A DNA stretch of 56,756 bases from Amycolatopsis jejuensis (GTDB taxonomy: Bacteria > Actinomycetota > Actinomycetes > Mycobacteriales > Pseudonocardiaceae): positions 1 to 56,756 of the forward strand of contig NZ_JNYZ01000046.1 in NCBI RefSeq assembly GCF_000717335.1, read 5' to 3'. A program made the position numbers and the translations under genes. Positions 1 to 56,756 of this stretch are shown here, piece after piece. A model generated the notes under the pieces. It had not been told where the DNA came from. It saw only the letters and a list, made by a program, of their open reading frames with translations, and searched no databases. Each line of letters begins with the position of its first letter. Position 1 is the first letter of the stretch.

Positions 1-479
1 ACCAGAGTGTCCTCGGCGGCGATGTAGTCCTCCGCCGCGAGCCAATCCGGGACCGCGGCCAAACCCTCGGTGATCACCGAGACATGCTGCGCAGACACCT
101 CACCCGCAGCCGCAGCCTTACGGGTCAACGAGAGATCCGCGGTCGCCTGCGCGACCCGGGAACGGGCTTCACGCGGGGTCACGTGCAAAGCAGTCGCGAG
201 GAACACTGCCGTCGACGGGTGACCCTCCGGCACGACACCGCGGTCGGTCATCTCCCGGATCAACTCCAGATGCCGGGCGTAGACAATGTTGCGGTCTCGA
301 TCAGTGGACACGCAGGAAAGGGTGACGGTCGCCCACGAGAGAGCAGACTTCGCCGTGGATGATCTTGTGCAGGAAGGGGATCGACACACGGGGTGCGCGT
401 CGTGTAGGCGGCGAACTTCAGCTCGGCCATGGGTTCCGCCCCCGCGAACCGGACCCGGCTCAGCCGGATCTCCGATCAT
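1..479 (-). CDS. DUF222 / HNH-endonuclease family protein, C-terminus cut by window edge
   Basis: The leftward frame is open from an ATG at 479 to the window edge. From about residue 55 onward it reads like the DUF222 domain found upstream of HNH nuclease domains in actinobacteria: ATVTLSCV, then TDRDRNIVYARHLELIREM, then HPSTAVFLATAL, TPREARSRV and HVSVITEGLAAVPDWL. The HNH part would lie beyond position 1. The first 55 or so codons do not resemble the family and have poor third-position GC. The other two leftward frames there have better codon usage (frames beginning MAELKFAAYT and containing SIPFLHKIIHGEV), so the 5' end may be a recombined junction or carry indels. A GTG at 311 is an alternative start that keeps only family-like sequence. 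The family is multicopy and its role is poorly defined. Confidence 0.6.
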   Translation of the reverse strand, partial: MIGDPAEPGPVRGGGTHGRAEVRRLHDAHPVCRSPSCTRSSTAKSALSWATVTLSCVSTDRDRNIVYARHLELIREMTDRGVVPEGHPSTAVFLATALHVTPREARSRVAQATADLSLTRKAAAAGEVSAQHVSVITEGLAAVPDWLAAEDYIAAEDTL

Positions 480-526
480 CGTTTTCCACACCGAAACCCG
501 CCATCAGGTGAGCGCTAACCCGTCGA

Positions 527-1528
527 TCATCGGCAGGACACCGTGGAGCCGAGAAAGCGGGCCAGGTTGCCCCCGTCGATCGCCCGCACCGCGTCCTCCG
601 GATGCCCGGCCGCCAGCAGCGCATCGACGACCAGCGGCAGACCCGACGGGCCCGCCAAGCCCGGCACCAGAACCTCCGCATCGGTACCCTCGAACAACAC
701 CGGCCGGTCACAAACCGGGACCTTCTCCGCAAGCAGTTCCGCGATGAAATCCGAGCCGATTCCCACCGCGGCCGGTCCGGCGAGGTCGGCGAAGCGGTCG
801 ACATGGGCGACAACGTGCTGCAGTGTCGGGGATTCCGCCGTCAGATACCCGGCGTACAGGTTCACGCACACGATCCCGCCGGTGGTGGCGATGCCGCGGA
901 CGTGGGCGTCGGTGAGGTTGCGGTGGTGGTCGAACACGCTGCGGGCGGCGGAATGCGTCGCGATGACCGGGCGGGTCGCCAGTTCCAGGACATGCTCGAC
1001 GCCGGCCGCGCCGAGGTGCGACACGTCCAGGTGCACGCCGAGTGACTCCAGCAGTCCCACCGCCGCCACCCCGGCTCGCGTCAGGCGGCTGCCTGCGGCG
1101 TCCTCCCCCGAGCCGTCGGCCAGTGCGGACCGGCCGAAGTGCGTGAACGACACGATCCGCACGCCGAGCCGGGCGAACGTCCCCAGCAGTTCGAGGTCGG
1201 TGTCGATCTGCGGACAACCCTCCAGCGCAAGCACCAAAGCGATCCGCCCGGACGCGACGGCCGCGTCGATTTCCGCGCCGGTGCGGCACAACGCGACCAC
1301 GTCGGCGTTCCCTTCCGCGATCCGGTGCGCGGCCTCGACCATCCGCAGGCTCTCCCGCAGCGCCCCTTCCGGCCGGAACTCGTGGTCGACGAACACCGGC
1401 AGCACCTGCAAGTCGACGCCACCGGCGCGCAGTTGCGGGTACCAGTTCTCGCGGAAGTAGGCCGCCCATCGCTCCGGCGGACGGCGGGCGACGAGCATCA
1501 GCAGGTCGTTGTGCGCGTCAGCTCGCAC
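527..1528 (-). CDS. Membrane dipeptidase (peptidase family M19)
   Basis: 333-residue zinc dipeptidase of the renal-dipeptidase family, which hydrolyses dipeptides and sometimes beta-lactam-like amides. Metal and active-site positions are visible: H6-N-D8 in DAHND, E103 in LEG, H171 in DVSH, H192 in ATHS, and D260 in GSDF near the end of the barrel. The length is usual for bacterial M19 proteins. No signal peptide is present, so it is probably cytoplasmic. The ATG lies 11 nt inside the end of the upstream serine hydrolase gene, so the two are likely translationally coupled in one operon with the MFS exporter. The dipeptide substrate is not evident. A peptide or beta-lactam-like compound handled together with the hydrolase and exporter is a reasonable guess. 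Confidence 0.9.
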   Translation of the reverse strand: MRADAHNDLLMLVARRPPERWAAYFRENWYPQLRAGGVDLQVLPVFVDHEFRPEGALRESLRMVEAAHRIAEGNADVVALCRTGAEIDAAVASGRIALVLALEGCPQIDTDLELLGTFARLGVRIVSFTHFGRSALADGSGEDAAGSRLTRAGVAAVGLLESLGVHLDVSHLGAAGVEHVLELATRPVIATHSAARSVFDHHRNLTDAHVRGIATTGGIVCVNLYAGYLTAESPTLQHVVAHVDRFADLAGPAAVGIGSDFIAELLAEKVPVCDRPVLFEGTDAEVLVPGLAGPSGLPLVVDALLAAGHPEDAVRAIDGGNLARFLGSTVSCR

Positions 1529-2756
1529 GGTCCAGCACCCGCAACGCCAGGTGGACCCGGCTCGCCCGGCCGTCGGTGACGTCCAGGAAGTTCACCTCGG
1601 TCTCCAGCTCGCCGAAATCGGCCCAGAAATCGTCGCCCGCCTGATGGTGCAGGTCGGTTTCCCGGCCGGTGAGCGGATTCGTGACCCGCAACCGGCCGTC
1701 CCCGCCGATCCGCACGGCGATCCCGAAGGTGCGGGACGCGTACTCGCCGACGTACCGCGCGGGGTCCTCGGGCCGGACCCCGGACGCGTACGCGGGCTTC
1801 CGGAGCCCCAGCGCCCGGTACAGGACGTCCTTCCCGAACGCCCAGCCCTCCGGGAAGTTGGTCAGCACGGCCAGCGCGACGCCGCGGTCGGGCTCGACGT
1901 GCACGAACGCGCTGGTCCCGCCCGTGTGCTGGACGGCCCGCTGCCGCACCCCGGCGGGCAGCGCCCAGCCAAGGCCCCAGCCGCGGAAGTGCAGCGGCGA
2001 CCCGGGCAGCCGGGTCTGCACGCGGAGCATTTCGTCGACGACCCGCTCCGGCAGCAGCTCGTACCCGTCGTGCGTGCGGCCGGTCGCGCAGGCGAGGACC
2101 AGCCGCGCGGCGTCCTCCGCGGTGGTGTGCAAAGTGGCCCCGGCCGGGCCGAAAAGCGGGCTCACCGACGGCCAGAACTCCCCCGGTTCGAGGCCGTCGC
2201 CGGTGGCGAGGTGGCCGCTCGCCGCACCCGCCGGGGTACCGGAGAAATCGGCCGACGTGATCCCCGCCGGGTCCAGGATTTCCCGCCGCAGAGCCGATTC
2301 CCAGCTCGTGCCGGTGATGTTCTCGATGAGCCGGCCCAGCACGACGTACCCGGTATTGCTGTAGGAGAACAACTTTCCCGGCTCGGCCACGCCGCCGGAG
2401 AGGAGTTCCGGGAGTGTGTCGGCGCCGCCCCAGGCATCGGCGAGACCGGACGTGTGGGACAGCAGCATGCGGGCGGTGATCGCGGCGCCGCGCGGGCCGA
2501 GGTCGTGCAGTTCCGGGACGAGGGCGGCGACGGGCGCGTCGAGGTCCGTGACCAGGCGGCAGACCAGCGTCGCCACCGCGGTCTTCGTGACCGAGCCGAG
2601 CGGGTACAGCGTGTCCGGGCCCGCCTTGACCGCGTCGCCGATCCGCTCTACCCCGATCGACGCCAGGCGCGGTGCACCGTAGAGCAAGCACACCGACGCA
2701 CCGGCCACCGCGCGGCCTGCCGCTGCCTGTTCGAGGATCGCATCCAGGTCGATCAT
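1518..2756 (-). CDS. Serine hydrolase, beta-lactamase / class C PBP-like family
   Basis: 412-residue protein of the beta-lactamase-related serine hydrolase family (AmpC, esterase EstB, D-aminopeptidase type). The three family motifs are present: S55-V-T-K58 with the nucleophile, Y132-S-N134, and H277-T-G-G. No signal peptide is seen, which argues for a cytoplasmic esterase or peptidase rather than a secreted beta-lactamase. The C-terminal ~100 residues form the beta-rich extension common in this group. The ATG shares ATGA with the stop of the MFS gene upstream, and its own end overlaps the M19 dipeptidase. The substrate is unknown. The frame stays open upstream through the MFS gene, but that part is only a shadow. 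Confidence 0.88.
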   Translation of the reverse strand: MIDLDAILEQAAAGRAVAGASVCLLYGAPRLASIGVERIGDAVKAGPDTLYPLGSVTKTAVATLVCRLVTDLDAPVAALVPELHDLGPRGAAITARMLLSHTSGLADAWGGADTLPELLSGGVAEPGKLFSYSNTGYVVLGRLIENITGTSWESALRREILDPAGITSADFSGTPAGAASGHLATGDGLEPGEFWPSVSPLFGPAGATLHTTAEDAARLVLACATGRTHDGYELLPERVVDEMLRVQTRLPGSPLHFRGWGLGWALPAGVRQRAVQHTGGTSAFVHVEPDRGVALAVLTNFPEGWAFGKDVLYRALGLRKPAYASGVRPEDPARYVGEYASRTFGIAVRIGGDGRLRVTNPLTGRETDLHHQAGDDFWADFGELETEVNFLDVTDGRASRVHLALRVLDRAS

Positions 2757-4195
2757 ACCGTTTCTCCAATCGGGGCAAGGGAATTCTGCACGCGCGGCAG
2801 CCGCGCGGGCAGGGCCGCGCTGAGCAGGACTGCGGCAACGCTGACGATCGCGGCGAGCAGGAACGCCGAGCGGAATCCGGACCACGACGGCAGTTCCGCG
2901 CCGGGCGCCGCCGATCCGGCCAGCAGCACCGCACCCAGCTGCGCACCGAGCGCGCCGCCGACGCTCTTGGCCACGAACGCAAGCCCGCTGACGCTCGCCG
3001 TCCGGTCCTCCGGCACCGTCGCGACCACGATGTTCATCACGCCGGTCAGCGCGAGACCGACGGTGAGCCCGGTCAGCGCCGTGGAAACCACGATCAGCCA
3101 CGGCCGTCCGGGAGCGGCGAGCAGCACGGCCGACGCGGCGACCATCACGGTGGTACCGGTCAGCATCACGCCGCGGGCGCCGATCAGCCGCTCGAGCCGA
3201 CCGGTCAGCGGCGCGACGGCGGTCCCCACAATGCCCAGCGGGACCAGGTAAAGCCCGGTCGCGAGCGCCGAACCACCCAGCCCGTACCCGGTTTCCGGCG
3301 GCAGCTGCACCATCATCGGCACCAGCACGAACACCACGAAGGTGCCGAACCCGACCACGAACGAGACCACGCAGGCCAGCAGCACCGTGCGGGTGCCCAG
3401 CAACCGCAGGTCGACGAGCGGGTCGGTGGTGCGCAGTTCGACGACGGCGAAAACGGCCAGAATCACTGCCCCGGCAGCGAAAAGCGTCAGAACGAGGGGT
3501 GAGCCCCAGCCGTCGCGCGAGGAACGTGAGATCGCAATCAGCAATGCGGCGAGCCCCGCGGCCAGCAGAACCGCACCGGGCAGGTCGACGCGGCCGCGAT
3601 GGGCGGGCGGGCAGGACGGGACGACCGCCACCGCGACCACGAGCGCCGCGACGATCACCGCAAGCGGAATCCAGTACAGCCATTGGTACGGCAGCACCTC
3701 CAGGATCGGGCCCGCGACGACGAGCCCGACCGCGGTGCTGGACGCCGCCGTCCCCACGATCAGGCCGTTGCCCGAGGCCACGCGCTTGGCCGGCTGGGTG
3801 TCGCGGATGATGCCGACCGCCAGCGCGACCAGGCTCAGCCCCACCCCCTGCAGCACCTGGCCGACAGTCAGCAGCGCGACGTTCGAGGCGACCGCAGCGA
3901 GCAGCGTCCCCACCGTGACCACGGCGAGCACGCCGAGCAGGACGGTCCGCTTGTCCCGGACGTCGGCGAGCCGCCCGACCAGCGGCGTCGACACCGCCCC
4001 GGCCAGCAGCAGGCCGGTGAACATCCAGGCGATCGCCGGGGTCGAGGCGCCGACGGCCGCCTGGATCTCGGGCAGGGCGGGCGAAAGCATCGTTTCGAGC
4101 GTGGAGTACGCGAACAGCGCCGCGGTGACGACGCACAACGTCAAGGCGGCAATCCGGGGTGGAATCGGGGCGGTGCGGGGCGACGGGGAAGACAT
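2753..4195 (-). CDS. MFS drug exporter, DHA2 (14-TM, EmrB/QacA-like) family
   Basis: 480-residue membrane protein with about 14 hydrophobic segments, the layout of DHA2 proton antiporters. The loop between TM2 and TM3 carries GRLADVRDKR, a motif-A variant, and TM5 has the VVAGPILE region typical of exporter motif C. It is the first gene of a leftward operon with the serine hydrolase and M19 dipeptidase, and is divergent from a TetR gene 74 nt away with a 15-bp palindrome between them. This arrangement is classic for a TetR-controlled efflux pump. The exported compound is not predictable. Confidence 0.9.
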   Translation of the reverse strand: MSSPSPRTAPIPPRIAALTLCVVTAALFAYSTLETMLSPALPEIQAAVGASTPAIAWMFTGLLLAGAVSTPLVGRLADVRDKRTVLLGVLAVVTVGTLLAAVASNVALLTVGQVLQGVGLSLVALAVGIIRDTQPAKRVASGNGLIVGTAASSTAVGLVVAGPILEVLPYQWLYWIPLAVIVAALVVAVAVVPSCPPAHRGRVDLPGAVLLAAGLAALLIAISRSSRDGWGSPLVLTLFAAGAVILAVFAVVELRTTDPLVDLRLLGTRTVLLACVVSFVVGFGTFVVFVLVPMMVQLPPETGYGLGGSALATGLYLVPLGIVGTAVAPLTGRLERLIGARGVMLTGTTVMVAASAVLLAAPGRPWLIVVSTALTGLTVGLALTGVMNIVVATVPEDRTASVSGLAFVAKSVGGALGAQLGAVLLAGSAAPGAELPSWSGFRSAFLLAAIVSVAAVLLSAALPARLPRVQNSLAPIGETV

Positions 4196-4228
4196 CGGGA
4201 CCTCCGTACGACGACTCTGGGTACGGTG

Positions 4229-4243
4229 TGTATTTCAAATACA
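4229..4243. promoter_or_regulatory. Palindromic operator between MFS and TetR genes
   Basis: TGTATTTCAAATACA is a perfect 7-bp inverted repeat around one central base, AT-rich in otherwise GC-rich DNA. It lies between the divergent starts of the MFS operon (4195) and the TetR gene (4270). Position and symmetry suggest that the adjacent TetR regulator binds here and controls both directions. This is an inference from layout. Confidence 0.7.
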
Positions 4244-4269
4244 GGTCGTATCTGTGGTACGAAGGGTAT

Positions 4270-4863
4270 ATGAACACGCGGAGCCGTCAAGCCCCGGAAT
4301 CGAGCCGTGACCGCCGGCGCCGCGAAACGCGGGCTGCGTTGCTGGAGTCGGCGTACACCACGTTCTGCGAGGTGGGCTACGCGGCCGCGTCGCTGGAAAC
4401 CATCGCCGCCGACGCAGGGTTCACCCGGGGCGCGCTGTACGCGAACTTCAGCAGCAAGGAGGACCTTTTCCTCACGCTCGCCGAAGACCGGGCGGAGTCA
4501 TTGTTCGCCGAGCTGCACACGATCGGCTCGGCCGAGATCGCGGCGGAGAAGGCGGGCTGGGTGATCGGCACGTGGGTGGCCGAATCGTTCGAAGAGCGCC
4601 GCGGCTGGCTGCTGGCGAACAACGAGTTCTCCCTCATCGCCGCCCGCGACCCGGCGCTGGCCACCCGCCGCCTGGCGACGATCCGCCACGGCCACGCGGC
4701 TCTCGGCGAAACACTGGCCCGCCTGTGCGGCCCGGGCGTGCGGGAACGCGGCATGCTCGCGATGACCCTCGTCGACGGGGTGATCATGCACGCCTCGCTG
4801 GACCCGGAAATCGACATGCGCGCCCTGATCGCGACAGGATTGCAGCGCATCCTCGCCGACTGA
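4270..4863 (+). CDS. TetR/AcrR family transcriptional regulator
   Basis: 197-residue regulator. The N-terminal helix-turn-helix spans roughly residues 22-62, with the family pattern AALLESAYTTFCEVGY then SLETIAADAGFTRGALYANF. The C-terminal ligand domain is variable and gives no hint of ligand. The ATG at 4270 was chosen because the domain starts about 20 residues later and upstream sequence is the divergent control region. It probably represses the divergent MFS, serine hydrolase and dipeptidase operon and itself. Confidence 0.92.
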   Translation: MNTRSRQAPESSRDRRRRETRAALLESAYTTFCEVGYAAASLETIAADAGFTRGALYANFSSKEDLFLTLAEDRAESLFAELHTIGSAEIAAEKAGWVIGTWVAESFEERRGWLLANNEFSLIAARDPALATRRLATIRHGHAALGETLARLCGPGVRERGMLAMTLVDGVIMHASLDPEIDMRALIATGLQRILAD

Positions 4864-4895
4864 CCAGCGGATGCCCGTACCAACCGGCAAGGTGC

Positions 4896-5184
4896 TCACG
4901 CCATCAGGCGACGCAGCCGGTCGGCCATCTCTTCGGCCTCGAGCGCGTCCGTGAAGTGCTCGACGTAGTCACCGCACGGAAGTGATCGCCGTGTCCGCCG
5001 CGCAGAGGTCCGGGTCGTCCTGATTGCGGACGAAGACGGCCCTGGCGCCGTCGATCCGGGCGGTGCGGCCGGTGAACCGCGGGTAGTCCTCGGTCAGGAA
5101 GTCGCGCATGACCTCGGCGGTGTCGCCGAGCCGGTCGAGCGCGTCCGACAGCCGGAACTCCGCGCGGACAAGCGAATCAGGCAT
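4896..5184 (-). pseudogene. Unrecognised small gene, frameshifted
   Basis: From the ATG at 5184 a 71-residue frame reads MPDSLVRAEFRLSDALDRLG, then TAEVMRDFLTEDYPRFTG, and stops at 4969. Immediately after, a second frame continues with equally good codon usage (GDYVEHFTDALEAEEMADRL, then RRLMA and a stop at 4896-4898). The two look like one protein of about 95 residues broken by a single indel near 4970-4985. The ATG overlaps the end of the next entry (ATGCCTGA), so they were probably coupled. I do not recognise the family. The break may be natural decay or an assembly error. Confidence 0.45.
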
Positions 5185-5554
5185 GCGCGTGCGCTCCCGT
5201 CGCGAGCCGGAACGTGCCCTTCGCGCCAGGGTTCGTTGTACAGCCGCCACAATCCGTCCGGCGGGTTGAGCCGGGCGCAGGTGAACTGGACGTTGCCGGT
5301 GAACGGGCCCAGCCGCCGGTCCCCCATTTCCGACGCCCACGCCGCCACCCAGCCCGGCTCAGCGACATCCGCTCAATTCTCCGGGGTACCGGCCGGACCG
5401 CGATCGTGCCGTCGGGAAGCTCGTCGAGGTGGTCGCGGACCAGCGCCGGGTACTCCGCCGATTCGGAGCCCACCTGGCTGCTCCCCGGAATGCACGGCGG
5501 AAGGCAGGGCAGGCTCGCGCGGGTCTCCCGGGAGACCGCGCGCATCGAGGCCAC
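5177..5554 (-). pseudogene. Unrecognised gene, two compensating frameshifts
   Basis: Leftward coding-like sequence changes frame twice. The segment with YPALVRDHLDELPDGTIAVR is in one frame. WVAAWASEMGDRRLGPFTGN and NPPDGLWRLYNEPWR follow in a second frame from about 5350 to 5220. The first frame resumes with GTFRLATGAHAHA and the stop at 5177. The middle segment has the third-position GC expected of a gene, whereas the uninterrupted frame does not. This suggests one eroded gene, or one carrying sequencing indels. I do not recognise the product. On the plus strand 5520-5639 holds a short frame ending EDEVQLLVTIIGD, which might be the tail of a regulator, but I cannot support it. Confidence 0.4.
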
Positions 5555-5645
5555 CTCGCTCGGCGCCTTTACCGAGGACGAGGTTCAGCTGCTCGTGACC
5601 ATCATCGGAGACGGCGAAGACAAAGGGTCGTGCTTCTGACGCCCG

Positions 5646-8021
5646 TCAGTCCTGTTTCCCCACCCGGTCCCCGATCCACCGGCCGACCTCGATCAGCACG
5701 ATGCCCACGGCGGCACAGGCCAGCGCGGTGAGCGTGTACTGGGTGTTGCTCGGGTCGAGCTGGAACAGGCGGCGGGTGAGCGGGACGAGGAACATCAGCG
5801 CGGACAGCACTGTCATCCCGCCGACCAGGATCGCCTTCCACCACGTGTACGGACGCGCCACGATGCCCAGCACCCACAACGCCAGGATCATCAGCGTGAT
5901 CAGCGCGGTGGTACTCGCCTGCACCTGCAGGGCCTCGCTCGTCGCGCCGCCGGGGTGGACCAGGATGTAGGACACGAACGACGCCGCGCCGATCACGATC
6001 CCGGCCGGGATCGCCGTGCGCAGGACCCGGCCGACGAAGCCGCCGCGGGCGCGGTCGTTGTTGGGGGCCAGGGAAAGCACGAACGCGGGCAGGCCGATGG
6101 TGAACCAGCCGACGATCGTCACGTGCCGCGGCAGGAACGGGTACGGCATCGCGGCCAGCCCGATCAGCCCTGGCACGCCGACGATCAGCGCCAGCAGCAC
6201 CGAGTACACCGTCTTGGTGAGGAAGAGGTTCGCGACCCGCTCGATGTTGCCGATCACCCGCCTGCCCTCGCCGACGACGTGCGGCAGGGTCGCGAAAGCG
6301 TTGTCCAGCAACACGATCTGCGCGACCGACCGGGTGGCCGGGCTGCCCGCGCCCATCGCCACGCCGACGTCGGCGTCCTTGAGCGCGAGGACGTCGTTGA
6401 CGCCGTCGCCGGTCATCGCGACCGTGTGCCCGCGTGACTGCAGCGCAGCGACCATCGCGCGTTTCTGCGCCGGGGTCGCGCGGCCGAACACTGCCGAGCC
6501 TTCGAGCTCTTCGGCCAGCTTCGCGGGTTCCTCCGACAGCGTCCGCGCGTCGACCGGCGCTTCGCCGCCGGGCAGGGCCAGCGCCCGGGCCACGCCGCCG
6601 ACGGACACGGCGTTGTCCCCCGAGATGAGCTTGACCGCAACGCCTTGTGCGGCAAAGTAATCGAGCGTCTCGCGGGCGTCGCCGCGGATCTTCTGCTCCA
6701 GCACGACCAACGCCACCGGCGTGATCTCACCGGGCCCACCAGGTGCGTCGACGGCGTTGGCCGCCTTTCCGAGCAGCAGCACCCGCAGCCCCTGCGCGCC
6801 GATCCGCTCCGCCTCGGCCCGGTCCTCGGACACGGCGGGCAGAAGCACGTCGGGGGCGCCGAGCACCCAGTCGCCGTGCTCGCCGAAGCCCGCGCCACTC
6901 CACTTCCGCGCCGACGAGAACGGCACGACCGACGTCGCCGTCCAGCCCGGCCCGGCCGGAACACCCTCGGCGATGGCGGCCAGGCTGGCGTTGGGCCGCG
7001 GGTCGGCCGCAGCGAGGGCGGCCAGCACGGTCTCGGGCTCGACCGCGTCGTGCAGGCGCCGGATTTCGGCCAGCCGCATGGTGTTTTCGGTGAGCGTGCC
7101 GGTCTTGTCCGCGCAGACGACGTCCACCCGCGCGAGCCCCTCGATCGCAGGCAGCTCGTTGACCAGGCACTGCCGCCGCCCGAGCCGGACCACGCCGACC
7201 GCGAACGCGACGGAGGTGAGCAGGATCAGGCCTTCCGGCACCATCGGGACCAGCGCCGCGACCATCCCGCGCAGGGCGGCGGGCAGCTCCTGCGACCCGG
7301 ACAGCTGGTTGTAGATCGACAGCGCCCCGGCCGGGATGAGCAGGTACGTGATGACCTTGAGGATCTTGTTGATCCCGTTCCGCAGCTCGGAGTCGACGAG
7401 GGTGAAGCGGCCTGCTTCTTCGGCCAGCCGGGCGGCGTACGAATCGCTGCCGACCTTCGTCGCGCGGTACGCGCCGTTGCCGGCCACCACGAAACTGCCG
7501 GACATGATCTGCTCACCCGGATGCTTGACGACCGGGTCGGACTCGCCGGTGAGCAGCGATTCGTCGACCTCGAGCGCGTCCGCGGCGAGCACCTCGCCGT
7601 CGACCACCACCTGGTCCCCCGCGCCGACCTCGATGACGTCGTCGGCCACGACCTCCTCCGGCGCGAGCTCCCGGCCGACCCCGTCGCGGCGCACCCGGGG
7701 CCGCACCTGCCCGACGATCGCGAGCCGGTCCAGCGTCCGCTTTGCCCGCAGCTCCTGCACGATGCCGACGACGCTGTTCGCGACGATCACCCCGGCGAAC
7801 AACCCGTCCAGCAGGTAGCCGGTGGAGAAGATGATGACGGCGAGCACGGCGAAGATCGCGTTGATCCGCGTGAACACATTGGACCGGACGATCTCCCACG
7901 CGCTGCGGCTCGTGCGCGCGGGTACGTCGTTGGTCCGGCCCGCGGCAACCCGCTCCGCCACCTCGGCCGCGGTGAGCCCGCGCGTGCTGTCCTGCGTGAG
8001 CAGGCCCTCTTCCCCTGGCAT
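5646..8021 (-). CDS. ctpE: Cation-transporting P-type ATPase, CtpE-like
   Basis: 791-residue P-type ATPase that uses ATP to move cations across the membrane. Landmarks in order: actuator TGES at 158-161, PEGL in the ion-binding helix at 262-265, phosphorylation site DKTGT at 305-309, hinge TGDGVND at 537-543, then about six C-terminal membrane segments. There is no N-terminal metal-binding CxxC or His-rich domain and no CPx motif, which argues against a heavy-metal P1B pump. Size and the PEGL variant match mycobacterial CtpE, reported as a calcium uptake ATPase, so the ion is inferred. The ATG at 8021 gives the expected N-terminus. The frame is open 58 codons further upstream, but that stretch looks non-coding. 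The 222 nt upstream contain no other gene. Confidence 0.85.
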
Positions 8022-8243
8022 GAAGCCGACCTTACGCAGGTTTCGGGCACCGCTGTGGCCAGGACACCGCGCACCCCCGGCTCGGGCTTGCGTCCCACCC
8101 GATCGGGGGACGGGGAATTCTTCAGTCCGGACGGCGCCGGTGGTGGGCGGGCTGGTCCGGGCGCGGACTTCGGAAATGCGGAATCGGCAGTGCATTACTC
8201 GCGTGACGGTGGATTTCGGTGCCGCCTGGACCCCCAGCCAGCG

Positions 8244-9008
8244 TCAGCGGCCCTCCCACCGTGGCGGGCGCTTCTCCGCAAAAGCACGCGCCCCCTCCTG
8301 CGCGTCGGCCGAGTCCTCGATGTGCCCGATGACCCCGTCCTGCCGTTCGAAAGCCTCCGCGAGAGGCCAGTCCCCGCTTTCCACGATCACCTGCCTGCTC
8401 GCCTGCACGGCCAGCGGCGCGTTGGCGGCGATCGTCCCGGCCAGGTCGAGGGCGGCCGACAGCGCCTCGCCCGGTTCGGTCACCCGGTTGACCAGGCCGT
8501 GGTGCGCCGCGGTGGCTGCGTCGAGCAATGCGCCGGTCAGGGCCAGTTCCATCGCCAAGTGGTACGGCAGCCGCCGCGGCAACCGCAGCAAGCCGCCGCT
8601 TGCGGCTACCAGGCCGCGGCGGACTTCGGGGATGCCGAACGCCGCCGTGCGGGCCGCAACCACCAGGTCGCAGGCCAGTACCAGTTCGAAACCACCAGCC
8701 AGCGCGTAGCCCTCGACGGCGGCGATGACCGGTTTGCGCGGCGGTCGGCGCACCATGCCGCCCAGGCCACGGCCGGGCAGGGTGACGTCCTCGCCGCGGA
8801 GGAAGGCCTTCAGGTCCATACCTGCACAGAACGTTCCGCCTGCGCCGGTCAGTACGCCGAGGACGAGGCTGTCGTCGCCGTCCAGTTCATCGAGGGCAGC
8901 GGCGAGCGCACGCGTCACTGCAGCGTCGATCGCATTGCGGGCTTGCGGCCGGTTGAGCGTGACGACCTGGATCGCGCCCTGCCGTTCGACCAGCACCGGT
9001 TCCGTCAT
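8244..9008 (-). CDS. Enoyl-CoA hydratase/isomerase family protein
   Basis: 254-residue crotonase-fold protein, which typically hydrates or isomerises enoyl-CoA thioesters. Oxyanion-hole elements are seen in GTFCAGMDLKAF and in the later GYALAGGFELVLACD. IPEVRRGL holds the usual first acidic residue, but the region that normally reads GAGGTQRL is AASGGLLRL, so the exact reaction may not be simple hydration. The ATG shares ATGA with the stop of the CMD gene upstream. It is the last gene of a tightly overlapping run that starts at 13564. Confidence 0.88.
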   Translation of the reverse strand: MTEPVLVERQGAIQVVTLNRPQARNAIDAAVTRALAAALDELDGDDSLVLGVLTGAGGTFCAGMDLKAFLRGEDVTLPGRGLGGMVRRPPRKPVIAAVEGYALAGGFELVLACDLVVAARTAAFGIPEVRRGLVAASGGLLRLPRRLPYHLAMELALTGALLDAATAAHHGLVNRVTEPGEALSAALDLAGTIAANAPLAVQASRQVIVESGDWPLAEAFERQDGVIGHIEDSADAQEGARAFAEKRPPRWEGR

Positions 9009-9664
9009 GACTCCGCCTCTCGCAGTTCCTCGAGCAGGATCGGCATCGCCACCTCGACGGTCTGCAGCCCGATCAGGCTCGCGACCTCCAGCACCGCCAT
9101 CACTTCCGCGGGCGTCGCGCCGTACCCGAGCGCATTCTCGATGTGCACCTTCAATCCCGGTACGTACATATGCGTCGCCGACGCGTCGATCGCGACGTAC
9201 ACGAGTTCCCGCAGCTTCGGGCTCAGCGTGCCGCCCTGCCACGGGATCGCCGAGAACTCCAGGTACGCCGCGAAAAACCCGGGGTCGAGCGCGAGTACCT
9301 GCTCCCACACCGGATCCCAGTACCCGCGCCGCGCGATGAACTCCGCCTTGAGCTCCGGCCGGGTCGCCTCCGGCGGGCCGGGCAGCAGCGGTACGCCGGT
9401 CGACACCGCGTGGATGCCGACCACGGACACCAGCTGCAGCACCGCGGTGATCTCCGCGCGGCTCGCGCCCTCGGCCAGCGCGCCGCGGATGTGCCTTCGC
9501 AGACCGGGTTCGTGCAGATGCGTCGCGGACGCGTTCACCGCGATCGCGATCAGCTCGCGGACCTTCGGCTCCAGCGCGGGCGCCTCGGCGAGCGCAGCGC
9601 ACGCGGCGAAGAATTCCGGATCGGACTCGGCCACCGCCTGCCACACGGCGTCGGCCGGGTTCAT
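9005..9664 (-). CDS. Tandem carboxymuconolactone decarboxylase (CMD)-like protein
   Basis: 219-residue protein with two CMD/AhpD-like helical repeats. Each carries the matching segment ASATHxxxPGLxxHI, at about residues 53-67 and 157-171, so the gene arose by internal duplication. Neither copy has the CxxC pair of AhpD peroxidases. A decarboxylase, lactonase or ring-cleavage-product role is therefore more likely than redox. The ATG shares ATGA with the end of the monooxygenase gene. A longer upstream extension of this frame is only the shadow of that gene. The partner flavin monooxygenase suggests it acts on an oxidised intermediate, which is inference. Confidence 0.82.
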   Translation of the reverse strand: MNPADAVWQAVAESDPEFFAACAALAEAPALEPKVRELIAIAVNASATHLHEPGLRRHIRGALAEGASRAEITAVLQLVSVVGIHAVSTGVPLLPGPPEATRPELKAEFIARRGYWDPVWEQVLALDPGFFAAYLEFSAIPWQGGTLSPKLRELVYVAIDASATHMYVPGLKVHIENALGYGATPAEVMAVLEVASLIGLQTVEVAMPILLEELREAES

Positions 9665-11112
9665 CCGCGCCGCCGGCGCCGGACGAAACCGAAGTACGGC
9701 AGGATTTTCGTGAGCAGGTAGTACTCGCCGTGCGGCCGCGGCCACTGGGTCACGTTGCGGCCGCTGGCCGAGTGGTAGTAGTTGGTACAACCCGCTTCCA
9801 TCACGGGCGTGCTGCGCAGCAGTTCACGGTCGATCCAGCGCACCCACCGCCGCGCCGCGCCCGGTTTCGTGTCCACCACCGAACCGCGCCGCATCCGTGT
9901 GACGGCCTTCGCGGCCACTTCAGCCTGACGTTCCAGCTGCGCGACAATCGAAAACCCGCCGTTGGTGTTCGGGCCGTAGAGCATGAAGAAGTTCGGGAAT
10001 CCGGGCACCGTGATGCCGAGGAACGCGGACGGCTCGCCGTTCCACACCTCGTGCAGGCTCGCGCCGCCGACGCCGCGTACCTCCATCGACGCCAGAAAGC
10101 TCGTCGTGCGGAAGCCGGTGGCCATCACGAGCACGTCGATCTCGTGTTCGGTGCCGTCCGCAGAAACGATTCCCTTCGGGGTCATCTCGGTGACCGCGTG
10201 CGGGACCAGCTCGACGTTCGGCCGGTTCAGCGCCGGATAGAACCCCGTGGCCTGCACCGGCCGCTTGCATCCCCACGGGTAATCGGGGGTCAGCTGGGCG
10301 CGCAGGACCGGATCGGCAATGGTGGTTGCGAGGTACTCCCGGCATTTCTGCAGGTTCGCCTTCTGCTGCTTGCTGGCGAGGTCGTAAGCCTTGAACATCT
10401 GCCGGAACTGGTAGAAGAGATGTGCGCGACGGGCTTTCTGCAGGAGCGGGAACCGCCGGAACCGCGCGCGTTCCCGCGGCGTGAAGTCACGCTCGCCCTT
10501 CGGCAGGATCCAGGCGGGCTGGCGCTGGAACACGTACAGCCGGTCGACCTGGTCCGCGATGGCGGGCACGACCTGGGTGGCTGTGGAGCCGGTGCCGACC
10601 ACGGCCACGCGCTTCCCGGTGAGGTCGTGCTCGTGCTCCCACCGCGCGGTGTGGAACTTGACACCGGCGAACTCGTCCATCCCCGGCCATTCCGGATACC
10701 GCGGCTCGTTGAGCAGGCCGAGGCAGCTGATCACCGCGTCGAACCACTTCGTCTCGCCCCCGGCCAGCCGGACCTCGTAGCGCGCGACTTCCTCGTGCCA
10801 GGTCACCGCCTCCACCGCGACACCGAACCGGCAGTGCCGCCGCAGGTCGAAGCGGTCCAGCACGTGTTCGGTGTACGCCTGCAGTTCAGGCTGGGTGGCG
10901 TGCGTGCGCGCCCAGTCGTAGGTGAGGAAGGAGAAGGAGTACGCGTGCGAGGCGATGTCGACCTCGCAGCCGGGATACCGGTTGTCCCACCAGGTGCCGC
11001 CGGGTCCGGCAGAGCGCTCGAAGACGGTGAACGTCTCGATCCCGCGTTGCCGCAGCTTGACTGCCGCGGCGATCCCGCCGAGTCCACAGCCGATGATCGC
11101 CACCGTGGTCAT
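9661..11112 (-). CDS. Flavin-containing monooxygenase, Baeyer-Villiger type
   Basis: 483-residue FAD/NADPH monooxygenase. The FAD Rossmann motif GCGLGG is at 8-13, the fingerprint FAGVKFHTARW at 148-158 matches the Baeyer-Villiger consensus FxGxxxHxxxW, and the NADPH motif GTGSTA is at 173-178. It would insert one oxygen next to a ketone, giving an ester or lactone, or oxidise a heteroatom. It overlaps the M20 gene upstream and the CMD gene downstream by 4 nt each, so the three are made together. Ester products could be substrates for nearby hydrolases. The actual substrate cannot be read from the sequence. Confidence 0.9.
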   Translation of the reverse strand: MTTVAIIGCGLGGIAAAVKLRQRGIETFTVFERSAGPGGTWWDNRYPGCEVDIASHAYSFSFLTYDWARTHATQPELQAYTEHVLDRFDLRRHCRFGVAVEAVTWHEEVARYEVRLAGGETKWFDAVISCLGLLNEPRYPEWPGMDEFAGVKFHTARWEHEHDLTGKRVAVVGTGSTATQVVPAIADQVDRLYVFQRQPAWILPKGERDFTPRERARFRRFPLLQKARRAHLFYQFRQMFKAYDLASKQQKANLQKCREYLATTIADPVLRAQLTPDYPWGCKRPVQATGFYPALNRPNVELVPHAVTEMTPKGIVSADGTEHEIDVLVMATGFRTTSFLASMEVRGVGGASLHEVWNGEPSAFLGITVPGFPNFFMLYGPNTNGGFSIVAQLERQAEVAAKAVTRMRRGSVVDTKPGAARRWVRWIDRELLRSTPVMEAGCTNYYHSASGRNVTQWPRPHGEYYLLTKILPYFGFVRRRRRG

Positions 11113-12362
11113 CGCGACATCAGCCCCGCCAGCACGCGGGCGCCGAACTGCAGCGCGTCGACCGGACAGCGCTCGTCGACGCCGTGGAACATCGCGGGAT
11201 AGTCGTAGCCGGGTGGCAGGAGCATCGGGGTGAAGCCGAAGGTCTGCATACCCAGCCGCTGGAACCATTTGTTGTCCGTGCCGCCGCTGAACACGTACGG
11301 CGCGGCGGTGCTGCCGGGTAGCTCGTGGGCCAATGCTTCGGTCATTCTGGTGAACCACTCACCGTCGTGGTCCGTCCAGGCGGCGGGGCTGCGGCGGAGC
11401 AGGGTGGCTTCACCGGCGGTCATGTGCTCGTGCAGGTCGTCCTCGAAACCCGGTACGTAACGGCAGTCGAACCGCGCCCACGCCTCGCCGGGGATCACGT
11501 TTTCCTTGTACCCGGCGCCGGTCATCGTCACGTTCACGGTGTTGCGGGCCCCCGCCGCCAGCATGCGCGCGAACGGGCCGGTACGGGTTTCGAGGACGTC
11601 CAGGACGTCTTCTGCTGCGGTGACCGGTCGTCCGGCGAGGCTCGTGGCGAGGGCCCGCATCGGTTCGGTGACGGCAAGCGGCTGCTCCCCCGCGATCAAC
11701 CGGTCGACGGTGGCGGCGAGCTTCGGGATCGGGTTGTCCTCGGCGACCATACTTCCGTGGCCCGCGATTCCCTGCTCGCGGACCTCATACCAGCGTAACC
11801 CTTTGTCCGCAACGGAAATCGCGAACACCGACGGGGTCACGTTGAATCCGCCGACCTCCCCGATCGCCGCCTGGCAACCTTCGAACAGCTCCGGGTGATG
11901 GCGGACCAGGTATCCGGCGCCGTGCTCGCCGCCGGTTTCTTCGTCGGCGAGAAAGGCCAGGACGACGTCTCGCTCGGGTTGTTGTCCATTTGCGACAGTA
12001 GTGTCCACTGCAGACAGTGTCATCGCGACCGCGTTCTTCATGTCGACCGCGCCACGGCCCCACACGTAACCGTCAGCGATCTCGCCGCTGTGCGGGTCGA
12101 CCGACCAGGCTGCTGCGTCGGCCGGAACAGTGTCCAGATGGCCCTGCACCAGCAAGGCAGGCAATTCCGGATCGCGGCCGGGCCAACGGGCCACTATGTT
12201 CGTGCGGCCCGGAATCTGTTCGTACACCGCGGGTTCGAGTCCGAGGTCGGCCAGGAACGCGGCGACGTATTCCGCTGCCGGACGCTCGTTCGAGCCGGGA
12301 TTGGTGGTGTCGAAACGGATCAGGTCACTGCAGATCTCTTCGACCGGTTTGCGTCCCGTCAC
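11109..12362 (-). CDS. M20-family metallopeptidase/deacylase (ArgE/DapE/ACY1 group)
   Basis: 417-residue two-zinc amidohydrolase with all usual ligands: H75-L-D77 in GHLDTVP, D107 in GAVDMKN, the catalytic pair E141-E142 in DEETGG, and the late His in MFHGVDE. It would hydrolyse an N-acyl amino acid or peptide amide bond. GTG at 12362 is the start because it forms a GTGA overlap with the stop of the paralogous gene upstream, the pattern seen across this operon. Together with that paralogue it may process an amide intermediate of the same pathway. ArgE, DapE and succinyl-diaminopimelate roles cannot be separated here, though the context argues against biosynthesis. Confidence 0.88.
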   Translation of the reverse strand: MTGRKPVEEICSDLIRFDTTNPGSNERPAAEYVAAFLADLGLEPAVYEQIPGRTNIVARWPGRDPELPALLVQGHLDTVPADAAAWSVDPHSGEIADGYVWGRGAVDMKNAVAMTLSAVDTTVANGQQPERDVVLAFLADEETGGEHGAGYLVRHHPELFEGCQAAIGEVGGFNVTPSVFAISVADKGLRWYEVREQGIAGHGSMVAEDNPIPKLAATVDRLIAGEQPLAVTEPMRALATSLAGRPVTAAEDVLDVLETRTGPFARMLAAGARNTVNVTMTGAGYKENVIPGEAWARFDCRYVPGFEDDLHEHMTAGEATLLRRSPAAWTDHDGEWFTRMTEALAHELPGSTAAPYVFSGGTDNKWFQRLGMQTFGFTPMLLPPGYDYPAMFHGVDERCPVDALQFGARVLAGLMSR

Positions 12363-13564
12363 CGGCCGCCACCGAGGGTGAGCGCAGCGACCGCGTACGT
12401 TTTCACTGCGGTGAGGTAATCGGCGATGAGCACGGATTCGTCGTCCCAATAACAATCCATCGAGCCCGGGCCATAGGTGACGGCCTTGATTCCGGCCTCC
12501 CAGAAGATCGGGGTGTCCGGCCAGGCTTTGTGCACGTCGAAACTTGCCGCTTCGCCGGTGGTTTCCCGATGTGCGGCGGCGACGTCGAGCACAATGCGTT
12601 CGTCCGGCGACATTTCCAGGGAACTGCGCGGGTTCTTGACGCACGTTGCTTCCAGACTGACATCAACCGGGAACTCGGCGAGCCGGTCCAGCGAACGGCC
12701 GACCGCGGCGCGGACATCGCGTAACACATCGTCTTGGGTTTGGGCGGCGGGAAAACGGAAGTCGAAAGTGATGTCGCAACGCTCTGGTACGAGGTTGTGC
12801 GCGACTCCACCGGAGACCTGGGCGACGTTGCATACCTTGACGTCCGGCAGTTCCCGTCCATTGTGGTCGGTGATCGGCATTGCCAGTACTTCGCGAATGA
12901 CCTCCGCGGCGCGTTCCACCGCATTGACCCCGATGTCCAGCGCGGTGGTGTGCGCGGCGCGGCCGCTGACCGTCACGGTCACGTACGCAATTCCGCGTTG
13001 CCCGGTCAGCACTCGCATATCGCTCGGTTCGCAGTTGATGGCGTACTCGGCTTCGAGACCGTCGCGAATTGCCTGCCGGGTTCCTTCCCCGCCCTCGAAA
13101 TGATTCGGCACTGCCAGCACGACGACATCCCGCGGTGGCCGCAGTCCGGCTTTGGCGAGCATTACCGTCGCCATGGTCATGGCCGCGGTTCCGGCCTTCA
13201 TGTCCGACACGCCGACGCCATAGATCCGGCCGTCCTCGATGTCTCCGCCGAATGGATCCCGTTTCCAAGACTGCGAAGGCGGGTAGACCTCCATGTGTCC
13301 ATTGAGGACGACCGGACCGGCGTCGCCACCGCGGTACCGCGCGAGGACGTTGGGCATGCCGTCGGTGCCCGAGTACGGCAGGTCCACGTCTACGCCCGCT
13401 TCCCGCAGCGGTACCGCGAGGTGTTCCGCGGCGGCGGTGAGCGCCGGGCCGTCGCCCCAGACACTGGGGATACGCAGGAAGTCCCGGAGAAAGGTGACGA
13501 GCTGGTCGGTGTGCTGATCGATGACGGCGATCGCCTGTCCGGTTTCGGTCGCTGCGGTCCGCAT
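12359..13564 (-). CDS. M20-family protein with altered metal site
   Basis: 401-residue protein with the M20 fold. The central dimerisation region has SGRAAHT, and H90 and D121 (VSDMKAG) are conserved. Other key positions differ from the paralogue downstream: H-x-D reads H90-M-E92, the catalytic Glu-Glu pair is replaced by H155-F156 in NHFEGGEG, and the late His ligand is absent in MDCYWDDES. The frame is long and undamaged, so this is not decay. It may have another catalytic chemistry or a partner role. It is the first gene of the leftward run ending at 8244. Start is the ATG at 13564. About 40 nt upstream is a TACGCT -10-like box, and about 78 nt upstream is an element shared with the aldehyde dehydrogenase gene. 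Confidence 0.82.
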   Translation of the reverse strand: MRTAATETGQAIAVIDQHTDQLVTFLRDFLRIPSVWGDGPALTAAAEHLAVPLREAGVDVDLPYSGTDGMPNVLARYRGGDAGPVVLNGHMEVYPPSQSWKRDPFGGDIEDGRIYGVGVSDMKAGTAAMTMATVMLAKAGLRPPRDVVVLAVPNHFEGGEGTRQAIRDGLEAEYAINCEPSDMRVLTGQRGIAYVTVTVSGRAAHTTALDIGVNAVERAAEVIREVLAMPITDHNGRELPDVKVCNVAQVSGGVAHNLVPERCDITFDFRFPAAQTQDDVLRDVRAAVGRSLDRLAEFPVDVSLEATCVKNPRSSLEMSPDERIVLDVAAAHRETTGEAASFDVHKAWPDTPIFWEAGIKAVTYGPGSMDCYWDDESVLIADYLTAVKTYAVAALTLGGGR

Positions 13565-13636
13565 TGCGCAAGTCCTTTGTGGATGGCGAGGGATGCTTCG
13601 AGCGTAGGAGGTCCGGTGGCGTGCCGTCTTGGGCCC

Positions 13637-13669
13637 GGCGCCCCAAAGAACCTCGGCGGGCGTTATGCC
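13637..13669 (-). promoter_or_regulatory. Shared 33-nt upstream element, copy 1 (possible PucR-type site)
   Basis: Matches the stretch 20718-20750 at 25 of 33 positions without gaps. The core reads TTCTTTGGG on the minus strand and the outer part CATAAnGC. It ends 73 nt above the ATG at 13564, and a TACGCT -10-like box (13601-13606) lies between. The core resembles the first half of the PucR box reported in Bacillus (WWWCNTTGG). It overlaps the stop codon of the SGNH gene at 13663. Binding by the local PucR protein is inferred. Confidence 0.5.
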
Positions 13670-14775
13670 TGCGGCACAGGCAGGAGCCCCCCGGCGCCGA
13701 AGGTCGCGTCGTGGAAGCGTTCGGCGATGACGCGGTAGCCCTCCGCGGTGGGGTGGAGGCCGTCGTACAGGTACTCGGCGTCCAGCAGGGTCAGGCCGTC
13801 GAGGTAGTTCAGGTGCTCGTCTTTGCGGACGGTGACCATCTCGCGGACGATTTCCCGCATCCGCCGTAAGGTGAAGGCATCTTCCGACGGTTCGCCGGAC
13901 GCTGCGTAACGACCGTCCGGACCTTGCGGCGTCGGCCCCGCCCGGTTTTCCGCCGAAGGGAAAACGATGGGTGACACCACGAGGATCGGGGTCTCCGGAT
14001 GTCCTTCGCGGATGGTGTCGAGGAAACCGTGCAGCGCGGGGCCGAATGTGCGGAGGCTCATGGTCGCCATGTTCAGCACGTTCACCGCGACCTTCAGGCT
14101 GATGACTGCGGCCGGAGTATCCCGGATGGTGCGTGCGATGAACGGGTCGAGGTGACAGCTTCCGGCGAACGCCAGGCACAGCAGGTCGAGTCCGGTCTGC
14201 CGGGCGACGAGCGCGGGCCAGGTCGCGGTCGGGCTGCTTGCCTCGGCGCAGTGGCTGATCGAACTGCCGTAATGGATCCAGCGGGGTGCGGTGATCGGGT
14301 CCGGTTCGATTTCGCCGTCCGCATCCAGGGCCTGGAGTTCGACCACCGACGCCTGCGGAAGCCAGATCTCGACGCTTTTCCGGCCTTCGGGGAGCTCCTC
14401 GAAGAGAATCGTTTCGGCATTTCCGGCGGTGCGCTCGACGACTGCTCCGGCGTCCACAATGCACAGATCTCCGGCGGTGGCGGGCCGGGATTGGGCCAGG
14501 TCGCCGTCGAGGACCAGGTCGAACATCACCGGGGGCAGCGGGAAGTGGATGTTGCGGAACCGGGTCACGCGGACGTCCAGTTTGAGGCTGCGGGCGGTGG
14601 TGCGGAACACGAGCCGCACCCCGGCCGGGCGGGGTTCCACCAGGTTGAGGTACGGGTCGGTGGCCTGCACCCGGGTCCACGCGGGCAGCCGGCGCGGGAG
14701 GACGCCGCCGGGGCGGGGTTCGAGGTCCAGCGCACCCGCGATGGTGACGCGGTCGTCCGGGAACTCGATGCGCAT
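13663..14775 (-). CDS. SGNH/GDSL-family hydrolase
   Basis: 370-residue predicted esterase or deacetylase. The C-terminal SGNH domain carries block I GSSISH with the nucleophilic Ser, a GSCHLDP segment, the sequence VAVNVLN where the block III Asn is expected, and block V DGLHPTAEGY with the catalytic Asp-His pair. The first ~150 residues look like the beta-sandwich domain that precedes SGNH domains in related proteins. There is no signal peptide. The ATG overlaps the CaiB stop as TGATG, so it is coupled to the CoA-transferase gene. The ester substrate is unknown. It may hydrolyse an ester made by the nearby Baeyer-Villiger enzyme, which is speculation. Confidence 0.85.
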   Translation of the reverse strand: MRIEFPDDRVTIAGALDLEPRPGGVLPRRLPAWTRVQATDPYLNLVEPRPAGVRLVFRTTARSLKLDVRVTRFRNIHFPLPPVMFDLVLDGDLAQSRPATAGDLCIVDAGAVVERTAGNAETILFEELPEGRKSVEIWLPQASVVELQALDADGEIEPDPITAPRWIHYGSSISHCAEASSPTATWPALVARQTGLDLLCLAFAGSCHLDPFIARTIRDTPAAVISLKVAVNVLNMATMSLRTFGPALHGFLDTIREGHPETPILVVSPIVFPSAENRAGPTPQGPDGRYAASGEPSEDAFTLRRMREIVREMVTVRKDEHLNYLDGLTLLDAEYLYDGLHPTAEGYRVIAERFHDATFGAGGLLPVPQA

Positions 14776-15908
14776 CAGCTCTCCTGCCTGATCCATTCGC
14801 CGATGAGGTCGTTGTGCTCGCCCAGCTCCGGGGCCGGGCGGAAGCTGTCGACGGTGCCGGTCGTGCGGACGCCGGTGTCGAGGGTGCGGAATCCATCCGG
14901 TTCCGTGCGCACTAACCCGCGTGCCGCGACGCTCGGTTGCGCCAGCGCTTCGCGCACACTGAGCACCGGTCCACAGGGGACACCTGCCTCGGACAGCACT
15001 TCGATCGCTTCGTCACGGGTCATTCCCGCGAGTGCGGATTCCACTTCGGACTGGAGCGCATGCCGATGCCGCGCACGGTCTGCGTCACTGCGGTAGCGGC
15101 CGTCGACCAGCCACTGTGGACGGTCCAGCGCATCGGCGAGTTTGGCGAACAACGCGTCGCTGGCAACGGCAATGGCGACGGGCTCGTCCTTGGTCGCGAA
15201 GGTGCCGTAGGGTGCGCTGACCGCGTGGTGACTGCCGGTCGGCGCCATGTCCTCGGTGGTATGCAGGGCGCGCATTGCCGTCGATTCGAGTACTGAGATG
15301 AGGCTGTCGAACATCGCCACGTCGAGGTGCTGACCGCGACCGGTCCGGTTGCGCTCGTGCAGCGCGGAAAGCGTTGCCACGGCGGCGTAAAGGGCCGGGA
15401 CGATGTCGCCGATGCTGATCCCGACCCGCACGCCGGGGCCACCGTCGGGCCCGGTCACCGACATGAGGCCGGAGAGCGCTTGCACGATGAGGTCGTACGC
15501 GGGTTTGCCCGCCGACGGCCCGGTCTGGCCGAAACCACTGATGCTCACCGCGATCAGCCGCGGGTTGAGCCGGTGCAGCTCGTCGGGCGGGAAGCCGAGC
15601 CGGCCGAGGACGCCGGGGCGGAAGTTCTCGACCAGGACATCAGCGCGCCGGATCAGGCCGGCCAGCCGCTCGCGGCCGTCGTCGGTGCGCAGGTCGAGGG
15701 TGATGCCGTATTTGTTGCGGTTCAGCAGGCGGTGGAAGGTGCTCACACCCGCTTCGGTGAACGGCCCGAAATGCCGCGCGTCGTCGCCGGTGGGAGCCTC
15801 GACTTTGATCACTTCGGCCCCGAGATCGGCGAAAATCCGCGTGCACATCGGGCCGGACAGAATCCGGCTGAGATCGACGACGCGGACGCCTTCGAGTGCG
15901 CCAGTCAT
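14775..15908 (-). CDS. CaiB/BaiF family CoA-transferase (class III)
   Basis: 377-residue class III CoA-transferase, which moves CoA between carboxylic acids through an aspartyl-CoA intermediate. The N-terminal GVRVVDLSRILSGPMCTRIF block, AEVIKVE, NRNKYGITLDL and the catalytic Asp139 in KPAYDLIVQA are all present. The start is the ATG at 15908, giving the canonical short leader before VVDLS. It lies just downstream of hutU, 31 nt away, and is coupled to the SGNH hydrolase gene. Its place beside hutU and ABC, acyl-CoA synthetase and acyl-CoA dehydrogenase genes suggests it activates the carboxylic acid degraded by this region. Confidence 0.93.
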   Translation of the reverse strand: MTGALEGVRVVDLSRILSGPMCTRIFADLGAEVIKVEAPTGDDARHFGPFTEAGVSTFHRLLNRNKYGITLDLRTDDGRERLAGLIRRADVLVENFRPGVLGRLGFPPDELHRLNPRLIAVSISGFGQTGPSAGKPAYDLIVQALSGLMSVTGPDGGPGVRVGISIGDIVPALYAAVATLSALHERNRTGRGQHLDVAMFDSLISVLESTAMRALHTTEDMAPTGSHHAVSAPYGTFATKDEPVAIAVASDALFAKLADALDRPQWLVDGRYRSDADRARHRHALQSEVESALAGMTRDEAIEVLSEAGVPCGPVLSVREALAQPSVAARGLVRTEPDGFRTLDTGVRTTGTVDSFRPAPELGEHNDLIGEWIRQES

Positions 15909-15939
15909 GCGGACCGCCGCGGGTGGGCGGGGAGTGCGC

Positions 15940-17550
15940 TCAGCCGAACCATTGCAACCCGCTCTCCCGGACCGCGTCCGCCGCCGCCGGGTAGCCCGCA
16001 TCCGCATAGCGCATGATGCCGATCCCCGTATCCGCCGTCAGCGCGGCCGAGATCCGGTCGTCCGCGGCGGAGGTCCCGTCCGCGACCAGCGTCACCCCCG
16101 CGCTCTGCATGTACCCCGCATAGCCGCCGCCACCGGCGTGAATCGCCACGAGGTCCGCGCCCGAACCTGACGTGAGCAGGGCGTTCAGCAGCGGCCAGTC
16201 CGACACCGCGTCCGAGCCGTCCGGCATGTTCTCCGTCTCGCGCAGTGGTTGCGAGACCCCGCCCGCGTCGAGGTGGTCCCGGGTGAACGCGACCGGGCCC
16301 TTCAGCTCACCCCGCCGGACCGCGTCGTTCACCAGCAGCGCCATCCGCGTCCGTTCGCCGTGGGCCAGCCAGGAAATGCGCGCGGGCAGCCCGGCTTGCG
16401 GGACATGTTCACGCGCGAGCGGGATCCAGCGGGCGACCAGCGGGTTGTCCGGGAAGTTCCGGACCACGAGGTCGTCGATCACGTCGAGGTCGGCCGGATC
16501 GCCGGACGCCGCCAGCCAGCGGAACGGGCCGAGGCCCCGGCAGAACAGCGGGCGAATGTAGCGTTCCACGAAAATCGGGATCCGGAAGGCGTCCACGCCG
16601 GATTTCGCTGCCTGTGCACGGATGTTGTTGCCGTATTCGAACACGACGGCACCCGCGTCCTGCCACGCCAGCATGCACTCGACATGCGTGGCGATCGACT
16701 CCTCGGCCAGCCGGATCAGCTCGTCCGGGTCCTGTTCGCGCAGCGCGGCGACCTCGGCGGCGGTGAGTTTCGCCGGGACGTACCCGTATTTCAGGTCGTG
16801 CGCGGACGTCTGGTCGGTCACCACATCCGGCACGACCCCCCGGTCACGCAAGAGAGGCAGGATCGTTGCGGCATTGCCGAGCAGACCGATGGAATCCGCC
16901 TTGCGCGCCGCAACGCTCTCCCGCGCCCAGGAGATCGCCTCGTCGACCGACGACGTCGACCGCATCAGGTACCCGCTGTCGAGCCGCCGCTTGATCCGGT
17001 CCGGATCGACCTCCACGCACAACGCCACGCCGCCCGCCAGCACGGTGGCCAGGGGCTGCGCACCGCCCATCCCGCCCAGCCCGGCCGTGACGACGAGCCG
17101 TCCGGCGAGGTCACCGCCGAAGTGCTCGTCGGCCACCGCGACCAGCGTCTGGTAGGTGCCCTGGAGAATGCCCTGCGACCCGATGTACTGCCAGTCGCCC
17201 GCGGTGTAGCCGCCCCACATGATGAGACCGCGCTGCTCCAGCTCGTAGAAGTGCGAGCTGGTGGCCCACCGGCCGATGAGGTTGCTGGTGGCCATCAGCA
17301 CGAGTGGCGCGGCCGGTCCGGTCGGGAACACGCCGATCGGTTTGCCGGACTGGATCACGAGCGTCTCGTTCTCGTCCAGTTCGGACAGTGCCCGTACGGT
17401 GGCGGCCAGCGCGTCGTGGTCGCGGGCGGCTTTGGCCAGTCCCGCGTAGACGATCAGCTCGTCCGGCCGCTCGGCGTGTTCCAGGGTGTTCTCCAGCATG
17501 CGCAGCAACGTTTCCTGGCGCCAGCCCCGGCACCGCAACCCGTTCGCCAT
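15940..17550 (-). CDS. hutU: Urocanate hydratase
   Basis: 536-residue HutU homologue of near-usual length (~550). Urocanase adds water to urocanate to give 4-imidazolone-5-propanoate, using tightly bound NAD+. Family blocks are clear: WGGYTAGDWQYIGSQGI, then GLGGMGGAQPLA for NAD+, CVEVDPDRIKRRLDSGY, DQTSAHDLKYGYVP, FEYGNNIRAQA, and near the end IHAGGGGYAGYMQSAG. It sits between a ThDP enzyme and a CoA-transferase rather than beside hutH. hutI is about 14 kb away and oriented the same way. A homologue acting on a substituted urocanate (for example thiourocanate) cannot be excluded. Confidence 0.93.
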   Translation of the reverse strand: MANGLRCRGWRQETLLRMLENTLEHAERPDELIVYAGLAKAARDHDALAATVRALSELDENETLVIQSGKPIGVFPTGPAAPLVLMATSNLIGRWATSSHFYELEQRGLIMWGGYTAGDWQYIGSQGILQGTYQTLVAVADEHFGGDLAGRLVVTAGLGGMGGAQPLATVLAGGVALCVEVDPDRIKRRLDSGYLMRSTSSVDEAISWARESVAARKADSIGLLGNAATILPLLRDRGVVPDVVTDQTSAHDLKYGYVPAKLTAAEVAALREQDPDELIRLAEESIATHVECMLAWQDAGAVVFEYGNNIRAQAAKSGVDAFRIPIFVERYIRPLFCRGLGPFRWLAASGDPADLDVIDDLVVRNFPDNPLVARWIPLAREHVPQAGLPARISWLAHGERTRMALLVNDAVRRGELKGPVAFTRDHLDAGGVSQPLRETENMPDGSDAVSDWPLLNALLTSGSGADLVAIHAGGGGYAGYMQSAGVTLVADGTSAADDRISAALTADTGIGIMRYADAGYPAAADAVRESGLQWFG

Positions 17551-17581
17551 GCCCTGCCCTTCTCTCGAAATCGGCGGAATG

Positions 17582-19222
17582 TCAGCTCAGCAGCCGATAC
17601 CGGCCGGTGGTGGTCTCCATCGGGGCCAGCGCGGTCAGGTCCACTTCGAGCACGAACGGCCCGCTGCTGTCGACCGACCGCGCAAAGGCCTTTTCGAACC
17701 CGGCGGCATCGGTGACCCGCTCGCCGGAAATCCCCATTGCCGCAGCCAGTGCGACAAAGTCCGGAGTGGACAGATCGACGTCGTTGCGTGCACCGTCGAA
17801 GGTCGCCCGCTGTACGTTCCGCAGCACGCCGTACCCGCGGTCGTTGAACACGCACACCGTCACCGGCAAGCCGAACTGGGCCAATGTGGACAGTTCCCCG
17901 ATGGACAGCATGATGCCGCCGTCGCCGTGGAGCACGACACAACGCTCCCCCAGCCCCACCGCGGCCCCCAGCGCCAACGGCAAACCGGGACCAATGGCCG
18001 CCGACGCCGGGTTCAGCGACGTCCGCGGCTCCACAATGGACAGCAACCGGTCACCCCACGCATAAGCCGGTACCGTCGAATCCCGCACCACTGCACCGGC
18101 GCGCGGCAGCAGCCGGCGGATGATCTCGGCCAGCGCCCGGTGATCCGGCCCCAGCCGACCCAGCATGGTCGCGCGCGCTTCGTCCGCCGCTTTCCGGGCG
18201 GACGGCAGCCACGACGGATCCACCGAACCAGCCGAAACTGCTGCATCCAGTAGAGACAGCGTCTCCCCCGCATCCCCGGCCAACGTCACCGCAGGTGGAT
18301 ATGACCGGCCGAACACCGCCGGATTCGCGTCGGCGTGAATGAGCCGAGACGGCAGCCGCAACTGCCAGTGATCGGTGCTGTACTGCTGGAACCGGGTCCC
18401 GACAGCGAGTACGACATCAGCCTGCTCCACGATCTCCCGCAACGGCGGCACCGCGGGAAATGCCCCGAGGCACAGCGGATCGTCCTCGGCCAGCGCACCC
18501 CGCCCCTGCACGGTCGTGACCACCGGAATCCCCAGCCGCCGCACGAAATCCCGTAACTGCGGCCAAGCGCCCGCGCTCAGCACTCCGCCGCCCGACCACA
18601 CCAGCGGACGCCGGGCCGACGCCAGCAGTTCAGCCGCCGAAACGATTCGCCCCGCGTCCGGCACCGCCCGCACGATCGGCGCGACCTCCGGCACCGGAGC
18701 GGTGACCGTCGCGTACTGCAGGTCGATCGGGATCTCCACCGCCGTCGGCCGCGGGTACCCGACGCCGGTCGCGCGGCCCGCGTCGATCACCGACGAGGCG
18801 ATGTCCTCCGCCCGCCGGACCGACCACGTGTCGCGGGTGACCGTCCGCAGCATCGGCACCTGCTGTTCGGCCTCGTGCAGAAACGCCTTACCCTGCCCGT
18901 AAAACCGGGTCTCGACCTGGCCAGTCAGCAGCAACACCCGCGACCCGGCGAAGTTCGCTTCGAACAGACCGCCCATCGCATTGGCCGTGCCCGGGCCGGT
19001 GGACGCGAGCGCGACGCCGAGCCGTCCGGTGGTCCGGTAGTACCCGTCGGCGGCATGCACCGCGGACTGCTCGTGCCGCACGTTGACCACCTGGATCCCG
19101 CCCCGGCGCCGGATCGCGTCGAGAACGGGCAGGTTGTGCACACTCGCCACGGCGAACAGATGCGAGACGCCGAGCGCGCCCAAGGCCTCGTAGACGGCGT
19201 CCCCACCGGTCCGCGCGCTCAC
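17582..19222 (-). CDS. Thiamine-diphosphate enzyme, acetolactate synthase / benzoylformate decarboxylase-like
   Basis: 546-residue ThDP-dependent protein with N-, central and C-domains of the acetolactate-synthase superfamily. The catalytic Glu is in VRHEQSAVHAADGYYR and the diphosphate-binding motif GDGG is followed by the usual FNDRGYGVLRN. The family either joins 2-oxo acids or decarboxylates them to aldehydes. Its stop-start coupling with an aldehyde dehydrogenase (GTG inside TGA, hence the start at 19222) favours the second: a 2-oxo acid decarboxylated to an aldehyde that the dehydrogenase oxidises. Genuine IlvB is unlikely because no small subunit is next to it. Confidence 0.88.
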   Translation of the reverse strand: MSARTGGDAVYEALGALGVSHLFAVASVHNLPVLDAIRRRGGIQVVNVRHEQSAVHAADGYYRTTGRLGVALASTGPGTANAMGGLFEANFAGSRVLLLTGQVETRFYGQGKAFLHEAEQQVPMLRTVTRDTWSVRRAEDIASSVIDAGRATGVGYPRPTAVEIPIDLQYATVTAPVPEVAPIVRAVPDAGRIVSAAELLASARRPLVWSGGGVLSAGAWPQLRDFVRRLGIPVVTTVQGRGALAEDDPLCLGAFPAVPPLREIVEQADVVLAVGTRFQQYSTDHWQLRLPSRLIHADANPAVFGRSYPPAVTLAGDAGETLSLLDAAVSAGSVDPSWLPSARKAADEARATMLGRLGPDHRALAEIIRRLLPRAGAVVRDSTVPAYAWGDRLLSIVEPRTSLNPASAAIGPGLPLALGAAVGLGERCVVLHGDGGIMLSIGELSTLAQFGLPVTVCVFNDRGYGVLRNVQRATFDGARNDVDLSTPDFVALAAAMGISGERVTDAAGFEKAFARSVDSSGPFVLEVDLTALAPMETTTGRYRLLS

Positions 19223-20643
19223 ATCGGCCGCCGCTGGATCGACTTGACCTCGGTGAACTCCATGATCCCGTGTACCCCCAGCTCCCGGCCGTGGCCCGAT
19301 TGCTTCATCCCGCCGAACGGTGCCAGCCCGTTGAACGGCGCCCCGTTGACCGCGATGCTGCCCGCGTCGATCCGGTCGGCTACGCGCATCGCGGGCTCGT
19401 CGCCGTCCGCCCACACCGCAGCGGTCAGGCCGTACTCCGTGCCGTTGGCGATGGAAACGGCGTGCTCCTCGTCGGTGTACGGAATCACCGACAACACCGG
19501 CCCGAACACCTCCTGCTGCGCCACCGCAATCCGCGGGTCGTTGACCGCAAAGGCCGTCGGCGGCACGAAGAAACCATTCTTCGGCAGGGTGTCCGGTGGA
19601 TACGCCCAGATCACCCGTGCCCCGTCCACCGGCGCGCGTTCAAGGTGCTCGTTGACCCGGTGCCGCTGCGCCGAACTGGCCAGCGGGCCGACGTCGGCGT
19701 CCGGGTCACTGGCGGGGCCGACGACGTACGCCGCCATCGTCTCGGCCACCAGCCGTTCGGCCTCGGCCAGATCCTGGAACGGCACCAGCAGCCGGGCCAG
19801 CGCGGTACACGCCTGCCCGCTGTTGATCATCACCGTCCGCACCGACCCGGCGACCGCCGCTTCAAGGTCACCGCCGGGCAGCACCACCGACGCCGATTTC
19901 CCGCCCAGCTCCAGCGATACCCGCTTCACCGCGGCAGCCGCGACCTCCGACACCCGGCGGCCCGCACGCGTCGACCCGGTCAGCGAAATCATCGTCGTAC
20001 CCGGATGCCGGACGACATGCTCGCCGACCGTCAACCCGTTGCCCTGCACCAGGTTGAACACTCCCGGCGGCGCACCGGCCTCGTCGACCACCTCGGCCAG
20101 CACGTAAGCGTCGAGCGGGGTGATCTCGCTCGGCTTGAGCACCACCGGACACCCGGCCGCCAGCGCCGGGGAAATTTTCGCCGCGGTCTGCAGGAGCGGG
20201 AAGTTCCACGGCGTGATCGCCGCGACCACTCCCACCGGCTCCCGGCGTACCACCGAATGTCCGAGAATGCCGCTGAACTCCACGTCCGCGAGCGCACGGG
20301 CGCTGTTGCGGAAGGTCCGCACCGCGGTCTGCACCTGGTAGCTCGCACAATGCTTACGGGGCATGCCCATTTCGCGCGAGATCGTGTCCGCGAGCAGCTC
20401 TTCGCGCTGCTCCAGCCCGTCGGCAATCCGCTCCAGCAGCGCCGCCCGCTCGGCGACCGGCATCGCGCGCAGCACCGGCCGCGCCCGCTGCGCTGCCGAA
20501 ACCGCCGCGTCGACGTCGTCGGCGCCGCATTCCCGCACGGTCGCAATGCAGTGCCCGGTACTCGGGTCGAGCACGGCGATGACGTCCTCGCCCGTGCTCT
20601 CGACCCACTTCCCGTCGAGATAGGTATCCGCGCGGTGGTCCAT
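19219..20643 (-). CDS. NAD(P)-dependent aldehyde dehydrogenase
   Basis: 474-residue aldehyde dehydrogenase that oxidises an aldehyde to a carboxylic acid. Hallmarks are ITPWNFPLLQ, KPSEITP, LTGSTRAGR, the general base in LELGGKSASVV, the nucleophilic Cys in NSGQACTA, and EVFGPVLSV. The start is the ATG at 20643 with GGAG 6 nt before it. It is the first gene of the run ALDH, ThDP enzyme, hutU, CaiB, SGNH. A TACGCT box (20683-20688) and the shared 33-nt element (20718-20750) precede it. The cognate aldehyde probably comes from the ThDP enzyme. Confidence 0.93.
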   Translation of the reverse strand: MDHRADTYLDGKWVESTGEDVIAVLDPSTGHCIATVRECGADDVDAAVSAAQRARPVLRAMPVAERAALLERIADGLEQREELLADTISREMGMPRKHCASYQVQTAVRTFRNSARALADVEFSGILGHSVVRREPVGVVAAITPWNFPLLQTAAKISPALAAGCPVVLKPSEITPLDAYVLAEVVDEAGAPPGVFNLVQGNGLTVGEHVVRHPGTTMISLTGSTRAGRRVSEVAAAAVKRVSLELGGKSASVVLPGGDLEAAVAGSVRTVMINSGQACTALARLLVPFQDLAEAERLVAETMAAYVVGPASDPDADVGPLASSAQRHRVNEHLERAPVDGARVIWAYPPDTLPKNGFFVPPTAFAVNDPRIAVAQQEVFGPVLSVIPYTDEEHAVSIANGTEYGLTAAVWADGDEPAMRVADRIDAGSIAVNGAPFNGLAPFGGMKQSGHGRELGVHGIMEFTEVKSIQRRPM

Positions 20644-20717
20644 GGCGCTCCGCTCAAGCCGTACCGGGGTGATCGGTGGCCAAGCGTAAAGTCGAATCGC
20701 CGCCGCCGGTCCCGGCC

Positions 20718-20750
20718 GGCGGCCCAAAGAATTCCGCCGCGCCTTATGGC
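20718..20750 (-). promoter_or_regulatory. Shared 33-nt upstream element, copy 2 (possible PucR-type site)
   Basis: Gap-free match (25/33) to 13637-13669. The minus strand reads ATTCTTTGGG at its core, which fits WWWCNTTGG of the PucR box known from Bacillus. The core starts 80 nt upstream of the aldehyde dehydrogenase ATG (78 nt in the other copy), with a TACGCT -10-like box 35 nt downstream (36 in the other). Matching sequence and spacing support a shared activator site. The PucR-type gene begins its stop codon 17 nt away. Confidence 0.55.
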
Positions 20751-20766
20751 CCGCACACAGCAGGGC

Positions 20767-22005
20767 TCAGGCGAACAGCCGCGCCCGCAGGTCGGTGACG
20801 CCGTCGTCCTGGTCCTTGCGCATCTGCACCGCGTCGAGCGCCATCAGTGCCACGCTGAGGTCGCCGATGTCGACGGTGCGGCGCATGTCCCGTCCGGTGA
20901 GCATGGCGATCTGCCGCAGCCGGTACGCGACCGTGTTCGGGTGCACCACGAGCTCCTCCGCGGTACGCTGCAACGCCATGTCGCACTGGATGTACACGCG
21001 CAGCGTCTCGAGCAGGTGGGGTTTTTCCACCAGCGGCCCGATCCGGGTGTCGATGATCCGCCGCGACACCCACCGGTTGTGCGCCAGCAGCACCTCGAGG
21101 ATCACCTCGGTGCACTGGGTGACCCGGCCGCGCTGGCCGCGGTAGATGCCGATTTCCAGCGCGGACAGCGCCTGGCGGCAGCTGTGCCCGGCCGCGGCGA
21201 GCGAATCACCCGGCTCGCCTGCCGACATGAACAGCGACCGCCCCGGCTCCTCCCCGAGCATCTTGCCGAAGAGCTCGACCAGGCCCGGTCCCTCGCGGTT
21301 GATCGGCACGAGCGCGAGCAGCACGCCCGGCCGGTCGCGGATCAGCGCCTCGCGCTGCGGATCGTGCCGCCACAGCACCTCCAGCACCCGCCGCCGCGCC
21401 CGCGCCCACTGCTGCAGGCCGACCGGCGGTTCGTGGTACGCGGCGAACGCACGAAAGGGCTGGTGCGGGTTGATGTTGAGCACGCGCGCGTGGTTGTTCA
21501 CCGTGCTCGCGTCCACCGGCGCACCCGCGACCAGGCAGCCGAGCAGATCGGTGCCCACGCGGGAATGCCAGCTCGACAGCTCCTCGTACGTGCTGCTGAA
21601 CGACTCCAGCTCGTGCGCGCACAGCTCGTCGAACAGCTCGCCGAGCCGGGCCAGAACCGACCGCGCCTCGGCCATCCCGAGCCCGGCCTCGGCCAGCACG
21701 TGGTCGGTGATCACGCGTTCCAGCGAGCGCAGCCATTCGACGGCCTCGGCCACCGGTTTGCCCTGCAGCGCGATCCGGGCGCCGCGCACCGACGGGAAAT
21801 CCGCCGCGGACTCCTCGCCGCCGAGCGCGTCGACGCACAGCTGCACGATCCGCTGCGCGACCTCGAAGATCTCGACCGGGGCCTGCCGATCGCCCGTGGT
21901 CGAGTCCGGTCCGGACACGTGCCGGCGCACGAACTCGTTGGCGATCGGCGTGGACGCGCTGCGCAGATTCGCGGCCACCGCGGGGAAGAGGTCCTGTTTC
22001 AGCAC
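20767..22005 (-). CDS. PucR/CdaR-family transcriptional regulator
   Basis: 412-residue regulator. The last ~60 residues form the PucR-type helix-turn-helix: ALQRTAEELVVHPNTVAYRL, then RQIAMLTGRDM, preceded by LLETLRVYIQCDM. The middle holds a GGDEF-like CdaR domain, and the first ~150 residues are a variable helical sensor. The start is a GTG at 22005 because GGAGG lies 6 nt upstream. The family activates catabolic operons for purines, amino acids or sugar acids. It is flanked by two catabolic operons and is divergent from the ABC importer, and so is the best candidate regulator for region 2. Confidence 0.9.
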   Translation of the reverse strand: MLKQDLFPAVAANLRSASTPIANEFVRRHVSGPDSTTGDRQAPVEIFEVAQRIVQLCVDALGGEESAADFPSVRGARIALQGKPVAEAVEWLRSLERVITDHVLAEAGLGMAEARSVLARLGELFDELCAHELESFSSTYEELSSWHSRVGTDLLGCLVAGAPVDASTVNNHARVLNINPHQPFRAFAAYHEPPVGLQQWARARRRVLEVLWRHDPQREALIRDRPGVLLALVPINREGPGLVELFGKMLGEEPGRSLFMSAGEPGDSLAAAGHSCRQALSALEIGIYRGQRGRVTQCTEVILEVLLAHNRWVSRRIIDTRIGPLVEKPHLLETLRVYIQCDMALQRTAEELVVHPNTVAYRLRQIAMLTGRDMRRTVDIGDLSVALMALDAVQMRKDQDDGVTDLRARLFA

Positions 22006-22266
22006 GAGATCCTCCAGCCCCCGGGATGTCCGTCGATCCTGCCCATTCCGGACGCGGCCGTCAAGGGTGTTGCGCTTGTCAACATGCCGGAATTCGCCGC
22101 GCGGGACGGGGATTTCCGGCCCCCGGCCTGCGGACTGTGCGGCGGACACAGCACCGGCAGAACACCTTTGTGGCAGTACCCCCATGACATCCGGGCGCGG
22201 TGATCGTTGACTGTGGCCACAACCGCGGAGCGATCCGCCAGCCCAACGGAGGGACGGTGAGTCCTG
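22006..22266. promoter_or_regulatory. Divergent control region between PucR-type gene and ABC importer
   Basis: 261 nt without a gene. It must hold the promoters for both directions. A minus-strand TTGACA (about 22075-22080) and a plus-strand TTGACT (22206-22211) are possible -35 boxes, but neither has a convincing -10. CACCTTTGTGG near 22163 is a poor match to the shared TTCTTTGGG core. A GGAGGG lies 10-15 nt before the importer GTG. No precise assignment is possible. Confidence 0.4.
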
Positions 22267-23130
22267 GTGACGTCTGCAGTGTCGCCGACGGTGCCGACGG
22301 CCCGCACGCGGTGGCGGCCGTCGTTCACGACTGTCGCGCTGGGACTGCCGGTGCTCTTCATGCTCCTGGTGTACACCTACCCGGTGGGCTCGATGCTGGT
22401 CCGCGCGTTCACCGAACCGGAGGCGGGGTTCGGCAACTTCTCCCGGGCCGCCGCCGATCCGGCGATCTGGCACGCACTGTGGGTGACCGTGCGGATGTCG
22501 GTCGAGGTCGCCGTGCTGACCGTGGTGCTGGGCTTCCCGGTGGCGTACTTCCTCTCCGGCGCGACCCCGCGGCTGACCCGGATCCTGTTGCTGCTCGTCG
22601 TGATCCCGTTCTGGACCAGCGTACTCGTCCGGTCGTTCGCGTGGATGGTGCTGCTGGGTGACAACGGCGTGGTGACCAGGTTGCTCGCGCCGTTCACCGG
22701 CAGCAGCCAAGGCCTGCTGTACAGCGAAAGCGCGGTGGTTATCGCGCTGACGCACATCCTCCTGCCGTTCCCGATCCTGATCATCAAGGCCACGCTCGAC
22801 CAGATCGACGGCTCGCTCGTGCGGGCCGCGCGCAGTCTCGGCGCGGGGCCGGTGCGCGCGTTCACCAAGGTGTACCTGCCGCTCGCGGTTCCGGCCGCGG
22901 TCAGCAGCGGGATGCTCGTGTTCGTGATCGGCCTCGGCTTCTACGTCACGCCCGCGCTGGTCGGCGGCCCCAAAGAAAGCACGATCGCGGTGGTGATCGC
23001 GCAGAACGTGCAGGTCACCTTCGATTGGGGAATGGCGGCCGCGCTCGCCGCGCTGCTGCTGGTCGTCGCCGTGGTGCTCACGCTCGTGGTCCAGCGGCTG
23101 ACGAAGGTGAAGGGACTGGTGACCCTGTGA
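22267..23130 (+). CDS. ABC transporter permease (PotB-like)
   Basis: 287-residue inner-membrane permease with six membrane spans of the binding-protein-dependent transport family. The EAA loop is recognisable in DGSLVRAARSLGAGPVRAF. The arrangement permease, permease, ATPase with a PotD-like binding protein later matches polyamine/opine/phosphonate-type importers. The GTG at 22267 is the best in-frame start. First gene of a rightward operon that continues to at least 31115 with short gaps or overlaps. Confidence 0.9.
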   Translation: MTSAVSPTVPTARTRWRPSFTTVALGLPVLFMLLVYTYPVGSMLVRAFTEPEAGFGNFSRAAADPAIWHALWVTVRMSVEVAVLTVVLGFPVAYFLSGATPRLTRILLLLVVIPFWTSVLVRSFAWMVLLGDNGVVTRLLAPFTGSSQGLLYSESAVVIALTHILLPFPILIIKATLDQIDGSLVRAARSLGAGPVRAFTKVYLPLAVPAAVSSGMLVFVIGLGFYVTPALVGGPKESTIAVVIAQNVQVTFDWGMAAALAALLLVVAVVLTLVVQRLTKVKGLVTL

Positions 23131-24017
23131 GCACCACGATGACCACCGAGCCGGAAACCGCCACCACTCCGCCGAAAACCGCCGCGCCGCCGCGCCGGAA
23201 CCGAATGCCCGCAACGCCGCTGGAACGGGTCCTGCGCTGGGGCTTGCGCATTGTCGTGGCGCTGGTGCTCGGATTTCTGATCGTGCCGATCCTCATCGTG
23301 GTGGTGGAATCCTTCAACAGCGTCGATTACCTGTCTTTCCCGCTGGAAGGCTGGTCGCTGCGGCATTACGAGCAATTCTTCTCGAACGTCGACTGGGTGT
23401 CCGCGACCACGCAAAGCGCGAAGATCGCCGGTCTCGCCGCACTCATCGCGACGGTCACCGGCACGCTCGCCGCATGGGGGCTGGGCCGGAGCCGGGCGCG
23501 CGGCAAGGCACTGGCGTTCGCGTTGCTGTACTCGCCGATCGTCGTGCCGATCATCGTGCTGGCGATGAGCTACTACTTCGTGTTCGCCAAGCTCCATGTG
23601 ATCGGCGAATGGGTGCTCATTTCCGTGGCGTATTCGGTGATGGGTGTGCCATATGTGCTCGTGGCAGTGTCGAATGCATTGCAGCAGTTCGATCCGGAAC
23701 TGGAAAACGCGGCCCGGACCCTCGGCGCGAGTATGACGCGGACATTGCGCTGGATCACCTTGCCGCAGCTGACGTCCGCGATTTCCGCGGGTGCGCTGTT
23801 CGCCTTCGTGGTGGCTTTCGACGAAGCGGTGATCATTCTTTTCGTCTCCGGCAGCGGGTCGATCACGCTCGCCCGGAAGCTGTGGGACAGCGTCCGCTAC
23901 GACATCAGCCCGACCGTCGCGGTGGCCGGGACCGTGCTGATCGTCGTGTGCACCGGGCTTTTCCTGGTGGCAGAACTGATCAAGGCCCTGAAGGAGCGAC
24001 GGGAGCGCCGGGCATGA
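23127..24017 (+). CDS. ABC transporter permease (PotC-like)
   Basis: 296-residue partner permease. A ~30-residue Thr/Pro-rich leader precedes six membrane spans. The EAA loop reads ELENAARTLGASMTRTLRW. The start GTG overlaps the stop of the first permease (GTGA), and its end overlaps the ATPase start (ATGA), so subunit ratios are set by coupling. It should form the membrane channel with the preceding permease. Confidence 0.9.
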   Translation: MSTTMTTEPETATTPPKTAAPPRRNRMPATPLERVLRWGLRIVVALVLGFLIVPILIVVVESFNSVDYLSFPLEGWSLRHYEQFFSNVDWVSATTQSAKIAGLAALIATVTGTLAAWGLGRSRARGKALAFALLYSPIVVPIIVLAMSYYFVFAKLHVIGEWVLISVAYSVMGVPYVLVAVSNALQQFDPELENAARTLGASMTRTLRWITLPQLTSAISAGALFAFVVAFDEAVIILFVSGSGSITLARKLWDSVRYDISPTVAVAGTVLIVVCTGLFLVAELIKALKERRERRA

Positions 24018-25099
24018 CCGATTTGGTGGTCTTCGACGACATCCACAAGTCCTACGGGGACTTCTCCGCGGTCCGCGACCTGGACCTCGGGATCGCCGAG
24101 GGCGAGTTCGTGACCCTGCTCGGCCCGAGCGGGTCGGGCAAGACGACGACGCTGCGGATGCTGGCCGGGCTGGAAGCGGCCACCGCCGGTGAGATCCGGC
24201 TGGCCGGGCGCGTCGTCACGCACGAGGTACCGGAGAAACGCAACATCGGCCTGGTGTTCCAGAATTACGCGCTGTTCCCGCACATGACAGTGGCACAGAA
24301 CGTCGCCTTCCCGCTCAAGATGCGCAAGCGGCGCCGCGACGACATCGCGCAGCAGGTGGATCGCGTACTGACCATGACGCAGCTTTCGCAGTACCGCGAC
24401 CGGTTTCCGCGGCAGCTGTCCGGCGGGCAGCAGCAGCGGGTCGCGCTGGCGAGAGCATTCGTGTTCGACCCCAGTGTGCTGCTGATGGACGAACCGCTCG
24501 GCGCGCTGGACCGCAACCTGCGTGACCACATGCGACTCGAGCTGAAGTCGTTGCAGCAGCGGATCGGCGCCACCGTCATGTACGTGACGCACGACCAGGA
24601 CGAGGCACTTGCGCTGTCCGACCGGATTGCCGTGATGCACCAAGGCGTTCTGCAGCAGACTGCGTCCCCAGGCGAGATCTACGAACGACCGGCCAACTCG
24701 TTCGTCGCGAAGTTCCTCGGCCAGTCGGTGTGCCTGCCTGCCAAGCGGACCGGTACTGGGCGGCAGACCGTGCTGGAGGTCGAGGGCGTCACCGGTCCGG
24801 TGCTGGTGGCGAAGGAGAACGACAGCTGCACCGAGCCCGACGGCGAGTTCATGATCCGCCCGGAGCGGTTCCGGCTCGCCGACGCCCAGCCGGAGGCGGC
24901 CGACGTGAACGCGGTCGGCTGCACGGTGGAGACGACGGTGTACCTCGGCTCCCAAGTGGAGGTTCACCTGCGGGCCGAGGCCGGTGCCCAGTTCCAGGTT
25001 TCGGTACCCGCGGCGGCCGCGCACGGGCTCGGTCCGGGCAGCTCGCAATGGCTCACCTGGACGCCGGAAGACGGCCGGTTCCTGCTCAAGGTCCTCTGA
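24014..25099 (+). CDS. ABC transporter ATP-binding protein (PotA-like)
   Basis: 361-residue ATPase. Walker A is GPSGSGKTTT, the Q-loop is VFQNYALFPHMTV, the signature is LSGGQQQRVALARA, Walker B is LLMDEPLGALD, and the H-loop is YVTHDQDEAL. The C-terminal ~120 residues are a TOBE-type regulatory domain (FMIRPERFRL, VYLGSQVEVHL) as in PotA/FbpC proteins. It energises the two permeases upstream. Confidence 0.95.
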   Translation: MTDLVVFDDIHKSYGDFSAVRDLDLGIAEGEFVTLLGPSGSGKTTTLRMLAGLEAATAGEIRLAGRVVTHEVPEKRNIGLVFQNYALFPHMTVAQNVAFPLKMRKRRRDDIAQQVDRVLTMTQLSQYRDRFPRQLSGGQQQRVALARAFVFDPSVLLMDEPLGALDRNLRDHMRLELKSLQQRIGATVMYVTHDQDEALALSDRIAVMHQGVLQQTASPGEIYERPANSFVAKFLGQSVCLPAKRTGTGRQTVLEVEGVTGPVLVAKENDSCTEPDGEFMIRPERFRLADAQPEAADVNAVGCTVETTVYLGSQVEVHLRAEAGAQFQVSVPAAAAHGLGPGSSQWLTWTPEDGRFLLKVL

Positions 25100-25114
25100 T
25101 CGGAGACAGTGTTC

Positions 25115-25903
25115 ATGGAGATTTCCGGGCTGGACAGCCTGACCTGGCGGATGGACGGCGCGGTCGGCGTGCTCACGCTGAACAAGCCGGACCGGCTCAA
25201 CGCCATCGCCAGCCGCGACATCGACGAGCTCGACCGCGTCGTGATGCTGGCCGGTCGCGACCCGGCGGTCCGCGCGATCGTGCTCACCGGCGCCGGACGC
25301 GGGTTCTGCGCGGGCGCCGACGTCAAGGAGTGGGCCAGCGGCTCGGACGCGGACCAGGAATCGTGGCCGGCCAAAATGCACCGCACCATCGCCCGGCTGT
25401 ACTGGCTGCCGAAACCGGTGATCGCGGCGGTGAACGGCGTCGCGGTGGGCGCCGGGATGGACCTCACACTCACCGCCGACCTGCGGTTCGCCTCCACTGC
25501 CGCCCGGTTCGGCGAGGTGTACACCCAGCGCGGCATCTGCCCGGATGCCGGTGGGTCATACCTGCTCCCCCGGCTCGTCGGCGAGGCGCGGGCCGCGGAA
25601 CTGATCTACACCGGACGGATCTTCGACGCGGCTGAAGCGCTGCGCATCGGTCTGGTCAGCGAGGTCACCGAGCCGGAAGCACTACTGGACCGGGCAATGG
25701 AACAGGCGCGGATTTTCGCGGCCGGGCCGACTGTCGCGATTGGACAGGCGAAGCAGAACATCCGCCGCGGGTACACGGTCGGGATCGAAGAGGCCTTGCG
25801 CAACGAGCAGCGAGGTGCGCTGTTCTGCGTGCCGACCGAGGACAAGGCCGAGGGCCTCAAGGCCGCGCTGGAGCACCGTGCGCCGGTTTTCGTGGGGCGA
25901 TGA
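25115..25903 (+). CDS. Enoyl-CoA hydratase/isomerase family protein
   Basis: 262-residue crotonase-fold protein. Oxyanion-hole segments are GAGRGFCAGADVKEW and GVAVGAGMDLTLTAD. YTQRGICPDAGGSYLLPRLV covers the usual acid/base region, with Asp where the second Glu is often found. The ATG at 25115 has GGAG 9 nt upstream. A GTG at 25109 is possible but would sit too close to that site. The stop overlaps the next gene by 4 nt. It is likely to hydrate the enoyl-CoA made by the acyl-CoA dehydrogenase in the same operon. Confidence 0.88.
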   Translation: MEISGLDSLTWRMDGAVGVLTLNKPDRLNAIASRDIDELDRVVMLAGRDPAVRAIVLTGAGRGFCAGADVKEWASGSDADQESWPAKMHRTIARLYWLPKPVIAAVNGVAVGAGMDLTLTADLRFASTAARFGEVYTQRGICPDAGGSYLLPRLVGEARAAELIYTGRIFDAAEALRIGLVSEVTEPEALLDRAMEQARIFAAGPTVAIGQAKQNIRRGYTVGIEEALRNEQRGALFCVPTEDKAEGLKAALEHRAPVFVGR

Positions 25904-27996
25904 TGACCGGACACCCTCTCGACCGGCTGTTCCGGCCGGCCAGCATCGCCGTGGTCGGCGCCTCCCCCAAGGGCGGCTACGGTCTGCGGACGCTGCGCAA
26001 TACGCGAAGTCTCGGCTTCGCGGGGCGGTTGTACGCCGTCCATCCGCGACACTCCGAAGTGGACGGAGTGGCGGCGTACCCGGCATTGCGCGACCTGCCG
26101 GAAGTGCCGGACGCCGTTGCCCTGGCAGTCCCGGCACCGTCCATTCCGGACCTTGTCGACGAGGCCACGGAACTCGGTGTGGGCGCGATGGTGGCGTACG
26201 CCGCCGGGTTCGCCGAGCGCGACGCGGCGGGCCGGGCGTTGCAGGAACGGCTCAAGACCGGGATACCAGTGGTGGGGCCTAACTGCCTCGGGGTCGCAAG
26301 CTATCGGGGGCGGGCGGCGTTGTGGGGCATTGAAATGCCTTATGGCCACGCCGAAACCGAAGGCGTGGTAGCTCTCGCGGCGCAGAGCGGGAACATGGCG
26401 CTGACCACGATGCTGTCCGGGCGGCTGCCGTCGGTCGCTTATGGAGTGTCGGCGGGGAACCAGGCAGTGGTCGATGTCGCGGATTGCCTGGAGTACTACC
26501 TGACCGACCCGGCGGTCCGCGTGGTCGCGCTCGTCATCGAAGGGTTACGCGATCTGCCGCGGTTCCGGGAACTGGCGTTGCGGGCGGCTGAGCAGGACGT
26601 GGCGATCGTCGTGCTCAAGGTCGGCCGTTCGGCGCGCGGTGAAGCGGCGACGCTCGCGCACACCGGAACCCTCGCCGGTCGCGATAGTGCGTACACGGCA
26701 CTGTTCAGGCAGACCGGGGTGTACCGAGTGGACGATCTCGACGAGATGATTGCGTTGTGCCGCTTGCTGGCTGCACCGCGTCGTCCGCGGGGCCGGTCGC
26801 TGGGGCTGTTCGCCAGCTCGGGTGGGGAATGCGGGCTGCTGTCCGACCTGGCCGAGGACATCGGGGTCCCGCTGGCGGAATTGGACGAGCCGACGGCGCA
26901 GGCGATGGCCGAAGTGGTCCCGGATCATGCTGCAGTCGCCAATCCGCTCGACCTCACCGCAGGTGCCTGGGGTCAGCTCGACGTGTACGCCAAGGCCACC
27001 CGTGCGTTCGGGGAATCACCCGACGTGGACGTGGTCGCGTTCGTCGGCGACGCTCCGACGTACTCGGAACCCTTGGCCGGTAACGGATGGCCGGAAATGG
27101 TCGGCGGCGCGGGCAAAGCCGCGGCCCAGCTCGACGTCCCGGTCGCGCTCATCACCACGACCACCGACATCGTCCGTGACCTCGATGAACTGGCCGAGGA
27201 GCACGGGGTGGTGCTGCTGGCCGGAGTACGTCCGGCGTTGCGGGCCATTGCGCTGGCCGGAACCCCTCGTCCGCGATCCAGCGCTCCCGCGGCGGAATCC
27301 GGGTTACGCGAACAAGCGCTGGGTCTGCTCAAAGAGCCGGTGCTGACCGAGACCAACGGCAAAGATCTCCTTGCCCTATACGGACTTCCGACCCCTTCCG
27401 GCCGATCGGTCGGCGACCTCGAAGCGGCGGTGACGGCAGCCGAGGAGATCGGCTACCCTGTCGTCGCGAAACTGGAAGCGCCTGGTCTTACGCACAAGTC
27501 CGACATCGGCGGCGTCATCACCGGCCTGGCCGATCAAGCCGCCGTCCGCACGGCCTTCGCCGCCCTGATCGACCGAGGTCAGGCGCTCGGTACCCCGCTG
27601 CGCGTGCGGATCGAGCAGATGGCGAGTCCGGGAGTCGAGCTGATCGTCGGCGGCCGGAACGACCCGGCGGGCTCGCTGGTCGTCATCGGCGCCGGTGGAG
27701 TGCTCACCGAATTGCTGGCCGATGCCACGGAACTGTTGTGGCCCTTTGGTTCCGACGAGGTCATCGCCGCGTTGGACACGCTCCGGATCAACCGGCTCCT
27801 GCGCGGGTACCGCGGCGCTCCCCCGGCCGACGTCGCCGCGATTGCCGACGCGGTCGTCCGGATCGGACAGCTGCTGCACGAACTGCCCGAGGTGACCGAA
27901 CTCGACGTCAATCCGCTGCTTTGCACCGAAAACGGCTGCCTCGCGTTGGACGCACTGGTCGCCGTGGACCCGGCCGGGAAAGGACAGCACGACTGA
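25900..27996 (+). CDS. Acyl-CoA synthetase, ADP-forming (acetate-CoA ligase type, single chain)
   Basis: 698-residue fusion of the alpha and beta parts of NDP-forming acyl-CoA synthetases. The order is an N-terminal CoA-binding Rossmann domain (PASIAVVGASPKGGYG, then VGPNCLGVAS), succinyl-CoA-ligase-like domains with the phospho-His region in AHTGTLAGRDSAY, and a C-terminal ATP-grasp domain (AAEEIGYPVVAKLEAPGLTH, then ELDVNPLL). It makes an acyl-CoA from acid, ATP and CoA. It is coupled to the enoyl-CoA hydratase upstream (ATGA) and the dehydrogenase downstream (TGATG). It and the CaiB transferase give the region two ways to activate an acid. Confidence 0.92.
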   Translation: MMTGHPLDRLFRPASIAVVGASPKGGYGLRTLRNTRSLGFAGRLYAVHPRHSEVDGVAAYPALRDLPEVPDAVALAVPAPSIPDLVDEATELGVGAMVAYAAGFAERDAAGRALQERLKTGIPVVGPNCLGVASYRGRAALWGIEMPYGHAETEGVVALAAQSGNMALTTMLSGRLPSVAYGVSAGNQAVVDVADCLEYYLTDPAVRVVALVIEGLRDLPRFRELALRAAEQDVAIVVLKVGRSARGEAATLAHTGTLAGRDSAYTALFRQTGVYRVDDLDEMIALCRLLAAPRRPRGRSLGLFASSGGECGLLSDLAEDIGVPLAELDEPTAQAMAEVVPDHAAVANPLDLTAGAWGQLDVYAKATRAFGESPDVDVVAFVGDAPTYSEPLAGNGWPEMVGGAGKAAAQLDVPVALITTTTDIVRDLDELAEEHGVVLLAGVRPALRAIALAGTPRPRSSAPAAESGLREQALGLLKEPVLTETNGKDLLALYGLPTPSGRSVGDLEAAVTAAEEIGYPVVAKLEAPGLTHKSDIGGVITGLADQAAVRTAFAALIDRGQALGTPLRVRIEQMASPGVELIVGGRNDPAGSLVVIGAGGVLTELLADATELLWPFGSDEVIAALDTLRINRLLRGYRGAPPADVAAIADAVVRIGQLLHELPEVTELDVNPLLCTENGCLALDALVAVDPAGKGQHD

Positions 27997-29156
27997 TGGA
28001 TTTCACCATTCCCGAGGAACTGCGCGATTTCCGCGCGGCGGTCCGGCTGTTCGTCGACAAAGAGCTCATTCCGCACGAGGACTACGTGGAAGAGCACGAC
28101 GGGCTGCCCGAGGACGTCGAACGCGAGATCCGCCGCAAAGCCGTGGCGCTCGGGCTGAACGGGCTCGGCATGCCCGAGGACGTCGGCGGCGCCGGGCTCG
28201 ACGTGCTCGGCCAGGTGCTGGTCACCGAGGAGCTGTTCCGTGCGCTCGGCGGCGTCGCGGAGGCGGTCCCGGCCACCCCGCGGATCCTCCTCGAATGCGT
28301 CGGTGACCAGCGCGAAAGGTACCTGCTGCCGTCCGTGCGCGGCGATCGGCAGTGGTGTTTCGCCCTCACCGAACCGGACACCGGCTCCGATGCGGCGGGG
28401 ATCAAGACCCGCGCGGTGCAGCGCGCCGGGCAGTGGGTGATCACCGGCCGCAAGCGGTTCATCAGCCACGGCGACTCCGCCGATTTCGCCATCGTGTTCG
28501 CGGTGACCCACCCGGACCGGGAACACGACCGGATCACCGCATTCCTCGTCGACAAGGGCACCCCCGGATTCGGCGTCGGGCAGATCCACAAAACCATGGG
28601 CCACCGCGGGTACCGGCAAGCGGAATTGCTTTTCGACGAATGTGCGGTCCCGGCCGAGAATGTGCTCGGCGAACCCGGGCGCGGCTTTTCCCTCGCGCAC
28701 GGCGGGCTCAGCGCCGGCCGCGTGATGACCGCGGCGCGGTGCCTCGGCCCGATGGCCCGGCTCATCGACGAGGGCGTCGAATGGGCCAAGCAACGGGTGC
28801 AGTTCGGTCGCCCGATCGCGGACTACCAGGCAATCCAGTTCATGCTCGCGGACTGCGCGACCGACCTGCACGGCGCGCGGCTGATGACCTACCACGCGGC
28901 GTGGGCGGCCGACCAGGGCGAACCGGCGAAGATCGTGAGCGCGAAAGCGTCCGCGGCCAAGCTGTTCGCGAGCGAGGCACTCGGCCGGGTGGCCGACCGC
29001 GTACTGCAGATCTTCGGGGGAACCGGGTACATGAACGAAACCTATGTGGAACGTGCCTACCGCAACGCGCGGATCGAGCGGATCTGGGAGGGGACCTCGG
29101 AGATCCAGCGCGTGATCATCGCGAGCAACCTGCTCAAGCGTGGAATGTTCTCGTAG
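27996..29156 (+). CDS. Acyl-CoA dehydrogenase
   Basis: 386-residue FAD enzyme that introduces the alpha,beta double bond of an acyl-CoA. The substrate/FAD segment CFALTEPDTGSDAAG, the motif VQFGRPIADYQAIQFMLAD, LQIFGGTGYM, and the terminal catalytic Glu in ERIWEGTSEIQRVII are all standard. The start ATG overlaps the synthetase stop (TGATG). Together with the preceding synthetase and hydratase it gives activation, dehydrogenation and hydration of one acid in a single transcript. Confidence 0.95.
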   Translation: MDFTIPEELRDFRAAVRLFVDKELIPHEDYVEEHDGLPEDVEREIRRKAVALGLNGLGMPEDVGGAGLDVLGQVLVTEELFRALGGVAEAVPATPRILLECVGDQRERYLLPSVRGDRQWCFALTEPDTGSDAAGIKTRAVQRAGQWVITGRKRFISHGDSADFAIVFAVTHPDREHDRITAFLVDKGTPGFGVGQIHKTMGHRGYRQAELLFDECAVPAENVLGEPGRGFSLAHGGLSAGRVMTAARCLGPMARLIDEGVEWAKQRVQFGRPIADYQAIQFMLADCATDLHGARLMTYHAAWAADQGEPAKIVSAKASAAKLFASEALGRVADRVLQIFGGTGYMNETYVERAYRNARIERIWEGTSEIQRVIIASNLLKRGMFS

Positions 29157-29199
29157 GGGACGGACCCCTGCGAGAGCCGGACAAGAAGGACGGTTCATC

Positions 29200-30312
29200 A
29201 TGAGCACAGACGGATTCCCCTCCGGTCCGCTGTCCCGGCGCAGCGTGCTCAAGCGCGGCGCGCTGCTGGCCGGCGGGATCGCCGCGCTCGGCGGCAGCGG
29301 CCTGCTGGCCGCGTGCGGCAGCGGGAGCAGCGGCGGGTCCGGCGGCGGCAGCAAACGCGTCGTCGTCGCGGACTGGGGCGGTGCGCTGCAGGACGCCGAG
29401 AAGAAGTACATCTACGACCCGTTCAGCAAGGAGACCGGGATCGAGGTCGTCCTTTCCGGACCGCCGACCACCGCGAAGATCAAAGCCATGGTGGACACCG
29501 GAAACGTCGAATGGGACCTGATCGCCGGCGGACCGTCCACCGTGCTCCCGGTGGGCCGCGACTACTTCGAGGACCTGCCTGACAAACTCCGCACGATCCC
29601 CGGCATCGATCCGGCCTATGTGGACCCGAAGTGGCTCACCTACTACCTGTTCTCGGTGGTGCTCGGCTGGAACTCGAAGGCGATCGGCGGCGCGAAGCTG
29701 ACCGGCTGGCAGGACATGTGGGACGTCGCGAAGTTCCCCGGCAAGCGCACGATGCGCGGTGCCGACCAGGGCGTGCCGCCGGACCTCGAGTTCGCGCTTC
29801 TCAGTGCCGGGGTGCCGAAGGACAAGCTGTACCCGATCGACCTCGACAAGGCGTTCTCGCAGCTGCAATTGCTCAAGCCGAACGTGCCGCAGTGGTGGAC
29901 GACCGGGTCGCAGCCGGGTCAGATGCTGGTGAGCGGCCAGGCCGCGGCGGCGAGCATCTTCTCCGGCCGGGTCGACGCGCTGCGCAAGCAGGGTGCGCCG
30001 CTGGACTTCACCTGGAACGGCGGCATGCTGCAGCTGGCGTCGTGGTCGGTGCCACGGGGAGCGCCGAACAAGGAGAACGCGTTCAAGCTGGCGGAGTTCT
30101 CCGTGCGGCCGGACATCCAGGCCGCGGTGTGGAGCAACTACAACAACGGCCCGGCCAACACCAAGGCGCTCGACCTGATGGACAAGGAACTCGCGAAGTC
30201 CATGCCGTCGTACCCGGCGAATGCCGAGGTGCAGTTCCTGAACGGCGCCTCCTGGTGGGGCCAGAACCGCGAGGCCGTACTGAAGCGGTTCCAGCAGTTC
30301 GCCGCGACCTGA
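29200..30312 (+). CDS. Extracellular solute-binding lipoprotein, Tat-exported (PotD-like)
   Basis: 370-residue binding protein. The N-terminus has a twin-arginine motif SRRSVLK at 12-18, a hydrophobic stretch, and a lipobox LLAAC with C39, so it should be exported folded and lipid-anchored outside. A Gly/Ser linker follows, then the periplasmic-binding fold of the spermidine/putrescine and phosphonate group (VVVADWGGALQDAEKKYIYD near the start, WNGGMLQLASWSVPRGA late). AGAAGGA precedes the ATG by 9 nt. It is the capture subunit for the ABC importer at 22267-25099 although three enzyme genes lie between. Confidence 0.93.
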   Translation: MSTDGFPSGPLSRRSVLKRGALLAGGIAALGGSGLLAACGSGSSGGSGGGSKRVVVADWGGALQDAEKKYIYDPFSKETGIEVVLSGPPTTAKIKAMVDTGNVEWDLIAGGPSTVLPVGRDYFEDLPDKLRTIPGIDPAYVDPKWLTYYLFSVVLGWNSKAIGGAKLTGWQDMWDVAKFPGKRTMRGADQGVPPDLEFALLSAGVPKDKLYPIDLDKAFSQLQLLKPNVPQWWTTGSQPGQMLVSGQAAAASIFSGRVDALRKQGAPLDFTWNGGMLQLASWSVPRGAPNKENAFKLAEFSVRPDIQAAVWSNYNNGPANTKALDLMDKELAKSMPSYPANAEVQFLNGASWWGQNREAVLKRFQQFAAT

Positions 30313-30326
30313 GCCGAGGAGACTTC

Positions 30327-31115
30327 ATGGAATCACTGCAGGGCCGCGCTTATCTCGTGACCGGCGGCGGGACCGGGATCGGCGCGGCCACCGCGCTGCG
30401 GCTGGCGGAGCAAGGCGCGTCGGTCGCCGTGCTGGGCCGCCGCCCGGAACCGCTGGCGAAAGTCGTGGCGGCCATCGAGGAGCTCGGTGGCACGGCGCTG
30501 GCGTGCCCGGCCGACGTACGGGACCCGGTCGCGGTCGAGTCGTGCGTCGACGCCGTGGTCGAGCGCTTCGGCCGGATCGACGGGCTGGTCAGCAACGCGG
30601 CCGGGAACTTCGTCACCCCGGCGGAACGGTTGTCCCCCAACGGCTGGCGGGCGGTCGTCGACATCGTCCTCAATGGATCGTGGAACTGTACGTCGGCGGT
30701 CGCGCGGCGGCTGATCGAGGCGGAACGTCCGGGCGCGATCGTGAGTGTGGTGGCGACGTACGCGTGGACGGGTCATCCGGGCACTGTCCACAGTGCAGCG
30801 GCGAAGGCCGGGGTGGTCGCGATGTCGAAAACCCTGGCTGCGGAATGGGCTCGGTACGGTATCCGGCTGAACTGCATTGCCCCCGGGCCCACGTCCACCG
30901 ACGGCGCGGGCGCGGCGTTGTGGGCGTCCGACTCGGACAAGGCGCGGGTGCTGGCTTCGGTGCCGTCCGGCCGGTTCGCCACGCCGGACGAGGTCGGCGA
31001 CCTGGCTGCGTTCCTGCTCAGCGACCGCGCGGCCTACGTGACCGGCACTGTCCTCACTGCCGATGGCGGGCAGTCTCTCGGACAGCAGATCTACGGGCCG
31101 CCGATCACCGCGTGA
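30327..31115 (+). CDS. SDR-family reductase, 2,4-dienoyl-CoA reductase-like
   Basis: 262-residue short-chain dehydrogenase. The cofactor motif TGGGTGIG is at 12-19 and the Asn of NAAG at 90. The classical YxxxK reads H155-S-A-A-A-K160, so the usual Tyr is missing. Instead Y145 sits 15 residues before K160, with S156 four before it, the same spacing as Tyr199, Ser210 and Lys214 in human mitochondrial 2,4-dienoyl-CoA reductase, whose surrounding sequence it also resembles. An NADPH-dependent reduction of a conjugated dienoyl-CoA fits the operon. GAGGAG precedes the ATG. Its 3' end overlaps that of convergent hutI by 11 nt. Confidence 0.88.
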
Positions 31116-32265
31116 ACGCCCGGGTGCCGCGACGGAGTACAGAGTGGACAGTCGCGACACCCGGGCGGTACGCCAGGTACACCGGCGACGGGGCGTCGAG
31201 TACGACGGCATCGGCGTAGGCGCCGGGTGACAGGCGGCCGATGTCGTCGCGGCGCAGGGCCTGCGCGCCGCCTTGGGTAGCTGACCACAACGCTTCCTCG
31301 GGCGTCATTCCCATTTCCCGCACGGCCAGCGCAATGCAGAACGGCATGCTGGTCGTGTACGCCGAGCCCGGGTTGCAGTCGGTGGCCAGTGCGACGGTTA
31401 CGCCTGCGCCGAGCATCCTCCGGGCGTCCGGATACGGCGAGCGGGTGCTGAACTCGGCCGCAGGGAGCAGGGTTGCCACGGTTCGGCTTCCGGCGAGCGC
31501 GTCGAGGTCGCGATCGGTCAGGTACGTGCAGTGGTCGGCGCTTGCGGCGTCGAACTCGACGGCCAGCGCTACGCCTTCGTCGTGATGGAATTGGTTGGCG
31601 TGGACTCGTAAGCCCAAACCGGCCGAGCGGGCGGCTTCGAGGACTGCCTGGGTTCGGTCGGCGTCGAATCCGCTTGCCTCGCACGATACGTCGGCCCACT
31701 TGGCGTGCGGTGCGCAGGCTTCCAGCATGGGACCGGTCACGAGCGCGACGTACTCGTCCGGCCGGTCCTGGTATTCGGGCGGGATCACGTGTGCGCCGAG
31801 GAAAGTGACCTCGTCGGTCACGCTCCCGGCGGCTTTCAGCGACCGGACCTCGTCCGCGACGGTCAGGCCGTAGCCGCTCTTGACTTCCAGCGTGGTGGTG
31901 CCGGACGCCAAGGCTTCTTGAGACAGCCTCGCCGCGGTGGTCAGGAGCGCGTCGTCGGCAGCGGCGCGGGTGGTGCGGATGGTCGTCGCGATTCCGCCGG
32001 TGGTGTAGCGAGCGCCGCTCATCCGGGCGGCGAATTCCTCCGCCCGGTCGCCCGCGAACACGACGTGGCTGTGACTGTCCACAAAGCCCGGAACCACACA
32101 GCGACCGTCCACATCGGACTGCAGATCGGCGTCCGGCGCGGCCGACTGCGGGCCCACCCACGCAACCCGATCGTCCTCGACGACCATGGCCGCGGCCGGG
32201 ATTGCGCCGTACGCCGGATCCTGGGTGACCAGCAGTCCGATCCCGGTGATGAGCGTCGCGGTCAC
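31105..32265 (-). CDS. hutI: Imidazolonepropionase
   Basis: 386-residue amidohydrolase of usual HutI length. It opens 4-imidazolone-5-propanoate to N-formimino-L-glutamate, the step after urocanate hydratase. Metal ligands start in [13 protein letters not shown]; the HutI segments [43 protein letters not shown] and [14 protein letters not shown] are present. The GTG at 32265 overlaps the stop of the CMD-like gene (GTGA). It is last in a four-gene operon with CMD, MBL-fold and EthD-like genes. hutH and a formiminoglutamate hydrolase are not in the window. Confidence 0.94.
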
Positions 32266-32801
32266 GGGAATCCGGGCTTGCCGGGGTCGATCTCCACGCC
32301 GATCGAGTTGAGCGTGACGCTGACCGTCCAATAACGACCGACCACCGCCAGCAGGTCGAGGATCTGGTCGTCCGCATAGGTTTCGGCCAGCTGCGCCCAG
32401 GTCGACGGGCTGATCCGGGCCGACTCGTGCAGTTCGTCCACGGCCCGCAGCAGGGTTGCTTCGAAGTCTGTCCATCCGGGAGCGTCCGGGCCTTCGGTGA
32501 CCCGTGCGACGTCCTCTTCGGACAGTCCGGCGTCCTGGCCGTAGACGGTGTGCATGCCGAACTCGTAGGCCGACTGGCACCGCCAGCCGATCCGCAAGAT
32601 CGCCAGCTCGCGATGCCGCGCAGGCAGCGTCGAACCGTGGAAGATGTAGTCCTGCAACGCTCGCTGGGCCTTCATCAAGCCCGGATTACGCGCCCAGGTA
32701 CGGGAAATGTTCGCGGTCCCCCGCCGAGCCCGGTCGCCGAACAATTCGTCTTCGAGGCGGTGGTACTCGCCGACCGGCACCGGCTCGATCCGCGGCCCCA
32801 T
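32262..32801 (-). CDS. Carboxymuconolactone decarboxylase/AhpD-like protein
   Basis: 179-residue helical protein of the CMD family. The region [20 protein letters not shown] then YEFGMHT, followed by GLSEEDV, is typical of the single-domain group, which keeps the E-x-x-x-H element without the CxxC of AhpD. The ATG at 32801 overlaps the MBL-fold gene stop by 1 nt (TGATG) and the stop overlaps hutI. The function is not known. The operon suggests it works on a substrate of the same pathway. Confidence 0.82.
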
Positions 32802-33673
32802 CAGGACGCCGACCGGTCGAGGACGACCGCGTGGAAGCCTCCGCCTGCGGCAAGCTGTACCTGGACCCGCGTGGGAATCGGGAAATGCGGCGCGAGCACC
32901 ACGGCGTCCCGCTCGGCGGCCAGCTGGGCAATGTACTCGCGGCTGGCCACGGACTGCTCGGGCGCGTAATCGATCACCGGCAGCCAATGATGGTGGTCCA
33001 GATGCACCGGATGGTGGGCGAGATCCCCGGCCAGGAGCACGGTCTGCCCGCCCGCCGAAACCATCACGCACACGTGCCCGGGGGTGTGGCCGGGGGTCGG
33101 CAGAATCGTCACTGCATCGGACAGCTTGACCTCGCCGTCGAACGTACTCAGCCGGCCCCGCACCGCCTCGACGCGCGGCCGCACCGCGGCGAGCATCTTC
33201 CGGTTGGCCTCGATCTTCTCGACCTCGTCGCCGGTCCAGTAGGCCAGCTCGGCTTCGTGCAGGTACACCGTGGCGTTGGGAAAGGTCGGTGTGTACGCGT
33301 CGTCCTTCACCAGCCAGCCGCAATGGTCGGCGTGCAGGTGGGTCTGCACGATCCGGTCGACGTCTTCGGGCGCGATGCCGAGCCCGGCCAGCCGGTCGAG
33401 CATCTCCCCGGCGCCGTCGAGCCCCGCGACGTCGTGCGCGCGGTGCCCCCAGCCGGTGTCGACCAGGGTGACGTGCCCGTCGCCGGTGATCACGAACCCG
33501 CCGAAGTTCACCGGGAACGGCGTGTCCGGGTCGGCCACCCCCACCACGGGTACCCATTCGGCGGGGTCCGCGCCGGTGAACCAGCTCCGCCGCGGACCGG
33601 ACAGGGCCCCGTCGCTGAGGTGCGACACGTGCACGTCACCGGCTCGGATGGTGTCGACTGGGATCACTGTCAC
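32801..33673 (-). CDS. MBL-fold metallohydrolase
   Basis: 290-residue metallo-beta-lactamase-fold hydrolase of the lactonase/glyoxalase-II-like group. The metal motif T-H112-L-H114-A-D116-H117 is intact, the downstream His is in GHTPGH, the bridging Asp is in LLAGDLAHH, and the last His is in APHFPIP. Such enzymes open lactones or hydrolyse thioesters. The start is taken as the GTG at 33673, which forms a GTGA overlap with the EthD-like gene; a second in-frame GTG lies two codons later. A thioesterase or lactonase acting before hutI would fit the operon. Confidence 0.85.
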   Translation of the reverse strand: MTVIPVDTIRAGDVHVSHLSDGALSGPRRSWFTGADPAEWVPVVGVADPDTPFPVNFGGFVITGDGHVTLVDTGWGHRAHDVAGLDGAGEMLDRLAGLGIAPEDVDRIVQTHLHADHCGWLVKDDAYTPTFPNATVYLHEAELAYWTGDEVEKIEANRKMLAAVRPRVEAVRGRLSTFDGEVKLSDAVTILPTPGHTPGHVCVMVSAGGQTVLLAGDLAHHPVHLDHHHWLPVIDYAPEQSVASREYIAQLAAERDAVVLAPHFPIPTRVQVQLAAGGGFHAVVLDRSAS

Positions 33674-34341
33674 TCCTCGGAAAGGGGCTGGTATTTCACG
33701 CGCCACCGCACGTCGCGCTTGTCCCATGCGGGTGGTCCGGGCGTGAGCGGCGCGGGCGGATCGGTCCGTGCGCCGGTTCCTTCGTACACCGCGCAAAACC
33801 GCGGGCAACCCGGGTCGGGATGGCGGAATTCGTGCCACAGCTCGAGCCGGGTGCCACGGTCGTAGCCGAACCCGGAGACGATCTCGGGCAGGTGCGTTTC
33901 GCTGTAGTAGGTGTCGAACGCCGTGAGCGCGGCCGCATCTGCGTCCGGCGGCGGGCTCATCCCGATCAGGGACAAGCGGGTCGGCGGCGCGGTGAGCTGC
34001 CCGGACACCGCTGTGGTACGCCAGAGCATCCGCCACACCGGTTCCGCGCGCTTCCACGCGGGCGGCCCGGGCGAGTACGTGGGCCGCTCCCGCGCCACGA
34101 AATCCCGTGCGGCCTGCTCGTTTTCGACGCCGTACGCCGCCAGCCATCGCGGTACCTGCAGGTCGGGCTCGGTCACCTCGAACCGCGCCGCGGGCCCGAA
34201 GCCGCTGTTGAACCGCAGGACCTCGGCGAGATGGACATCGGTGTAATACCGGTCGAAGGCGGCCATCTCTTGAGAGTTCTCGTCCGGGCGGGTGGTCACG
34301 CCGACCACGAACACGAACGGAGAACCGAAAACGTCGGTCAC
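33670..34341 (-). CDS. Tandem dimeric alpha/beta-barrel (EthD-like) protein
   Basis: 223-residue protein with two copies of a ferredoxin-like stress/EthD module. FDRYYTDVHLAEVLRF and FDTYYSETHLPEIV, about 105 residues apart, are the matching segments; each copy also has a PGPPAWxxR turn. These domains assist mono-oxygenases or bind small ring compounds. The first gene of the hutI operon. The GTG at 34341 is preferred: TTGACG and TTTGAT boxes with 17-nt spacing end 7 nt before it and there is no Shine-Dalgarno sequence, suggesting leaderless translation. GTGs at 34359 and 34371 are in frame and cannot be excluded. Confidence 0.75.
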   Translation of the reverse strand: MTDVFGSPFVFVVGVTTRPDENSQEMAAFDRYYTDVHLAEVLRFNSGFGPAARFEVTEPDLQVPRWLAAYGVENEQAARDFVARERPTYSPGPPAWKRAEPVWRMLWRTTAVSGQLTAPPTRLSLIGMSPPPDADAAALTAFDTYYSETHLPEIVSGFGYDRGTRLELWHEFRHPDPGCPRFCAVYEGTGARTDPPAPLTPGPPAWDKRDVRWRVKYQPLSEE

Positions 34342-34348
34342 GAAGCGA

Positions 34349-34377
34349 ATCAAACACACGCGCCGCGGCACCGTCAA
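34349..34377 (-). promoter_or_regulatory. Promoter of the EthD-like / MBL / CMD / hutI operon
   Basis: On the minus strand TTGACG (34372-34377) and TTTGAT (34349-34354) are 17 nt apart, a sigma-70-type promoter. The expected start point falls on or next to the GTG at 34341, which would give a leaderless transcript. Confidence 0.55.
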
Positions 34378-34442
34378 TGACGCCGGAAAACACTGTCCAC
34401 GCGGCACAATGGGCGCCGGAAATCTTTGGGTGCCAGAGCTGT

Positions 34443-35108
34443 TCAGGTGAGTACGCAGTCCCCGCACTTGGGGCCGTCGCGGTCCGGTGCCGCCCGGTAG
34501 AACAGGCAGCAGCTGCGCCGCCGGAACCGGCCGTGCTCGCGCGTCGCCGTACCCGCCAGCTCGGGGAGATCTTCCAGCGCGGCAACGATCCCGGTGAGCC
34601 GGTCCGTCCACTCCGGACGCTCGGCGCGGAGCACGGTGACCGCCCCGTTCAGCGCGGACGCGACATTGCCCCACCGGATCGTTCCGGACAGCGAAAACCC
34701 GGCCAGCGCGGTGTCGAGCCGGGCCAGCGGGCCGCGGACGACGTGTTCGGCGAAGGTGGCGGCCAGATCGGGTCCGGCGACATGGTTTTCCGTCAGGGAC
34801 AGCGGAAACGCGCCGCCGAGGGTCGGCTGCCACCAGGCGGTCGAATAGTCCGGCACCACCCCGGCGCCGACCGCCAGCCCCAGCGCGGGCGAGAGCAGCC
34901 GCGCGGCAAGGCCGAGGTGCGCAATGGACGCCGCGACCCGCAGTTCGACGAAGTCACCGCCCAGCACAGCCCGGTTCTGCGCAATCCGTTCGCGCAGCAC
35001 CGGGCCGTCGTCGAGGACTTCCGGCAGCGGACGCCACGGCGCGGGTGGCTCCCCGGCCGCATGGGTGTCGACGGTGAAGAACGGGCCGAGCCCGGCGAGC
35101 ACGTTCAC
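34443..35108 (-). CDS. FhuF-like (2Fe-2S) protein in a cobalt/B12 operon
   Basis: 221-residue protein ending in a four-cysteine motif, C200-C201 then C215-x2-C218, with the CCLFYR context of FhuF-type ferric-siderophore reductases, which hold an unusual 2Fe-2S cluster. The N-terminal ~190 residues follow the FhuF layout loosely. GTG at 35108 overlaps the cbtA stop (GTGA), so it is co-translated with a cobalt transporter behind a cobalamin riboswitch. The context suggests reduction or handling of a cobalt or corrinoid complex rather than, or besides, iron siderophores. That is inference. Confidence 0.78.
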   Translation of the reverse strand: MNVLAGLGPFFTVDTHAAGEPPAPWRPLPEVLDDGPVLRERIAQNRAVLGGDFVELRVAASIAHLGLAARLLSPALGLAVGAGVVPDYSTAWWQPTLGGAFPLSLTENHVAGPDLAATFAEHVVRGPLARLDTALAGFSLSGTIRWGNVASALNGAVTVLRAERPEWTDRLTGIVAALEDLPELAGTATREHGRFRRRSCCLFYRAAPDRDGPKCGDCVLT

Positions 35109-35905
35109 CCCGCGGCGGCGACCTTCCGGCCACGCTCCAGCACCCGCTCGGCGAGCGGGGCGAACACGAGCGCGATCGTCGTCCACAGGACCGCCTGGGC
35201 CAGTACCGAATAGAGCCGGAACTCATACAGCGTATCCGCGGGGAACCCGGGGAACACGACGCGGCCGTCCGGGCCGGTCAGCGGCCCAGGGATCTCCGTG
35301 GCGAACGACGGCAGCAGCGCCATCAGGAGCGCGGCCAGCACCACGAACCCGGCCCCGGCGGCGAGCGTCGCGTTCCAGTTGCCCAGCCGCGGCGCGAGCC
35401 GCTTGCCTGCCACGACCGCCGCCACGAGGAGGAGCACCGACGCGATGATCATGACCAGGTACGTCCCGGTGCGTGCGCCGATGGTGTCCTCGGCCCCGAC
35501 CGCGGGCGGGTTGGCCGGGTACTTCAGGAACGGCACGAGGTACACCGACAGGAATCCGCCACCGGCCACCAGCACGGCCAGCACCCGGGCGCGGAGGCGG
35601 CCGACACGGCCGAGCAGCACCGTGTAGACGACGGCGAAGAGCAGGCCCATGGCGACCCCGAAGAGCACCATGCCGATCCCGATGCCCAGGTTGCCCTGTA
35701 CCGCGCGGCTGAAGAGCTCGTGCTCGTGGGATTCGACCGTGATGCCCGCGGCCCGGTCGAGTGCTTCCTGGGCTTCGTGGCGGCCGGACTCGTAGTCGAT
35801 GGCCGACTGGATCAGGGGTTCGGCGAGGATCCGCGCGAAGGCGAACGCCAGCAGCCCGCCCAGCGCTCCGGCGAGGAGGCCGCGCAGGAGGAGCTTGTTC
35901 TGCAT
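35105..35905 (-). CDS. cbtA: CbtA-family cobalt transporter subunit
   Basis: 266-residue membrane protein with about six hydrophobic spans, starting LLLRGLLAGALGGLLAFAFA as usual for CbtA. The segment between TM1 and TM2 is acidic and His-containing (ESGRHEAQEAL, then ESHEHELFSR), a likely metal-entry site. CbtA works with the one-span CbtB to import cobalt, and the pair is typically B12-regulated. It lies 10 nt downstream of cbtB and overlaps the FhuF-like gene by 4 nt. Confidence 0.9.
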   Translation of the reverse strand: MQNKLLLRGLLAGALGGLLAFAFARILAEPLIQSAIDYESGRHEAQEALDRAAGITVESHEHELFSRAVQGNLGIGIGMVLFGVAMGLLFAVVYTVLLGRVGRLRARVLAVLVAGGGFLSVYLVPFLKYPANPPAVGAEDTIGARTGTYLVMIIASVLLLVAAVVAGKRLAPRLGNWNATLAAGAGFVVLAALLMALLPSFATEIPGPLTGPDGRVVFPGFPADTLYEFRLYSVLAQAVLWTTIALVFAPLAERVLERGRKVAAAG

Positions 35906-35915
35906 GGTCGCGGCT

Positions 35916-36125
35916 TCAGTGGCAGGGGAAGCCGAGGAAGTGCCGCGCGTCGTGGAGGAACTCGTGCACGTGCGAGTCACTGCCGAAGAGCGAGACCGCG
36001 CCCTGGTCGATGCCGACGAAGTAGTACAGCAGCAGCGCGGCGGCGACGGTGAGGCCGAGCAGCAGCGCGGCTTTCGACACGGGAAGAACGACCGGGGTGG
36101 ACCGGTCGGCCGGGATGGTGGCCAT
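35916..36125 (-). CDS. cbtB: CbtB-family cobalt transporter subunit
   Basis: 69-residue protein with one membrane span (about residues 19-38) and a His-rich C-terminal tail. H52, H54, H58, H62 and the final C68-H69 form the predicted metal-binding end typical of CbtB. AAGGAGA precedes the ATG at 36125. It is the first gene after a cobalamin riboswitch and starts the operon cbtB-cbtA-FhuF-like. Cobalt is the expected ion from family and riboswitch. Confidence 0.92.
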   Translation of the reverse strand: MATIPADRSTPVVLPVSKAALLLGLTVAAALLLYYFVGIDQGAVSLFGSDSHVHEFLHDARHFLGFPCH

Positions 36126-36170
36126 GGCTGGCTCTCCTTCGGGATGACGCGTCCCTTGCGGGTGGACCTG

Positions 36171-36264
36171 GCGACGGCTCCTCGACCTGACTCGCCCCTC
36201 CGGCGGGAAGGACTCACAGTGGCGCGACCGTGCCGGATTCACACCGGCTTCGGGAAGCCGTCGC
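36171..36264 (-). ncRNA. Cobalamin riboswitch (B12 box) controlling cbtB-cbtA
   Basis: On the minus strand 36251-36232 reads GAAGCCGGTGTGAATCCGGC, followed by GCGCCACTGTGAGTC and later GAGTCAGG (36193-36186). These are the hallmark B12-box segments. A 9-bp closing helix pairs 36256-36264 with 36171-36179 exactly. An adjacent hairpin GGCTTCCCGAAGCC is also present. It sits between a promoter (36274-36302) and the cbtB ribosome-binding site. A GGGA...TCCC hairpin next to that site could be the switching element. Ligand-bound B12 would be expected to lower cbtB-cbtA expression. Confidence 0.93.
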
Positions 36265-36273
36265 GCGTGCAGC

Positions 36274-36302
36274 ACGCTACGGCGGCCCCTGCCGGGCGTC
36301 AA
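36274..36302 (-). promoter_or_regulatory. Promoter of the B12-riboswitch operon
   Basis: TTGACG (36297-36302) and TAGCGT (36274-36279) on the minus strand with a 17-nt spacer. The transcript would begin near 36267, just before the first strand of the riboswitch closing helix. Confidence 0.75.
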
Positions 36303-36381
36303 TCACCCGAGGTGGACTTTTGTCCGGTTCATCCTGGTTCTACCCGCCGGTGCGCGCGGGGTCACACCGAACGGAGCAACG

Positions 36382-36410
36382 TTGCCATTCTCCTGGGCAG
36401 ACGATACCGT
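36382..36410 (+). promoter_or_regulatory. Promoter of the GMC oxidoreductase / ALDH operon
   Basis: TTGCCA (36382-36387) and TACCGT (36405-36410), 17-nt spacer, plus strand. The start point would be near 36417, directly in front of a KstR-like palindrome. It is divergent from the riboswitch promoter 80 nt away. Confidence 0.5.
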
Positions 36411-36418
36411 TCTTGAAC

Positions 36419-36432
36419 TAGAACAGGTTACA
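36419..36432. promoter_or_regulatory. KstR-like operator box
   Basis: TAGAACAGGTTACA matches the published KstR-type consensus TnnAACnnGTTnnA at every fixed position. It overlaps the predicted transcription start, as expected for a repressor site. An adjacent GTTCTTGAAC inverted repeat (36409-36418) may extend it. KstR and relatives are TetR-family repressors of sterol and lipid catabolism in actinobacteria. No such regulator is encoded beside it, so the binder is inferred. Confidence 0.55.
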
Positions 36433-36462
36433 GTTTTGGCGCGAGCGGACCGAGGAGCGGAC

Positions 36463-38088
36463 ATGGCGCGCAGGGCCAGCGAAGCCGACTACGTGGTCGT
36501 CGGGTCGGGCAGCTCGGGAGCCGCGATCGCGGCACGGCTCGCGGAGTCCGGGGCCAGCGTGATCGTGCTCGAGGCGGGTAAGAGTGACGATCGGCTGCTG
36601 CTTCGCAAACCGGGGATGGTCGCGCCGTTGCACGCGGTGCCCCAGCTGAAGAAGACGGTCGACTGGGGCTACTCCTCCGTGCCGCAGAAACACGTTCTCG
36701 ATCGGCGGATACCGGTGCCGCGCGGCAAGGTGCTCGGCGGGTCGAGCTCGGTGAACGGGATGGTGTACGTCCGCGGCAACCGCGCGAACTTCGACTCCTG
36801 GGCGGCCGAGGGCAATATCGGCTGGGATGCCGACGGCGTGAACGCTGCGTACAAGCGGATGGAAGACTTCGAGGACGGCGAGACCGCGTTCCGCGGCGCG
36901 GGCGGCCCGATCCGGGTCACCCGGGCCAAGGTTCCGCAGGCAGGGACGCTGCAGTTCCTCGACGCGACCGCGGACGCGATGGGGTGCAAGATCCTCGACG
37001 ACTACAACGCGGAGTCGCAGGAAGGCGTCAGCCGGATGCAGCAGAACGCTGCCGACGGCCTGCGTTACAGCGCCTCCCGCGGGTACCTCCGTGACCTCGC
37101 TCCCCCGGCCCTCGAGGTGCAATCCCGGGTACGGGTGCGGAAAGTCGTGGTCTCGAACGGCCGCGCGACCGGGGTCGAGGTGACGGACGCGGACGGCACG
37201 CGGCGGATCGTCCGGGCGGGCAAGGAGGTCATTCTCTCCGCCGGGTTCGTCGGGTCGCCGCAGCTGCTGATGCTGTCCGGGATCGGACCGGCCGGACACC
37301 TCCGCGAGCACGGCATCGAGGTGCTCGCGGATCTGCCGGTCGGCGACAACCTGCACGACCACATGTTCCACGCGCTCACGTTCCACGTGTCGTCGTGCAC
37401 GAACCGGGGCACCGCGCCGTACTTCGCGCGCGGACTGGCCCGCGAACTGCTCCGGCCCGGGTCGACGTTCCTGGCGAACTCGGTGTTCGAAGCGGTCGCG
37501 TTCCTCCGGACGTCGCAGGCCGGCGCGGTCCCGGACCTGCAGCTGCACCTGCTGCCGTGGGCGTACGTGTCGCCGAACCAGGACGCGCCGATCCGGCATG
37601 CGGTCGACAAACGGCCTGCGCTCACCGTGCTCACCACGTTGATCTACCCGCGGAGCCGAGGCACGCTCCGGCTCGCGTCGGCCGACCCGGGTACCGCGCC
37701 GCTCATCGACTTCCAGTACCTCGCCGACCCCGCTGACCTCGAAGTACTCGGCGAAGGGTCGGAAATGGTGCGCGAGATCTTCGCCGCCCGGGCGTTCCGG
37801 GGCGCGGTGAAGGAGGAAATCCATCCCGGCGCGGGGCTGCGTGGCCAGGAGCTGCGGGACGCGATTCTCAACCGGGCGACTTCGGTGTACCACGGGGTCG
37901 GGACCTGCCGGATGGGCGTGGACGAGCGGGCGGTGGTCGGGCCGGACCTTCGGGTGCGCGGGATCGACGGGCTGCGGGTGTGCGACGCCTCGATCATGCC
38001 GTCGATCACCGGCGGCAACACCAATGCGCCCTGCATGATGATCGGTGAGAAGGGCGCGCAGCTGGTCCTTTCGGGAGTTTCGTCATGA
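36463..38088 (+). CDS. GMC-family FAD oxidoreductase (choline dehydrogenase-like)
   Basis: 541-residue alcohol oxidase/dehydrogenase. FAD-binding GSGSSG is at 14-19 with the distal Glu in VLEAGKS; the GMC signature appears as PRGKVLGGSSSVNGMVYVRG; the second signature appears as AGFVGSPQLLMLSGIGP; the C-terminal catalytic region has YHGVGTCRMG and the closing PSITGGNTNAPCMMIGEKGA. The ATG at 36463 is preceded by GAGGAG at 5 nt; an upstream extension of the frame is not needed. It is coupled to an aldehyde dehydrogenase, giving alcohol to aldehyde to acid. A KstR-like box suggests a lipid- or sterol-derived alcohol. Confidence 0.92.
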   Translation: MARRASEADYVVVGSGSSGAAIAARLAESGASVIVLEAGKSDDRLLLRKPGMVAPLHAVPQLKKTVDWGYSSVPQKHVLDRRIPVPRGKVLGGSSSVNGMVYVRGNRANFDSWAAEGNIGWDADGVNAAYKRMEDFEDGETAFRGAGGPIRVTRAKVPQAGTLQFLDATADAMGCKILDDYNAESQEGVSRMQQNAADGLRYSASRGYLRDLAPPALEVQSRVRVRKVVVSNGRATGVEVTDADGTRRIVRAGKEVILSAGFVGSPQLLMLSGIGPAGHLREHGIEVLADLPVGDNLHDHMFHALTFHVSSCTNRGTAPYFARGLARELLRPGSTFLANSVFEAVAFLRTSQAGAVPDLQLHLLPWAYVSPNQDAPIRHAVDKRPALTVLTTLIYPRSRGTLRLASADPGTAPLIDFQYLADPADLEVLGEGSEMVREIFAARAFRGAVKEEIHPGAGLRGQELRDAILNRATSVYHGVGTCRMGVDERAVVGPDLRVRGIDGLRVCDASIMPSITGGNTNAPCMMIGEKGAQLVLSGVSS

Positions 38089-39656
38089 CCCTCAGCCCGG
38101 CGCGGCCGGTCCGTCCGGCTTCGGTGACCGACACGTTTCTGCAGCAGCTCGTCGCGCGGGTACCGGGTTCGCGTGGGTCGTGGCCGCTCACCGAGGTCTA
38201 CACCGGTGACGTGCTGGTCGGCCTGCCGCAGTCGAGTCCCGCCGACATCTCTGCAGCATTCGAGGCCGCGCGGGCAGCGCAGGTTTCGTGGGCGGCGTTG
38301 CCGGTGCGGCAGCGGCTCGCCGTGTTCAAGCGGGCGCACGCGCTCTTCGTCGGCCGGGCGCGGACCGTCGCCGACCTGATCCAGGTCGAGAGCGGCAAGA
38401 ACCGGCGGATGGCGATCGAGGAGACCTGCGACCCGCCGATGGTGATGAGCCACTACCTGCGGCGGGCGCCCCGGCTGCTGGCCCCGCGGCGACGGGGTGG
38501 ACCGGTGCCGGTGGTGTCGTCGTCGACGGAAATCCGGGTCCCGAAAGGCGTCGTCGGGATCATTGCGCCGTGGAATTTCCCGTTCGCCACCGGTATTTCC
38601 GACGCCATTCCGGCATTGATGGCGGGTAATGCGGTGGTGCTGAAGCCGGACAACAAAACCGCGCTTTCGCCGCTTTACGGCGTGCAGTTGCTCGAAGAAG
38701 CCGGGTTGCCGCGCGGTCTTTTCCAGGTGGTGTGCGGCGAGGGTCCGGACGTCGGACCTGCGCTGATCGACGCGTCCGATTACGTCATGTTCACCGGGTC
38801 CACCGCCACCGGCAAGGTGATCGGCGAACGGGCGGGCCGCAATCTCATCGGCTGCTGTCTCGAACTGGGCGGGAAGAACCCGATGATCGTGTTGCCGGAT
38901 GCCGATCTCACCGCGGCCGTTTCCGGGGCGATTTTCGGCGCTTTCGGCAATACCGGGCAGATCTGCATGCACATCGAGCGGATTTACCTGCCGGAATCGC
39001 GGTACGACGCCTTCAAGGACGCTTTCGTGGCCAAGGCGGCGGCGTTGGACGTCCGGGCCAGCTACGATTTCGGCCCGGAAATGGGGTCGCTCGTTTCGGT
39101 GGACCACCTGCGCCGGGTCCAGTCCCATGTGGACGATGCGGTCGCGCGGGGCGCCACTGTCCTTTGTGGTGGCCAGGCTCGGCCGGACCTCGGTCCGGCA
39201 TTCTTCGAGCCGACCATTCTGGAAGGTGTCACGAAGGACATGCTGTGCGGGGTCACCGAAACCTTCGGTCCGGTGGTGGCTTTGCACCGGTACCGGACGG
39301 TGGACGAGGCCGTCGCGTTGGCGAATGACACTGACTACGGGCTGAATGCCTCGGTGTGGGGCCGCGACCTCCGTGCTGCTTCGGCGGTGGCGGCGCGGCT
39401 TGAGACGGGCAATGTCAACGTGAACGACAGTCTCGCCACCACGTACGCCGCGAAAGGTACCCCGTCCGGCGGCGTGAAGGCGTCCGGTGTCGGGGCGCGC
39501 CACGGTGACCAAGGGTTGCTCAAGTACACCGACGTGCAGAACCTGGCCGTGCTGAAGAAGCAGGTGATGAGTCCGCGGCTGGGGCAGGAGTACGGGAAGT
39601 ACGTGGAAGGCATGCTGACCGGGCTGCGGCTGATGCGGCGGTTCCGGATTCGCTGA
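38085..39656 (+). CDS. Aldehyde dehydrogenase, succinate-semialdehyde dehydrogenase (GabD2)-like
   Basis: 523-residue NAD(P)-dependent dehydrogenase. IIAPWNFPFATG, KPDNKTALSP, FTGSTATGK, the base in LELGGKNPMIV and the catalytic Cys in NTGQICMHIERI are present. Length and the C-terminal extension after SGVGARHGDQGLLKYT resemble mycobacterial GabD2. It overlaps the GMC gene by ATGA and should oxidise the aldehyde that enzyme releases. Specificity for succinate semialdehyde is not established. Confidence 0.9.
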   Translation: MTLSPARPVRPASVTDTFLQQLVARVPGSRGSWPLTEVYTGDVLVGLPQSSPADISAAFEAARAAQVSWAALPVRQRLAVFKRAHALFVGRARTVADLIQVESGKNRRMAIEETCDPPMVMSHYLRRAPRLLAPRRRGGPVPVVSSSTEIRVPKGVVGIIAPWNFPFATGISDAIPALMAGNAVVLKPDNKTALSPLYGVQLLEEAGLPRGLFQVVCGEGPDVGPALIDASDYVMFTGSTATGKVIGERAGRNLIGCCLELGGKNPMIVLPDADLTAAVSGAIFGAFGNTGQICMHIERIYLPESRYDAFKDAFVAKAAALDVRASYDFGPEMGSLVSVDHLRRVQSHVDDAVARGATVLCGGQARPDLGPAFFEPTILEGVTKDMLCGVTETFGPVVALHRYRTVDEAVALANDTDYGLNASVWGRDLRAASAVAARLETGNVNVNDSLATTYAAKGTPSGGVKASGVGARHGDQGLLKYTDVQNLAVLKKQVMSPRLGQEYGKYVEGMLTGLRLMRRFRIR

Positions 39657-39663
39657 CCTGCCC

Positions 39664-39768
39664 CCAATGTGGCATTGGGTGCATCCCACGCAACCAATGC
39701 CACATTCGGTGCATCCCACGCAACCAATGCCACATTCGGTGCATCCCACGCAACCAATGCCGCATTGG
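39664..39768. repeat. 30-bp palindromic tandem repeat, 3.5 copies
   Basis: Units start at 39664, 39694, 39724 and 39754 (last one 15 nt). Units 2 and 3 are identical; unit 1 differs at a few positions. Each begins with an inverted repeat of the form CCAATGnnnCATTnGG followed by TGCATCCCACGCAA. The block fills the gap between the convergent ends of the aldehyde dehydrogenase and the glutaminase-like gene. It could act as a bidirectional terminator or be a mobile intergenic repeat of this genus. Confidence 0.85.
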
Positions 39769-39784
39769 GGCGCTTGGGGAGTCG

Positions 39785-42361
39785 TCAGATGAACCGCCAG
39801 AGATGGTCCGGGGTGCCGTTGTCGTCCCACTGCGTGACTTGCGCACCGTCCGCAGTGGACTGCTGATCCACCGCCATCACCTTTCCACTATGGACATTGA
39901 CCAGCTTCCACCAGCCACCACCGGCGTCCACGATGCGCCAGAGATGGTCGGGCGTGCCGTTGTCCTGGAACTGCTGGACATGCGCACCGTTGTCGACGCT
40001 CTGGTTGTGCACCGCAAGGACTTTGCCGCTGTGCCGGTTCATGATCCGGACAGCGCCGTCGCCGTTGTCCACGACTGTCCACACGTGATCGTCGGTGCCG
40101 TTGTCCTGCCATTGCGTGACGTCCGCGGTGTCGGACAACGACATCCCGTTCACCGCGAGGACTTTCCCGGATCTCTGGTTCTGAATCCGCCGCCACGACG
40201 TGGTCGACTGTGCCGGACGGGTGAGCAAGGCCAGATACCCACCGGCGACCGGACGGGCCATGAACCGCTGTTCCAGAGTGGCGTTGGAAACGTAGTACAG
40301 ATCGGAGAACGCCACTCGCGCGTCGGTGACGTTGGCGAAACTGTAGACGCCTTCCACGAGCGTGTTCCGGATGTCGGCGTGGTCGGTGAGCCAGGCAGCG
40401 GTCCACAATTCCCAGTCGGCTTTGGTGTAATCGTGGCGGAGGTCCAGCGGAACGCCGTGCGCGCCTTTCCGGGCTTGGTACCAGGCGGCTTCGCGTTCCG
40501 CCGTGCCGACCGGTACGAGATCGAGCCCCAGTAGCCGGTCGGCGTACCCGTTGTACTTCAGGCTCCAGGTGCCGGGCTGGTCGTAAGCCATCCGCAGGTG
40601 TGAACCGTCGTCGGCGAGGGTGGTCCACTGGCTGATGTAGGAACGGGAAATCGAACGGTACCGCTGGGCGTCGCCGGAATTGCCGGTCGCGTCGGCGAGC
40701 ACTGCCATGGCGCCGACGCCGATGATGCCTTTCAGCGCGAGGTTGGCACTGTGCGCGATCCAGCCGGTGAAATCGTCGGTCTGGTTCTGGTTGCCCGGGT
40801 CGAGGGTATTGCCGACCAGGTATTCGGCCCATTGCCGCAGAATCCGGTAGTGGGTGTTCGCGAAAGCGCGCCCGGCCGCGGGATCGAGCCGCTGCACCAC
40901 AGCGGCGGACATGATCAGCATGTTCGCCGATTCCTCCACCGGCATGCTTTCCTCGTTGCCGTCGTTGTGCCCGTTGGCATTCGGGTACGACGCGCCGATG
41001 TCGTGCTCGGAGAACGTCATCGGCCAGCCGCCGTGTTCGGCGTAATCGAGCGCCGGTTCCAGCAGCAACCGCACGAATTCCGGGGAGAAATGCAGGTATC
41101 CGGGCAAAGCCGGGTAAATGACGTCCACTGTGGACACGTTGCCGCTGGACGAGATCTCCTTGAGGAACGCCCACGGCGACCCATTGCGGTCGACGAGCTC
41201 GGTGCCGCCGAACGCCTGCCGGAGCGCAAGTGCGCAAATGGCGGCGTAATGGTCGCCGCCCGCGGCTTTCGCCTCACTGTCGATCCGCTGGTCCAGCGCG
41301 ATTCCCGCGGCGAGCGCGGCCCGGTAATCGGCGTGGAACCAGGCGACCATGTCCTGCCACGACGGCCAATAGTGCTTCCACCACGGTGGCAATTGCGCGC
41401 CGAGGTAACTGACCGCGGGCGTCCGGACGTGCCCGATCGCCACTACCCACTGCACCGTGGACGACCCGGCCGCAACCGTGCCGAAGTTCTTGGCGAACGC
41501 CAGCACCGGCCAGCGGTCCCCGATGGCGCGCGGCTGGTCCGGATCGCTGGTGCCCGTCAGCGGTGAACCGTTCGCCGAAGCCGCGCGGACGACCGTGTCC
41601 TGGCCGATCTGCCACGTGACACCCGCACTCGGCGTCGCGACCACGAGCGACCCCCAGCGCGGCTGGTCCTGCCCGTCCTCGGCCAGCGCAGCGGGCGAGG
41701 CAGTCTGGACACTGAGCGACGTGATCCCCGCGGATTCCTGCCGCTGCCAGCGGACCGGGGTGTTGCTGTCCCACTGCAACCATTCCGCGGAGGTGTCGAA
41801 ATGCACGGACACGGCGTGCGCGCGCCCGTCCGTGGCGGCAGCCTCGATGGCGACGTACCCGAACGGCACGGACTGGCGTTGCAGATTCCCCGGGTCGACG
41901 GGCGAGAAGAACGTGACAGTGAGCCGGACGCCGCCGCCGGAAAGCCGGTAGATCGACCGGGTTGCGGTGACCTCCAGCGAGTCCTGGTTCATCGAGGCCA
42001 GCCCCAGCGACGGCGATCCGGCGAACACGTAGGAGGTGCCGTCCACCCGTGCGATCCCGCAGAGTGCGGTGATGTGCCCGTTCCAGAAGGTGGACCAGGT
42101 GCCCGGCAACGCGTCCGCCGCCTGCCAGGTCGAGAGATAGGGCGACCGTACGACGAGCGGGGTCGCGGGCGGGCGCAGCGGGCTGAGCACGCCCGCGGCA
42201 GACGGCCCGGCACCCGCGCTGCCCTGGGCTGCCGCCGCAGTGGACTGGACCAGTTCGGGGACGACCAGGGCCGCCGCCACCGCGGCAGCCCCCGTCCCGG
42301 CCCAGCGCAGGGCATCCCGGCGGCTGAACGGGCTGACGCGGCGAGGTTCCGTGAATGACAT
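39785..42361 (-). CDS. Tat-exported glutaminase-A-like enzyme with ricin-type lectin tail
   Basis: 858-residue secreted protein. The N-terminus has SRRDAL at 13-18 and a hydrophobic stretch ending near AAAAQG, a Tat signal. The body (about 60-720) matches the fungal/bacterial glutaminase A family (DUF4964, DUF5127, DUF4965 and DUF1793 segments; for instance ALRQAFGGTELVDRNG, SSSGNVSTVDVIYPALP, GWPMTFSEHDIGASYPNANG and KYNGYADRLLGLDLVP). The last ~130 residues are three ricin-B repeats, each with SGKV(L/M)AV and Q-W/F-x-DNGTxDHxW. The lectin probably anchors it to polysaccharide or mycelium. Other members may be glycosidases, so activity on glutamine is inferred. The start is ATG 42361, with AAGAAG upstream. 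Confidence 0.88.
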   Translation of the reverse strand: MSFTEPRRVSPFSRRDALRWAGTGAAAVAAALVVPELVQSTAAAAQGSAGAGPSAAGVLSPLRPPATPLVVRSPYLSTWQAADALPGTWSTFWNGHITALCGIARVDGTSYVFAGSPSLGLASMNQDSLEVTATRSIYRLSGGGVRLTVTFFSPVDPGNLQRQSVPFGYVAIEAAATDGRAHAVSVHFDTSAEWLQWDSNTPVRWQRQESAGITSLSVQTASPAALAEDGQDQPRWGSLVVATPSAGVTWQIGQDTVVRAASANGSPLTGTSDPDQPRAIGDRWPVLAFAKNFGTVAAGSSTVQWVVAIGHVRTPAVSYLGAQLPPWWKHYWPSWQDMVAWFHADYRAALAAGIALDQRIDSEAKAAGGDHYAAICALALRQAFGGTELVDRNGSPWAFLKEISSSGNVSTVDVIYPALPGYLHFSPEFVRLLLEPALDYAEHGGWPMTFSEHDIGASYPNANGHNDGNEESMPVEESANMLIMSAAVVQRLDPAAGRAFANTHYRILRQWAEYLVGNTLDPGNQNQTDDFTGWIAHSANLALKGIIGVGAMAVLADATGNSGDAQRYRSISRSYISQWTTLADDGSHLRMAYDQPGTWSLKYNGYADRLLGLDLVPVGTAEREAAWYQARKGAHGVPLDLRHDYTKADWELWTAAWLTDHADIRNTLVEGVYSFANVTDARVAFSDLYYVSNATLEQRFMARPVAGGYLALLTRPAQSTTSWRRIQNQRSGKVLAVNGMSLSDTADVTQWQDNGTDDHVWTVVDNGDGAVRIMNRHSGKVLAVHNQSVDNGAHVQQFQDNGTPDHLWRIVDAGGGWWKLVNVHSGKVMAVDQQSTADGAQVTQWDDNGTPDHLWRFI

Positions 42362-42433
42362 CGGCAGCTTCTTTCGGCAGGCGACCGGACACGGGGAAAG
42401 ACAAACGGGAGCGGACCCAGTGTGGCACCGCGA

Positions 42434-42445
42434 TACAACGTTGTA
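42434..42445. promoter_or_regulatory. Perfect palindrome upstream of the glutaminase-like gene
   Basis: TACAACGTTGTA is a perfect 12-bp palindrome with a central CG, 73 nt upstream of the ATG at 42361. The symmetry and central CG resemble operators of LacI-family regulators, which often control secreted hydrolases in actinomycetes. It differs from the LacI-type motif near the LacI gene at 47962, so another regulator is likely. Confidence 0.45.
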
Positions 42446-42712
42446 AATCCACGGAAACGTGTCCGCTGAAGACAAAAATGTCCCGGGCCGATGACAGGGG
42501 TTGTCCGGTTTCGGACAGCCGCGCGACATCACGCGCCGCGCCCGCGGGATGGATCACCTGCCCTCGAGTGCACCCTTCCCGGCCGGTGGAATTCGCTCAC
42601 CCCACCAGGCTCGCCGCCAACCAAAGCGCGCATGCGTGCGGCCTGCGGGATGAGCCAGCGCCGGTCCGCGCCGCCATCCCCTCACCCCCGCGCGCCGCTC
42701 CACCGCGGGTAA
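42446..42712. other. Intergenic stretch without recognised features
   Basis: Together with the repeats that follow, this is part of the 571-nt gap between the glutaminase-like gene and the gamma-glutamyltransferase gene. I see no gene with credible codon usage, no RNA gene and no clear promoter here. Confidence 0.5.
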
Positions 42713-42832
42713 AAGTCCGTGAAGGGAACCATCACGGAATCAGATTCCCTCATGGTTCCCTTCACGGACTTACATTCCCTCAAGGTTCCCTTCACGGACT
42801 TGGAGTCCGTGAAGGTGGCCTTCACGGACTCC
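42713..42832. repeat. Clustered inverted repeats of the TCCGTGAAGG type
   Basis: Two hairpins built from one motif. Arms 42713-42732 and 42752-42771 are perfect 20-bp complements around a 19-nt spacer. Arms 42802-42815 and 42819-42832 are perfect 14-bp complements around TGG. Between them is another TTCCCTTCACGGACTT copy. Five copies of the TCCGTGAAGG/CCTTCACGGA core occur in 120 nt. Such elements recur between genes in Amycolatopsis as far as I recall. Terminator or mobile repeat function is possible. Confidence 0.8.
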
Positions 42833-42840
42833 GGCCCAGC

Positions 42841-42924
42841 GGCAGCGGCACCGGCACCGGCAGCGGCACCGGCACCGGCACCGGCATCGGCAGCGGCAGC
42901 GGCAGCGGCACCGGCACCGGCACC
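42841..42924. repeat. Hexanucleotide GGCASC microsatellite
   Basis: Fourteen consecutive 6-nt units, GGCACC or GGCAGC with one GGCATC, ending 9 nt before the stop codon of the gamma-glutamyltransferase gene. Probably a slippage-prone tract. It opens spurious long frames on both strands. Confidence 0.9.
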
Positions 42925-42932
42925 GGTAAAGA

Positions 42933-44708
42933 TCACCTTCCCGCGGCGTACCCCTGCATTCCGCGCGGATTGGCCGCGGCCGAAAGAATCCCGGTCTCCG
43001 GGTCCTTCGCCACCGCGCACAGCCGTCCTTCCGACCACGGGTCGGCCACCGTCACGACGTGGCCGCGGCTTTCCAGTGCCGCAATGACATCCGCACCGAT
43101 CCGCGATTCCACCGTGACACTGCCGGGCATCATCGCGCGCGGGAAGAACGAGCCGGGGAAACTGTCCGTGTGCCAGTTCGGTGCGTCGATCGCGCCCTGC
43201 AGATCGAGTCCGCCACGGACCTTTTCCCGCAATGCCGTCGCCAGGAAGAAATGCACATTCCACTGATCCTGCTGATCGCCGCCAGGAGTGCCGAATGCCA
43301 TGACCGGCACGCCATTCTGCAATGCGAGAGATGGCGTGAGCGTCGTTCGCGGGCGCTTCCCCGGAGCGAGCGAATTGGGCAGCCCCGGGTCGAGCCACAT
43401 CATCTGCAACCGGGTGCCGAGCGGGAAACCCAGCTCCGGCACGATCGGGTTCGACTGCAGCCAGCCGCCGCTCGGGGTCGCCGCGATCATGTTGCCCCAG
43501 CGGTCGACCACGTCGAGGTGGCACGTGTCGCCGCGAGTCGCGCCGTCCTTGGCGACAGTCGGCTCCCCCGCGCCGGCCGCGGTGGCCGTGACCCCGCCGT
43601 CGGCGACGTACTGCGCGTGACGGCTCAGCTTCGGCTCCCGGCCTTCGGGGCTACCCGGCCGCAGCTCGGCCGACGCCCGATCGCCGATCAGCTTGCGGCG
43701 GATTTCGTTGTAGTCCGGGGAAAGCAGCGCTTCGACGGACATGTCGGTGCTGTCGCCGTACCACGCTTCGCGGTCGGCCATCGCGAGTTTCGTGCCCTCG
43801 ATGAGGGTGTGGTAGTAGTCCGGCGTGGCGTAGTCGAGCCGGTCCGGCAGGAGCGCCAGCTGCTGCAGGAACACCGGACCTTGGCTCCACAGCCCGGGTT
43901 TCGCGACGGTCCAGCCGTTCCAGGTGAACGTGACCGGGTCCTCGTAGGTCGCGCGGAACGAAGCGAGGTCGTCGCCGGTCAAGGTGCCGGCATGCCGTTC
44001 GCCGGACGTGTCCATGGTCGGCTTCGCGGCGAACGCGGCGATTGCCTCGGCGACGAATCCCTCGCGCCACGCCCTCCGCGCGGCTTCGATCTGCGCCTCG
44101 CGGCTGCTTCCGGCCGCTTCAGCCTCGGCGATGAGGCGACGCCAGGTGTCGGCGAGCGCGGGGTTTTTCAGCAGCCCACCCGGAGTCGGCGCGGGCAGGT
44201 ACACCTCGGCCGACGTGGTCCATTCGGTCTCGAACAGCTCCCGCACGGTCTCCACCGCAGCGCCGACGCGTTCCACCACCGGATGCCCGTCGGCGGCGTA
44301 GTGGATGGCGTACTTGAGGACGTCACGCAGGGATTTCGTGCCGTGGTCGTGCAGCAGGAGCAGCCACGCGTCGACCGCGCCGGGCACTGCGGCGGCGAGC
44401 GGGCCGGTACCGGGCACGAGGTCGAGGCCGAGTGAGGTGTAGTGCTCGATGGTGGCCCCGGCCGGCGCGGGCCCCTGCCCGCACAGCACCTTCGGCGCAC
44501 CGCCCGCCGGGGCGATGATCATCGGCACTTCTCCGGCGGGACCGTTGAGGTGCGGCTCGACGACGTGCAGCACGAAAGCGGCGGCAACCGCGGCGTCGTA
44601 GGCGTTGCCGTCGTCCTCGAGAACCGCCATGGCGGCCGCCGAAGCGAGCCAGTGGGTGGACGACACCATGCCGAAGGTGCCCTGCAACGTCGGGCGCGTC
44701 TGAACCAT
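42933..44708 (-). CDS. Gamma-glutamyltransferase family protein
   Basis: 591-residue Ntn hydrolase. The family precursor cuts itself before a Thr that becomes the nucleophile: here the D-T-C-H-L-D-V-V-D-R-W-G-N segment aligns with the TTHxSVVD site of the E. coli enzyme, with Cys in place of its second Thr. Other hallmarks are DGGNAYDAAVAAAF-like sequence near residue 35 (here DDGNAYDAAVAAAF), ending in PNWHTD. There is no signal peptide, unlike many GGTs, so it may be cytoplasmic. ATG 44708 is preferred, since a start at 44750 would lie on top of a TATAG -10-like box. Divergent from a LysR gene. Confidence 0.88.
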   Translation of the reverse strand: MVQTRPTLQGTFGMVSSTHWLASAAAMAVLEDDGNAYDAAVAAAFVLHVVEPHLNGPAGEVPMIIAPAGGAPKVLCGQGPAPAGATIEHYTSLGLDLVPGTGPLAAAVPGAVDAWLLLLHDHGTKSLRDVLKYAIHYAADGHPVVERVGAAVETVRELFETEWTTSAEVYLPAPTPGGLLKNPALADTWRRLIAEAEAAGSSREAQIEAARRAWREGFVAEAIAAFAAKPTMDTSGERHAGTLTGDDLASFRATYEDPVTFTWNGWTVAKPGLWSQGPVFLQQLALLPDRLDYATPDYYHTLIEGTKLAMADREAWYGDSTDMSVEALLSPDYNEIRRKLIGDRASAELRPGSPEGREPKLSRHAQYVADGGVTATAAGAGEPTVAKDGATRGDTCHLDVVDRWGNMIAATPSGGWLQSNPIVPELGFPLGTRLQMMWLDPGLPNSLAPGKRPRTTLTPSLALQNGVPVMAFGTPGGDQQDQWNVHFFLATALREKVRGGLDLQGAIDAPNWHTDSFPGSFFPRAMMPGSVTVESRIGADVIAALESRGHVVTVADPWSEGRLCAVAKDPETGILSAAANPRGMQGYAAGR

Positions 44709-44750
44709 ACGTGCATCGTCGCTCCTGAAGCGGGTGTACGTCCAAGACAT

Positions 44751-44770
44751 CTATAGCACCGGTCAGATAG
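44751..44770. promoter_or_regulatory. Putative LysR operator
   Basis: CTATAGCACCGGTCAGATAG is an imperfect palindrome (outer CTAT/ATAG, central ACCGGT) between the divergent gamma-glutamyltransferase and LysR starts. LysR regulators usually bind such interrupted dyads near their own promoter. It contains a possible -10 box for both directions. Confidence 0.5.
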
Positions 44771-44773
44771 CGT

Positions 44774-45658
44774 ATGGCTATGGAACGTCGTCAGCTCGAG
44801 TACTTCGTCGCGATCGCGGAGCACGGCGGCTTCACCCACGCGGCGCGGGCGCTGCGGGTCGCGCAGCCGTCGTTGTCGAGGTCGATTGCGAAACTGGAGC
44901 ACGAGCTGGGGGTCGAGCTCTTCCACCGGGTCGGGCGGAACGCGGTGCTGTCGAACGCGGGCGAATTGCTGGCCGAACGCGCCCGGCTGGTCCTGCGCGA
45001 CCTCGACGCCCTGCGCGCGGCGGCCCGGATGGCAGGCGTCGGACCGGCCGGGCGGATCGACGTGGCGGCGACGTCGTCGTCCGCGCTGGAGCCGGTGATC
45101 AGCATCATCGCGGAAATGCGGACGCGCTATCCCGGGGTGCTGGTGAGTACGTCGTCGGCGCTGTCGGCGGCCGAGGTGGTCGCGATGGTGCTGCAGGGCC
45201 GCTGCGAGGCCGGGGTGTGCGGGAGCGCGGACCGGCCGGTCGGCCCGGGCCTGGTGGCGCACCACCTGCGGGACGAGGAGCTGCTGCTGGTAGCGCCCCC
45301 GGGCACCGCGGTCGGCCACGACGGGGTGGTTTCCCGCGCGGACCTGCGCGGGATGGAATTCGTGGTCACCACTCCGGCGACGGCAGTCCGCGGCCTGTTC
45401 GACCGCTTCGCGGCAACCGTGCCGGACCTGACGATCGCCGCCGAGGTCGGCGACCGCAGCGTGGTCCTGCCGATGGTCCTTCGCGGCATCGGAGCGAGCC
45501 TGATGCCGGACGGCTGGGCGGACCTGGCCCGCCGAGCCGGGGCGGAGGTACTGCGGTTTTCGCCGCCGGAGAGGTTGCCGCAGTGGCTGGTCCACCGGAC
45601 GGGTGCGGTGACGGCGGCTACGCAGGCATTTGTGGACATCACCTTGGCGACCCGGTGA
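44774..45658 (+). CDS. LysR-family transcriptional regulator
   Basis: 294-residue regulator. The N-terminal winged helix-turn-helix (about residues 3-62: RRQLEYFVAIAEHGGFTHAA, then QPSLSRSIAKLEHELG and LFHR) is standard, followed by the two-lobed substrate-binding domain. ATG 44774 or 44780 can be the start; the second gives the more typical beginning MERRQLEYF. It is divergent from the gamma-glutamyltransferase gene, its most likely target, and convergent with the FAH-family gene 4 nt away. Confidence 0.92.
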   Translation: MAMERRQLEYFVAIAEHGGFTHAARALRVAQPSLSRSIAKLEHELGVELFHRVGRNAVLSNAGELLAERARLVLRDLDALRAAARMAGVGPAGRIDVAATSSSALEPVISIIAEMRTRYPGVLVSTSSALSAAEVVAMVLQGRCEAGVCGSADRPVGPGLVAHHLRDEELLLVAPPGTAVGHDGVVSRADLRGMEFVVTTPATAVRGLFDRFAATVPDLTIAAEVGDRSVVLPMVLRGIGASLMPDGWADLARRAGAEVLRFSPPERLPQWLVHRTGAVTAATQAFVDITLATR

Positions 45659-45662
45659 TCCG

Positions 45663-46514
45663 TCAAGGCGTGGCGGGCCGGTCTGTTGCGGGGTGAGAGT
45701 GCGGCGGGGCCACCACGTCGTTGACCAGCGCGCCGATCCCCTCGATCGTCGTGGTGAGCCGCTGCCCGGCCCGCAGGTAGACCTGGGGTGACCGGCCCAT
45801 CCCGACGCCGTCCGGGGTGCCGGTCGCGATCAGGTCGCCGGGCCGCAGGGTCACGAATGCCGACAGGTACGCCAGGATCGCCGGGATGTCGAAGATGAAG
45901 TCTCCGAGCACGTCGCGCTGCACCTCGACGCCGTCCACCTCGCAGCTGATCCGCAGCCCGCGGCAGGCCTCCGGCAGCTCGCCGGGCGTGACGAGCAGCG
46001 GGCCGACCGGCGTCGACGCCTCGAAAGTCTTGCCCTGCAACCATTGTGTGGTCCGCCGCTGCCAGTCGCGCATCGAGATGTCGTTGAGCACGGTGTACCC
46101 GGCGATGTGGTCCAGCGCGTCCGCAGGATCGATTCTCCGCGCGGTCCTCCCGACCACGATCGCGAGCTCGGCCTCCCAGTCGACCGCGTCGGACTCGGGA
46201 GGCAGCACGATCGGGTCGCGGGGACCGATCAGCGCGTCGGCGTACTTGCCGAAAACCGTGGGGTACTGCGGAAATTCGCGTCCCGTCTCGCGGACGTGCC
46301 GGGCGTAGTTGAGCCCGATGCAGAGGATCTTGCGCGGCGCAGGCACCACGGGCGCGAGGTCGGCGTCGGCGGCCGGAACCGTGTCACCGGTCGGTTCGCC
46401 GGAAGCCCCGCGCAGCAAGGCCCCCACGTCGGGCGCCTCCAGCAGAACCCATTCGGCACCGTGCAACCGCGCCGCGCGAGTGCCTTCCGCAACGCGGACG
46501 GTGGCGTATCTCAT
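45663..46514 (-). CDS. Fumarylacetoacetate hydrolase (FAH) family protein
   Basis: 283-residue member of the FAH superfamily (C-C hydrolases, 2-oxo-acid hydratases/decarboxylases, acylpyruvases). The catalytic core is complete: CIGLNYARHVRETG, the acidic metal ligands in WEAELAIVVG, YTVLNDISMRDWQ, GKTFEASTPVGP and GDLIATGTPDGVGMGRSP. It follows the amidase gene by 3 nt, so both are probably one transcript controlled by the LacI-type operator at 47903. It may cleave a dioxo or enol intermediate released after deamination. Exact substrate unknown. Confidence 0.9.
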   Translation of the reverse strand: MRYATVRVAEGTRAARLHGAEWVLLEAPDVGALLRGASGEPTGDTVPAADADLAPVVPAPRKILCIGLNYARHVRETGREFPQYPTVFGKYADALIGPRDPIVLPPESDAVDWEAELAIVVGRTARRIDPADALDHIAGYTVLNDISMRDWQRRTTQWLQGKTFEASTPVGPLLVTPGELPEACRGLRISCEVDGVEVQRDVLGDFIFDIPAILAYLSAFVTLRPGDLIATGTPDGVGMGRSPQVYLRAGQRLTTTIEGIGALVNDVVAPPHSHPATDRPATP

Positions 46515-46517
46515 CGG

Positions 46518-47900
46518 TCATCCCTCCGGGGGCCGGGGGACGCCGAACGTCCCTTCGAGAGTGCGGGCGACGGCGAGTACGACGTCGTCCCGGTACGGCT
46601 GGGCCACCACGTGCACGCCCACCGACAGCCCGTCCGGGCCTGCGCCCGCCGGAACGCTCAGCGCGGGGCACCACGGGACCCAGTTGAACAGCGACGTGAG
46701 GTCCAGCCCGTGTTTGCGGCCGTCGGGCGTGCGGCCGTGGTACCGCGCGTCGTCCTCGGACACCGGTACCGCGGTGCGGCTCATCGTCGGCGACAGCAGG
46801 ACGTCGGCCGACGTCCAGAATTCCGCCATGCGCTGCCATTGCCGGGTCCGCAGCCGCTCGTCCGCCTTGAGGTCGACAGCGGAGTACCGCCGGGCTTTCG
46901 CGACGATCGCCCGCAGCCGGGGATCGACGCCGTCGCCCGCCCGGTCCAGCTCCGGGCCGTACAACCCGGCCAGGTGGACGTGCCAATGCCGGACCCAGGC
47001 GCCGGCCATTTCCCGGGTCCACTGCGGTTCGCCCCGGGTCACCACCGCGCCTGCCGCCGCGAGCACCGCCGCGGCGGCCTCCAGCCGCTCGGCGACGTAC
47101 GGTTCGACGGCGAAGAAACCCAGGTCGGGCGAGACGGCAATGCGCAGTCCCGCAACGGATTCCGGTTCCAGCGAGGCCTCCGGGACGCCGAGCGACAGCG
47201 GGTCCAGCGGGTCCGGCCCGCTCACCACCGCAAGACCACGGGCCAGGTCCGAAGTGGACCGCGCGAGCAGACCGTGGTGCGCGATGTCGTCCACGACCGA
47301 CGGCTGGTCGTCGTTCGGGATCCGCCCGGACGACGGTTTCAGGCCGAGAATCCCGGTGAATGCGGCGGGAATCCGGACCGAACCGCCCATGTCGGTGCCC
47401 TCGGCCAGCGTCACGCAGCCGGTCGCCACGGCCACCGCGGACCCGCCGGACGACCCGCCGGGCGTGCGCGCGGGGTCCCACGGGTTGCGTGTGATGCCGG
47501 TGAGCGGGCTGTCGCAGAAGCTGGAGTACGCGATCTCCGACAGCGTGGTCTTGCCGACGATCACCGCGCCCGCCCGGCGAAGCCGCCGGACCACCACCGC
47601 ATCGCGATCGGCCACCACATCGGCATACGCGCGGCTCCCGGACCGCATTCCCAGGCCCGCGACGGGGGTGGAGTCCTTGATCGCGACGGGAACCCCGGCC
47701 AGCGGACCCGGATCCGCACGCCGGTCGACCTCGGCCGCGGCTTCGAGCGCGTAAGCCTCGGCGATCTCGGCGAAGCAGTTCAGCCGCGCCTGGACATCCC
47801 GGGCGCGGGCGAGGGCTTGCGTCGCGATCGAGACCGCCGTCCGCCTTCCGGATCGGACGGCGGCGGCCAGATCCGCGGCTGACTCCCAGAGCGCTGTCAT
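46518..47900 (-). CDS. Amidase (amidase-signature family)
   Basis: 460-residue amide hydrolase. The Ser-cisSer-Lys triad is visible: K75 in PVAIKDS, the cis-Ser at 150-151 in GGSSGGS, and the nucleophile S174 in GTDMGGSVRIP. ATG 47900 is used because the ATG at 47906 lies inside the predicted LacI operator. No strong Shine-Dalgarno is seen. It is upstream of and coupled in space to the FAH-family gene and divergent from the LacI gene. It probably hydrolyses an amide that enters the pathway of the adjacent importer. Confidence 0.9.
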   Translation of the reverse strand: MTALWESAADLAAAVRSGRRTAVSIATQALARARDVQARLNCFAEIAEAYALEAAAEVDRRADPGPLAGVPVAIKDSTPVAGLGMRSGSRAYADVVADRDAVVVRRLRRAGAVIVGKTTLSEIAYSSFCDSPLTGITRNPWDPARTPGGSSGGSAVAVATGCVTLAEGTDMGGSVRIPAAFTGILGLKPSSGRIPNDDQPSVVDDIAHHGLLARSTSDLARGLAVVSGPDPLDPLSLGVPEASLEPESVAGLRIAVSPDLGFFAVEPYVAERLEAAAAVLAAAGAVVTRGEPQWTREMAGAWVRHWHVHLAGLYGPELDRAGDGVDPRLRAIVAKARRYSAVDLKADERLRTRQWQRMAEFWTSADVLLSPTMSRTAVPVSEDDARYHGRTPDGRKHGLDLTSLFNWVPWCPALSVPAGAGPDGLSVGVHVVAQPYRDDVVLAVARTLEGTFGVPRPPEG

Positions 47901-47902
47901 CT

Positions 47903-47918
47903 GCATAATCGTTTCTGC
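47903..47918. promoter_or_regulatory. LacI-type operator, site 1
   Basis: GCATAATCGTTTCTGC is a 16-nt palindrome with central CG (12 of 16 positions symmetric; consensus GCAnAAnCGnTTnTGC). It lies between the amidase start and the LacI gene (47962). Related copies occur at 54032 and 56465, each upstream of another gene of the system. Confidence 0.7.
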
Positions 47919-47961
47919 TATGGCGTCGACAGTCAAGACCCGGGTCCCGTAGGCTCGGGTC

Positions 47962-48963
47962 GTGACTCGAGTTACCCGTCCCGGCATCAAAGATGTCGCC
48001 GCTGCCGCCGGCGTATCGCCGACCACCGTGTCCGACGCGCTCAGCGGCAAAGGCCGGCTGCCGGAGGAAACGCGGATCCGCATCCGCGAGATCGCCGACC
48101 GGCTGGGCTACCGGCCGAACTCGCTCGCGCGAAGCCTGCGCAGCCGGCGGGTGGGCCTCCTCGGGTTCGTCCTGGTGCCCGCCGCGGCGGCGAGTGTGTC
48201 CACGGTGCCGTACTGGGTGCAGCTCATGACGAAGGCCGCGGAGTTCGCGCTGGACCGGGATTACGCGTTGGTGATGCTCCCGCCCGACCCGGAAGCCCTG
48301 TCCCCGCTGCGGTTCCCGGTCGACGGCGTGATCGTGGTCGACCCGCTGCGCGACGACCAGGTGCTCGCCACCCTGCGCAGGCAGCGGATCCCGCTGCTCA
48401 CCGTGGGCCGCGACCTCGCGGGCGGCCCGGAGCCGTGGATCGACGACGACCAGGCGAACGGCACGCTCGAGCTGCTGCAGACAGTAGCCGCGCCGAAGGA
48501 CAAGGTCGCGCTGGTGGTGATCCCGGCGCAAAAATCGTATCTGCAGGACATGATGTCGGGGGTCAGCTCGTGGGACGGCCATGCCCCGGGACACCCGATC
48601 ATCCACACCGTCGCGTCGGTGGAGGGCGAGGAGATCGACCCGGTGGTGGAACGCCTCATGCGGCACGACCCGCCGGACCTGATCCTGGGCGCGAACGAGC
48701 GCATCACCCTGTCGCTGCACCGCGCGCTGAAGACGGCGGGGTACCGCCTGCCCGAGGACATCCGGCTGGCGAGCCTGGTCGAATCGCCCGAGCTGGAACG
48801 GGTGAACCCGCCGGTCACCGCGGTGGTGCAGCATCCGGCGGCTTCGGCGGAAATGGCGGTGGCCGCGCTGATCGACCTGATCGCCGGGCGTACCCCACAG
48901 TCCTCCACGCTGATCCCGATGAACCTGGCGATCCGCGCGTCGGCGCCGGAAGTGGCCGGCTGA
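47962..48963 (+). CDS. LacI-family transcriptional regulator
   Basis: 333-residue regulator. The LacI helix-turn-helix and hinge are clear: IKDVAAAAGVSPTTVSDALS at about 9-28, then LGYRPNSLARSLRSRRVG. The remainder is the periplasmic-binding-like effector domain, with an incomplete match to sugar-binding members, so the effector need not be a sugar. GTG 47962 is the start. It faces the amidase gene across operator site 1 and is convergent with the M24 peptidase gene 9 nt away. It probably represses the amidase-FAH pair, the ABC operon and the aminotransferase. Confidence 0.93.
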   Translation: MTRVTRPGIKDVAAAAGVSPTTVSDALSGKGRLPEETRIRIREIADRLGYRPNSLARSLRSRRVGLLGFVLVPAAAASVSTVPYWVQLMTKAAEFALDRDYALVMLPPDPEALSPLRFPVDGVIVVDPLRDDQVLATLRRQRIPLLTVGRDLAGGPEPWIDDDQANGTLELLQTVAAPKDKVALVVIPAQKSYLQDMMSGVSSWDGHAPGHPIIHTVASVEGEEIDPVVERLMRHDPPDLILGANERITLSLHRALKTAGYRLPEDIRLASLVESPELERVNPPVTAVVQHPAASAEMAVAALIDLIAGRTPQSSTLIPMNLAIRASAPEVAG

Positions 48964-48972
48964 CCGGGCCCA

Positions 48973-50184
48973 TCAGGACCACGGCCTCGACGGCGCCGGC
49001 GACGTCAGCACCTCGAGCCGGTCCTCGCGTACCACCACCACGTGTTCGAAGCCCGCCCCCTCGCCCGGTTCCCCGCCGAGGAAACATTCCACCGCCAGCA
49101 CCATCCCCGGCGCGATCGGCATGTGTTCCAGCCGCGTCATGAACGGCGCTTCGCACTCCAGCCCGAGGCTGTGCCCCACGAACGGGACCATCGCGGCGAA
49201 GTTCGAACCCCCGCCACCGTCCCGGCGGGCGAGCCACGACGACGCCCGGTCCTGCAGAGCCGACATGCGCACCCCGGGCTCCACGATCTCCGTGACGTGC
49301 TCCACGAGGTCGACGGCATCCCCGAGGGTCCGAGCCTGCGACGCCGTCGGCGTGGCACCGACGACTGTCGAGCGCGTGAGGTCGCAGAAGTAGCCGTGCG
49401 CGATGGGTCCCCACACGTCGGCGTGGAACAGGTCGCCCGGCTCCAGCCTGCGTTGCGCGTCCCACGTCGGCAAGGCCTGGCGGTTGCGGTAGCGGTGCGA
49501 GTCCGGGCCGGACGACACCGCCACGTCGTACGCCCAGCCGCCGACACTCGACAGGTACCGCAGCCCCTCCCCCACAGCCTCGCCCTCGGTCGCGCCGGGG
49601 ACCGCGGCGGCGAGCGTCCGCATCACCCATTCGCAGCCGATCCGGCTCGCCTCGCGCAACAGGGCGATTTCGTGCTCGGACTTCACCAGCCGCAGGCCGA
49701 CCAGGATCTCGTCCGCCGGGACCAGCTCGGTCGCGCCGAGCCCGTCGGCAAGCCGCCGGTAATGGGTGTGCAGCAGGCCGCTCATGCCGATCAGCGCGAT
49801 CCGCTTGCCGGTCAAGCCCGCATCCCGCGCCACCGTCGCGAGATCCCGGTCGACGGACGTCGAAAGCAGCACTTCGTCCGCCGCGAGGGCGGCCGGGTCG
49901 GCGTCGTAGGAATCGGTGACCAGCGTCGTCGGCCGGTCGAGCGGGACGACCAGACCGGCGTGCCCGCGCGCGGAATGCGCCTCGCTGTCCAGGATGTGGC
50001 TCACCGCGCTGAGGTGCCCGGTGAGATACAGCAGGTCGGCACACCCGTCGACGTTGGTCGAGCCGCGGCCCCACACCAGCGCCCCGTCGTACCCTTCGCG
50101 GGCGAGCACCGCACGCAGCCGCTCCTGCCGGTCGACGTACTCCTCCCGGGCAATAGGTGCTGCTTCGGTGTCCACTGTGGTCAC
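48973..50184 (-). CDS. M24-family metallopeptidase (Xaa-Pro peptidase-like)
   Basis: 403-residue protein with the pita-bread fold in the C-terminal half. All five metal ligands are recognisable: D in FHADVWG, D in FCDLTRS, H in GHSLGLE, E in LAVECFLG and E in FEHVVVV. It is thus a metallo-peptidase or hydrolase, not a metal-free creatinase. The N-terminal half is the usual creatinase-N domain. GTG 50184 overlaps the upstream dehydrogenase stop. M24 homologues also include ectoine hydrolase (DoeA/EutD), which would be coherent with a neighbouring aminotransferase, but other ectoine genes are not seen. Confidence 0.88.
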   Translation of the reverse strand: MTTVDTEAAPIAREEYVDRQERLRAVLAREGYDGALVWGRGSTNVDGCADLLYLTGHLSAVSHILDSEAHSARGHAGLVVPLDRPTTLVTDSYDADPAALAADEVLLSTSVDRDLATVARDAGLTGKRIALIGMSGLLHTHYRRLADGLGATELVPADEILVGLRLVKSEHEIALLREASRIGCEWVMRTLAAAVPGATEGEAVGEGLRYLSSVGGWAYDVAVSSGPDSHRYRNRQALPTWDAQRRLEPGDLFHADVWGPIAHGYFCDLTRSTVVGATPTASQARTLGDAVDLVEHVTEIVEPGVRMSALQDRASSWLARRDGGGGSNFAAMVPFVGHSLGLECEAPFMTRLEHMPIAPGMVLAVECFLGGEPGEGAGFEHVVVVREDRLEVLTSPAPSRPWS

Positions 50185-51230
50185 TGCTCGCCCCGATCTC
50201 TGCCGGTGGAATAAGGAAGTTCCTGGATTTCCCGCCAGACATCGGCGGGCAGACGGACGTAGTCCCCAGCCGCGGCGCGGTTACGGGATTCGGGATCGCC
50301 GGGCGCGAGGACGGTGTCGAATCCGTCCGCCGGAGGGACGGCGTGTACCGCCTCGCGTAGCTCGGATGCCCTGGTACGAACCGTTTCTGCACTGCCGAAC
50401 GCGGCCGCCGACACCACGAAGAGGAACAGCCCGGCGCCACGGAAGCTGGGTCCGCCGGGGCCGTCGTCGCGGTGGTCGCCGGCTCCGGTCAGGATGCCGC
50501 CGAGCAACTCGGCCATCGTGGCGAGCGCAAACCCTTTGTGGGCGCCGAAAGTCCGCAGTGCACCGCCTCGCTCGAGCGCCGCGGGGTCGTCGGTCGGACG
50601 TCCGTCGGGCTCGACCAGTCCGGGCACCGCAAGCCGGGTACCCGCATTCTTCGCGACCATCACCTTGCCCAGCGGCACTTCGGTGGTCGCGAAATCCATG
50701 ACGACCGGCGGCCCGGTGGTCGGGAACGCGGCGGCAATCGGGCTTGGGCCGAGCAACGGCCTGCTGCCCCCGAACGGAACCGCCACCCCCGGCCCGCGCA
50801 TCCCACCGATCGTCGCGATCGCGACACACCCGGATGCGGCCGCAAGTTCGACGTACGCCCCGAGCCGCCCGACGTGCGTACACCGGATCACCGACGCCGC
50901 ACTCGTCCCGCGGTCCAATGCCCGCTCGACCGCCAATTCCGTGGCCAGATACGCCGCCGCGTGACTGAATCCCCAGTCCGCGGAGACGGTGACCACGTCG
51001 CCCTCGGAAACGCGCCGCGGGACTGCCGACGGACACACGACGCCGTCCCGCACATACCGCGAGTACCACGGCAACCGCGCCAGCCCGTGCGACGCGTGCC
51101 CGACCTGGTCCGCCTCGACCAGATGTGCGGCGACCTTCTCCGCCACCGCGTGCGGAGCGCCGAGCGCCACGAGAATTCCGGTCGCGCGCTGCTGTGCTTC
51201 CCCAGCGCCGACCTCGATCAGTTCTGTCAT
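50181..51230 (-). CDS. Malate/L-lactate (Ldh2/YlbC-type) dehydrogenase
   Basis: 349-residue NAD(P)-dependent 2-hydroxy- or imino-acid oxidoreductase of the Ldh2 family, unrelated in fold to Rossmann malate dehydrogenases. Typical segments are VEADQVGHASHGLARLP, the catalytic His-Val-Gly-Arg-Leu in THVGRLGAY, PLLGPSPIAAAFPT and FGAHKGFALATMAELLGG. Members reduce 2-oxo acids, or reduce cyclic imines such as piperideine and pyrroline carboxylates. The latter would suit an amino-compound pathway. It overlaps the permease gene by 1 nt (TGATG) and the M24 gene by 4 nt. Confidence 0.9.
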   Translation of the reverse strand: MTELIEVGAGEAQQRATGILVALGAPHAVAEKVAAHLVEADQVGHASHGLARLPWYSRYVRDGVVCPSAVPRRVSEGDVVTVSADWGFSHAAAYLATELAVERALDRGTSAASVIRCTHVGRLGAYVELAAASGCVAIATIGGMRGPGVAVPFGGSRPLLGPSPIAAAFPTTGPPVVMDFATTEVPLGKVMVAKNAGTRLAVPGLVEPDGRPTDDPAALERGGALRTFGAHKGFALATMAELLGGILTGAGDHRDDGPGGPSFRGAGLFLFVVSAAAFGSAETVRTRASELREAVHAVPPADGFDTVLAPGDPESRNRAAAGDYVRLPADVWREIQELPYSTGRDRGEQ

Positions 51231-52054
51231 CAGCCTTCCTTGCCCAGCAAGAGGAGTGCCCGCCGCCGCTGCACGGCGAGGGCCACGACGACCCCGGCGA
51301 CCACGAGGGTGATCTCGACGGCCGCAATGGCCGCGACGCTCGGGTCGACCCGGTCGGTCATGCTCCGGAAGATTTCCACCGGCAGCGTGCGCAGCTGCGC
51401 ACTCGACAGGTACAGCCCGACCACGACCTCGTCGAACGCCGACAGGAACGCGATCGCCGCCCCGCCCAGCACCGCCGGGCGGATGAGCGGGAGCGTGACG
51501 TGCCGGAACGTCGTGAACGGGCCCGCACCCAGGCTCGCGGACGCCTTCTCCAGGTTCCGGTCGAACGTTTCGAGCGCGGCCGTCACCGGGATCACCACGA
51601 ACGGCAGCGCGAGCCCGGTGTACGCCAGGATGAACCCCAGATACGTGCCCACGAGATGCCAGCGCAGGAACAACAGGTACACGCCGAGCGCCACGATCAC
51701 CACCGGGATGATCTGCGGCGCGAGCACCAGCACCCGCAGCGAACGCAGGATCCGCGACCGCGAACGGACGAGCGCGAACGACGCCGCGGTGCCCAGCACT
51801 GCCGCCAGCACGGCCGTCGACGCGCCGATCACCAGCGAATTCCCTGCTGCGGCAAGCCATTTCGGGTCGGCCAGCGCGCGGTACCAGTCGAGCGACCACG
51901 ACCGCGGCGGGAACACGAACGACTGCTGCCCGGTGAAGCTCAGCCCCACCACCACCGCGAGCGGGACCACGAGCCACGCCGCGATCACGATGACCAGCAC
52001 GGTGCGCAAGACCTTCGAACGCGCCGTGGTGCCGTCTGCGAGAACTGTGCTCAT
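51230..52054 (-). CDS. ABC transporter permease (PotC-like)
   Basis: 274-residue six-span permease. The EAA loop reads NLEKASASLGAGPFTTFRHV. ATG 52054 shares ATGA with the first permease, and the end overlaps the dehydrogenase gene. It forms the importer channel with the next entry. Confidence 0.92.
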   Translation of the reverse strand: MSTVLADGTTARSKVLRTVLVIVIAAWLVVPLAVVVGLSFTGQQSFVFPPRSWSLDWYRALADPKWLAAAGNSLVIGASTAVLAAVLGTAASFALVRSRSRILRSLRVLVLAPQIIPVVIVALGVYLLFLRWHLVGTYLGFILAYTGLALPFVVIPVTAALETFDRNLEKASASLGAGPFTTFRHVTLPLIRPAVLGGAAIAFLSAFDEVVVGLYLSSAQLRTLPVEIFRSMTDRVDPSVAAIAAVEITLVVAGVVVALAVQRRRALLLLGKEG

Positions 52055-52965
52055 GACGTCTCGTACCCCCTGCTCCGGCTCGTGGCCACGCGGACGATCC
52101 CGACCACGAGCAGCGTGATGACAAGCAGGATCACCGCGATCGCACCCGCCCGGCCGAACGCGGCGACGCGGTCGAACTGCAGGATCATCAGCTGCGACAC
52201 CATGGCCTGCTGCGGCGAGCCCAGCAGCGCCGGGGTGATGAAGAAACCGAGGCCCAGCACGAAAACCAGCACCGATCCGGCGAAGACGCCCGGTACCGAC
52301 AGCGGCACGTAGACCTGCCAGAACGCCTTGAACGGGGACGCGCCGAGGCTTTCCGCCGCCAGCACCAGCCGCCGGTCGATGCCGCGGAGCACCGTGTACA
52401 GCGGCAGCACCATGTACGGGAACAGCACGTGCGTCATGCCGATCACCACCGCCGTGGTACTGCCGAGGAACGACTGCCGCGGGAGCCCGAGGAACCCGAG
52501 CACCTCGTTGATCAGCCCGTTCTTCTGCAGCAGGACGATCCAGGCGAAGTTGCGCAGCAGGATTCCGGCGAACATCGAGATCAGCACGGCCGCGGTCAGC
52601 AGCGTGCGGACGGTCGGCGACACCAGCGTCATCGTGTACGCGAAGGGGAACGCCAGCAGCAGCGCCACCGCCGTGCAGAGGAGCGCGGTGGTCAGCGTGC
52701 GGACGAGGATCGTGACGTTCGCGTCGGTCTCGAAGAACCAGATGAAGTTGTCCAGGCCACCGAGCTGCGGCGGCCGGAACTGGGTGAACGACCGGAGCAG
52801 CATCGTCACCGTCGGGTAGACGAAGAAGACGAGCAGCAGCGCGAGCAGCGGGACCATCAGCGGCCAGAACCGCCGCCGTCCGCGCAGCCGTCCCGCTTTG
52901 CGTGGCCCGGGCGGCGCGTTCACCGGGTCCGCCGTGCCCGGTTCATCGTGGATCACAGTGGTCAC
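52051..52965 (-). CDS. ABC transporter permease (PotB-like)
   Basis: 304-residue six-span permease. A ~30-residue Arg-rich cytoplasmic leader precedes TM1; the EAA loop is RRLVLAAESLGASPFKAFWQ. GTG 52965 starts 6 nt after the binding-protein stop. Partner of the permease at 51230. Confidence 0.92.
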   Translation of the reverse strand: MTTVIHDEPGTADPVNAPPGPRKAGRLRGRRRFWPLMVPLLALLLVFFVYPTVTMLLRSFTQFRPPQLGGLDNFIWFFETDANVTILVRTLTTALLCTAVALLLAFPFAYTMTLVSPTVRTLLTAAVLISMFAGILLRNFAWIVLLQKNGLINEVLGFLGLPRQSFLGSTTAVVIGMTHVLFPYMVLPLYTVLRGIDRRLVLAAESLGASPFKAFWQVYVPLSVPGVFAGSVLVFVLGLGFFITPALLGSPQQAMVSQLMILQFDRVAAFGRAGAIAVILLVITLLVVGIVRVATSRSRGYETS

Positions 52966-52971
52966 GTCGCA

Positions 52972-54015
52972 TCATCCCGAAACGAAGCCGGTCCACGCCG
53001 TGGTCACGGCGTCCTGGTTTTGTGCCCACCACTTCTGGTCCTGGTACCGCAGCGAGCCGGAATGCGCCGGATTGTCCGGGAAGAACGGCTCGACCTCGGC
53101 GGCCAGCTTCGGCGGGGTACCCGAGGTGAGCACGCCGTACGGGAGCACTTTGGACAGTGCCGCCTGCGTGTCCGGCTTGGCGAGGTAGCCGAGGAAAGTC
53201 TTGCCCAGCGCGGCGTTCGGCGCTCCCTTGACCAGGAGTGCGTTGTCGTACAACGTGATTGCGTCGGTCCAGGCGACCTTCACCGCCGGGTTGAGCTTGG
53301 CGGCGTCGTAAGCACGGCCGTTCGGCAGCAGGGCCAGGTCCAGGTTGCCGGACACGAGACCGTCCTGCAGTTCGGCGTACGAGCTCTTGAAGACCAGGTC
53401 TCCCTTGATGCTGCCGAGCTTCGCGATGGCCTTCCGGTAGTCGAGGGGGTACAGCGCATCCGGTGCGACCCCGTCGCCGAGCAGAGCTGCCTCGAGGACG
53501 CCGTCGACCGGCTTGTCGCTCACGCCGCGTTTGCCCGGGAAATCCTTGGCGTTGACCAGATCCCCGACCGACACCGGCGGTTTCGGGTACTTGTTCGAGT
53601 TGTACGCGAGCACGAACGAGAACTTGACGACCGGCACGCCGCATTCGTTGGTGACGAACTTCGGCTCGATCGCGCTGCGGTCGACGTCGGGGATCTTCTC
53701 GTACAGGGTCCCGCATCCGGAATCGGCCTGGAACTGCGCGTCCTCCACCACGTCCCACTGCACACTGCCGCTCTGGACCTGCGTCTGGAGCGCGGCGACC
53801 CCGCTGTTCGCGGTCTGGTTCACGGTGACGCCGTGCGCGGCGCCGAACGGGGTGAACCATGCTTTCGCCTGGCTGTCCTGCAGGGCGCCACCGAATCCGG
53901 CGAAGGTGAACGACTTACCACCGGAGTCCGCGGCACCGCCGGACCCGCCGCACGCGGAGGTCACCAGCATGACCGTCGTGGCAGCGGCCGCCACGCCCAT
54001 CCACCGTGGGTTCAT
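52972..54015 (-). CDS. Extracellular solute-binding lipoprotein (PotD/AfuA-like)
   Basis: 347-residue binding protein with a Sec-type lipoprotein signal: short basic N-terminus, hydrophobic core and C22 in VTSACGG. A Gly-rich linker follows, then the same opening strand as the other binding protein in this window (FTFAGFGGALQDSQAKAWF), so both importers are of one family though diverged. An operator-like palindrome (54032-54047) lies just upstream. First gene of the run: binding protein, two permeases, dehydrogenase, M24 peptidase. The ATPase gene is upstream and probably a separate transcript or read-through. Confidence 0.92.
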   Translation of the reverse strand: MNPRWMGVAAAATTVMLVTSACGGSGGAADSGGKSFTFAGFGGALQDSQAKAWFTPFGAAHGVTVNQTANSGVAALQTQVQSGSVQWDVVEDAQFQADSGCGTLYEKIPDVDRSAIEPKFVTNECGVPVVKFSFVLAYNSNKYPKPPVSVGDLVNAKDFPGKRGVSDKPVDGVLEAALLGDGVAPDALYPLDYRKAIAKLGSIKGDLVFKSSYAELQDGLVSGNLDLALLPNGRAYDAAKLNPAVKVAWTDAITLYDNALLVKGAPNAALGKTFLGYLAKPDTQAALSKVLPYGVLTSGTPPKLAAEVEPFFPDNPAHSGSLRYQDQKWWAQNQDAVTTAWTGFVSG

Positions 54016-54031
54016 GTCTACTCCTCAGTCT

Positions 54032-54047
54032 GCAGAATCGTTTTTTC
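54032..54047. promoter_or_regulatory. LacI-type operator, site 2
   Basis: GCAGAATCGTTTTTTC matches the GCAnAAnCGnTTnTGC consensus at all fixed positions but one. It is 17 nt upstream of the binding-protein ATG and touches the stop codon of the ATPase gene (54046-54048). Confidence 0.6.
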
Positions 54048-55161
54048 AAGCGGCGAAAGCACGGGCCACGCCGAGGTGGCTGTGCGGCGGTACGACGAGG
54101 GCGTCCTGTTCGTCGAAGGTGAGGTCCACGGTGGATCCGGCGGCGGGCACGTCCGCCGTCCCGGCGGCGAGGGCCACGCTCCAGGTGACACCGGCGTCCA
54201 GGTCGACCACCAGCTTGCTGCTCGCCCCCAGGTACACGACGTCCCGGACGCGGCCGCTCAGCACGTTCGCGCCACGCGGACGTCCGGCGGGGACGAGACG
54301 GGTGCGCTCCGGCCGCACGACGAGGGTCGCCGCGGAGCCGTCGGATACGTCCGACGTCCGTCCGCAGAGGACGGCCGCGCTAGTCGAGACCGTGGTACCG
54401 CCGCCCTGGTGCCGGGCGGTGCCGTCGGCGAGGTTGGACTGCCCGAGGAAGCTCGCGACGAACCTCGACGACGGGCGTTCGTACAGGTCCGTCGCGCTGC
54501 CGAGCTGCTCGATCCGGCCCCCGTGGAACACCGCGATGCGGTCGGACATGACCAGGGCTTCCTCCTGGTCATGGGTGACGTACAGCATCGTGATGCCCAG
54601 GTCGCGGTGCAGTTGCTTGAAACCGAGCTGGAGGGTTTCGCGGAGCTTCTTGTCGAGCGCGCCCAGCGGTTCGTCCATCAGCAGCAGCCGCGGCCGGAAC
54701 ACCGTGGCCCTGGCCACCGCAACGCGTTGCTGCTGACCACCGGACAGCTCGCGCGGCAGCCGGGTGGCGTACTGCGTGAGCTCTACCCGCTCCAGCGCCT
54801 CGCCGACCTCGCGGGCGACGTCGGCCTTCGGCATCTTCCGGCGGCGCAGCGGGTACGCGATGTTGTCGGCCACCGACAGGTGCGGAAACAGTGCGTAGTG
54901 CTGGAAAACCATGCCGATCCCGCGCCGGTGCGGCGGGAGCCGGGTGATCGGCGCGCCGTCCAGCCGGATCTCGCCGACGGTCGGCTCGGCGAACCCGGCG
55001 ACCATGTTGAGGGTGGTGGTCTTGCCCGACCCGCTCGGGCCGAGCAGCGTGAGAAACTCGCCGGGCTGCACATGCAGGTCGAGTGCATCCACCGCGGGTG
55101 GCGCGGTGCCGAATCGTTTCGTCACACCGGCGAGCTCGACGCTCGCGCCTGAGGTTGTCAT
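54046..55161 (-). CDS. ABC transporter ATP-binding protein (PotA-like)
   Basis: 371-residue ATPase. Walker A GPSGSGKTTT, Q-loop VFQHYALFPHLSV, signature LSGGQQQRVAVARA, Walker B LLMDEPLGALD and H-loop YVTHDQEEAL are intact. The C-terminal TOBE-type domain contains LVVRPERTRLV and VYLGASSKLVV. AAAGGGA precedes ATG 55161. It is 23 nt downstream of the aminotransferase gene and so probably in its transcript. It energises the importer encoded just downstream. Confidence 0.95.
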   Translation of the reverse strand: MTTSGASVELAGVTKRFGTAPPAVDALDLHVQPGEFLTLLGPSGSGKTTTLNMVAGFAEPTVGEIRLDGAPITRLPPHRRGIGMVFQHYALFPHLSVADNIAYPLRRRKMPKADVAREVGEALERVELTQYATRLPRELSGGQQQRVAVARATVFRPRLLLMDEPLGALDKKLRETLQLGFKQLHRDLGITMLYVTHDQEEALVMSDRIAVFHGGRIEQLGSATDLYERPSSRFVASFLGQSNLADGTARHQGGGTTVSTSAAVLCGRTSDVSDGSAATLVVRPERTRLVPAGRPRGANVLSGRVRDVVYLGASSKLVVDLDAGVTWSVALAAGTADVPAAGSTVDLTFDEQDALVVPPHSHLGVARAFAA

Positions 55162-55184
55162 CGAGGGTCCCTTTCGGACAGTGG

Positions 55185-56444
55185 TCAGGACGCCTTCCGC
55201 ACCACGGCAACCGCTTCGTTCAACGCAGCCACCGCGTGGTCGACGACCTCCTCGGTCATCGGGATGGAGAGCGCCGCGACGCCGTGCTTGGCGATGAGCA
55301 CCCCGCGTTCGTAGGCGGCCCACCAGAGCCGCCGCTGGGATTCGACGACCGCGCCCGGGCCGGCGAGACCGAGCGGGAAGAGCCGGGTGAGCGATCCTTG
55401 TCCGCGCGGTTCCCAGCCGTGTTTCGCGAAAGTGCTGGTCAGGCCGCCGCGGAAGCGCTCGCCAAGCCTGCCGAGACGGGTGATTTCGCGTTCGTCGAGC
55501 AGATCCAGTACCGCGCTGCCGGCCGCCATGGTGACCGGGTTGGCGGAGAACGTGCCGCCGCCTTCGAGCCCTGACGGGCTGAAGACGTCGAGCGCCGACA
55601 TCCAGCGCGCGGCCCCGACGACCGCGCCGACCGGCAGCCCGCCGCCGATCATCTTGCCCAGCGCGACCATTGCCGCAGGCACCCGGCGGGCAGCGGTCAG
55701 GCCACCGAGGCCGAGCCGGAAGCTGATCACCTCGTCGACGATCAGCGCCGCGTCGCCTTCCCAGGCGAGGCTGGCCGCCACCTGCACGAACTCGTCCGAC
55801 GGCGGCGTCATCCCGACCCGGTTGGGCAGCAGGTCGAGCACGATCGCGGCGACCCCTTGCCGGGCGGCCTCGCGCAACGCTCCGACGTCGTCGAACGGGA
55901 CGACCAGGGTGTCCGCCAGCGTGGCTTTCGGGACCCCGCGCTCGGCCCGCGGCCCGCCGGTGGGAAGCACCGCGTCGTTCCACCCGTGGTAGGACCCGCG
56001 GACGACCACGATCCGGTCCCGCCCGGTGACCGCCCGCGCGACGCGCACCGCGAGCATGGTGGCCTCGGTGCCCGAGTTGACGTACCGGACCTGGTCGAGA
56101 CCGGGAAAGCGGGCGAGAAGCCGCTCGGCGTGGCCGATCTCGTACCGGTTGGACATCCCGAAGGAAAGCCCGCCGGCCGCGGCCTCGGTGACCGCGCTGA
56201 GCACGGCGGGATGCGCGTTGCCGGCGATGTTGGACGTGAAATTGCCATTGAGGTCGAGCACGCTGCGCCCGTCCTCGTCGACGATCCGGCACCCCTCGCC
56301 ACGGGCGGCCATCGGCGCCCATGGCGCCACCGCCATCAGCCCGCGCCCGTACCCACCGGGCAGGAGGGAATACCCGGTGGGCCCGAGGAACTGCTCGGTG
56401 AGCGGCGGGTGCGCGGCCGGATCGATGCTCTCGCGGACAGTCAT
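55185..56444 (-). CDS. Class-III aminotransferase, glutamate-1-semialdehyde aminomutase-like
   Basis: 419-residue PLP enzyme of fold type I. SGTEATMLAVRVAR binds the phosphate, D237 in LIVDEVISFRLG pairs with the pyridine nitrogen, and K264 in ALGKMIGGGLPVGAV is the Schiff-base lysine. Sequence is closest in style to glutamate-1-semialdehyde 2,1-aminomutase, but the operon is catabolic, so it is more likely a transaminase for an omega- or beta-amino compound than HemL. ATG 56444 is 20 nt from operator site 3. It begins the transcript that continues into the ABC ATPase. Confidence 0.9.
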   Translation of the reverse strand: MTVRESIDPAAHPPLTEQFLGPTGYSLLPGGYGRGLMAVAPWAPMAARGEGCRIVDEDGRSVLDLNGNFTSNIAGNAHPAVLSAVTEAAAGGLSFGMSNRYEIGHAERLLARFPGLDQVRYVNSGTEATMLAVRVARAVTGRDRIVVVRGSYHGWNDAVLPTGGPRAERGVPKATLADTLVVPFDDVGALREAARQGVAAIVLDLLPNRVGMTPPSDEFVQVAASLAWEGDAALIVDEVISFRLGLGGLTAARRVPAAMVALGKMIGGGLPVGAVVGAARWMSALDVFSPSGLEGGGTFSANPVTMAAGSAVLDLLDEREITRLGRLGERFRGGLTSTFAKHGWEPRGQGSLTRLFPLGLAGPGAVVESQRRLWWAAYERGVLIAKHGVAALSIPMTEEVVDHAVAALNEAVAVVRKAS

Positions 56445-56464
56445 GGACCAACTCCAGATGCAGT

Positions 56465-56480
56465 GAAGAATCGTTACTGC
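56465..56480. promoter_or_regulatory. LacI-type operator, site 3
   Basis: GAAGAATCGTTACTGC shares the AGAATCGTT core with site 2 and the TGC end with site 1; it fits GCAnAAnCGnTTnTGC at all but two fixed positions. It is just upstream of the aminotransferase ATG at 56444. Confidence 0.55.
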
Positions 56481-56713
56481 AGATTAGGTGACGGCGGCCA
56501 CTGGGGCAAGGGTGGAGCCGGAGAGGCCGGGGTCAGGCGGCGGAGCGGACACGAGGGCGGCGCGCGGGAGCGAGGCGGCGCGCAGGAGCGGGGCAGCGCG
56601 CGAGCGCGGGGCGAGGGCGGAGTGGGCGGGGGCGGTGCGAGGAGGGGCGATGCAGGGAGGGGAGGGGCACGGATGGCGACTGGATTGCGTGCGAGCGCGG
56701 AGCGGCTGCGGGG
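56481..56713. other. G-rich contig-end sequence without a gene
   Basis: 233 nt strongly biased to G and purines on the plus strand with no believable coding frame. The bias and its position beside adapter suggest low-quality read-end sequence rather than biology, although a real upstream region of the aminotransferase gene must begin here. Confidence 0.5.
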
Positions 56714-56756
56714 CTGTCTCTTATACACATCTGACGCTGCCGACGAGCGAACTAGT
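56714..56756. other. Illumina Nextera adapter contamination
   Basis: CTGTCTCTTATACACATCT (56714-56732), the transposase mosaic end, is followed by GACGCTGCCGACGA (56733-56746), the rest of the Nextera read-2 adapter. The last ten bases would be an 8-nt index plus GT of the next adapter part. This is not genomic DNA and should be trimmed. Confidence 0.97.

Follow-up and report, generated by a model that had tools for sequence, protein, structure and literature searches.

Contig NZ_JNYZ01000046.1 (C46) of Amycolatopsis jejuensis, whose positions 1 to 56,756 are the window analyzed in this work, carries between positions 8244 and 34341 a urocanase and an imidazolonepropionase gene embedded among genes for an importer and for CoA-dependent catabolism, with no histidine ammonia-lyase gene (hutH) beside them. 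Which substrate would such an arrangement serve? A sequence-only reading of the region had proposed the uptake and CoA activation of an imidazole acid, such as imidazole propionate or a modified urocanate, whose ring would finally be opened by HutU and HutI.

Gene Content and Conservation of the Locus

Searches with Pfam and NCBIfam profiles bore out the gene content named earlier, all of these genes being present, and added to the same block two M20 amidohydrolases, a flavin monooxygenase, a double-CMD protein and a PucR-type regulator. Gene starts were set by a GC-position heuristic, and some of them are approximations. The comparison with 16 other genomes covers matching positions as far as the fetched DNA reaches, with denominators of 12–16 accordingly, and a gene was scored as present in a relative's locus at ≥38% identity.

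On the minus strand, the urocanase homologue (15940–17550; Pfam Urocanase N, core, and C domains) is grouped with an aldehyde dehydrogenase (19219–20643; PF00171; 15/15 loci), a ThDP-dependent enzyme (17582–19231, start approximate; TPP_enzyme N, M, and C domains; NF005470 at 506 bits, cut-off 495; 16/16), a family III CoA-transferase (14775–15908; PF02515; 13/16, missing in the other three) and an SGNH/GDSL hydrolase (13663–14796; PF14606, PF13472; 16/16). The same strand holds M20 amidohydrolases b (12359–13564; PF01546, PF07687; 14/16) and a (11109–12362, start approximate; PF01546; best PDB match aminoacylase-1, 69 bits; 15/16), the flavin monooxygenase (9661–11112; PF00743; 15/15), the double carboxymuconolactone-decarboxylase-like protein CMD2 (9005–9664; PF02627; 15/15), the crotonase ECH1 (8244–9008; PF00378), and the PucR-type regulator (20767–22080, start approximate; PF13556, PF17853; 15/15).

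The plus-strand group comprises two ABC permeases (22267–23130 and 23139–24017; both PF00528 and 15/15), a PotA-like ATPase with a TOBE domain (24014–25099; PF00005, PF08402; 14/14), the crotonase ECH2 (25109–25903; PF00378; 14/14), an NDP-forming acyl-CoA synthetase (25900–27996; PF13549, PF13607, PF13380; 14/14), an acyl-CoA dehydrogenase (27996–29156; PF00441, PF02770, PF02771; 14/14), a PotD-like solute-binding protein (29140–30312; PF13416; 12/12), and a short-chain dehydrogenase, SDR (30336–31115, start approximate; PF13561; 12/12, in G671 over only ~15% of its length). A last minus-strand series reads, in order, EthD-like protein (33688–34341; 9/12), MBL-fold hydrolase (32801–33643, start approximate; PF00753, with HxHxDH; 10/12, one of these 30 kb away), CMD1 (32262–32804, ends approximate; PF02627; 10/12, two of these 25–29 kb away) and, at its end, an imidazolonepropionase (HutI-2, 31105–32262). 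Strand and spacing suggest co-transcription within the block.

Looking at the neighborhood of this hutU across actinomycetes, as had been suggested, 18 genes were found to recur in the 16 other genomes, mostly complete and in order with few losses. They include the PotABCD-like importer, the synthetase, the acyl-CoA dehydrogenase, a crotonase, the CoA-transferase, the ThDP enzyme, the aldehyde dehydrogenase, the monooxygenase and the two M20 hydrolases, and in each of the 16 loci the same genes flank the urocanase within the block. Since 18 genes occupy matching positions in 16 other genomes, the block is more than a chance association, and the proposed link holds: importer, CoA synthetase, acyl-CoA dehydrogenase, and crotonase form one conserved unit with the urocanase. 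The block is kept together in several soil actinomycetes, with Actinomadura and Spongiactinospora among the carriers.

Some of the enzymes can be specified further. The flavin monooxygenase (best PDB match cyclohexanone monooxygenase) contains both FxGxxxHxxxW and GGxWxxxx[FY]P[GM]xxxD, which we take to be the fingerprints of type I Baeyer–Villiger enzymes. In ECH2, Asp and Tyr replace the residues that we take to be the two glutamates of enoyl-CoA hydratases, so that it is probably something other than a plain hydratase. The enoyl-CoA hydratase of the earlier reading thus stands as to crotonase family but hardly as to function in ECH2, while ECH1 is confined to the window lineage (0/14 relatives' loci) and does not belong to the core. 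The EthD-like gene was also correctly placed in one series with the imidazolonepropionase gene. Its product, which gives 51% to the G671 protein, consists of two halves that match each other; it gave no Pfam match at 1e-3, and the name, which we retain as an assumption, comes from that reading and a motif.

Canonical Histidine Genes and the Second Imidazolonepropionase

A profile search of the genome contigs placed a canonical set of hutH, hutU, and hutI together on contig C10, and the window genes are consequently second copies, distinct from those for histidine as had been supposed. A histidine utilization operon, understood as hutH with hutU and hutI, is therefore found on C10 and not on C46. 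The reported lack of hutH is true of C46, which has no PF00221 match, but it is merely local, as the genome has two further PF00221 genes besides the C10 hutH. That the window HutU is the sole copy and works with a distant hutH was a candidate reading, ruled out by the full set on C10.

HutI-2 clears the TIGR01224 cut-off (361 vs. 298 bits), and its similarity to ordinary actinobacterial HutI reaches 69% (nearest homologue 76%). Twelve of the relatives' loci extend to its place and none contains it, and like ECH1 it is thus a non-core gene of the window lineage.

A Separate Clade of Urocanases

The window urocanase has the three domains of the family and passes the broad cut-off of canonical HutU (TIGR01228, 708 vs. 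375 bits), as did every urocanase scanned; the canonical HutU of the same genome scores 900 bits. Its best family is thiourocanate hydratase (NF058530), where its 814 bits remain below the cut-off of 930, whereas the thiourocanate types 7ned (1020 bits), L016, L021, and L031 range over 1009–1036. Against S-methyl-thiourocanate hydratase (NF058531) it also falls short, with 765 bits for a cut-off of 880 that 8q9v exceeds (954 bits). It is ~57% identical to 7ned, as judged by eye from the alignment region, and 55–59% to relatives of 7ned by tblastn. In the tree it falls in a clade of 25 rows (support 100/97), apart from thiourocanate hydratases (100/99), from canonical HutU (100/100), and from 8q9v. 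The window urocanase thus appears to represent an uncharacterized subfamily, a well-supported clade outside both canonical HutU and thiourocanate hydratase. Many members of the clade come from environmental sequence, and those named by their source are labeled plain urocanate hydratase or hutU.

Two residues in the pocket region are shared by the window enzyme and both characterized hydratases of C2-modified urocanates. The window clade has Ser, Ala, or Gly at position 393 and His at position 397 in 25/25 rows (Ser393 and His397 in the window enzyme), and the same holds for 16/16 thiourocanate-type loci and for 8q9v. Of 62 loci of canonical type, 60 carry Cys at 393 and a single one carries His at 397, where Tyr, Leu, or Gln is usual. 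The signature is not strict: Cys accompanies His in L027, and Cys also occupies 393 in P0051 and P0096, which lie within the thiourocanate clade or next to it. These residues may be tied to C2 substituents. The window enzyme shares the GGGGY motif with thiourocanate hydratase, unlike 8q9v (NGDKS). Like 8q9v, and unlike the thiourocanate-type loci, where IMTE replaces it in 16/16, it has the canonical RETE; as Arg437 of this motif is kept throughout the window clade, its ligand may differ from thiourocanate. The AlphaFold model has a mean pLDDT of 79.6, with several active-site segments below 50 (residues 427–449 and 473–481).

In a phylum-wide search at 1e-205 the window urocanase matched 2/396 genomes, its own and one other at 60%, where the matching frame resembles the canonical type.

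A Possible Pathway and a Second Cluster

Our preferred reading, held tentatively and with a little less than even confidence, is a dedicated CoA-dependent catabolic cluster that would import a C2-modified imidazole acid, the likeliest being a 2-thioimidazole alkanoic acid or a precursor of one. We consider it the best reading of the separate clade, the shared residues at 393 and 397, the canonical set elsewhere in the genome and the distribution of ammonia-lyases (see below). Each step, and their order, is inferred. The PucR-type regulator would sense the compound, the PotABCD-like importer would take it up and the NDP-forming synthetase would convert it to a CoA ester. Acyl-CoA dehydrogenase, an isomerase-like crotonase and the SDR could set the side-chain double bond, after which the CoA-transferase, or the synthetase in reverse, might release a C2-modified urocanate to be hydrated by the urocanase homologue. 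Opening of the product ring may fall to HutI-2 in the window lineage and, in relatives, to the MBL or M20 hydrolases, and the Baeyer–Villiger-type monooxygenase is a candidate for oxidizing the C2 sulfur. The ThDP enzyme, aldehyde dehydrogenase, SGNH hydrolase, and CMD proteins have no step in this scheme; the earlier reading had suggested that the ThDP enzyme and the dehydrogenase could process a 2-oxo acid side branch such as imidazole pyruvate.

Among the matches listed, at least 11 of the 16 carriers have a further cluster that resembles the first in its genes: an importer, a synthetase, a crotonase, an acyl-CoA dehydrogenase, CoA-transferases, and a urocanase of its own, which is a canonical-type HutU. 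All genomes with this second cluster also carry the first. The hypergeometric value for this co-occurrence, 3e-17, is only a guide, as it ignores shared ancestry, by which the co-occurrence is inflated, and the carriers G690 and G691 lie outside the listed matches. A more specific and doubtful proposal is that a saturated C2-modified acid, e.g., 3-(2-thioimidazolyl)propionate, is turned without ergothionase into a C2-modified urocanate, which a new urocanase subfamily then hydrates, often beside this second cluster, which would treat a related unmodified acid of the same source. If our preferred reading is right, the urocanase family gains a new substrate class, the genes by which imidazole breakdown can start from side-chain oxidation would be in hand, and sulfur-containing imidazoles would perhaps have an aerobic sink.

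Alternative Explanations

One unlikely alternative is ergothioneine catabolism of the known type, with an ergothionase elsewhere in the genome, the window enzyme as a divergent thiourocanate hydratase and the CoA genes serving something else. Besides the best family of the urocanase, EgtB in the same organism (452 bits, cut-off 360) would fit, as would a MIO-less lyase on contig C24 with a homologue at ~50% in six carriers, and a further lyase with GSLGSGDL in G630 and G683. However, a MIO-less, ergothionase-type lyase lies near 14/16 thiourocanate-type loci and none near the window urocanase (no PF00221 match on C46 and none in L015), the C24 gene adjoins one reading like a phosphofructokinase, outside any catabolic block, and in 8/16 carriers the PF00221 genes found all have the MIO tripeptide. 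The sub-threshold score and retained Arg437 of the urocanase, and its ties to CoA genes in relatives, also argue against it. What our predicted route would share with the ergothionase–thiourocanate hydratase route of ergothioneine breakdown is the hydration of a C2-modified urocanate, but the block has importer, CoA-activation genes, monooxygenase, and ThDP enzyme in place of an ergothionase. A related route through a C2-modified urocanate is the ergothioneine sulfonate pathway, by its title as cited in PMC13405746.

It is equally improbable that the cluster degrades a larger natural product, its ester, amide, and ketone bonds being cut by the SGNH, M20, MBL, and monooxygenase enzymes, and the urocanase acting late on a piece that carries a different C2 group (amino, sulfo, or methylthio) or even a different ring. 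The SGNH hydrolase, two M20 hydrolases, monooxygenase, MBL, CMD, and ThDP proteins do exceed what the breakdown of a simple acid would need.

Bacteria grow on imidazolylpropionate by oxidizing its side chain to urocanate. The route proposed here would likewise desaturate the side chain of a saturated imidazole acid to give an acrylate, although the known substrate is a plain imidazole. An importer, synthetase, acyl-CoA dehydrogenase, and CoA-transferase adjoining a urocanase would suit the uptake of unmodified imidazole propionate, its CoA-dependent desaturation to urocanate, and opening by HutU and HutI. Nevertheless, we find this distinctly unlikely for the window: its urocanase belongs to a clade other than that of canonical HutU and lacks the canonical residues at 393 and 397, HutI is outside the core, a canonical HutU for urocanate is already in the genome, and the second cluster with its canonical-type HutU fits such chemistry better. 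Of the two substrates first suggested, modified urocanate fits better: given the residues shared with hydratases of C2-modified urocanates, an acid with a 2-thio or other C2 substituent is more likely than unmodified imidazole propionate. Among the papers listed in searches of open-licence literature, a weak basis for a negative, none dealt with the window cluster or described an operon for imidazole propionate with CoA genes.

Finally, spare ordinary hut genes beside an unrelated CoA cluster, as the similarity of HutI-2 to ordinary HutI and its absence from other families' loci might suggest, are very improbable when the urocanase, no canonical HutU, lies inside the block in the other 16 loci.

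Gene Content of the Catabolic Block

The Amycolatopsis jejuensis genome amounts to 10.1 Mb in 136 contigs, one of which (C46) is the window, with a G+C content near 70%. All the genes named at this locus in the sequence-only reading were found here. A first group, on the minus strand, encodes a PucR-type regulator, an aldehyde dehydrogenase, a ThDP enzyme, a urocanase homologue, a CoA-transferase III, an SGNH hydrolase, two M20 amidohydrolases, a flavin monooxygenase with both Baeyer-Villiger fingerprints in its sequence, a double-CMD protein, and a crotonase. The divergent plus-strand group comprises two permeases, an ATPase, a crotonase, an NDP-forming acyl-CoA synthetase, an acyl-CoA dehydrogenase, a solute-binding protein, and an SDR, and the last group, again on the minus strand, an EthD-like protein, an MBL hydrolase, a CMD protein, and HutI (HutI-2). 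The plus-strand crotonase, ECH2, reads Asp and Tyr at the positions of the two glutamates of hydratases. A further catabolic stretch (45663–56444) contains an FAA hydrolase, an amidase, a LacI regulator, an M24 peptidase, an ABC importer, and a class III aminotransferase.

A Separate Urocanase Subfamily

The window urocanase scored 814 bits against the thiourocanate hydratase profile (under the cut-off of 930), 765 against the S-methyl-thiourocanate hydratase profile (under 880), and 708 against the hutU profile (over 375), to which the canonical HutU of the same genome gives 900. Three of ten proteins scored passed the 930 cut-off (PDB 7ned, L016, and L021) and seven failed it (P0002, P0011, P0014, P0017, P0028, P0046, and P0049); L031 also passes it (1009 bits), and PDB 8q9v passes the S-methyl-thiourocanate cut-off with 954. 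In a tree of 61 rows, with groups picked by us, canonical HutU, thiourocanate hydratases, and the 25-row window clade formed separate groups with support values of 100/100, 100/99, and 100/97, respectively. By sequence, the window protein thus belongs to a different subfamily from canonical HutU and thiourocanate hydratase.

Pocket-region residues were read in 80 loci (window numbering), 16 of thiourocanate type and 62 canonical, plus L015, which falls in the window clade, and L027, outside every group (Cys, His, RET). By alignment offset, the equivalents of positions 393 and 437 in the urocanase of Pseudomonas putida are Cys410 and Arg454. Canonical loci have Cys393 (60/62; Ala in L058 and L077), RET at 437–439, and His397 only in L065 (1/62). 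Thiourocanate-type loci (n = 16) have Gly or Ala at 393, His397, and IMT; all 25 window-clade rows have Ser, Ala, or Gly, His397, and RET. The clade therefore has the same change at 393/397 as both characterised C2-modified-urocanate enzymes. It differs from thiourocanate hydratases in RET versus IMT, while sharing RET as well as the 393/397 change with 8q9v (Gly393, His397), and is neither of these two enzymes. Both residues may face ring C2; confidence in the AlphaFold model is low across large parts of the active site. L027 (Spirochaetaceae MAG) is a urocanase of mixed residues (Cys, His, SAGA) that fails both thio cut-offs, next to importer genes, an ASG lyase, and HutI.

Conservation in Relatives

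Window-type urocanases occur in 1/390 genomes of the own family (1e-270) and 16/341 in the family of Spongiactinospora (1e-230). Counting only carrier loci whose DNA reaches the gene's place, urocanase, ThDP enzyme, and SGNH hydrolase were kept in 16/16; aldehyde dehydrogenase, regulator, both permeases, monooxygenase, and CMD2 in 15/15; ATPase, ECH2, synthetase, and acyl-CoA dehydrogenase in 14/14; solute-binding protein and SDR in 12/12 (the SDR a mere fragment in G671). Less constant were M20a (15/16), M20b (14/16), CoA-transferase (13/16), CMD1 (10/12, two of them 25–30 kb off), MBL hydrolase (10/12, one 25–30 kb off), and EthD-like protein (9/12). ECH1 was found in 0/14, and the right-hand flanking genes (FhuF-like, CbtA, GMC, and second aldehyde dehydrogenase) in 0/12. 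The GMC oxidoreductase and aldehyde dehydrogenase pair (36382–39656) is not kept with the block in relatives.

The proposed joint unit of CoA genes, urocanase, and HutI held for the importer and CoA genes, but HutI was present in 0/12 loci reaching its place. The closest homologues of the urocanase (89%) and HutI-2 (76%) are both labelled Actinosynnema sp. CS-041913 and come from contigs of equal length, so HutI-2 apparently accompanies the block at least in that lineage. The block as a whole is conserved, and the urocanase at its heart belongs to an uncharacterised subfamily. In Spongiactinospora sp. TRM90649 (L015) the block lies on an 855 kb contig whose record title says plasmid.

In G671 a second cluster (L159, L168; contig C210, about 28.8–45 kb) adjoins the block, with a CoA-transferase, acyl-CoA dehydrogenase, TauD-family dioxygenase, amidase, SBP, permeases, and ATPase, followed by a synthetase, a crotonase, a HutU, and another CoA-transferase. 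This HutU is of canonical type (816 bits to the hutU profile), with GHCRW versus GPFRW in other aligned urocanases. Its orthologues (at least 88%; next best match 66%) occur in 11/338 genomes, each of them one of the 16 carriers, on a different contig from the block in 9/11 and ~585 kb away in G638. The association is inflated by shared ancestry. A search of the window genome found no second cluster.

Canonical hut Genes and Lyases

Searches of the own-genome contigs with PF00221, PF01175, and TIGR01224 located hutH (CSG form of the MIO motif), hutU, and hutI clustered on contig C10, and the window HutU and HutI are thus second copies. No PF00221 gene was detected on C46; given the hutH on C10, the reported lack of hutH is only local. 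Two additional PF00221 genes lie on C12 and C24, the latter (L163, C24:2780–4219) a MIO-less ammonia-lyase relative (GAIGT-GDL) adjoining a phosphofructokinase-like gene.

According to PMC13405746, ergothionase has no MIO. At thiourocanate-type loci a lyase was within the locus DNA examined in 14/16, all 14 lacking the MIO tripeptide. Canonical-type loci had one in 30/62: 26 ASG, one without MIO (L085), and three unread by the motif pattern. In L085 (Paenibacillus eucommiae) GSVGYLTHM replaces the motif, ~1.6 kb from hutU; L107 and L108 are lyases of a similar kind. L021 (Hyphomicrobiales MAG), a true thiourocanate-type hydratase (1021 bits), has a CoA-transferase III and an acyl-CoA dehydrogenase no more than 7 kb away; the locus DNA examined contains no lyase.

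Among block carriers, L015 has no PF00221 gene in 21.6 kb. Five carriers (G390, G658, G682, G690, and G691) encode a single PF00221 gene each, a CSG HutH, and three (G638, G645, and G684) two each, both MIO-bearing; 8/16 are without any MIO-less PF00221 gene. Against an ergothionase-free picture count the homologues of the C24 lyase in six carriers (about 50% identity; L229–L234), an additional GSLGSGDL lyase in two of these six, G630 and G683, resembling one adjoining a Brevibacillus thiourocanate hydratase, and the G649 and G673 matches, read only in part.

Putative Pathway

The suggestion of imidazole-acid catabolism gains partial support: the importer, CoA genes, and urocanase form a conserved cluster, but the urocanase is of a non-canonical subfamily and HutI is not kept. 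The putative substrate is a C2-modified imidazole acid. The importer would bring it in, CoA activation and side-chain desaturation would follow, and a C2-modified urocanate would be released and hydrated, the ring being opened perhaps by HutI-2, the MBL, or an M20 hydrolase. Baeyer-Villiger-type monooxygenases are able to S-oxygenate thiocarbonyl compounds. The genome also encodes EgtB, which makes ergothioneine-related compounds plausible nearby.
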